Assembly: GCF_000003605.2 (NCBI RefSeq)
Contig: NW_003156734.1
Location: 828,383-877,444, forward strand
Reading direction: 5' to 3'
DNA: 49,062 nt
Source of the DNA: Saccoglossus kowalevskii
Taxonomy: Eukaryota > Hemichordata > Enteropneusta > Harrimaniidae
Below, in pieces: positions 1 to 49,062 of the stretch. The notes below the pieces were generated by a model that was given only the letters and a program-made list of their open reading frames with translations, was not told where the DNA came from and ran no database searches. Each line of letters starts with the position of its first letter. Position 1 is the first letter of the stretch. Position numbers and translations under genes: made by a program.

Positions 1-86
1 TAGATGACCCAAGGCTTTACATCATTAGGCATAGATGACCCCAGGCTTAACATCATTAGCATAGATGACCCCAGGCTTCAGACTGG
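1..86. repeat. 30-31 bp tandem repeat (right end of an array)
   Basis: Two full units and one partial unit of TAGATGACCCCAGGCTTAAC plus ATCATTAGCA. The window starts inside or at the edge of the array, so its true size is unknown. Confidence 0.75.
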
Positions 87-744
87 TATACCACTGAGAT
101 ATACACAGCCTGCAGACAACAGCAAGATACAGACTACTAGAATGAGCCATACAAGATGAGATGATGAACAACAGGCTGTCTTTGTGGTCATGAAATGACA
201 ATATCAACAACAATTTCAATTCAAGCCTTAGTCGTTTTGAATCATGAGAAAACACTCGCATATAAACATGTGAAAAAAGGTCATGAAGTTCTCTTTGACC
301 ATTTAATTCGCATCATATGAACAAATGTACTTTTTTTATATAAATATAGACCATCAATAGACCTCTTTCATTGTGTGATGAATTACCATCAAAAGTGTCT
401 AGAATACAGTTTGTTGAATAAATAGACACTGACAGGCACAGAGGGCTATAAAGATGACTGTAATGTTTTGTTAAGTACATTGGTCAGGTCATGGCAAATA
501 GTATAGCACTAAATCTAAGATTTGTCAGTGACTAAAAAAGGATTTATTCTATCTAACTTGATATGCTTGTTTGTTATGATTACAAATACTACCATCTGGT
601 TATTAAATATTTGGTTATTTTGACTTGGTTATTTATAAAGCCAGCAATGTAAGCTGAACCTGAAGTTGTTTAAAAGAAAGTCACACGTTAAATTTCTAGC
701 AATGAATTAATTTTTTATTTTAAACAATAAACACAAATCCGGTC

Positions 745-1010
745 AAGTTGTGGGAGTGTTGGTTTGGGAACATTGTGTCGGGTTGTGGGTGTTAGGAAGG
801 CCTAGCAAGAGGTTGTGGTGTTGGGTGCCATGTCAGATTGTTGGGAGATACATCATGACAGACTGTGGGGGGGTGGAGGAGGGTCATGTCAGGTTATGGG
901 AGAGGTTATGTCAGGTTGTGGGGGTGACGTCAAATTGATGGGGATCATGTCAGGCTGTAGGAGGGGGTTGCTTTGGGAGAGCCATGACAGATTCAGGGGG
1001 TGGTTTGTGA
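745..1010 (+). repeat. G-rich degenerate tandem repeat
   Basis: Repeated CATGTCAGGTTGTGGG or CATGACAGACTGTGGG pieces recur every 24-38 bp on the plus strand (starts near 829, 854, 884, 908, 946, 982), each followed by a G-rich run. The plus strand is almost free of C runs. Several closely spaced GGG runs near 866-890 could form a G-quadruplex (inference). Two overlapping open frames here are products of the repeat. Confidence 0.6.
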
Positions 1011-1948
1011 AGGTCCTTGGCAGTTTAGGTTTACTGTTTTTGTTGCTGTGCTCCCATCTGTTTACTATAAAACTCTTTCTAAAACAAATTTTGATTCTCG
1101 GTTATTAGTTTCTTGGGAGTTTAAAACTATCACTCAAGCCTAAATTATTTCCTGTCATACAGCCTTAATACACTGTCATAAAACTTAACAACACTGCCAC
1201 TAGTCATGGATGTTGGTGATGACACAATACTTACATATGCATTGAACATAAACCTTGACATGAGGTCAATCAATACATATAACTTAACAAAATGTGGGTT
1301 GTTTTCTGTTTAAAATCATTGATTAATCCTAGTTGAATTGAATACAATGACATTCATGCATTTCAATGTTACATTGTAACTAAGTACATGATTGGTCATT
1401 TTACAGAAATACCACTAGCAGTGAATTTTGCAATTTGATGCTGTTTGTGAGTACAAAACATTGCGCAAGTCGATCTGACCCTGCGTATCTGGATGCAAGT
1501 AAAATTTTACCTGCTACGAAAGTTCGTGGTTTTTACCGACTCACGAAAATGAAAGCGTTTTATTACTTGCATATTTTAACGTTATTCTTCCGCAGTTGAT
1601 ATTCCTACGAGTATACAATTTCATTTATTAGAATACCATACACAAGACATGTTGGATAGAATGTAAGGAATCGCATCGTTAAAATACATCACAACTACGA
1701 AAAAAAGTAAAATCTAATTTGATGTTATAAAGAGTTTACTAAGCATGGTGACCTTTGAGGGAAAGTTTTGCTAGCGTAATACAGCATGTATTCGGTGCAT
1801 TTGTCAACACAGACTCCCCACCAAGAAGAATTCAAATCCTGAGTTGAACTGTAATGAAGCAAAATAATTTAATTGGGAATTGCATACATATGTGACTCCC
1901 AGTTCAATGTGCTTTCATGCGATTATGACATTCTGTCTGAAATGGAGT

Positions 1949-2290
1949 CATTGCGTTACGCCCCTGTGTGCACAATGGGGAGGAGGCAGCAAATAATGTT
2001 ATTGCTTTACGCCTCTGTGTGCACATAGAGAAGGTGGAGGAGGTAGCAAATAATGTTTTTACGTTACGCCTCTATGTGCACATGGGGGAGCCGGCAAATA
2101 ATGTTATTGCGTTACGCCTGTGTGTGCACATTGGGAAGGAGGTGGCAAAAATAATGTCATTGTGTTACACCCCTGTGTGCACATAGAGAAGGTGGGGGAG
2201 GTGGCAAATAATTCCATTGTGTTACGTCCCTGTGTTCACATAGGGGAGGTGGGAGACGTGGGGGGAGGTGGCAAATAATGTTATTGTGTT
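1949..2290. repeat. Minisatellite, about 47-66 bp units
   Basis: About six units of ATTGYGTTACGCCYCTGTGT plus GCACATAGRGAAGGTGG-like sequence, ending GGCAAATAATGTT. Unit length varies because the G/A-rich block (GGTGGGGGAGGTGG) expands, most in the last full unit. A 72-codon frame across it is a repeat artefact. Confidence 0.8.
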
Positions 2291-2548
2291 ATCAGTTGTC
2301 CATGCATACAAAGGGGAAGTGGTTGGATGTATAACCATGTTATTGTGTCTTTCCATCTACTCACAGATTTCCATACCACGGATGTAAACACAATTAGCTC
2401 ATCCTTATAGAGTAATAAAATATTAGTGCTAATATAAAGATTATATGTCCAGTCATATGATAGATATAGTGATTCTCTCTGAGTCACTTTTCCCATCTCT
2501 CCAATTTGCATAAAATATCTAAAGTGAGGCTCCATGCACAGATGTGAT

Positions 2549-2741
2549 TACTGTAAAAACATCAATTCTCACTGGTGTTTGATTTTCACTATTATTATAT
2601 TGATCATATTCACTGGGTTTTAAATTTACAGATTTTCCAGTTAAACAATGAGTTACATTGTAATTTTACATTTAATTTAATTAGCAGATTTAATTAAATA
2701 ACGAAATTAAAACCCCGTGAATAATTAACGCATTTACAGTA
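2549..2741. mobile_element. Foldback MITE, family 2
   Basis: Ends TACTGTAAAAAC and GCATTTACAGTA are inverted. Subterminal TATTCACTGGGTTTTAAAT and AAAACCCCGTGAATAATTAA also pair with one another. The same arrangement recurs at 17,298-17,508. It is non-coding. Confidence 0.65.
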
Positions 2742-3048
2742 GACTCGGACAATGAAGAGGAGAGGTGACTTTAATTGTTTATTCTATGAACGCCATCGCT
2801 ATTCCCGCCATTTATTTATATAATTTTATTTTAATTGTTATTTAAATAAACATTTCAACGTAAATATAGACACTATGTATGCAGGTGTATTTTGTGGAAG
2901 GTAACACAGATTCACTTTTCAGTTCAAAAACACTGTTAAACAGCCAAGATGAAGGAACAGTGACTACATTAAATTTTTGATTAAGACCTGTAGGTAATGA
3001 ACAATTATGTTAACTTGGTTCAAAATTAATCAAGAAATTAGAGAAAAT

Positions 3049-3218
3049 ATACTGTGAAATACTTTATTTTGTATGGAATTAATTTTCACTGATTTTTGAT
3101 GAGTTGAATGTGGAATAGGGGAAAAAGTATATTCGCTGGATTTTATTTTCACAGAATCATCCTTTCAGCGAAAATAGCAAAAATAAATTCCAAGTGAAAA
3201 TGAAGTATTCTACAGTAT
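3049..3218 (+). mobile_element. Foldback MITE, family 1, internally deleted copy
   Basis: The ends ACTGTGAAATACTTTATTTT and AAAATGAAGTATTCTACAGT are near-perfect inverted repeats. The inside carries the same order of pieces as the copies at 5,395 and 9,551 (GTATGGAATTAATTTTCACTG, then a GAATCATCC-TTTCAGCGAAAAT piece), but is shorter on the left. It is non-coding. Confidence 0.7.
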
Positions 3219-4246
3219 ACAAATTTTGAAAATGTGATACTAAAATTTTCTAAGTACAAATCATGCCATCTAAAGGGGTAAGCAAATTTGCTGTGAGATT
3301 AATAACTAATAGAAACATGTTTAAGATTCTTTTTGTGTATTCCCTATCTTTATGCGATGATTACCCATCAGCGTTTCAACAGAAAAACTGATAATACCAT
3401 TAGCATTCTTGTTATACACACAAATATTTATTTACCCTCACAGCAACCCATGATACATAAGAGTTCAATTAGCGTAAATTGTCACCACTGACGCTTCAAG
3501 ATAATCCGACAGACCACCATGTCAACCTAGCTACTGCATTCCATTTCAAAAGTATCTAAAAGGCCCATTACAACCCCTCCCAGATGCTGTTGTTCACTTA
3601 TGTAACACCATTTTAAGTGGTATACAAGGTGAACCTAGCAAACGATGCAGGGAAGAACCAGAAATTAAATTAAACAATAAAGGGCTGAGGTGTTGGCCTA
3701 TTGGATTTCTAGTTTTAGGCGAAAACACTATTAGTTTACTCAGTATTTTAAGTCAAGGACGGTGTTATTTTGATTTTGCTAGAGAATACTCTGCAAACCG
3801 TTTGTATAGCCACTCAGACCATACAATCCAAAAACCATACAATCCAAAACTAAAGTTACAATGATGATATCTATCCACAATGAAATATACAGGACTTGAA
3901 TTGCTATTTACCGTTGTCACGTCTACTCCTATATTTCAAACTCTGAGCTTTTGAAAGTGTCATTCTGCTTATTAATTTATTATATTTAGGAAAAATGACA
4001 AAAAGTTAATTTTGATAGCTAACCATTAAATCAGTATTAATAACTTATGAGTATATAAAAAGAACCATTGTGTGTCTCCGGAGAACATATGATTAATGTC
4101 AAAAGACAAGGAAAAAGGAACAATAACAGTCATCAGAGCTGCTAGTGAAATCAGGCCAACTAGATAACAGGAAATCACAAGACTGACCAATTCGCTTATA
4201 TCATACAGTGGCCAGTACCGATTAATTTACGTTCCAAGCCTCACTT

Positions 4247-4745
4247 TCAAGTCCAACCAACGAATTGGATTATGCAGGGCACCCAATATTCAGGGACCAA
4301 CCAATCTAACAATATAGGGCACTCAATATTCAGGGACTGACCAATTTAATTACGCGCTGCACTCAATATTCAGGGGACCAACCAAGTGAATTATGCGGAA
4401 CATCTAATATGAGGGATCAACCAATTGAATCATGTGATACAACCAATATTCAGGAACCAACCAATTGAATCATGTGATACAACCAATATTCATGAACCAA
4501 CCAATTGAATCATGTGATACAACAAATATTCAGGAACCAACCAATTGAATCATGTGATACAACCAATATTCAGGAACCAACCAATTGAATCATGTGATAC
4601 AACCAATATTCATGAACCAACCAATTGAATCATGTGATACAACAAATATTCAGGAACCAACCAATTGAATCATGTGATACAACCAATATTCAGGAACCAA
4701 CCAATTGAATCATGTGATACAACCAATATTCAAAAACCAACTAAG
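4247..4745. repeat. 40-bp tandem array with a 120-bp higher-order repeat
   Basis: About twelve 40-bp units built on AACCAATATTCAGGAACCAA plus CCAATTGAATCATGTGATAC. The first four (4,247-4,440) and the last are diverged. The core 4,441-4,720 has three unit types: A (CAGG), B (CATG) and C (AACAAATATT), in the order A-B-C-A-B-C-A. Positions 4,441-4,560 and 4,561-4,680 are identical over 120 bp. Confidence 0.92.
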
Positions 4746-5394
4746 TGATATTAGACAGAAGTAGATATGACATTTACAGAATCTAACTATATGGCAGTAG
4801 TGTGACCAACATTCAATATTCAACAAGTAAGCAGAGTTCATCACTTCAATAAATCAAATGGAATGGTCCTCCTAGGTGCAAGTGCTGAAAGAAAATGTCA
4901 GATCTACGTAAGGTGATGAGAGATTCCACGGTCTGGTCAACACTCAAAAAACACTGATGTTTGTATAATAAATAAACACATGCCTGGCAACTATTAATTA
5001 TGATGTCATTTTTGTTTTTCACACATCAGAACATGAGAGAATACTCCCCACATTTGGTGCCACTTGAGTTGTTCCTCTGTCACCCTCTCAACAACGAGTC
5101 CGGAAATACCCACGATTTATCCTGGAGCCCAGAATGAAATACATGTGTGCCAAAAATGTCTACTTGTGGTATTGACATAATATGGGTCTGATGTTATCAT
5201 TTTGTCTGGGATACTATCAGGCACCAATGAATATAGATATAGGTGACATCTGGTCTGCCAACAATCTCAGAGTTCAGCACAGAAATGCGTTCCCATATGT
5301 CATTATTAAGAATTAAGAATTAGGGGTTTTGGAAATGTGTAAGAACGAATTTCTGAAAAAAGAAAAAAATCATGAATAGAAATAAAATATCAAG

Positions 5395-5597
5395 TACTGT
5401 GGAATACTTTATTTTCGCTGGAATTAATTTTCGCTGAAAAGGCTTTTTGGGCGTTTTGTATGGAATTTATTTTCACTGATTTTGGATGAGTATTATGTGA
5501 AATATAGAAAAAAAAGTATATTCGCTAGATTTTATTTTCACGGAATCATCCCTTCAGCGAAAATAAATTCCAAGCGAAAATAAAGTATTCTACAGTA
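5395..5597 (+). mobile_element. Foldback MITE, family 1
   Basis: A 203-bp element bounded by TACTGTGGAATACTTTATTT and its inverted partner ending TATTCTACAGTA, with repeated TTCGCTG and GCGAAAA inside. It matches 3,049-3,218 in direct orientation and 9,551-9,763 as reverse complement. It has no coding capacity. The TA at the ends may belong to a TA target duplication, as in Tc1/mariner-type MITEs (inference). Confidence 0.75.
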
Positions 5598-5632
5598 TAT
5601 TAGATTGCAATTGGCCAGTTTTACCATGACAG

Positions 5633-5647
5633 CCCCCCCCCCCCCCC
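5633..5647 (+). repeat. Poly(C) tract
   Basis: Fifteen consecutive C. Similar C runs occur at 6,296-6,307, 8,066-8,076, 35,825-35,834 and 43,318-43,331, and a G run at 40,034-40,044. They are homopolymer sites likely to vary in length or to be misassembled. Confidence 0.85.
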
Positions 5648-8600
5648 ATGTTTTTACTTTGTGTACAATGCATGTCACGATATCAAAAAATTAGAGCTCA
5701 TCAGCATAGGCAGGAAGTTAATAACATAATAGGAACCACAGGCAAATTGGCATGGCACACAATAGATTGGTGAAAAGAAAAAATCATGAATAACTTAATA
5801 ATGCTGCTAAAATCTCTCAAAACATGAAAAACACTGATGATGTCACGTACCCTTCTTGAACCCAATTTTTCATCATTTTCTAGATTCTTTTTATCATCTC
5901 CATAGAGACACCAGTTCCGATGGAGTAAGGGGCAGGTGGTACATTATAAGTTGAGTCCCGCAATATTTCATCAATAAGCTGCATTATTAAAACGTTCTCT
6001 ACAAAACTATGACATGCATAGTTTTAATGAGCATAAAATCATCGCTAAGGGGTGAACCATTAAAAACTCTGGAGGAGGGAAGCAGTAGCAAAAAACAGTG
6101 CAAAATAATTTTTTTCTTCACTAAGTTTTGTGCTTATTATTATTCAAAGATAAATTTGCTTTTTTTGTCCACTATGAAATATTTTCCCCCTAAGATTTAC
6201 AAGTGCACATTTTTTCTGTTCTTTTATTACTGATCCCTACAGATTTCTTTTTCCATGGTATTTCTTTAATATGCAAATTTTGTTTTCAAATTCTGCCCCC
6301 CCCCCCCATAGTTTCAAATGGTCTACCTTTATATTGAACATATCGTTACGAGTTTTGCACCCATCAATTTTTGATTCAGTTTTTCAGTTAGCTTGATAAT
6401 CGATTCTTTCATACAAAACATATTTTCGCAAAATTTCCAATATGGCTGCACTAAGTTTGAACAGTGAATATTTTGTTTCACAACTGCACTTTTATTGTTC
6501 TTGTCTTGTTGAATTCAATAGACAGTAAAGAAATCAATAACCTGCCTCAAGCTAGAAACAGTTGAAAACCAACATAAAGCACAACTACACACAGAAAATC
6601 TAATAGCAATATTTGCAATGACTCATCCAATCACAATCAAGACATTATTTTCATTGTGTGGAGAGTAAAATATTTATCATTAAAAAAGACTATATATACA
6701 GGCAAAATGAAAAAATGATGTAGAAATATAGGTCAGAAAAAAAAAACATGTAACAGTAAAAGTAAAACTTCTTAAAGCGAATACTTTAAAATTTGATAGT
6801 TTCATATCAATGTAAACGTCTGTTTTTTCCTCAATAAATATTACTGTCAATTTCCACTACTATATAATTTCACTAATTGTATATTTTAGGCATTTTAAAT
6901 TCACAAATTCTTTACTTGAACAATATATTTTAATATTTTCTGGTAGCAGATTTTCAGATATTTTAGCGATAGAATCAAAATTAAAATTGGCGAATACAAA
7001 TTATTTTGCATTTCTTTCATTCCAAGCCATAAAAATAAATCTCTTCATGCTAAGTGAAAACAAGTAATATCATGAGTGAGCTTTCAAAAAAGAGTTATTA
7101 CCCCAAGCAAAAATATTGGCCCATCCCTGAGTTTAAGAGTTTGGAATACCGGTACATATTGAGGAAACCAGGTAACTTTTAATGTAATCATACTGATTAT
7201 TCATGCCTCATTGCAGTCGGCTACTTTAACACTGCCGAAAAGACAATCAATATGTCTCAGCTAGGAGATGAATACCACTGCTAACCGAACCAGTGTTGTG
7301 GTACGAGCAGTAACCATCCCCAGACTCTTTAAAATCACTGTATTTATTTATTTATTGCTGCGTACCACACATTACCCTCTGGATGGTATTTTTCATTAAT
7401 TCAGGGACATACTGACTTGTGAATATAATCTCAACATGGCACTGTCAAAAAATCATTAAAAATACATTACCTTCATAAAGTGGGATATTTCATGCTAAAA
7501 TAAATTGCATTAAACAAAACTAACTGAACAAAACACTTTTGGCAAATAGCCAATCGGATGGCCCGTTACAAATCTTTCTACAATCACCAGGTGATGAGCA
7601 AATCCCACCGGGAATCGCATGACAGATCTTTGCAGCCACTCAAGCCAAGAAATATAATTTAACCGTAGTCTGCAGGACCGACCAATCAGAAAAGGAGTCA
7701 TCAGTTTTAACTGTCAACAGTAAAATACAACTTTGGAAGCTGACTGGTGTTTGTACGTGTGACACTTCGATGAATGAACATTCTTCAGTCATGGCGCTAC
7801 CCCTACACTACCATAAAATTTGCACAATAAGCAATGTTGTCCCTACATAATAATGAAATTCTAGGCTTAGTACTGGACATGCTCTGTCAACATAGATACA
7901 TTTGAATACAAAATTGTATACCCCAAATAGGTTTTCAGCTTTTAACATATAAACACACACCAATGAATAAAATTACCGTCGAGAATTCGGAAGTCGCAAA
8001 TTGTGATAATTTATGAATTTAAGCTTGCTGATTGCAGACAGCCCCACCTCGAATCATGCTTAACACCCCCCCCCCCTTAGAAGTGATACATTCCAAAAAA
8101 AAGAAAGCTTGCTTTAATACTTTGCTATAGTTGTACCAAAGCCAAAATCAGCTTCTGAAGCCAAAGGTGGAAAATCTTAAAGAATTTACTGGATTTTAAT
8201 GATTCTACTTGAATGGAGCATTTCAAATAAAGAGGCAAATACCGCTGACAGTAGAGGTGATAGGGGAGGTCACGTCCCTGCGTTACCCTATCTTGAGACA
8301 CCTGCAGTGAACACAATGATGTCAGCACAATGGCCACGCTAAATACCAAGGAAAACACTTCATTTGTTACACCATTTGACATCATATGGGGCATTTTATC
8401 GATGGGAATTCACAGCTTTTCAATAAACTAAATGGAGATACTGACAACTATTAGCCCAGGTGCAGGTTTCAAACTACAGAAGTTCAATCCATGCCGGAAA
8501 AAAAAAAAGTGTTTACACAATTTCCAACCACCCTCTGACTTTGTTTCTGCCTTTGGGAGTATCCTTTCTATATCTCTTATCTAAACTACAGTGAGAATTC

Positions 8601-9550
8601 CGAAGTATCCACAGGGAAAGTAAAATCACATGCCCCAAATAAAGTAGCAAGCTTTGAAGTTTCCCCCATGTTTTCATTTAGCATGTAGTCTTTTTAACCA
8701 AGAGATCTTCCAATACTTCATACATTGCTGGCTTAGGCAAAATTGTTTATTTTAGTCTATCCTATCTAACTGGAATTTTAAAATCTGTATATGATTGTGG
8801 GTAGGGCAACATTAACTATTTGTAAAATATTTCAAGTATAAATTGTGCTGGGAAATGTTAACAGAAAAGATATAAGCTTTTCAGCGTCCAGAATTCTTCC
8901 TATGCTCATTGTTTATTTACAGTAAAACAAAGCGTTGTTTAACAGCTGACTTGGAGACAGACACACAGAATGCAGCTTTGGAACCATTGGATACAAATAT
9001 TCACAGTATTTGTGCTTTTTGTGTTTATTTTAATAAGAGGGGCTTTGAACGGATTAAGAGATATTCTTGTTTTCAAACTGAAAATTAGTTTGTGGTGGTG
9101 GTACAGGGATCGAAATACCCTGGTGCACACTGCACTATGCACATAGATTATTAGCTCATGCAAGTAAACTCAAAATATAATGTGCACGCTGTGCATGTAG
9201 AAATTAACACAACGTTTTCTCATATTCATTAAGCCTAAATTAAGTTCAACCAACATTGTGAGACAACTAAAAAAAATCATTCTTTCGTGATTGCATCAAT
9301 CGAGAACCCATAAATTTTATTTAAAATTTAAAAATGGTGCATTTCACAAGTTAGTGCAGGTAAATTTCAAATTCAACATGCACACTATGCATGCAGAGAA
9401 AAAATTCTATTTCAATCCCTGTGGTAGTAGTAGTGTAGAAGTGAATTATCTCTCCAGGGACAGATGTGTGATTTGCAAACAAGCAGAGAACTGTGGAAAC
9501 CAGGTGATTCCCCTGTAATAATATTGGTACATCCCTTGATTTTAAAGACA

Positions 9551-9763
9551 TACTGTGAATTACTTTATTTTTCGCTTGGAATTAATTTTCGCTATTTTCG
9601 CTGAAGGAATGATTCAGTGAAAATAAAATCCAGCAAATATACCTTTATTCCTATATTTTACATTCAACTCATCAAAAATCAGTGAAAATAAATTCCATAC
9701 AAAACACCAAAAAAGTAGTTTCAGCAAAAATTAATTTCAGCTAAAATAAAGTATTTTACAGTA
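9551..9763 (-). mobile_element. Foldback MITE, family 1, opposite orientation
   Basis: A 213-bp copy whose reverse complement follows the 5,395 copy over its length (shared pieces: GATTCAGTGAAAATAAAATC, CATTCAACTCATC and AAATCAGTGAAAATAAATTC). Ends are TACTGTGAATTACTTTATTT and AAGTATTTTACAGTA. Confidence 0.75.
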
Positions 9764-9917
9764 TTCAGCAATAGACTTCAGGATGCAAATGATCACAGAG
9801 ATTTCATTGAGAGTGAAAGAACACAGGACTTGTTATTTTCCCCTCAAAAAGAATAGAAAAGTCACATGGCAGTCTCAATGTAAACGATATCTCGGCAGCC
9901 ATTGTGTCTTGAAGGTA

Positions 9918-10136
9918 TACTGTAAAACACATCTATTTAACTGGCATGTTATTTTAGCTAATTTAGCTAATCTGTAATCTCGCTAATTCAAGATATGGCT
10001 AATTTATAAATAACGTACAATGTATATTATCACAATGAGATTGTTGGAACTTTAGCTAAATTAGAATTCTGTTAATTCATAAATTGCGTCGAAATCGCTA
10101 AAAAAGACATGTAGATATTTCAACGTGTTTTACAGC
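9918..10136. mobile_element. Foldback element with TACTGTAAAACAC ends
   Basis: Ends TACTGTAAAACACATCTATT and ATATTTCAACGTGTTTTACA are inverted repeats. The inside is made of TTAGCTAATTTAGCTAAT-type pieces and their complements. The outer TACTGTAAAA is shared with family 2, but the subterminal sequence differs, so I treat it as a third group. It lies only 155 bp right of the family 1 copy. Confidence 0.6.
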
Positions 10137-12562
10137 ATTGATAGTTTGCAGCAACATCACAAAAAACATCCAAATATTGGAAAATTTAGCTATTATCATC
10201 CTTGTACAATAAACATGAAATGAACAAGTACAATTTTAGAATGGTAACAATTCTGTGCTCAGAGAATATCATAGACTACAATAAATATCAAGGATTTATT
10301 CAACATACCATAGAAGTAATCAGACTCTCTATGATCACATTTTCCAACATACAACAATGAAACAACCATTAATTAAATTAAAAGACCTTGTAGGTTTATA
10401 ATAGGCCCTGAACAATAGAGATGATTTCCATTTTAATAGTGAGCTGTTGTTGACAGTTGTAAACAGCTCCTACAAAGTTATGAACAAGTCATTTTTCTAA
10501 CGACTCTTAGAACACTGCGTAGCCACAAATTGGATATAAATGACTATGAATATTTATAATTTTATGTCACAATTACGATATCGACAGTATATGTGCGAAG
10601 ATTTTGATGGAAAGTCAAATAGACAAACTGAAACTCAATAAGGAAAGAGTAAGAACGCAGTCAACTAACACAGGGATCCAAGGAAGTCCTCAAGGAAGAA
10701 GTCTTAAATTAAATTTGACGCAAAACACAGACAGTTTTAAGTATCTATTTGTACTTTGGAGAGCCATGTGCAAAATCTGACCCACATTTAACATATCTCA
10801 CTCAACACAGTTTCTGTTCTATCAGAATTCACACAAATAAGGTCAGACAGAAGTTGTCCAAATCTAAAAATTCCTTAAAAAGTGATAGCAAATAGTCTTC
10901 TTATTCATTTTTTTTAACAGTGATTCACCACACTGCAGTTACCATCACCATACTATAAAAGCACCTTGAAAGAAGAGAAAATTACACCATTACTGAGTTC
11001 TTAAAGCTTTCAATGTATGTCTATTAATAAACACAAAACAGACTGGTTGAATCACTAACATGTGGAAAGCAGAGCAGTTCTCTGGTAGTTTCTAGCTGTA
11101 CAACTATAACCTTTTGAGCATGAAGTCGACCATCGTTCCCATTCACGAAGTAAAATATCACATTTTTTGACAGATTTTTTCCAAAATTTCATCATGACCT
11201 GCAGGTAACAGAAATTATGACTATTGGGTCCAAAATGAAAAAATGAAATTATAGAAAATTACTTAAAAATAGGCAAAATGTAAAAGAATATTGGCGGGAA
11301 AAATTGAAAAGTTAATTAAGTAAGACCAAATTGTGGGATGCCATGTATTTGCTTTATTTTCTGCACATACACTCAAAATAATGACAGGTTTGTCTTTGAT
11401 TAGTCACATTACAATATTGTAATTGCTCTAACAGTAAATGTACAGCAGTTGTTATATCATATTACATTAAATGCACTTTTTGGTATATGTGCTTTTCTAT
11501 TAAAGATGCACTTTTAAAAGAGCAAATACTGTATGTTTGACAAATATCTTATTTCCTACACTAATTATTTTTATGTTAAGAATTAAAATGAAGTGAATTT
11601 TTTTTTCTTTTTGTATTATATTTATTTTTTTCTACGTGATGTAATTTAATATTCAACTAACTGGGAGGTATTATCACAAAGCATGCATATAAATGATCAG
11701 AGCCTATATGAACAATGAGATTAGGTGGTTTTCATGAATATTTCCATAAAAATAATTCTACATTATGATCCATCTTGATTTAGAAATGATGTAATAAAAT
11801 GTGGTCTATCATTTTTCTCCACTGTACACTTGATTCTGTAGTGTTTGAACAGAATTCATTTTCAATTCTGCCAAGTAGCAACTGATAGCATGTTGCCAAT
11901 AGCAACAGGAAAACACTTTTCTTTTTTTTTTTTTCCTGGGGATTTCTCACTCACTGAGGCAGAAAGTCAAATTAGTTGTAACACGTTAGTGAATGAATTG
12001 AAGTATTCAATACCGTGGCAAAAAAGGGATGCATAACACAGCGAGGTGATAACTAAACGCCAAAGATGTAGGATTGATCTGACTGAAACGATGTGCATGA
12101 AATCACAGATTACACAAATGTGACTGCCTGCTTGATCTGAACTTTGCATGCATGACCGCTGAGTGCTTCTTATAGTGCATATATTTTACCTGATAACACA
12201 TGTTAACTGGCTGTGATTCCGTTTTTCAAATTATAATATCATGATGCATAAATAGTTAAATAAAATTTTGCAGAAAATGTGTTATTATTTTTATTGTTTA
12301 TTTAATTTAAATGTTTTGTATTTAATGTTTGTAGTAATGCAAAATTCCAAATTTCAATTATTAATAATATACACATTATTACCAAACTAGTAATGATAAA
12401 CTATAATATTCCCCTACATCAGTATTTAAGTGTAAGGAATGTTATAATCACAACAACTCTGGCGAGTCTACAAATTAGACAAACAAAAATTGGGGATTCA
12501 ATTCTCAAAATGAGGTTGTAATGCATATTAGAAAAAAACTGCCTAATTTGGCAGGTTAGCTG

Positions 12563-12576
12563 GTTACCGAGGTAAC
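12563..12576. promoter_or_regulatory. RFX-type X-box palindrome
   Basis: GTTACCGAGGTAAC is a perfect fit to the X-box form GTTRCCNNRGYAAC bound by RFX factors. Related palindromes are GTTGCCAATAGCAAC at 11,892-11,906 and GTTGCTAAGCAAC at 16,598-16,610. All lie in the PDZRN intron. Function is inferred from the motif. Confidence 0.35.
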
Positions 12577-14462
12577 AGAATTCAATAAAACAAATTGTGA
12601 GTCATCAGATTGGTCCATTATATCCTTAACGCTACTGCGAAAAAAGTGTGAACATGATGTAAATATAGCTCACAGGGACATTATACACAAATCTGCCTGT
12701 GAAATCAAATTTTGAGATGTTTGCATGACCGTGTGCATTGCAAGCTGGTAATAGAAGAAAAACTGCGCAAAACAAACATGAGGAGGAAGAGTGGGTCATA
12801 CTGGCATAAATATTTTAAAACACTATTTGCAATGTGTAGGCAAGGCTAATATATGCATAAAGCGAGTTACTCAATCCTATCAAGAGATGCAATCACCGTG
12901 ACAACCATGATGGATGAGAGTTTGCAGGTGCCACTGCTCGTTGCTTATTATAGCAATTTACACAGATACCTCATCCAAATATCTCCTGGATGAATAATAA
13001 AGAAATTAGACTTCATTTCACCAATCATATCTTCCTTTTTATCTTATTTCCTTGTCCATTGTCATTTGAACGTCGATCAATCACTCTATGATTGATTAGA
13101 CAGGCCGGCAATAAGGGTTAATTTCATCATTCATCACGAAGTAGGAAAGTCCAAATTGACACTGCGCGCCATTGTTTGCACGAATACATCATCTACCATA
13201 AGAAGAAATAACAGGGAATATTGACGCAAGCAAAACAAACAGTTTTTACAAAAGTCTTTTTCGGAATCATTTAAATTTCTCCTGCTAGCAGCAAGTTTTT
13301 TTTCTATTGGAGCCATTGTTATATGGAGTGAAGCATGTTGGGAGAATCATGTCTACAGCCAATCAATTTTTGATAGGAATACTGAATGGTAGAGTACTCA
13401 TTCATCTCCACTAGATGCCTCTGGGTTGGATGGATATCCCAGGGATACCCCCTCCTACTATGTGCTTCTTTACTCATTCATCAGTCAGCCAATCTTCTAA
13501 GTAGACCTGTTTTACAACCAAGTTGTTACAACAAAAAACCCCTGCTGTTCGCCTTACTACAGAGTTTCCAAACACTTGATGACTAAGTAATTTCAATTTT
13601 CTATAAAAAGTCAAGTACCTAATTTGTTTTTTTTTACAACAAGATGAGACAATATCACAAAAATTAATTTCCACTTTCACAGGTGTATATTATAATGTTC
13701 CAAATTTTACAATCTTAGAAACAAGATGTCTGGTTACCATGAAGGTAATTTTTATTTTAACAGGACTGTGTGAAGTGAGTGGAACGTCAACACGAATTAA
13801 CAGCGGATATGACTCAGATTTATCGCAGTGATATCCAAACTAATTGGTATGAGGAATGTTTGTGGCTGCTCACAAATTGGACAAGTAAACTACAGGAACA
13901 TGCAATGAAGGGTCTAATCACCACATCTGTTCCTTTAATTTCAGCCTAACACTCTGTATCTGGACAAGATTATACACCCTGCCAAACATTTCAAAGTTTC
14001 ATTTGATCTCGGATATTGGAGAAAAGGTATCCTGTTGAGGCACCACTTCAAAGACATACCATCGAGACAGCCTAGCAAACATAATCCAACCCTATAATAC
14101 TGTTAGTTGCCACTTTCTCAACCATACAGAATAGTTATAAGTGTCGGCAAATTGTCATTCGATCTTTGTTTTGTCTTGCTGAGCATCTTAACTTTGGAGC
14201 CATTCTTGAGTATTCCTACTATTGGTAAATAAACTGCTTTTAAGTGTCAAAGTGCCGACACATTGCTATGATTCAATGGCTTAGATCACATGACTAATTG
14301 TCGTCTATGATATTATACAATAAAGTCCCTGGTTCATAATGGTCCAAACTGTAAACATCTTGGTGAAAGTTTTCTCAATCACTGATTTTAAATACTGCTC
14401 ACCAGGTAACACCTGATCATATCGTCCCAATCCCTAGCTGTTCTTAAGCAGGCTGCGATGAT

Positions 14463-14637
14463 CTTTGATCGACAAATGCCTGCCTTCTGCAGCCTATAAT
14501 TCCATGCCCCGGCTAAAGATCAAAGTGGACAACTACTTATCCCAGACTGCATAATATACAAGGCTTATATAAACAGTAAACAGAAAGCAGACAAACAGAC
14601 CTTTGCCACAAAAGCACTTGAAGTTGGACGATCAAAG
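14463..14637. promoter_or_regulatory. Cluster of three TCF/LEF-like motifs
   Basis: CTTTGATC at 14,463-14,470 and GATCAAAG at 14,518-14,525 and 14,630-14,637 match the TCF/LEF core. They sit in a locally GC-richer part of the PDZRN intron. Two more copies follow at about 15,769 and 17,021. This is motif evidence only; function is inferred. Confidence 0.3.
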
Positions 14638-17297
14638 AAAAGTGCCGAGAAAAGCCGCAATGGGAAAACAAAAGTAAATTTGCGTATTAGATAAAACTAA
14701 TCCACACTGTGAACAGTGGATAATAGAATAATCCTTACACTATCAGACCATGTACTCAATCCACCCGACAAGGTGACTAGCTAAATTATGGTATAATAGT
14801 TTCCAATGATCATTGTGCATATTGCCGTACTATTGTGCCAGTTGCCTTCAAAGAGAGACCGACCATCCACAAACTACAACACTATATTATATAAACAACA
14901 CCAACATGTTGAATATGGGATAACGTTGGCACACAGTCTGCGCACACCTCTACGTTATTTCCCCTGTTGAGATTTACCTTCCACTTTGCAGACTTTACTA
15001 AGTAACGTAAGTGTTGCTTACATGGCCTTGATTGAATGGGTAATACCCAGCTCTATACACAGTTCCCCTTCGCAGAGTCTTCAGTCGGCATCCTCTTTTA
15101 TAGCTCCTAATTAAACAACTAAGTTACCTGCGACGTCCTCACTGGTCAGCAGCTAGCCAAGCATAATCGCAACCATGGAAGGGCAATTTTCCCAATATCT
15201 TCTGTGTCAATTAAATTTTATAGTTTCCTTGTATGTTTCTGGCACACAACGCTGTTTTTTTCTCAAAGATTATTTAAGTCATCGCGATCCACTACCACTA
15301 ACTCCAATGAAGAAGGATCTGAAAGGCCCCCTACCCCCTTACCAAATAGAGACTAACTGGAGGAATCATTTACAGCAACCTAGGGCTAGAAACGGTGATT
15401 GTAATGAGTGTTTGTTTTTCTGTAGTCAATCGACTGTATAATTCTTTTGTACATAGTCTTTAAAGCCCATTAGAAGGTTGGGAAATGAACAAATTATAAT
15501 GCATAGTACAAGGCTTCAACAACTAGAGAAACTTATTTGAGATGAACACTAGTACTTTAAAAATATTGTAATAACATTGACATAGTAAGTCATGTAAATT
15601 AGTTACCAAAACATTTTCTGAATAAACATAGTGAAATTTTTTTTTTTTTAATTACGGATTTTAAACCCAAAATAGTAGCCTCAATGTTTGCCTTATTAGT
15701 AGTACACCTAGAGGTACCGTATTTGGTTCATTAGAAACGCATCTCAATTAATGAGTAAAAAGGCCTACTTTGATCAGAAACATGCTAACCTAAGTGTCGC
15801 GCTCTGACATGACATTTACATAAAGGGAAAGACATCAATCCCAGGGATTGAACCATGGCATTTACTACCTAGTAAATGTGGAATTATATTATTACATCAT
15901 GCACGCAAGCATACATGCTTTAAACCACTTAATTTTCGCTCCTAGGAATTCTTTCGATTTGATGGTATTCATGAAGTCAAAATTTTGCTGAAATTTAATG
16001 TCAAAGGCTCCGAACGCTACAACACTACAAAATTTGTTGATTTTCACTGACTTATAAAATTCCACCCAAAAATTTCTTTTTTCATAAAATTAAAACAGTT
16101 TACACTAACTCTAGATAGTATTGGCAAAGAAAACCTGGAGATAAATCAGCCAAAGAATAGTAATATACGACAGATTGATAGTAATTTACATATACAATAT
16201 AAAAATTATCCCAGGGAGGACAAGCAGTTTGTAATTGTAGTAAATAACATAAAACCACACAAACACTGTAGGGATTTCAATGGGTCCACATCTCACCAAT
16301 CAATTTTCATAAAATATTAAAAATGCCTTTGGACATTTTCACCTCTGGGAAGTGACTTCAACGATGCATAACAATCAAGAAAACTGGCAGCTGTCTATAC
16401 TAGAAATACATCTTTGCGGCAAAAAAAATTATAATTAGGAATAAATTCTGCAGAAATCAAGCACTATGATGATGAAATATCCTTGATTGAGAGAAGAAAC
16501 AATTGTTTTTTGGGAGGGGGGGACTTAATGATGTGAAGCAACAATGATGACATCATTGATCAACCTTCTGCCTTCCTTTCTTCATCACAACAGTCTAGTT
16601 GCTAAGCAACCATGATGATAAAAGGTCAGATGGCACCACATAACTATGAAGCAGGAAGGCTGGCATCAGTGTTGTATATTAATATCAAAAGTGTGCTTGT
16701 ACGTGTCTAGTTTTACATATAAAGCAAATTAACGTCAAAAGAAAATTGTACATGTATCGTATTTTAAATCATCTCGCCAGACATGCCTTTATTGTGTAAA
16801 TGGGCTGTACTGAAAATGGGAAGTGATTGCTATCTTCGGCATTGCGTGCCCCGCAATTGGCAGAGACAGATGACATCACCTACTTTCATGACATAACACA
16901 AATGGAATGAAACACAATACTAGAAAGCACTTCCCCTTCATTCTGTGCAAATCAATCTCGGATCAGATCTGTCACCCAGGCACCCTGAATATCCAACTTG
17001 TCGTTTTTATTAATGTTCGTCTTTGATCACAGCTAATAGGGTTGTCAAACAGTGGTGCCACAGAAAGGGTTCCTTGTGTACAAATTAAACTCATCTGAGA
17101 GGGGAGGGGAGGGGGAGTTACTCCAAGAAAAGCACAAATTCAGCACACTGAATAATTCAAAACAGGATTCTATTTCACAATGTTATGAATTAATATTTTA
17201 ATTATAAAAAATTGCCAAAGTGAGAGTGTTTATTTTTTTAAGGAGTACATACTGCATAGGAATGAATGACATACATAAATCCACCTCTTTTCCCATA

Positions 17298-17508
17298 TAC
17301 TGTAAAATGGTTAATTATTCACTGGGTTTTAATTTTGCTTATTTCGCTGACTGGAAAATGTGCTAAATTAAAACCTAGTGAATATGTAAAATTTAGCATA
17401 GAACATATTATCTAAATGATAAAAGCGTGAATTTAAAACCCACAGAAAATGCCTGAAATGGTAAAACAGCAAAATTTAAACCCAGTGAAAATTAGTCATT
17501 TTACAGTA
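17298..17508. mobile_element. Foldback MITE, family 2
   Basis: A 211-bp element with inverted ends TACTGTAAAATGG and TCATTTTACAGTA, and inner repeats ATTATTCACTGGGTTTTAAT and AAACCCAGTGAAAATTAG. A further internal copy of the pair (AAACCTAGTGAATATGTAAA) suggests two nested palindromes. It is related to 2,549-2,741. Confidence 0.7.
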
Positions 17509-20500
17509 CCTACTGGGGCGGAACTATTCACGCAGTCACTGTCATCAAGCCACTCATAGGGAATGCAAACTGCCAATTACAATTTCAAAGTACATGTACC
17601 ACCCTTTTTTTTTGGTCTATGAATTTGATTATTTTTTTGAAATTTGATAATGGGCGCTGTAGATTACTCTGACAAATATGTAATCACCAAACATATTAAT
17701 AAAATTTACATTGGGTATGTGTGTATATTACGATTCAATTTGCTCTGACCACCTGAACTTTTTTTGTTTGATATGACAGTAAACTCTCTTGATTAATTTG
17801 AAAATAGAATTATTATACAGAAACAAATGTAATTTTTTTTATCAGTTTGAGACCAATTATAGTTGAAATGAATAATGCCATTTGATTACATTAGTTGATA
17901 ATGTGGATATAATTTAAATCAATTTTCAAATTTATTGACACAGAATGACCGACTGTAGTGCCTGAAATTGCTGAAAACATAACCAAGATTGAATTAGAGA
18001 ATATTCTTGGCATTTCTAAGTATTCATTTGATGTAGAATATCATTGAAAACAAGGATGACACTAATAACGCACAACTTAAATTTCCACATAAAATTTTAT
18101 TCCGTTCTGATATTATTTAACTTTAACAATTAATCAGTAATTACACAGTATCACAAACATTGTTGGTTTTCTGAATGAAATAAATCCCTTGGATCTCATT
18201 CTGACTGTCAGTCTGTGCGTAAAACAAACAATTAGAACTTTATATAAGAGTCAATGTCCATAAATCGTGGCAAGCCTTTAAAAGATACACAAAGATGCAG
18301 TTGAACATTTTAGTGAAATATTTGGCATAGTTTGGGAGACAGAATAACCTGGTAGAGAGGTATGTGAAGTAGGGACTCTAGGCTGCTGTCACTGGCGTTA
18401 TCTTCAGCACCGAGTGTTGATTGGTACGCCTACATACCTAACCACTCGTCAATCATTAATCATAGACCGGGGCACTAATCTGTTAACTCCCAGTGTTATT
18501 TTGTCTAGTTGATGGGAGTGGATTTGGTCATGGTACCACACACTGATACACGTGGCACACACTCACGAACTCTTTCTGCAGTTTACAAACTCAAGCACTT
18601 CTTTTGTTAATCTATTTTTACGTTGTACTGGTTAGGCACACTTACCCAATGCCACACACACTGACAGCCAGCCACAAACCTCTCATCCCCTCCAGCAGGA
18701 GTCACTCTGTCTAAAAACACACAAAGCAGTTTTCACCTATAGCCGTAAACATTCAAGATATTTATTGTGCTTTAGGATAGATACCCCGTTTGTCGAAATC
18801 TTGATACGCGGGACCCTCCGCGGTTAATCCTGCCTGCAGGGCAGGGTTATAGAAACTGGACAAGTGGCCCTGATTTATAGCTTTCATCTCTTACACTGTT
18901 ATGGCACCTATAAAAGATAAGTGACTGACCTCTGACCTTTTTTCATCCAATTCAGCCCAGCATTATTACCAACTCACGTTTTCGTATTAGAAGTCTCGTT
19001 TCGACACAATAACCACCGAGTAACGAGTAAATACTTTAAACTAAGCTAGAAAGAGCAAAAACAGCCGAGGGAACGATTAAGAGGACCCCACTATGAGTTG
19101 CTAGGTGTGGGTGATCAGATAGCAATAAATCTTTTTTTTTCTTTAATACGCAAGACGTGATCACAGGTAGAGATGAAGGTTAACTACAGGTCATCTCAAG
19201 GTGTTCTTTGTTGACATGGACGATTTTACAGGATGGCTATATTTACATCCGTCTCAAAACAAAGACAGGTCATTACTGACATGAAGATACGCCAAAACAC
19301 ATGACTGTATCAAAAATGTGAGTCACCACTGCTTTCGCATGGCTTTACACCATCTTTCTTCCTCAAAATAGTTTGAAAATTCAAATTTTCTGGATTAACT
19401 TGTTAAATAAACTTTATTTTACTAAATCAAAACAGAAAATCCATATGGTAACCATACCACTTGAGTTGTTCAGAGAACTGAATACAAGGAATTACCCTCA
19501 ATTATGACCTAACCAATCAGGTAACAGCTTAAATATTTACTTGGTATGAACCAATCACAATTTGTCTACTGTAAATTGCAACACACATCAAATATAAAAT
19601 CCATTTGAAGAAAAAAAAAACTCATTTCACATAATTATCTTTTTTTTTCAAATATTCATCGGTTGGATGGATGAATGGTTTTTTGACAATGAGAGTAAGA
19701 CAGACTTGTCTGAAATATCAATTTATTCTTTACTTTGGAAAATAAATGAAAAAAATGCACAAGGGAGTACTTAACTGCCGATGTAATGATATAGACCAAT
19801 ATGGTGGACAAATGAATTGGTATAAAAAACGTCAGTTCAAGTAGAAATGATATTTATCAATACAGATCAAATACATAGTTTACACTAAATTTCAAAATGC
19901 CTGTATGTCTACATTGACTTTTGTGAACATTTCACAAAATAAATTTCTCCAAAAAAAAACCAACTATAGATGACCTCATTTGCAGTTGATGAAAACGATG
20001 TTATTATCATCATAGATCACAGTACTGAAATCCAGACCATAAAAAAAAAAATTGCAATTGGCGATATCACTGGGGCTAAACTTAATGGCCATACAATCCA
20101 GTGAATAGTAAACGCAATATATCTCTTAGCAAGGACTTTAAATGGGAAGGGTTTAATTCGTTATCTCTTTTCGATGGTTACAAATGTATAACAAAGGTCT
20201 ATTACCTCTTATCCAGAGTGTAACCAATGTCGGGGCTTTCAATGCCCGCCTTGGTAATGACACTTCAGCGCATACCGCAAAGCATTCACTAAAAAGTAAG
20301 AAAGTCTTTTGAAGTGTTTGTTAACCTCAGTGAATTTTGGGCAAAACAGGAAGCGGAATAACTACATCACTCAGTACAGTATTGCCTTACACCGTACATC
20401 ACTCAGTTTGCTCCAAAATGCACTTCCCTAATGCCATTAAGTGCACGCAATTAAAGCCAGAATTGTCATACAAGAATATTTCAAATTAATATTTCAGTGC

Positions 20501-21654
20501 AATTCTAATGATTTTTTTACGGCTCACTGGAAAATTTGCAATTATGCTACTTTTTTTTTAATGATCATTAGATGAAAAGAATATTTGTTTCCATGATACC
20601 CAAATCAAAAAATTGCCTTATCTTTTTTTTTTTTTTTATAGATTCCTGTGTTAACGCTGCATCGTAAAACGCAGTAGCACTGATAAGGTTTAAAATTTCA
20701 ATGACTTTATTGAAAGTGTACAAGATAAAATTGGGAAATTTACAGCAGACGCAGTATCGGTAATAAATAGGTATGAATATTTAGCAATCAGCATCAACGA
20801 TATGTACGACAGAGACCGAATAAAGTAATCCACGTCCACCAACATAATATACATGTAAAATAATCCATAATATATAAGTTGTATGCTCTTGTCATTTTTA
20901 GAGCCAAGCTTTACTCCTGATATGTGCCCATTATCTGTCTGTATTAACAATATTAATAACCTGTATCAGTCTGTTTATTGGTTGGCTGCAGTGCTATTAA
21001 GCATGACCGTGTGCGCAAACAATACCGATTCAACACTAATCCGAATTATAGAAAGCGAAAAACTTTCCGAAATGAAAGGAAACACAGCAGACAGGTGCAG
21101 ATTTACGAAGGAAATCCCTGAATTAAACTAATGAAAAAAAGGGTACTTGATTTTGACAATATAAGACAGGGTTTAAAGGATTAAGATTGCTTTACCCTCC
21201 AATTCTATTATAATTGGCCATACAAATAAAAATAATGAAACACTATTTTGATAATAGCTACCTGGATGCTTTGTTCTCAGAAACACATTTATTTGTTCAT
21301 GCTTTTTTTTTAAATAGAATCCCAACCTTGACACTGAGCGTAAGAGGTTGAATATTTGTAATTAACTTAAGGGACAGGCCATTAATTTAAATGGGGTACT
21401 TTTTTTTAGTTCTCAGACCATTGTACTAATAGGAATTTTTAAGTTGCCTCCTACCAATTTTAATCTGATTCCCCAATCCCTACCCCATCAACTCACCACC
21501 ACACCCACAAATAATTATTGGTTCAACCCTGATTACTCTCATCGTCATAGATTTAAATTGTGTATGTAAACAAGGATATAATTTTGATTTTTAAGAGAAA
21601 GATTAGAAATATATATAATGTGTTGTTATGATTCTATCTATATTACTGGTGTAG

Positions 21655-21842
21655 TGAAAAAGGAAACAAAGGATCTTGCACATCCGGACCAATCATCTCC
21701 ATCACATCATCCGGCAAACCCAAGCAAAATAACAATAGAAATCAGAGACAATCCATTGTCTTTCCATCTGTTACAGCTGCACAAGGAGCAACTCGTCAAT
21801 GGAGAAATGTCTGCCATTTCCGAATGCTGCGATGGCCTCTAG
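21655..21842 (+). CDS. Possible terminal coding exon of an unrecognised plus-strand gene
   Basis: After a CTATCTATATTACTGGTGTAG acceptor-like sequence the plus strand is open to TAG at 21,840. It encodes polar, protein-like residues: KKETKDLAHPDQSSPSHHP, then PSKITIEIRDNPLSFHLLQL and HKEQLVNGEMSAISECCDGL. Codon use is balanced and unlike the surrounding AT-rich intron. No family is recognised. It lies inside the presumed PDZRN intron on the opposite strand, so it would be a nested gene, a transposon remnant or chance. Confidence 0.25.
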
Positions 21843-22760
21843 CACTCCAAAAGAGACAAGTACACCACTGTTAAGTGAGCTAACCACCTATGTCTAACAA
21901 TACACAGCTTTTTACTTGATTACAACTACAGAGCTTTTTTTTTGATATCAACTACTCGAAACTCCAGTGAAAGGACCGGGCTACGTAAGTGCCATTTTGT
22001 GTGTATCAAATATAAAGGAATTGCTACAAATAATGGCACCCTGCTTGCGGACTTCCACTACAACCAACAGCCATTGTAATTTTATATACCAGTTTCCCCT
22101 GGAGGCTTCAACATTATAAAAGCAGGGATAAATGACTTCTAAAATAAGTCCTCGTTACTGTGAGCCACACACCAAGAATATTGCGTAGTCTAGCAGCAAC
22201 AGAAATACATAATACACACCGAGATGCCGAATATTTAAGCTTTATAATTTCTATAGGAAAAAAGAAAAAAAGTGCTCACGAAAAAAATTATCTCTCAATA
22301 TTGAAATTCAACATTGGTGTCATATTGTACAGGTCATCGCTAATAAATACTCTTATATTTGTTGTATCTAATGCAGTTAACGGGATTATGGAATTGCAAT
22401 CAGTATGTTACTTTTATTACTATTCCACATGTCAACAAAAATAAACACACGAAAATACAGACTGAAAAATTACATCCTCATATCACACAAAAATTACCAG
22501 CATTTTAGCGAATCAAATAAAACATAGACACAAATTTGAGAGTAACACTAACATCATTTTCATCTCATCCAACTAACTACTTTATTTTAATGTAACTATG
22601 GTGCTATTCTTTTGTCAGACAAACCTTTCTCATTTTTAAATTTAATAGAGGCCGAGACCCACAGTCTTTATGCTGAATGCACTACTTTACAACCATTTCA
22701 ATTACTGCGTTGTAATTCCCCAAGTGGGCCGAGTTTTGGGAAAAAAACAGTGGGGCTACC

Positions 22761-22783
22761 TGTCTGTGTGTGTGTGTATGTGT
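22761..22783. repeat. (TG)n microsatellite
   Basis: An interrupted TGTGTGTGTGTG run. It falls inside a 125-codon plus-strand open frame whose translation is otherwise hydrophobic low-complexity sequence, which I reject as a gene. Confidence 0.8.
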
Positions 22784-23158
22784 ATTTGTTTGGTGCCTGG
22801 GGCTACCTTGTACATGCATACGCTTCGTTTACAATATATTCTTTTCAGAATTGTCAAATTCAGTTTTTGTTCAGTTTTTCAGTTGTTGTTTTTTTTCTCT
22901 GTCTGAAATTGAATATGTACATTCCAATGTACATTCCAATCTGTGTTGTAAATGAACAACTAGGTCATGTGACATGCAAAGTTTTCTAGAAATCAAGAGA
23001 GAGAGAACGATGCGGCTAATTTCCATACTGATTCAATTTGCTAAACACATGTGATGTCCTTGCGCCTTGAAAACTGAACTTCCCCCCTGTGTGCGTAACT
23101 GTGAACCAGATATCCTTATTTTACACAAACATGCTTTATTTTTTTCTGTCAATTACAG

Positions 23159-23249
23159 CAGTGTCAGTGTGGTTGAGAGGCTTTCCCAGGAAGCTCAGTT
23201 TCTCCATTCACCTACAGCTGGTGTGTCACCTTTGCCCACAATAACAAAG
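23159..23249 (+). other. Exon-like segment, plus strand
   Basis: A 91-nt segment is flanked by a strong acceptor (TTTTTTTCTGTCAATTACAG) and a good donor (ACAAAG|GTCAGTG). In one frame it reads SVSVVERLSQEAQFLHSPTA then GVSPLPTITK without a stop. It is on the strand opposite to PDZRN. No family is recognised; it could be an exon of a nested gene or of a long non-coding RNA, or a cryptic exon. Confidence 0.25.
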
Positions 23250-25875
23250 GTCAGTGAAGACCGTCTCTGGCGATGAGTCGACTCTTTGCGGTCCCTGTCG
23301 TTAGGTCAACTCCTTGAATTGTACATCATTACAAAAAAAAGACAAGCACAATGTCATTCATTGTCGTGACATTGGTGACAACTTTGAAACTATAAATTCC
23401 TCCACTTTGTATGTATGAAATAAACACAATAGGAAGCGAAATGAACAAAACCTGCAATTATAACAACAGACTGTGCAGTTCTGAATGTACCTGAGAAAAC
23501 CCGATCATTTTAGTGGATCACCGATACACCTGTCTAGACACAACAAGATTCTGTCGCTTCTTTTTTTCTCAGTGCGGTCACTGCACACAAATGTTCCAAA
23601 GAAGAAAACAATAACTAAGGTCGAACAATAATGTATGTGTGAATGAAAGGTCGGATTTACTACATGTGGTGTTTGGTGAAACGGCAATGATCAGCCAGTG
23701 ATCAGCGGGTAGATCAAAGAGTTTGCTTCGTGTCAGTCAGTCCCTCCTAGGGTAAAACAACAGACTAGTACTGATACAGTCCCAGCGGGGAGTACCACCT
23801 AAATCATTATCATCCCCAAATAATGAAGAAAGCTGGTCCGAACACAGCGACCGGCTTCAACAAAAACACCTTGAAACTACAAATGTTACCGCAAAGTAGC
23901 CGACACTCTAAAAAGCAGGAAAAAAAGAACAAATCCTGGATTTTGAACTTCTGCCAAACTTTCAATTTAATGTCTGGTTTCACATCAAGGCACCCTTAAT
24001 GATGGGGGATAGATCTAAGATACTAATTATTTCAACATTAAATCAGCTGTTTACCAGTACGAACCAATGAATACAAACTAATGAACTGTCTCGTTACTAA
24101 GCCTCCATTATTCATTATCCAACTTGACGTCTTACGTCCAAGGCGGTATAACTATGCGGTAAAATCCAAAACACCTCTCCCCCTCTCTTCCTCCACGCCA
24201 CTCCAACAAGGTTATTATAAACATATGGGTATAACGGTAGTCATGGGAGCAATACAATGTAATGTACACCTGAAAATGTTGGATTAAGATTTCAAAATCT
24301 GAGGGAGACCCAACTTGCAATTTTATCTCACTGTTTACGATTTCGCAGGAATTCTTCAACTTTTAATAATATCGCTTATTGCAACATTACCTTTCTGTTT
24401 ACAACTTTGCTTCCCAACTACTTATTGCTCTACCATCAAAATATTTCACACCTGAGCTTTGATGAGTACAAACCAGTGGGTCAGTGCACTCGATAAAAAT
24501 AGCTAAAGCATGCTCACCGCAAAATACACACATAGGATTTCAATCAGGTGTGTGGGACTCCCTTAGTTGTTAAAGGGCTTGACTGCAATATTTTCAAGGC
24601 ATGGCAATTAGGGCAAATGACTGAGTTAACATGAGATGTAGATCCCTGCCATTCACGTCACTTTGTTCCAGTGTGTAGTATTGTTCGTAACATGCATTTG
24701 GAACTTTTCAAGCATTCTTATATGGGCCCAGCTTGATAGCCGAGAGTTCTCAGCGGTGCATAGCAGTGACCGGGATTGGTGGATAGGGTTTCAATGCAAC
24801 CCGAACCTTACAGAAGTGTTTCCAGTGCCGGTATAACAGAAACACATATATTCTATTACAGACCGATAAAGTTAGCATACTTATCAACAATTTGTCCAAA
24901 AACAAACTTAATAGGAAAACGGTCTGGAACAAGTAACAACTGAGCAAAATCGGTGAAGCGGAAAAATTGAAAATATATCTAACTGTGAAAACAACAAGCA
25001 AACTGTACACAACTACTGATCAAGTAAATAAGTTTTCTTATCCCATACTTCCGGTGTTTAGCTTCAGAAATTTTTATCTAATTGTGTTTTGACGACTGAA
25101 GTTGTTATGAGCGTATTGCAGTGTGTAAACAGAGGTGCACATTGTTAAGAATGGGCCATGCTTCTATTTGACTTGTTACGCCTCATGAAAAGATCCTGAA
25201 TATCTACAACAGGGAATTTGAAAGCTGAGATAGGGAGTTTACTGTTCTAAGCTGACCTTTGCCCCTGACCCAACTCACTCCAAGAATTAGTGGTTGTTTG
25301 TTCAGGGCTATCACAAAGGTGTTAGGATAAATATGGTGATGTCATGACTTACAAAGCCAAAATGTAGCAATTCTTATTAAAAAAAAAAAGAAATCACAAG
25401 TTGGCGTTAATGAGTGAAAATGACTGTTGGTCATACACATTATTCCGGGTGTTATATGTTAGTGTTTTGTTTAAATGCTAATTGACTAAACAACAGTGAT
25501 ATACAATGACTTTGTGGAATTATGCCAGAAATTAATTGAACTCTAATAAAACAAACATAACTGTTGGGAAAGTTCAGCAAGGTTGCTCCTGCCTCCCAAC
25601 TTGTACAAATAAATTGGACATGCTGGGCAGGAGCTGCTTCATCATCATCATCATCCCAGCAAAGAAAGATACAGACAATTCCCCATGGAGTGAAAATGGA
25701 AGAATTTTTAATTTCCATTTGAAACTACTGAATAATAATTATGTGCATTATGAAATCAACGTATTCAGTTGGTGCAATTGAATACAAATAATATAAATAC
25801 TTAAAAGCAATGAAGTCTTGGTGAGTCACCAACGGTTGGCCCTTGGAGATCACAGAGAAACAAACTCAAATGTAC

Positions 25876-25977
25876 CTGTATAATGCGGTCGTTCACTTTG
25901 AGCTTGCCCCTGTCTGCTGGACCGTGATCCGTAACTCTGGAAACAACAATTCCTTCAGCAGGCAAAGCACCATCAAT
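25876..25977 (-). CDS. PDZRN3: PDZRN coding exon 3: middle of PDZ1
   Basis: A 102-nt, phase 0 exon between acceptor CAATCTCAG and donor ATACAG|GTACAT encodes 34 residues: IDGALPAEGIVVSRVTDHGP followed by ADRGKLKVNDRIIQ. This is PDZ strand betaC onward to betaD, matching vertebrate EGIFVSKIVDSGPAA...GLQIHDRIIEV. The next exon should begin in phase 0 with a Val-Asn-Gly-like turn and finish helix 2 of PDZ1; I searched left of here by eye on the minus strand and did not find it. With exon 2, this shows PDZ1 cut by at least two phase 0 introns of about 0.7 kb, followed by a long intron. Confidence 0.93.
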
Positions 25978-28191
25978 CTGAGATTGAAGTAAATACAAAA
26001 TATTTTTAATATAACCATTGTGGGTATAATCAAAGGAAGCAATTCAAGCCAATACTATCAATTGTGCTATAAAATGCTGAGAGCACACTCGCTATTTCAT
26101 GAATTGTAATTTTTTAAATAAAAAGAACAAACGAGATAAAACGGTGAATTATTTGGAATTATCAGAGAATAATTGCCTATTTTGCATGCCACTAATTACG
26201 GCGTAATAAAACACGACCAGGGTACCAAGATAGGGGGAGTTGAGTTGGGAGTGAGGCATTGTGCGAGTCTCAACAATACAGGGTTTCATTCATTACTGCT
26301 TTATTCACGGTGTACAAAGACATCAAAGTGCCTACTGTAACAATGCTTTAAATGAAACCACTACCAATGAGGAAAGCTATCAGCTGGCAAATTTCTCTTC
26401 TCTCAGCCACCAAGAGTATCGGAAGCGGTCATCCCAAAGAGGTGTGACTGACAAGGGCCCTGTGTGTATCAGAACTGTTTATTGATACAATTTGTACCCC
26501 TGTAGTTTATGGAATTTCGGATAAAATATCCTCACCAATTATCTTGTTAGTAATTTCTGTTTGATTAAATTATGCGCAGTCAATGCACCGTCACATTACA
26601 TACATTAGCAAACCAATGTGCATTAACAACCCCATTTTGATTTTTTACATATTTATTTTTAATAATACACTCACCCGATTTCCGCCCATTATATTGAAAC
26701 CCAGGCTACCATTTTCTCGTTCGAGGGAGATCGACATTGTCGCTTCTTCACAAGGCTGCTACACAGGTGACAGACATACAAATAAATAATGCCATAAAGT
26801 AAGACAATAAAAATATGAGCATAAAAAAGGTTCAAGGTACATAAATTGCCCTGGGAGTTTGCAACGCCCAAGGGCAACACTGCTAAATTCACAACAAAAA
26901 TCCGACGTACGATTGTCACAGGCACCAGGTTAAATTAAATGGACAAACTGCTTCGCCACAGTAATTTGTCGACTGGGTTAAACCATGATGAATCGTTCAC
27001 AGAATATACTTTATTTTCGCTACGCATGAACGGGCGGTTATTCAAGTGCCGGTCACAGTTTAGACATTCACGGTGAAGAACGTTTTGTTTTGGTTGCATA
27101 GATGCGATCGCACGAACATCAGAGTGCTCACTCACTCACTCATTCACTCAAAAACGTTATAATTAAAATATTCACATATTTATGAATGAACAAATAAACT
27201 GTATCTTTTCCTAAGCCTTGTCAGAACTGATGGCTTTCCTACGTGACCAGCAATAATGAGTTCAGAGTCTCCAGGAAGTTGGAGTTGACCCTGGCAATGT
27301 AAAAGTAATGCAAATACCTTCCCTAGTGCATTCACCCCGCTGGGGGCCTCGAAAATATATCCCCAAGTTCTGAGCCGCCTGCGGCATTTTTTTATATAAA
27401 GAGTGAACATTTATTGTCGCCGTCATGATAGCCTACTACAATATGAAAACAAATTGATGTTGATTGTCCTGGTTTTCACGTACCTTTTCCGCGCTGGTAG
27501 CCCGTTTACTCAAATACTGGATCTGCGATTTGTATTCATTCAATTTCTTTTGGTAGCGTAGCGCTTGCATGTGAATTTCGTTTTGCAAAGTAGCCAATTG
27601 GACCACAAGCGACTTCTCGCGTTTGCTATAACGAATGGCCATTTTCTTAAGATCGTGCTCCAAACTGACCAGTTTGACCTGTTGCGAGGCGACATGTGCC
27701 TGAAGTGCCTTCAGACATTCGTGTCCGTGTACGTCACGGCACAACAGCGTTAATCCACAGCCGTTCTTACACTGACCCACAGGTCTATATTCACATGTTT
27801 GTGTCTCGTGCTGTAGCTGGTCTTTGATATTCAGCACTACTCGACAGCCCTTATTGGAGCACTGTATTGGCAGGTAATCACAGTCTTCTACATGCTGCGA
27901 TAAATTGTGTATTTTCACCATTTCGTTGCATCCACGTCGGTGATATTCACAACGTACTTCGAGTTTCTGAATTATATTCCTAAGCGGCAGAACGCTGTTC
28001 AGTTCCTTGGGTGAGAAATTCTCGCATTTCAAGGGGCAGTTCCCGTTCTGCACAACCCATGGTAGAACACACGATGAGCAAAATACATGACCACATGGCG
28101 TAGCTAGCGGATCCTCCAATACACCCAAACATACACTGCATTTCAAATTTTCTTCGATCGTTTCACAGAAACGCTCTATGTCATAACCCAT
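25876..28191 (-). CDS. PDZRN3: PDZRN3/PDZRN4-type E3 ubiquitin ligase, N-terminal part (three exons, continues left)
   Basis: Coding exons are join(28191..27484, 26758..26675, 25977..25876), all in phase 0 on the minus strand. Together they encode 298 residues: RING-HC finger, TRAF/Sina-like zinc fingers, a basic coiled-coil stretch, then the first two-thirds of a PDZ domain. This order is specific to the PDZRN3/PDZRN4 (LNX3/LNX4) family; LNX1/2 lack this block and have four PDZ domains. Family members ubiquitinate membrane-associated partners bound by the PDZ domains; vertebrate PDZRN3 acts at the neuromuscular junction (MuSK) and in Wnt-related signalling (known family biology). Vertebrate proteins have about 1,000 residues, so the rest of PDZ1, PDZ2 and the long C-terminal region are missing here and should lie left of the window or in undetected exons. 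The invertebrate gene is likely a single ortholog of both vertebrate paralogs, so the symbol is approximate. Confidence 0.93.
25978..26674 (-). other. PDZRN3: PDZRN intron 2
   Basis: A 697-nt phase 0 intron with GTGAGT donor and a TTTACTTCAATCTCAG acceptor. Apart from AT-rich runs I see no structured element in it. Confidence 0.75.
26675..26758 (-). CDS. PDZRN3: PDZRN coding exon 2: start of PDZ1 with the carboxylate-binding loop
   Basis: A small 84-nt exon, phase 0 on both sides, ends at donor AATCGG|GTGAGT. It encodes 28 residues ending GSLGFNIMGGNR, the first beta strand and the GLGF-type carboxylate-binding loop of PDZ1 (vertebrate PDZRN3 has GSLGFNIIGG). It joins directly and in frame to exon 1, where vertebrate proteins also pass from the coiled coil into PDZ1. 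The acceptor reads TAGCAG: two AGs three bases apart (a NAGNAG acceptor), so the exon may begin at 26,758 (extra Gln) or 26,755. It was recognised from the PDZ loop and the splice signals together. Confidence 0.9.
26759..27483 (-). other. PDZRN3: PDZRN intron 1
   Basis: A 725-nt intron from donor GTACGT to a NAGNAG acceptor. Open frames in it have no domain similarity and are interrupted. No other exon is needed, because exons 1 and 2 join in frame exactly where the vertebrate protein runs continuously. It contains a CACT-rich short tandem run near 27,128-27,150. Confidence 0.75.
27484..28191 (-). CDS. PDZRN3: PDZRN coding exon 1: RING finger, TRAF-type zinc fingers, coiled coil
   Basis: The exon has 236 codons and ends at the donor AAAAG|GTACGT. 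The start at 28,191 is chosen because the protein then begins MGYDIERF, matching the MGFELDRF start of vertebrate PDZRN3 as I recall it; an in-frame ATG eight codons upstream (28,215) gives an extension not expected in the family. RING ligands are C18, C21, C33, H35, C38, C41, C52 and C56, with the family signature EDPLATPCGHVFC and VLPWVVQ. TRAF/Sina-type zinc ligands follow at C81, C88, H100, C104, C111, C116, H128 and C133, and another Cys-rich segment at C141-C159. Residues about 160-230 are helical and rich in K, Q and L, with the conserved stretches KREKSLVVQLA and ALRYQKK. A whole RING-TRAF module in one large first exon followed by small exons fits this family. Confidence 0.96.
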
Positions 28192-28700
28192 GGCTACACG
28201 GGTTGCGATGAGCACACAGTTCCACGCTGGGCGTACGTTACTGGCATGAAGTACCGTACAATCGCTGACACTGCCGGCAGCTAATGCTTACGATTGTGTA
28301 CCTTTGCTATGAATGTATTCGTTCAAAATACTGGAGACTGGATACGTACGCAGTGGTGGGCGGTGCTACGCATTTGAAATAACCATACGTCAACAGTATA
28401 CAAACTTGTCATCTATTTCTCGTCGATGATTGGCTAGCACCTAATCACTTCAACAGCGTCGGCACGCTTTGTTGTTTTCATAGCCCGTTCTCTGACTGTT
28501 CATACAGGCTCCACGAGTACGACTCTTCTCAGTTGGCTCAATGGTTGGCTTCTTCAGTGTTTATTGATAACGCGTAGACACACAATATAAAACGACCACG
28601 TACATAAGTTACCACGTACATAAATTCGCTTCCAACGAAGAATGTATCAGGTCATTGCGCGTATGTCCGTGGAGCTAAAAAAAAAAGCTACAGGGTCTAT
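28192..28700 (-). promoter_or_regulatory. PDZRN3: Probable 5' UTR and promoter region of PDZRN
   Basis: This segment lies immediately upstream of the PDZRN start codon. It is clearly richer in CpG than the introns to the left and has a CCAAT box on the minus strand at 28,429-28,433, about 240 bp upstream of the ATG. No convincing TATA box is placed. The transcription start cannot be fixed from sequence alone, and a separate non-coding first exon further right is possible. Confidence 0.35.
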
Positions 28701-29445
28701 CTAGTATGGATGTTTTCCTAGCTAATGGTGACCATTTCCCATACCAATCGCATACACCTCCGACTAGTATATTACTATGTCTGAACATTGACGTTTCATA
28801 GCACAGTATACATATTTCGCAGGCAAAATATCATATCGTTGGCGCTTGGGGTATTTCGAGTTGCTAGAGAAAGTGGACCTTATCGCGTTCATGTGCGAGC
28901 ATGGTGTAAGTTGCGGTTCTCTTTTGTGAAGACTATGTAAACAACACCTATCTCATTATCCAACGCACTGCCGGGGACTCAGCGCGGCGGGCTTTCCCCA
29001 AAACAGAGCAAAACAACACTTGGCATTATTCACGCAATTCCATCAAATTGTCTGGCTCCATAATCAACATAAATAAAAGGCCATTCAAACCCACTATACG
29101 TCGCTACCTGTATCTTTGTATGGCATAATAAGCCAATTATCCTACAAATACTATTATTTGGTTATTTTCTTTTTATACGAGCCGGAAAGTTGTGTGGAGT
29201 TTCGCCGACTATATGAACATCGAAATTAGACCTTGTACGCAATTCGGGTGTAATTTACAGAAATTAATTGGTATGTCGGTATTGAATATCAAACGCCTTT
29301 GATAGGGCACCCTGCCGTTGCAGACTTCGCCAAGCGACACACAGTATGTGTTTATTTACTGGCCATATCTTCCACCGTCATCTTATTAAAACTGATTAGC
29401 ACTCTGTCGTTTGCGGTTGCCGCGTATCCAGTGGAATAAACGTGA

Positions 29446-30009
29446 ACTAATAAATACCCTGAAAAAGTAACACCCTTACATATATTTTTCCAGGACACAG
29501 CTTTTATTTTCTCACGAACTGCTGCTTATATTCCCGTTGCCACGAGCTTGCATGTAATGTCATTAGCATTCAAGCGAACTGAAGAGGATCTGAAAACGGC
29601 GAAGTACAAATACACCGGCATCAACACAAAGATAGATCATTGAAAATTTGGAGTAGCGGCACAGAGACTGGGTAATGCGAGCAAAATCACGACCCGTGTG
29701 CAGGAAATTGACTTCAACCGGACCTTTGATGATGCTGCCGAGCCCGATTCGCACTGTTCACCGGTATCAAGTGTTACAGCTGCATAAAAGGTCCGAAACT
29801 CAGTTGGGAAAAATTACGACCTAAGCAATTCATTCGTAAATGTACTACCACTAGTCGGCGTAGTTGTGTGGAGCCGTAACCTTGATGATAAGAAGGTCCA
29901 ATTCGGCGGCACATCAGTGATACGCTCTCCGAGCTCAGTAAAGCACGATATAACAATAGCAGATGGACACGGATTTTACGAGATAATTATTTATTTCGAA
30001 AATAAATAA
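29446..30009 (+). pseudogene. Decayed open reading frame, unrecognised
   Basis: One plus-strand frame stays open from 29,446 to the TAA at 30,007 except for TGA at 29,641 and TAA at 29,785: 188 codon positions with only two internal stops, in AT-rich DNA where many more are expected. The three segments have ordinary protein composition, for example KRTEEDLKTAKYKY, QEIDFNRTFDDAAEPD and VWSRNLDDKKVQFGG. A pyrimidine tract and CAG (about 29,481-29,492) precede the first part like a splice acceptor. I do not recognise a family. It could be a fossil gene or transposon fragment, or chance in a locally GC-richer stretch; the antisense strand is also fairly open. No restoration is attempted. Confidence 0.25.
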
Positions 30010-32927
30010 TATATAAATTAATATACATATTCCCCTCTCAAATATTATAATTTTACTTCAACTGGTGTGTTAATTAATTATTTAATTAAGACTGACGCAC
30101 TGATTACAGCTTGACTTTTTTCTAATCGTTTTTCGGTCCTATTTTTAATGATGAAACATAAAAAAGAAACATTTCGCGCATGTTAAATGAGTATTGTTGT
30201 ATGACAGTGAGTGTTTCGCGAAAATGTAAGTGTTTGACAAGTGTTTGACACGTATCTGCTAAGTTTTTAATTGCAACACCCATTTAAAGAACAGGAGGCT
30301 AACATGTTTAGCGAGTCCCGTTGGACGCATTGAGGTAATGCCATAAAGCCTGGAAAGGTATGCATGGACGATCAAAGCGAATGCTAAAGTAATAACGATC
30401 TGGTCAAAGTGATCACCAATTTGCCGACAAAAAGCCGATCATATTCAACATATGCAGTCCACTCAACGTACTGTTATCATATCAGCTATACAGTGGAAAG
30501 GTCGTAAATTTAAAGATTCCAAAAGCTACTATTTGAGAAGCTTGGATACCGAAGCTATTAACTACTTTTAGCGTTCATTATCATCTGCCGGGTATGATAC
30601 GACGGAGTGCTCTTGTACCGACTGCACTTGTCACGTTGTAACACCGTATACCCGTTCTACGGTCATTATCTATAACATGTACATTTTTTAATATAATAAG
30701 AAAAAAACACATTTCAATATTGCTACTTCACTTCGTGTAGGATTAGACAACTATAATTTATATCATGTATTCCGATATCATTTTCTTTTCCTACAAAAGT
30801 GTAGCCGGGGGATCCGATAAGTTTGTATCGTCTCATAGTTTTCATAAATCCCCTTAGGCGGCGGTGTCACAATGTAATGATTTAGGCGACATTGTCTCAA
30901 CCGATGCGAATATCTTGAAATTCTCACCCCATCACAAAGTATACAACAGATCAAACACTTCCTTCATAATTCATCCGTTTTTTTTAGATGTTGTTCAAAG
31001 TTGCGACTGAACTCCCAAATTACGATGTCAAGTAACTTAAATGTGTCGACGATGATACCATCCACTCGTTACCAAGACCCAGTCATGCAGGAAACGTGGT
31101 TATCTTCATACGTGCCGAAATCGGAACGCTTTGCCTTCTATCGTGAATTTTTCTGGCTCTATTGTCTGGCTTTAGACTAATTTACGACAGGAGTAATTGT
31201 TCTCACAATTAAACTTAATAACAATATTATAGTGAACATACATTGTTCATTCCATTGGGAATTATTTGTTGCAGTCATTTATTAATGAACCTTTTTACAC
31301 ATCTTGGAGTTGGGACGCGTACATCTGAAGACTAGACGTTCTGATTAATATCCCAATGGATTGAAAGCCAGTGTATGCATGTTCTGAGAACTGAAGACTC
31401 GTCGAAAGAAATGTGTTATTTGAAAAAAATAGTAAAACTGAATGTCATATGTATAACATGCGTCGAGCAGTTCAAAATCGTTTTATTAGTTGAAGTCGTT
31501 CATACTAGATATTACGTCTATCTCCACGGTGTTCCCAATGTGGAGCCACGCCCCATCCATTGATGGACATGCTCTTTTTTTCGCCGAATGGTAATATCCA
31601 GTTTATTACTCCAATAACTTATTATTCAACTTAAATGTACATGAAGGCGTGTGCTTCTGCTGTAACAGATTATGTGATATTTATATTATTGTTCAACGAC
31701 GTCTAGTAAAATAACAATGAATATTTGTGTTATTGTTTTTTCGACTGGGCCACTTTGTAATATCTATCTGATCCCTACGTTATATCATCTAATGCGCTCT
31801 GCGTTGAACCTTGAGCTACATTTTTGGAGTTCACGGTCAAAATAAAAGTCCTGGCTGTTAAAACGTAGTCTATATTCAAGTAGATGTTACCAAAGATAGA
31901 CAGCGAGTTAACTGATACTTTGTTGATCTGAGTTCCCTCCATATCATGATGACGATCTCAGCTTCAGTCACTTCCTCGATTCGAAAGGTAACCGACCTGC
32001 GCCATTTTAGATGGAGTTATACAAATGATCGATGCACATTGGCGCCTGATGTTCGAGTATTATGGATGCGTTACAGACTTTTAGTCGTGTTATTCATATA
32101 CAGTTACACGAGAATTGAGACCAAATCTGGTATAATCGTACAACCCCTCTGGGCAGAATCCTTTTTCGCATTTTCGTCTATGCGAATCGATGTAACTTAT
32201 CATTTTAACAACTACTTGATATTCATCTATGTATTTTATTTTATTGGTTCACGTGAAAATTAAACCGATCTATCCGCGTGTATCATGCAGTCTTGGGGTA
32301 ATTCAGAATACACCGGATACTGCACTGATCAGTCTACGTCGGATACTTTATCCCTACGATATCATTGCCCTATATATTGTCAAGCAAGGAAAATCAATGA
32401 ACACGATTTGGGAAACTTTCAGGTTTCACCCTGCCTTCCCTTCCCGTAAATTACGTCAGAGTAAAAACTAACGCGTATAACATGGCGCATTTCAATTACT
32501 ATGGAAATGCCTTATCTTATTCTAGGGCCATGCACTCATGGTAGCTCTCTGCTCGTTATCGTGAAAATAGTTTCAAGTTCACAAATTTAACGGTACTATA
32601 AATTAACTTTGTGACAGTTTAACCTCATTGTGGCCTCAGTACATCGTTTCTTACTCAAACTACGGATATTTTCGTAGAATGTATTCCAACGTTGTTACTG
32701 TCACGGTGCACGTAATATTAAGATATTCAGGAGATTGTTTATATTTACAGAAGTCAGGATGTCCACGAATGACTAGCTCTACATTAGCAATACAAACCCT
32801 CACATAATTACATAGAATTAACATGGATTGTACATATCAATATACTGTTTACATCATCGACTAATCGCGGCAATTGTGTCAATACGTCATTCCTTTAAAT
32901 CGCGCACTCTAGTGACGGGCGCTGTTA

Positions 32928-32935
32928 TGACGTCA
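32928..32935. promoter_or_regulatory. CRE palindrome TGACGTCA
   Basis: A full cAMP-response element in the spacer, inside a run of moderately GC-rich sequence (GGGCGCTGTTATGACGTCAA). A second one lies at 35,991-35,998 and a third, in a tandem repeat, at 925-932. Motif evidence only. Confidence 0.25.
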
Positions 32936-34188
32936 AAATGACTTAAATGGGCCGTTAGTACCTTCCACGAATGGGCGAAGACAATGCCGTTCAAATCGAC
33001 AACTGTGTTTGATTGTGTAGTATTTCGTCATCTAGAATTCAGTAGAATTTCTCAAAAACATAATCCTGATGGATGACTTCATATCAAAACGATACGTGAC
33101 TCCTTTGAACGGCTTTTGTGTCACCCATTTACGTCACGGAAGCGCTTTGTCACTGGAGGGCGTGATTTGGTGCAATATTTCAAAACTATAGCCGACATAG
33201 TTGTGTACAATTTACTTTTGTGTTAACGTGGAATCGATATATGTGAATTTCAATATCCACGTCTCAACATAAGATAAATGAATAAATTAATATTTTATGA
33301 ACTGCTTATGTCCTGATTTGCCCATGCATACCTTACCCTTTCCTGTCGATAACTGTATACATTTCACATATAGACCATGCGACCCATTTAGTTAGTACAG
33401 GTTACAGGAAATAAAAACGGCATTTTACGTTTTTACGGGAAATAAAATGAAAGTTCCATTTACAGTAAAAAATAGGTTTTTACAAATAAAGCAAATTCTA
33501 ATTACATTTTACATTTTTATAATATTTTTTGATAATTTGAGTTTAAGAATCAGAATTGGAAATAACGACATTTAGTTTGAAAAATTCTTAATGCCCTTAC
33601 AAAAAGTAATAGCTTTGTACAAATTACGGACGAATAAAATAGCTGATTGCATTTTACACCTTGCCTGTGCCTACGAATTTACATTTTTTATTTATTTGAA
33701 TTACATTATTACGAAAATAAAAACAATTGATTACAGTTTACGAAAATACACCTTGCCCGACCATCTTTAACAACTTCTGCACATAAAACTACATGGCTAT
33801 ACTGTCATTGATGAAAGCAATAATAAAGGTTTGACAATGAATATCTGAAAGATGGCAGTAAACTCAAATTACTTCAAAAAATCCCATTGGAAATGAAGCA
33901 TTATCAAGTAGAAACGTTTAATTAATATTCAGAAAGTACTACAAAAACGACCGATGATCAATGCAAATAGACAACATTACTGAATCTTCTACGTTCATCA
34001 ACTGAATGCACTGTACCCGGATCAGGGTATTACAATATCGCGACGCCGATCTTTATTTCACCCAAATTCGATATTATTTTCAGAAATTTGACTGGTGGAA
34101 ATGATATTTACTAATATATTTGATTATCCTGTGGCATCACCTACGAACTTCTCATTATTCTGAAAACTTGAGGATTGGGATTTAGTAA

Positions 34189-34533
34189 GTTTTTTTGTGC
34201 CAGGCGACAGTTCCGGACATTGAACGTCACTGTTGTCTCTCCTGACCTTTTTTGTATGTGCAAATTGCAAGTAGCGCATTTGCCACAGAAGTTATTTCCT
34301 GTTTGGGACTACATGACAGGGATTTGTGGCCATCTCCCTATCAAATGGCAATTTTAATGCGCTATCCTGGCGTCAACCAGGCTCCGTCAAACACAAGCAC
34401 CTGCCAGTGGATTGGCCTTCCCATTGAGTCTGTGGCACACTCACCCAGGGTAGGGGTCGACCTATTGACCGATTTGAACTTGGGTATACCGATCATGAGT
34501 CTGATGCGACAACCACTATGCTACCAGTGTAAT
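34189..34533 (-). mobile_element. tRNA-derived SINE, full length, with target-site duplication
   Basis: Read on the minus strand, the element begins near 34,533 with a tRNA-like head. It has an A box TAGCATAGTGG (34,523-34,513), an anticodon-arm-like GACTCATGATC, and a B box GTTCAAATC (34,479-34,471), the internal RNA polymerase III promoter. A body of about 260 bp follows, then a short A-run (seen as TTTTTTT at 34,190-34,196). The 8-bp direct repeat TTTAGTAA flanks both ends exactly (34,181-34,188 and 34,534-34,541), the target-site duplication expected from LINE-mediated retroposition. The CAT anticodon-like triplet suggests a tRNA-Met-like origin, but the head is diverged. The family is not recognised. 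A chance open frame of 114 codons crosses it on the other strand. Confidence 0.7.
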
Positions 34534-36907
34534 TTTAGTAAAATATCACTAGAATTCAGTTCAATAAAATTGGTCTCACTTATATTTCTAATGTAGGAAA
34601 ACTAACTTATTATTGCATTTGTAATCTCAACTGAGACGCGAAATCATGAATGTTGGTCACTGTCACACACACTATGCCTCATCGTAGTAAACAACATATA
34701 TATCAACATAGTTTGGTTTTGCTCTCAGTTTTCATTGTTCAACACTCACTAACTAATGGGTTGTTGCTACATATTTTGACATCGAATCAAATAATCGGCG
34801 CAACGGTACACAAGATGAAACCACCTTTTTACAAAACGGAAATGAACATTCACTGAATGTCCGACTTGCGTTATACATACACAACTACTTTGAAACTAAA
34901 GTGCTCAATAAAAGATGTATAAACATTGACTAGGGTGACCCTTTTAGTCGATTCTTCCGACCTGAACACTGTGGGGTGAAATACACCGAACACAAATGTC
35001 AAAACTACTGCTTCAATGCAATAACTTGCATCGACCTTGCATTGATAGTCTACTGAACCGAATAATTTAGAAATCATCGTGTATTGTCGGCTAGAAAGCC
35101 TGAGTGTATGTGTTTTGTTGGAGTACATGTATAGAACAACTTTGCTGACATGCCAACTATGTTGTTTTGTCGCGTCAATTACGAAGAAATGGCTGCAAGT
35201 CCAGTAAATTATTAAAATAAAACCGCTCGGTTGATTATTCGCTGAATTTTGCTGTGAAGATTATTTCTGACAGCGTCACATCGGTTCCATGGATTCATGT
35301 ATACGCTCAACTTCATAACAAGAATAAAAATACGACGTGTTTCATTCATTGTAATGCCGTTTCAATTCCTCTTTATATATCAGTGTAAACGTGGAACGGT
35401 ACAACGGTCTCCCTGCTGCGCAGCGCGCCCACACCCCAGTAGCACTTAGTCATTACATACATTGAGTTAAAACAGAATCTATTCTTAACTTTATATTGCA
35501 TATAACTTACAACACACTAGAAAACACGAATAAAACACCGTGATATAACAGTGATCTGTTCAATCGTTAGTTATCAGCAACAATGTGATAAACTATAAAC
35601 ATTATTAAATTTAAATTGACTGAATTTGGACAGAAGTGTGATAGCTACACCTAGGTGCCAGAGAAACATGTTGATATTGAATCGGAAAGTACCACATCGT
35701 TTCTAAATTGCCTCGAGTTATGAAACATTTGAATATAATACACTTTTTATGTCATGCCATTTTCTCCCATCGTCGTTACTATCATTGTGAAAGTGAGGCT
35801 GCAGCTTGCATGCGAGTCTCCCTTCCCCCCCCCCAATCATACACCACATTTACGCATGTGTAGTAGTACACTGTATCAGACAACTAGTCTGAGACACATC
35901 CGAAATGGTTCTTCTGCGCACAGAGTACCTTTGTCGCGCCACGAATAATTTGTATTGCATCAAGTTACTGACATTGTAATTTCGCCTCTATGACGTCATC
36001 ACGTTTGTTTTTGCAAAGGTATATTGGTGTGGCTACTGATCTCGATTTAGATCAAATGCCGGCCAGATGGGAACAAGTCATTGTATTCCGGGTTTTAAAA
36101 CAAAGCGGGGCAATACGAAGACAAATTCCCAGCAGTCCAGTTAAAATTATTCCATATAGTGTGGTGCTATTATATCCGGACTGATGCACTGTCACCGCCC
36201 GTGGTTCTTATTTAACCGAATTGTCTAGTGCTCTTTCGATCTCCACTCAAATCTTATGTAATACTAGTATTTTTTCCTGCCTTTTATTTTAAATTTATTT
36301 ATATATTTTTTGCAAGAATAACCTTTTGGGGCAGATATCAACATGACTAAGTTGCGCAATCCAAATGTCAACGAACGAAATATGTTTTTGCTGCAGTGTG
36401 ACCCCGACAATTGAATTAACGGTGTTTGATGTTTGCCGAACTTTCAAGGATACCAGTGTGTTTTATTCTACATCGATGTAACATCCGGGGATTCTATATA
36501 AAGAACGACCCTCCGTGAAGAATACAATAGTAATTACCATTAGCTCATTTTTAGATATTCAGTGTATTGTGTTAATCATGAATTCAAAATGCACCCCTTA
36601 TAACCAGACTATGCCCAGTGGGGTTATCATTAGCTAGTTCAGCCCGTGATTGGTCGAAATCATGTCAGATGATCAGTTATGTTTCAAGTACGGATTTGAA
36701 GTGACCGTATCATTTACAACAAAAACCTTTCAACGGAGTTGTTTCCGCGGTATTCACATTAACCAAAGTTGACCCTGTTAATTTCTGACATTTCCTCCCG
36801 TTATTTTAAAAGATGCAAATTACGTATTACATGTATTTTTCTATAATTGGAATATATTTGGATATAATTACATAAATTGTCACAAATCGCAGAAATTTAT
36901 TAATATT

Positions 36908-36982
36908 GCTGTGTCGAGATATTTAAACTCCTTCAGTTGCAACTTTTTTTCCATCTAATATTTAAGAATATCGCGACACAGC
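36908..36982. repeat. 16-bp inverted repeat (hairpin)
   Basis: GCTGTGTCGAGATATT at 36,908-36,923 pairs with AATATCGCGACACAGC at 36,967-36,982, 15 of 16 bases, around a 43-bp spacer. It contains CpGs on both arms. It could be a small MITE relic or a structured RNA element. Confidence 0.5.
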
Positions 36983-39095
36983 ATTCAATTTTTTTCATCG
37001 ATAATTAACGCGCCATTCAATAAATTGTGCTGTGAACAACGAACATGTCAATTCTTACCAAAGGCGATATAATTAGTCAATTGCTTATCATGTATATCAT
37101 GTGTTATCGATATATTGAAGTACATTACAGATTTGATGTGAATTTATCATAGGCGTCTATATTTCAGTGATATGATAACGGTAGTAGCTTTGTGTACTTC
37201 CCGTTTCCACCACCGTGACGGCAATACGGATATAGCTGACCCGTGAATCGACACATGCTTGACACGTCTTTCGGGCTTGAATAATAATTTATTTGTTTGT
37301 TTTTTGTTTGTTTTAGAGGGTTGCGTCTGTCTGTCTATGTATTCACTATGTGGCCACATTGGTTACGAGGCTCAGTACCATTTCCCTATAACTACGGATA
37401 CCCCCAGACACTAACTTCACTTCAAAGAGGTATTCTAGCCTAGTCCTAGCGTACACGCGTGTTTTTGACAGGTCGATACTAGTACATTGACACTCCGCGG
37501 TTTTTAGTAAATCACTTCAAAAAAATCAGATCACGCTCACCTAAAAAATAACAACCCATTTCCCATATTCTTGTTGCTAAGACAACCTGTTTTCAACATG
37601 ATGGCAGAAATCAGGCAAAGAAATGTCGCCAACACTAAATACAATTTGTAATTGTTAGTTACTATATTTTTTCTAAGATCTAATTTGCTCTTTTTGCCAA
37701 ATCTTGTCAGGTGTAATACCTATTTTTCACCGGTGACTATCATGGAAACACGTAATTGCCGTCAGAAGCAATTACAGCTTCGTAATAATAACAGAGCATG
37801 TTAGTTTACTAGAGATTTTGTCATCGGATTTGTTCATTTCTTCTTATCGCATCACGTCATACTGAACATTCGCGGCTATTGTATATTTCCGTGTCACTGC
37901 ACTAACCAAATAAAAACGGAGCACTGCGCAGAATACAACAGAACGGATTATATAATAGATATACGAAGCATCTGTCAAAATAAAATCGTGTCAATGGTCA
38001 CCATAGTGTCGGTAACCAGGGAAACCCGCATTTGCTTTCCCCATCGTTCCCCAATCAGCTTCACTGGGGGAAGTGCTTGTTTAAACTCATGGAGAATCAT
38101 GCTCCGAAAAATGAAAAACGAAACATTTTCTGTGCAGCGAAATCGTTGTCAATTTGCGTTCTCAAATATTTTTAAAATAATTATAATTCAATGCGAGTAC
38201 ATGTATTTGAGCGGCGATGATGTCATTTGGGCAGGCAATACACCGTATAGAGGAATAACTGTCACCACGCTTGAGTAAGTCATAGTTTATAACAATTATA
38301 AATCATTTTACTATCATATTTCTCTCATCAACAACAGTGATCATTTTTATGATTTGTAATATTGTATCAGTTAAATGAAATATGCATATGGTTCTTTCAT
38401 ATTGGTAATGAATTGTGTGTTATGGACTGTCTTGGTTGTTTTTTTTTCAGATTTGATAAATGTTCGCTCAGGGAAGCTGGGACTGCGATCAATATATCCA
38501 CATTAACTGAATGAACATATATCATAATAACGCCCGCCCGAGTTTAGAATTGATGGGAGATATACTGTTTATAGTGACATGCATTATGCATCTATACGCC
38601 CGTAAATAACATCGTTGACAAATTACGCACTCTGTCAAATTTGCCGGTATCGTGTCAGAGGTCATGTGAGTGTTTTTGAGCGTAATTGAATAATTTTGTT
38701 TTGGCATTGAATTTGGATGAAGAAAAACAATAGGGGGTGATTTATGATGTACAAATTAATTCTTTGGCTGCAACATAAACAATAATCTCTATGAATATAT
38801 TTAAATAGTATGTTAATAACCTGTCCGTATGGGTAAATTTGCGACGCATGCGCATTACAGTTTTCAGTATTTCGAACGAATGCAGCTCGCTTGCTGCCAA
38901 ACCAAGGGTGTTATTTTATGAATAATCATAAACCTAATGGGTTTTTTTCAAGATGCACTATGATAATATTTAAACATGCTCAAAAATAATCAGTTATCCG
39001 CATTATCTCTTTAATAGATGAAATCAAGCGCAGAATGTAAAACTCGTCTCGGAGTGGTGTATGGTGGTATAAGAACAGATATTCATACCGAAAAC

Positions 39096-39121
39096 CACAG
39101 TCCCTTTATAGAAGGACTGTG
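39096..39121. repeat. 8-bp perfect hairpin
   Basis: CACAGTCC and GGACTGTG pair perfectly around a 10-base loop. A GGTTCGAACC palindrome follows at 39,133-39,142. The pair superficially recalls a tRNA, but no cloverleaf can be drawn. Confidence 0.35.
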
Positions 39122-40187
39122 CGAAAACATAAGGTTCGAACCAAGCGTGTCACATTAAAAAAAAATCTACGTGACCCATTACGTTACTACTTGTATATAG
39201 AAGCCGAAGACAATATTTGCTAGTACAGTGTTGATTTCACTACGGCCCCTTTGGATTCGAGCAGGCACAGCGGGCGAGTTTTAATACGACGTGAACAATT
39301 GCTATACGAAGCATTAGCATATCCCTTTACTACTAGTATATGGATTCGTAAACTAGTTCCGAAAACTATATTTTAAACACTATACGTCAGGAATATTGAT
39401 TTGCAACAGAAATATAGCTACCACTTTAAAATTGTAATTACTATCAGGCTATAATAATATTAACCATTTACTTCTAAGGCTGATTTAATTACAGTCTTAT
39501 TCCATATTTCGCCCCCTGGACAGAAGGTGCTTTGTAAGTAGCGGTCAGACGGCAAACGACAAACGTTTTCATCGAGCAAACGGCTAAAGCCTTTCTCGCC
39601 AGGGATTCAGGGGCTGTATCAGACCGCAATGATATACAAAGCATTGATCCGTGTTTCGTCGTGAGATCAATAAAAAAAAGTATTGTAACTTGGCGGCAGT
39701 CGTGATAAAGGTTTTCAGCACAAAAGAAACAGAATACATCGCTGCAGTAGACTGCCTGTACTGAATAGCCCGAGTGTAAGCGGTATATCATACCGTCAAC
39801 GCCGGCAACATAACAGTGGACGACGTGAAAAGAGAGAATGGGGACTGCAGAGCAAGTTAACAAATTGGTGAAGGTGAGCGGAAAGAACCCCCATGGCTAT
39901 ACACCTAGCTTTGGCAACTGTTATCAATACGAGATAGCAGACCGCTTTTCATTTTCAGATCAAAGAAAAAAAACTAGCACCCGCAGCTAGCTGTGAACAT
40001 TATTATTAGGAAGCATCCACTCATGGTGTTCTTGGGGGGGGGGGTGATCCCGTCACGGCGTTGTGTTACTGTCTGTTTTTCAATAAATACCTACGGACGT
40101 ACTGCATTGATGCCTGTGTCATACAGTAAACTACACTTTCACAGAGAGCTGACTAAAACAGACTTTACATGTACCGGAAAACACTAT

Positions 40188-40206
40188 TAATATATATATA
40201 TATATT
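40188..40206. repeat. (AT)n microsatellite
   Basis: A run of alternating A and T, ATATATATATAT, in the intergenic spacer. Confidence 0.8.
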
Positions 40207-43200
40207 TAAATTGTTTTAAAAGATACATGGGCCCGAATATGATACATATAAGGGCTCCATCGTTTATGTCTGGAGATCATGCACTAAATACAATCCCTGG
40301 AAGACGAAAACAACTATACTGGGTGCATGGGTACAGGGTAACTGTTAACACATTTTTTACACAGATAGCGCCGTTTGATACGCAGTTAGATGGGAATTTT
40401 GCAGTGTGAACACAGCATAGACGTAGTTTAGAAATAGAAATATATATGTGTAACAGTGTACGCCCGAGGACAGTATTTTGGATGCTCCCTATCTATGACA
40501 AGCAAATGAAGCCTAGTGGCACAAAATCAATAAAGCCGTACTGTATATAGTATAATTATAATTGTTGTAAGCAGTCTGAATTCATATTTGGGGGAAAAAA
40601 CATGAATTTTCGCATTGCAGTCAGCGACAAAATAACACATTTCGGTATACAAGCGTTGTCCCCATGTACAACATATAAACTAACGCGATTTAATCATTTT
40701 ATTAATTTCAAATGTTACAACTTTGCAGAAATGGGAATCAGACAACGCTAAATATTCGTCCAATCTAACAGACACGTGTGGCAAGTCGAGTTTGAGAACT
40801 GAAGTATCGCCGAAAGCTTATGATTGCTTCAAAGCCGTGACAATTTGTAGCTCGAGATAACACGATTTTTCGGCAACCTTTGAGTCTTACAATCCTAATA
40901 AATTTGCTAGTCCATAGTTGTGGAACAAGCCACTCTGCGTCATTTTCTATAAACACAATGCTATGAATGTTAGTTTAGTCCAGTAATACTAAGCCCCGGA
41001 TATTCAAAGCGATAATGATTGTTGGGGCGGGGTCTTCATTCCCGTAGTTGCCTCATTTATATCTCTCATGATTCTCTAAGGCTGTTAACTGAAATGTGCT
41101 TCGAATTTCAGGACGACGGGTTTCAACTCAAAGTAGTACTTGTCTTGTATCTATTCAAATTTGGATATGATCTAAAAAAATCAATTGAAAGTTAAAAATA
41201 AATCTCAGGAGGGCGCTGTTGGCGATTGGCTTCACACCGCCCCAATTACCAAGTATAGCACGACTTTATAATGTGAACTTCTTTCAGTTTTCTTCTATAA
41301 ACACGCGTATTACAGTAACGTTGGATAGTCTTTATAGAAATTGTCTCGCCAGACGGCCGGCGCTGATTGCGATGATTCAACCAACCCGGAGCCTCGTCTA
41401 CGCAACTCATGGCCTCGAGACATGTACTGGAGGACCTTCCAATTTTATGTAATTCTACCAGGCTTACTTGGATTACTAATTACATATTTGTCTCAAAGTT
41501 CTGACCACTGGCATGAAATGAAATAGTATTTAACTGCCGGGGTTAATAAGATTACATACAACTATGCACAGAAAACAACGGCCATCGGCATGAACATCAG
41601 CAAAGCAATGATATTGTTGGTATTATATCTTCTAACTTCACGGTAATGGAATAAATAAAACTATATTTTCGATAGATGTGTGTTTACAGAATATGTAAGT
41701 AAATACACACCAAAGTATAATAATAATAATAATCATAAAATTCGTATAACCCCACGATCAAATCTTACTATTGGTCTTAGCTTGAAAAACGGTTTTTGTG
41801 ACCGTTACATGGAGCTACGAAATTTACATATTCGTGATGACATCATCGTGACACGTGTCTGAAAGTGATCATTTGTGATGAATTCAATTTCTTTTTGTTT
41901 TTGTTTTTCCTAAACTTCAAACCTACCAAGATTTTGCTCAGTGGCTATCGACTCAGTAATCAGTGGATTCCAGACTATCGTCATTGGGGCACTCAAATAT
42001 CAGCCTCAAGTGAAATGCGCATTTATAGCGAAGCGTGCTTTCAACGTGATAACATTGTGATTGGTGGGCCTGATTATTGATTGACCAATCAAAACCGCGA
42101 TACTAAGTAATGATAATTGTGTTCAACATTGACGTTCGGTTATTTTGAATGTTGGCATACTAAATGTATCGCTCATCGAGTAGAACTCTAATGCGACAAG
42201 TATTTAAAGGACGGCAGTCGTCGTGCCGCGTTCTTTTCGATATGGGACTCATAGCGACGTATACAACGCGTGTAAAATACATTGTTTATTTACATGAAAT
42301 TCGAACACGCGCTGCGCGACGACCACCGCGCCTTAAACAGTCGTAAGTGTAAGACAGTTCATATAATGCCGATGCTAGGATTACTTTACGTGTGTGCAAT
42401 ATACACATGTCAACCAACTATAATACACCAATATTACGTCCTCCAGTACAGGCCTATTTAACAAAAAAAATCTACGCGCATTAAAATTCCATGTGCAGCT
42501 GTCAGACATGGCCACGACGTTATTTCAGGAGTACTTTCGCATTTAAAAGCGTTAACTACAGTGAAATAGACATGTAAGATAATTGTAGGTCATACAAGGT
42601 TTCACGAGGAAGATAGATAAGATGGCCAGGGCAGTGTATTCTCATTAATTTCCATGTACGAAGTAATTAGGTCGATCCGCGATCAAATCACGTCTATATC
42701 CGTAGTGAAATGAACACTGCTGATGACATGTATATTGCTTGGGATAATGTTATAGTGTACAACTGAAGTCCCCGCTCGTATTATGCATATAGGTGTTACC
42801 AAAGCATTCACCTTTAATGTGTTTTACGATTGCTGGCAAATCTCAGCTAAATCATCTCTCTTTTGAGACGCATTGTATGTGCCATTCTGTCTAAATAACT
42901 CCTCATCACCGGTAACAGTGAATAACAAGTAAAATTGGGTCGGAGTAAAACGTTAATTATCACCCATGTTCTGGGTCATTGTCCGTGCAATGGGAACTTG
43001 TAATAATACCGCGTGGTGTGGACACAGTCATAAGAAAGTTCAGTCCGTATGGAAGTTGCTATTCTATAGGTTACGATGTAGAATGGTGACAAGTACGTGA
43101 TTTTGGTTCATTACAAAAATAAAAAGATTTATACCATCTTTGTAACAGTTCATATGAACTTAAAGCAAGACCTGCTTTTAATGGTCTATATGTAGATGAC

Positions 43201-43229
43201 CACATTAATCAGTGTGTGTCGACTTTTTA

Positions 43230-43357
43230 CAGTGGCGGATCCAGAGGGGAATGCATCTGGATTACGCATAGCTTCTCTGCGATTTACGCTCCGTAAATTT
43301 TAAAGTAAGCTTGGAAACCCCCCCCCCCCCCAATACATTTTGCTGGATCCGCCACTG
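43230..43357. mobile_element. hAT-type MITE with terminal inverted repeats
   Basis: Perfect 15-bp terminal inverted repeats CAGTGGCGGATCCAG (43,230-43,244) and CTGGATCCGCCACTG (43,343-43,357) enclose a 128-bp non-coding element. The flanks ACTTTTTA (43,222-43,229) and ACGTTTTA (43,358-43,365) match at seven of eight bases, an aged 8-bp target-site duplication typical of hAT transposition. An internal run of 14 C lies at 43,318-43,331. Its CAGTGGCGGATCCAG ends are widespread in marine invertebrates and fish, as I recall. It has no transposase and must have been mobilised in trans. Confidence 0.8.
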
Positions 43358-44279
43358 ACGTTTTAACACCTTGGCGATTTCCAAAAATGTAAAGCAACAA
43401 TGTCCACTCATAATTGTGTGACATTTACGCATTAAAGTGGACACAAACTAGATTTGTACGCGAGTTTTGTGACAATCTCACTTCCCCTGGCACCACGCAA
43501 TTTTGGACCAATTAATTTTTGCCTAGGTACGCACTATGGCTAATTTGTTGTCTGTTTTCATAATACAACATTGTTGCGACTGTCCAAAGAAAGTTGTAAA
43601 TTATTCATACGAATCTTTTTTGCAGTCCATAGGAACATTGATAGAGACTTTCCCAGGGAAATTACAAGTTACTCTACGAATCTCTCTTGCGGCCGCTGTC
43701 AAGAGGCATTTCTCACACATTACATGTCAAGGAAGCTAAGAATAAACTTCTATGTGCTGTTATTATTGGTAGCATGGAATATAAATAGAAAATATTAAAC
43801 AAACAAAAAATTATAATAAGGGATATTTAAAATTAGCCTCATAAACAAGAAGCCGATCAACTAATATAGCTGTGCAATGTGATACTCAGTATTAAAGTTT
43901 TTAATTATTACTAACAAAAACAATCTTATTAACGCAAAATGATTTAATATGACCACCTCTGATTAGCTTGTAATGTACCTGTGCAGACATTAGTTTGCAA
44001 ATTTAGGCAAATAACACGCAGGGATTTCTAATCGCATCTGTCGATTGCCCGAGAGCATCAATAGAGGCTAGAATTTCCATAATTAGTCATTCAATGCTTG
44101 GTCATAGGAGATTTGACGGACTAGATTATGATATTAATCACCATACAATAATTGGCTTACAAAGAAATTGTCAGTATAGGCACTATCTCTTCGGCTAACT
44201 GATGGCTTGGTTCACACTGAATCATAACAGAGCAAAGTTCTCGCCACAATTGACACCTGCCAGAGTATGCATTGTGCAA

Positions 44280-46960
44280 TAAAACTTATTTATGGCACAA
44301 ATAATTGATATGAAATATCATTAAAACAAAACAATTTTTCCCCCCAATTGCAGCATAAATAGGTTTTTGTGATGATATTTTGTTATTTGTCAATGTCATT
44401 TAAACATCAAAATTAAACTCTGCAAAGGTGTGTAAATGTGCAATCATTGTTTTATAAACATATCTAAGAAACAGTAAAAGACAATGGCATTAGAGTCATC
44501 AACCAACAAATTTGATCAAAACTTTAAGATTTTGCCTATGCAAATCACCTACTAAATATATGCATAGATATGGCACTAAAACTAAGCAAGTCTGCACATT
44601 ACCTCAAAGTACCCATGAACTAAATTTGAACAAAATTCACTCACTTTCAATTGAGATTTTACTCAATGAAATGTGTACTGAAATTGGTCAAAATAAGCTC
44701 AGAAGTTTTAAGATTTTGCTTACATCAATAGACAAATGGATAGACAGAAAACTCATTACCTCTCTTGTGTGCTTCACCAATACTATAAAATCATTTATTT
44801 TTGCTGGCATTTAATTTCACTACTTTGATCCTTTTCACTGGGTTCACGAATTTGGCAGAAAATAACTAGTTCTGTTATTTTACATGTTCACATAGATTTA
44901 CCTGAACATTTTATGAGGAAAGCTTTTTTTTCTTGCACACTGATAGGAAAGACACTTAATTTATGTAGATTTGAAGTATTGACATATCCACATAATTAAA
45001 GAGGAGAACTGCCATAGAAACTGGCAAGTTCCAAACTTTGGCACATTATGCAGGGGAACAAACTTTGGAAAGTTAAACTCTGGTTTGGTCAAAACTTAAT
45101 ACTGCCTTACCCTTCTGAAATAGTCTCAGATTAGTACAAGATATGTTAACATTGACTACTGTACATCAGCCTTCATAAGCACAGAAACCCAGTTCTGTCC
45201 TTGCTATTTGTATATTTCTATTGTACAAAAGTACAGGTAGGGCATTTTCAGATAATGAAAATAACATTCACCAACACAACACATACAAAAGTACAATCAA
45301 TTACTGGGAAGCTGGCATACTTTCTAAATTATAGCTTACACAATTTTACAGACAAGATATTGGAGTACAAGTGTCAATCATGTCCAAAGGAACAGGTGAT
45401 TTTATAAGAAATCTGTACATCGAGTTGTAAAAATGAATATAACAGACGTACATAATAGAAGAGACATGTGCCTAATAAATACCATTGTTACCAACAGAAT
45501 ACATAGGCATCTACATGTGATTGACAGGCACATATCACAAATAAAAAAAAAAATGGCAATTTAACAAAAAACATGGTTACTATAGTGAGCATCTTTCCTG
45601 TATTGTGTATTATGACATACAGACGATGAATGTACACAGGGTAATGGGGTCAACGTAATTGACAACTCAATGAACACAAATACATTGATAACAGGTTAGG
45701 ACTGTGAATGTAATAATTGAATAGTCACATTGTTAGTCAACTTGTGATTTATTGCATACTGTATAAAAAAAATACTACTACATAACAATGGCACACTTCA
45801 CAATAGTAAATGTAATTTGTATTTTTTTGTGCATTTGTTATTATGAACGATTAATAAATTGCAGTTGTTTTGATTGACACTGGAGTGAACTCAATTGACA
45901 ATAGATGTCAAATTTCATATTAAATACGAGTGCCAAATTTGTGTCCACCTAAAACTGCATTAAAACTGACACATTAGCGTTTTAAAGAATGACTAATTGG
46001 CAGCCTTGATTGTGACTGAGGCAGTACAGCAAAGTTGGCCAAGGAAGGGAGGAGTGTGACAACTAACCAGAACAGCTTGGGGACAATGAAATGAAATTTT
46101 CACCATCAAACTATATGAAAATGCAAAAAAAAATGACTGGAATTGACATATACAGCAAAATTTGGAATCACAAGTTTTTATAAGAGTCCGTCTGTTCTGA
46201 TCATTGAGCACAACTCGCTTATTGATTTACCGGTAAAAAAAAGAAAGAATTATCATATCTACATGAAATAAGTGAAAAGTTGAAGGCATATACACACGCA
46301 TGAAATCCACTGTAACTCTCTAAATTCAATGAAGAAATATCTACACCGAGAGACAGCGCACTCAACTATCAATACATTTTTTTTTCATAAAGAAAGCAAA
46401 TAAAAACCCACTAATGATATATTTCCAGCTATAAAAACACTAGTTTTTAAAAAAAGGATTACAAACAAAATTGGTCTGGTTGAAAAAAAATTAAATTTCC
46501 TTTCACTATGGTAAAAATAATACAATTGTTAAAATTGACAAAACTGAGCAAAAAAGTTGAAAATTGCATGTGGTAACTCACCAAAAGGGGCTTAATATTT
46601 ACAAAGTACACAAACACTTTGGCCTTTCATTTTGGTGAAGACATAATTTCAAGTACTCTTAATGTTAAAAATATTAAAAAATTTATAATTAATTTTCATT
46701 CTGAGGTTTAAAAAAAAATTAGATGGCAGTTTGTAATTGGAGTCAATGGGGACATGGGAAATGCACATTGTAACAAGTGCATTGTCTCTCTTATTGACTC
46801 AACAAAAGCAGGTTTTACTGCCAACATTTCAATTTGTCAATCAATACAATGACTCAGTAATTAGTATTTGATGTAATTACATTATCTGATTACCTAAATA
46901 ACATGATTTCATCTTAATTTGTGCCCATAATTACCATGTTTTTAAGACTTAAAAATTTGG
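44280..46960 (-). other. CNTN: Probable contactin 3' UTR and downstream flank
   Basis: Downstream of the contactin stop, the sequence stays very AT-rich and almost free of CpG to about 44,280, where CpG rises again. I infer that this marks the end of the transcribed unit, giving a 3' UTR of up to about 2.7 kb. Several minus-strand AATAAA hexamers occur (seen as TTTATT, for example near 45,747 and 44,794), so the cleavage site cannot be chosen. A foldback repeat lies at about 44,781-44,900. Confidence 0.35.
44781..44900. mobile_element. Foldback-type repeat, family 3, one end diverged
   Basis: It starts TACTATAAAATCATTTATTT and continues with TTTCACTGGGTTCACGAATT, TGGCAGAAAATAACTAG and TTATTTTACATGTTCACATA. 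The same order with small changes occurs at 48,890-49,050, so the two are copies of one element. The right end is not resolved. Confidence 0.5.
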
Positions 46961-47064
46961 TTAGCAGAGATTTCTTATAGTGTGGAGAAGTAAAGAGAAA
47001 GCAAGAAGAGACAATGACACACAATGCATGCTGGGGGCTGCTCCAATTTGTCGCTGAGACCCAT
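46961..47064 (-). CDS. CNTN: Contactin terminal exon: GPI-anchor attachment signal and stop
   Basis: The acceptor is a pyrimidine-rich CTTTCACAG at 47,073-47,065. The single base carried over from the phase 1 donor selects one of three frames, and only that frame gives a GPI signal: YGSQRQIGAAPSMH, then hydrophobic CVSLSLLAFSLLLHTI, then RNLC and stop TAA. A small-residue omega site (GAA or nearby), a short spacer and a hydrophobic tail without a cytoplasmic domain are the expected architecture. That the splice phase and the GPI frame agree is strong internal support that this is the true last exon. The exon opens with an ATG in another frame, which would mislead single-frame prediction. Confidence 0.85.
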
Positions 47065-48582
47065 CTGTGAAAGAAGAAAAATACAGATATTAAAAACATG
47101 GAACTTGACACAATGAAATGAAATACGACTTTGAATGGTATCATATAGTGTTATAACCGATTTTGTGACTTCAAAGATGAACAGGGCTGCATACCTCCTT
47201 CCCAGTATAGTTTTTTAAAAATTTCTGCCCATGTTGAGATTTGTATTTTTTCTTATGAAATTAATAAATATTAAACTCGTTAGATTCTATTTTCTAACTA
47301 ATAGTCTAATATAAATTATTTCTGGGTACTGGACCTCCCCAATCTTGAACTGGCACCATATAAGGGTGCAGGTAAACAGTCTGCAAAACCTTTTAATTCT
47401 CTGACTGTATTGCAAAGGTTCAGTGATGGTTCAAATGTACTTACACAATGGAATTTTGATAGGATCACTAGTGACGCCATCACCACCTTCACTGTAACCT
47501 TGTACCTGTAGCAAGTACGTTGCCCCCGGTTGCAGTCCACTTATGGTGCCTTTAATGGTGTCCGCACCTTTGATGTCAACCTTGGTGGCGTCGCGTTCAA
47601 AACGACCATCTAAGTAATATAGAATCTGTAAATGAAATGAAACACAGCATGTGAATCAGAGCGCCATCATGTAAGTGACTTGAACAGACACATGTATGGC
47701 AGCAAATCGAGCAGCAGCACAAAGAAAGTCTTCCATTTTGGGGATGCCATCCCTCAAAAGACACTAAATAACCAAACTTAAAATGTGATTTATCATTCCA
47801 TGCGTGATCTTGTGTAATGCATAAAAAAACATCTGCTGCAAAAACATAACGACTTGATTTTAAACTCAAATTTCCTTTTTTCATATCATAGTTCAATGTC
47901 AAAATGCGAGGAGAGAATATGGTGTGAGTGCCCTTACTTTAAAACTGACCATCAACAAACACATTATTAAGCATAGAAATACGCCGAAAAAACCTTTAGC
48001 ATTTTTCAAATTCCATGGATGCTTCAACGAACGATGAATACGTGTCCTGATTTTTAGTTTGATTTCATACATATTGCAGGATCTCGCAGTGTAAGAAAAT
48101 TGATATATAATGCTGGAGAGCTGCCATATAAGCATGATGGTAGGGGACAGTAGATAATACCAATAAAGTAAAATAGAACCAAGTTCACATTTTCAGACAG
48201 TCATTTTTCAAAGACAAATATCTGTCTTTATCTTCACTATCATGTTAATGTCAACGAACAAACGATTCATTAAAAAACAATTACAGAAGCAAAGTCATAG
48301 CAGAGTGGCAATTTTTTGTGAAACGGCGCCCTCAACTGATGTATCGAGCAGCATCCACAATAAAACGATTAAATTCCAATTTAGAGGGAAGTAAGTTTTT
48401 TTGAGCACACCAAACTCTGATTAGAATACATTTTAGCTGTAAATAACAGAATAATGCAAATACCTTGTATCCTTCAAGAGGTTCTTCCTCATCATTGTAG
48501 GAAGTAATCTTGTCCCATGTGACTAAGATAGATGACCATGAACTGACTGCAGCTTTCACGTTCTCAGGAGCATCTTGGGGCG
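46961..48582 (-). CDS. CNTN: Contactin, C-terminal part (last three exons, gene enters from the right)
   Basis: Exons are join(48582..48464, 47625..47445, 47064..46961), ending at TAA 46,963-46,961. They encode the last fibronectin III domain and a GPI-anchor signal. The reading frame is continuous: phase 1 entry, phase 0 intron inside the FN3 domain, phase 1 intron after it. The FN3 domain ends EGGDGVTSDPIKIPL, which closely matches the vertebrate contactin fourth FN3 (GGDGTSSEQIRIP, from memory), and the middle LEGYK matches VTGYK. Contactins are neuronal Ig-superfamily adhesion molecules (six Ig plus four FN3 domains) held on the outer membrane by GPI; they act in axon guidance, septate-like junctions and synapse formation (family knowledge). 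The Ig and earlier FN3 exons must lie right of the window. An alternative is another GPI-anchored or L1-like FN3 protein, but the absence of a cytoplasmic tail and the terminal motif favour contactin. Confidence 0.87.
47065..47444 (-). other. CNTN: Contactin intron (before the GPI exon)
   Basis: A 380-nt phase 1 intron with GTAAGT donor and a CTTTCACAG acceptor. Nothing else is evident in it. Confidence 0.75.
47445..47625 (-). CDS. CNTN: Contactin exon: second half of the last FN3 domain
   Basis: A 181-nt exon between acceptor TCATTTACAG and donor CATTGT|GTAAGT, entered in phase 0 and left in phase 1. It encodes ILYYLDGRFERDATKVDIKG followed by ADTIKGTISGLQPGATYLLQ and VQGYSEGGDGVTSDPIKIPL. 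It has the FN3 LxPxxxY tyrosine-corner motif (LQPGATY) and the contactin-like GGDG...I.IP end. Joined to the previous exon it gives EGYK-ILYYLDG, a normal FN3 C to C' passage. Confidence 0.9.
47626..48463 (-). other. CNTN: Contactin intron (inside the last FN3 domain)
   Basis: An 838-nt phase 0 intron. Minus-strand open frames within it lack domain similarity and are treated as chance. Confidence 0.75.
48464..48582 (-). CDS. CNTN: Contactin exon: first half of the last FN3 domain
   Basis: A 119-nt exon between acceptor GGTTGTTTTCAG and donor ATACAAG|GTATTT. It begins with the last two bases of a codon (phase 1 entry, the usual FN3 boundary phase) and ends in phase 0. It encodes 39 full codons, PQDAPENVKAAVSSWSSILV then TWDKITSYNDEEEPLEGYK, with the conserved FN3 Pro-rich start, the core Trp of strand B (VTWDK) and the GYK of strand C. 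Confidence 0.88.
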
Positions 48583-48889
48583 CTGAAAACAACCACCACC
48601 ATTCATCATGTCATTAATAACTCATCAGGCAATTTTATTCAACACAATTTGAAAAATATTCATTAATAATTTAGCTATTCAAAGAACTCTCCTTATAAAC
48701 TGATCTATACAAATAACTGATTCAATTTGGTCCAATATTAAGAAATAGAAGTAATGAGATTGTGATGACAGTGACATTTAAATGTCGGTCAAATAAAATA
48801 ATTTGTAATTTTAAATATAATGGTTGTGGTTGTTCATATTATGCACACACAAACACTGCACTATGTGCAGAGGAATGAATGTTATTATT

Positions 48890-49050
48890 GTAAAAACATT
48901 TATTTTCACTATTTCTATGCTCTGGGCAATTTCACTGGTTTTAAGTTCATGAACTTGGCAGGAAAACAATGAATTTTATTTCACATGTTTACATGGATTT
49001 AATTAACAAATTTTACTTAACGCCAAAAATAGCGAAATAAAAAATAAAAA
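48890..49050. mobile_element. Foldback-type repeat, family 3
   Basis: GTAAAAACATTTATTTTCAC at the left and GCCAAAAATAGCGAAATAAA at the right are roughly inverted. The interior (TTTCACTGGTTTTAAGTTCA, GAACTTGGCAGGAAAAC, TTATTTCACATGTTTACATG) parallels 44,781-44,900. It lies in the contactin intron just upstream of the FN3 exon and runs into a poly(A) stretch that ends the window. Confidence 0.5.
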
Positions 49051-49062
49051 AAAAAAAAAAAA

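Follow-up and report, generated by a model that had tools for sequence, protein, structure and literature searches.

A contactin gene followed by a PDZRN3/4 gene on one strand of an acorn worm scaffold: a probable ancestral linkage shared with mammals

The contactin and PDZRN3/4 genes of the acorn worm

The stretch of DNA analyzed here in full (the window, 49 kb) covers positions 828383 to 877444 of scaffold C4610 in a hemichordate assembly of 572,110,611 bp and 4830 contigs. Its minus strand carries the 3' end of a contactin gene and, farther along, the 5' end of a gene of the PDZRN3/4 (LNX3/4) type, an arrangement that had been proposed from the letters of this DNA and that spliced exons, Pfam and PDB searches, and additional Ig1-3 exons upstream of the window now bear out. 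Between the stop codon of contactin and the ATG of PDZRN, we counted 18,769 bp, in agreement with the spacing of 18.8 kb given in the original prediction; both genes are read from the minus strand, with contactin first. N runs flank the window on either side (C4610:819672-828382 and 877445-900716), while the count of N inside it is 0, so both gene ends share one ungapped piece and their adjacency is independent of scaffolding.

The contactin end begins with an exon at 48464-48582 (minus strand), which encodes the first half of the last FN3 domain, matches Pfam fn3, and is bounded in frame by an AG acceptor and a GT donor. The second half of the domain lies in an exon at 47445-47625 (minus strand), and the fn3 match crosses the splice junction between the two (2.9e-12 for the spliced domain). 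The final exon (46961-47064, minus strand; stop codon at 46961-46963) was read directly from the translation and encodes a GPI-anchor-type tail, in which small residues are followed by a hydrophobic stretch and then directly by the stop, a cytoplasmic tail being absent. This predicted GPI-type end sets the gene apart from L1/neurofascin and from the LAR phosphatases. We call the domain the last FN3 because it precedes the tail and not because of its score; when aligned with contactin-2, it scores higher on the third FN3 (26.8 bits) than on the fourth (12.1 bits). A contactin assignment from the FN3 domain alone proved insufficient, since LAR-type phosphatases and contactins score about equally when this domain is searched by itself against the PDB.

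The assignment was settled by the Ig exons that lie upstream. Five exons at C4610:901877-905752 (minus strand), spliced by eye, encode contactin Ig1-3; in the PDB, the best 10 of 178 sequences were all contactins (1.2e-66 to 2.6e-53), and neurofascin came next (6e-47). These exons are separated from the FN3 exons by an N run of 23,272 bp and share their scaffold and strand. We join the two sets because scaffold, strand, and order agree and because the assembly holds one close contactin copy: a search of the assembly with Ig1-3 gave 24 matches, headed by its own five exon pieces, with the next at E = 4.6e-8. The contactin domains seen are Ig1-3 and one FN3, and the rest of the six Ig and four FN3 domains would fall in or near the N run. 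On the strength of the Ig1-3 exons, the gene whose 3' end lies in the window is identified as a contactin.

The second gene, at 25876-28191 of the window, is represented by three minus-strand exons that yield a single open frame when spliced by script, with AG/GT at the internal splice sites. Exon 1 (27484-28191; start codon at 28191) encodes a RING finger followed by a TRAF/Sina-like zinc-finger region, exon 2 (26675-26755) the start of PDZ1, and exon 3 (25876-25977) the middle of PDZ1; spliced translation and PDB searches place all three, and Pfam additionally places the first two. Both the RING (2.4e-11) and the PDZ (1.1e-9, for a submitted piece carrying one extra residue) exceed their Pfam cutoffs, and the zinc fingers fall slightly under theirs (Sina, 31.8 versus 32 bits; TRAF, 24.7 versus 27 bits). 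The closest solved structure for the whole of exon 1 is TRAF5 (2.4e-15, residues 7-136), and the top PDB match of the PDZ piece is KIAA1095 (2.1e-9), which we take to be PDZRN3. Exon 1 is 50% identical to a provisional human PDZRN3 sequence over query residues 1-232. With this provisional human sequence as the query, the rest of PDZ1, parts of PDZ2, and one more stretch were found on the same strand and in order as far as C4610:768586, which gives the gene a span of at least 87,988 bp (~88 kb) from its ATG. Two PDZ domains were found; two such domains together with a C-terminal LNX3 homology domain would separate the gene from LNX1/2, which carry four. Together, these comparisons support the predicted PDZRN3/4 (LNX3/4) identity of the gene.

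The distance from exon 3 to the next recognized exon (C4610:780037, outside the window) is ~74 kb. Tandem arrays occur within this distance, at positions 1950-2252 (units of 57/158 bp) and 4275-4748 (units of 40/80 bp) of the window. For the C-terminal LNX3 homology (LNX3H) region, the provisional human sequence found no match in the scaffold sequence analyzed, which includes an N run of 10,273 bp at C4610:757295-767567, and this region may sit inside that run. Beyond PDZRN and on the opposite (plus) strand, we observed an enoyl-CoA hydratase/isomerase frame (Pfam, 1e-36; C4610:755501-756184, L021:6302-6985) and, farther along on the minus strand, two carboxylesterase-family frames (L021:1021-1359 and L022:8651-8995; 4.1e-17 and 7.6e-20, respectively); C4610:709600-736035 consists of N.

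A search of the assembly with PDZRN exon 1 gave 12 matches, one at 100% and then three weaker RING/zinc-finger loci at 31 to 34% identity (E = 1.4e-33 to 3.7e-24). Two of these, L025 (C560:167125-167742) and L026 (C2972:71073-71672), read without a stop and encode RING and zinc fingers similar to PDB entries for TRAF6, LNX, and further RING proteins; the third, L027 (C258:140116-140631), has one internal stop. These loci may represent additional LNX- or PDZRN-like genes, or TRAF-like ones. By these searches, the assembly appears to hold one close copy each of contactin and PDZRN.

Two further observations concern the assembly at large. On C3771, at ~249-344 kb, there is a very long one-strand array of FN3 domains, which accounts for more than 100 of the 150 scored matches and may represent a titin-like gene. 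The mitochondrial-type contig C4830 (L035) carries COX1 (8.1e-142, at 13523-14863) adjoined by ND1 (3e-106) and COX2 (1.8e-58), with COX1 on the strand opposite to the other two. In an alignment with mouse COX1, 8 of the 9 columns with ATA hold Ile, Val, or Leu in mouse, and 17 of the 19 with ATG hold Met. The single COX1 column with AAA has Lys, and the eight AAA codons of the ND1 frame were judged by eye, from the conservation of their sites, to be Lys; two AGA codons in the ND1 frame were likewise judged to be Ser, and AGG is absent from the COX1, COX2, and ND1 frames. According to the available passages of published work, the mitochondrion of Saccoglossus kowalevskii uses AUA for Ile, AAA for Lys, and AGA for Ser and is missing AGG (PMC3121625; concurring on ATA and AAA, PMC2697986), and an inversion of COX1 is one of its two gene-order changes; in the same source, AAA is Asn in echinoderms and AUA is Met in cephalochordates, and Asymmetron is described as having nad5, not cox1, inverted (PMC7055842). 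The codon usage read from C4830, together with its inverted COX1, is a Saccoglossus-type signature and points to a Saccoglossus-like enteropneust as the host. An echinoderm or an amphioxus was rejected as the host on the reading of AAA as Lys and ATA as Ile and, for Asymmetron, on the gene that is inverted.

The interval and its CpG pattern

The original prediction recognized no gene between the two, and our scans gave the same result: all 54 intergenic frames of at least 60 aa were scanned, and none matched a Pfam family at its cutoff, a length limit under which shorter exons would escape; an Rfam scan of the window gave no match. Below the cutoff, 15 Pfam family matches were found among these frames, with E values of 0.012 to 0.19. 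AATAAA/ATTAAA sites lie 3' of the contactin stop at 45753, 44815, and 44799.

Segmentation of the window by CpG content gave a best segment at 26501-43700 (17 kb), with an observed/expected ratio of 1.10 versus 0.48 elsewhere in the window. The log-likelihood gain of this segment was 100, compared with a maximum of 12.4 in 60 permutations of 100-bp blocks, which were scanned at a coarser step than the real data. The CpG-normal segment comprises intergenic DNA, the PDZRN promoter, and the first PDZRN exons; adjoining it at 43700-46960 (minus strand) is a CpG-depleted zone that probably contains the contactin 3' UTR and transcript end. Within the latter, a stretch of ~1 kb downstream of the contactin stop (44250-45249) is nearly free of CpG, with counts of 0, 1, and 1 in overlapping steps of 500 bp, below those of its neighbors. 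In 2-kb windows over 196 kb of the scaffold (C4610:729400-925913), the ratio was ~0.2-0.8 within the PDZRN and contactin units and 0.94-1.24 in the eight windows at C4610:855400-871400; beyond both genes, it was ~0.7-1.3. Lower windows beyond the genes, at 745400 (0.63), 753400 (0.33), 755400 (0.64), 923400 (0.28), and 925400 (0.48), coincide with repeats or another gene.

A gene-body methylation pattern of this sort is known from invertebrates. The mosaic is naturally read as the trace of germline gene-body methylation, with an interval and a PDZRN promoter that would be unmethylated, and it does not look like the pattern of a vertebrate genome. It seems to chart the transcription units of this genome from its sequence alone. 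From the CpG statistics, we infer that contactin and PDZRN are transcribed as separate units: the former transcript would end ~3.3 kb past the contactin stop codon, and PDZRN would have its own promoter ~15.5 kb farther on. This bears on the idea that transcription of contactin runs on into PDZRN, in a read-through or operon-like tandem that would keep the order of the genes. The shared strand and the leading position of contactin are what such a tandem calls for, but a long shared transcript should extend the CpG depletion, which instead stops at ~43.7 kb on the contactin side and resumes only at ~26.5 kb, inside PDZRN; moreover, PDZRN exon 1 has its own ATG and RING. With the depletion broken across the interval, read-through from contactin to PDZRN is disfavored, and we consider it extremely improbable.

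Mammalian counterparts and the age of the pair

Two human pairs, CNTN3-PDZRN3 and CNTN1-PDZRN4 (the latter presumably at 12q12), had been put forward as counterparts, and we take both to have the same order and strand as the genes in the acorn worm window. The mammalian papers, in the passages available to us, agree that the partners lie close together. In human, a SNP is annotated between PDZRN3 and CNTN3, with LINC02005 named in or near the interval (PMC7466756); a locus at 3p13-3p12.3 is given as PDZRN3-CNTN3 (PMC8304276); both genes fall within the same inverted region (PMC5736717); and a breakpoint is placed between LNX3 and CNTN3 (PMC7765395). On dog CFA27, a PDZRN4 SNP is at 12.26 Mb and CNTN1 at 12.62-13.04 Mb, with LOC111092763 named in or near the interval (PMC11581321), and on pig SSC5, a SNP inside PDZRN4 is 720 kb from CNTN1 (PMC10298016). 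A mouse chromosome 6 QTL list includes both Cntn3 and Pdzrn3 (PMC11898013), and a chicken paper names CNTN1 and PDZRN3, in the part seen, without linkage (PMC8230197). These sources give proximity rather than direct adjacency, and their available passages do not state gene strand. As far as they go, both mammalian neighborhoods resemble that of the acorn worm in holding a contactin close to a PDZRN3/4-type gene. They differ in distance, which is a few hundred kilobases in dog and pig versus 18.8 kb in the acorn worm; in the non-coding or uncharacterized loci named in or near the interval; and in number, with two copies after genome duplication in mammals versus one here.

The contactin-PDZRN pair is an ancient microsyntenic pair in that the neighbors are common to distant phyla, namely, a hemichordate and, through papers on proximity, mammals. 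The host is not a vertebrate, so the pair is older than the vertebrate genome duplications (2R), as the original prediction had it; its extension of the pairing to the bilaterian ancestor outruns the evidence, which reaches the ambulacrarian-chordate ancestor. According to some analyses, deuterostomes may not be a natural group, in which case the latter ancestor would be the bilaterian one. With a hemichordate host and the mammalian pairs, the simplest account is one adjacency in the ambulacrarian-chordate ancestor: a single contactin-PDZRN neighborhood would predate the split of the two lineages, and the vertebrate genome duplications would have copied it to give CNTN3-PDZRN3 and CNTN1-PDZRN4. 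We infer that the hemichordate and mammalian pairs probably descend from this one ancestral two-gene linkage, a comparison that draws on one non-vertebrate genome and mammals and on the presumed order and strand in human.

That only one non-vertebrate genome was compared leaves some room for coincidence, with the adjacency arising once in the hemichordate and separately in the vertebrate line before 2R. The order is the same as that presumed, along with strand, for human, and if chromosome content is conserved and order scrambled, the rough chance that one given pair is adjacent is 0.1-0.5%, the upper value being ~2 in an assumed ~400 genes per chromosome; independent origin is, in our estimate, very improbable. 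YAF2/RYBP presumably neighbors both vertebrate contactin-PDZRN pairs. In the present assembly, which is not chromosomal, YAF2/RYBP is on another contig (C2514), and this speaks neither for nor against a wider block.

Persistence of the linkage and its significance

If the linkage is ancestral, the most likely route to its persistence would be that such linkages are lost slowly within a stable chromosome block, breaks perhaps being made rarer still by regulatory elements of one gene that may lie in the long introns of the other. In its purely passive form, in which rearrangement within deuterostome chromosomes is slow and the pair is not under selection, this is the default for a lone two-gene adjacency. 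Set against it is the report, in the passages available, of two hemichordate genomes without apparent conservation of microsynteny (PMC11175523); gene order is not generally frozen in the phylum, and it is accordingly somewhat unexpected that the linkage has survived in the acorn worm and in both mammalian copies. We put purely passive survival at about an even chance.

Alternatively, the two genes may constitute a regulatory block, with enhancers in the partner's introns or in the interval, so that a break is selected against. Genomic regulatory blocks likewise hold long-intron neighbors in a conserved arrangement, but they are defined by non-coding conservation, a gene desert, and contacts, whereas contactin-PDZRN is known here from gene arrangement. 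The stretch of ~74 kb that separates PDZRN exon 3 from the next recognized exon fits such a block, and this long intron could serve as its desert. The linkage is, by the available reports, kept in both vertebrate copies, and tissue-specific control is plausible for each partner, contactin-1 being described as a protein of neuronal membranes (PMC10298016) and Pdzrn3 as a target of Wnt5a-Ror (PMC11164867) in the passages available. In the passages available from a 49-genome survey, constraint by genomic regulatory blocks is suggested for blocks of vertebrate age, and most blocks of bilaterian age are put in a regime of high gene density (PMC8851819), which argues against this explanation. The interval argues against it too: with the 20 to 30 thousand genes assumed for a genome of 572 Mb, 18.8 kb is ordinary (about average). 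A regulatory block is a possible but doubtful explanation. Its strongest form, a putative functional unit dating back at least to the deuterostome ancestor, in which elements in the CpG-normal 17-kb interval or the long PDZRN intron would control both genes and would have kept the pair together through two duplications, we regard as unlikely.

Ancient metazoan microsyntenic blocks and pairs have reportedly been surveyed by Irimia et al. in 2012. Such blocks, as described in the passages available from the 49-genome survey (PMC8851819), consist, like contactin-PDZRN, of old neighbors kept across phyla, but they comprise at least three genes, whereas the present case has two. The deuterostome pharyngeal cluster (PMC11175523) is also a local gene order shared by hemichordates and chordates, with different genes. 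Neither CNTN, contactin, nor PDZRN occurs in the main text of either paper. Within a literature search judged by titles, the starts of abstracts, and some passages, with supplements outside its scope, CNTN-PDZRN was nowhere described as conserved synteny. What was known, to that extent, is the mammalian proximity, from association and cytogenetic reports; within the literature searched, the hemichordate pair and the reading as conserved synteny appear to be new.

Contactin-PDZRN offers a testable case of gene pairs that resist genome shuffling. It gives a non-vertebrate footing to two mammalian neighborhoods, in one of which association signals fall between PDZRN3 and CNTN3, according to the passages available (PMC7466756 and PMC8304276); if regulation is shared, these signals may act on the neighboring gene. 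Were the putative functional unit real, it would place an adhesion protein of axons and a ubiquitin ligase linked to Wnt under shared control.
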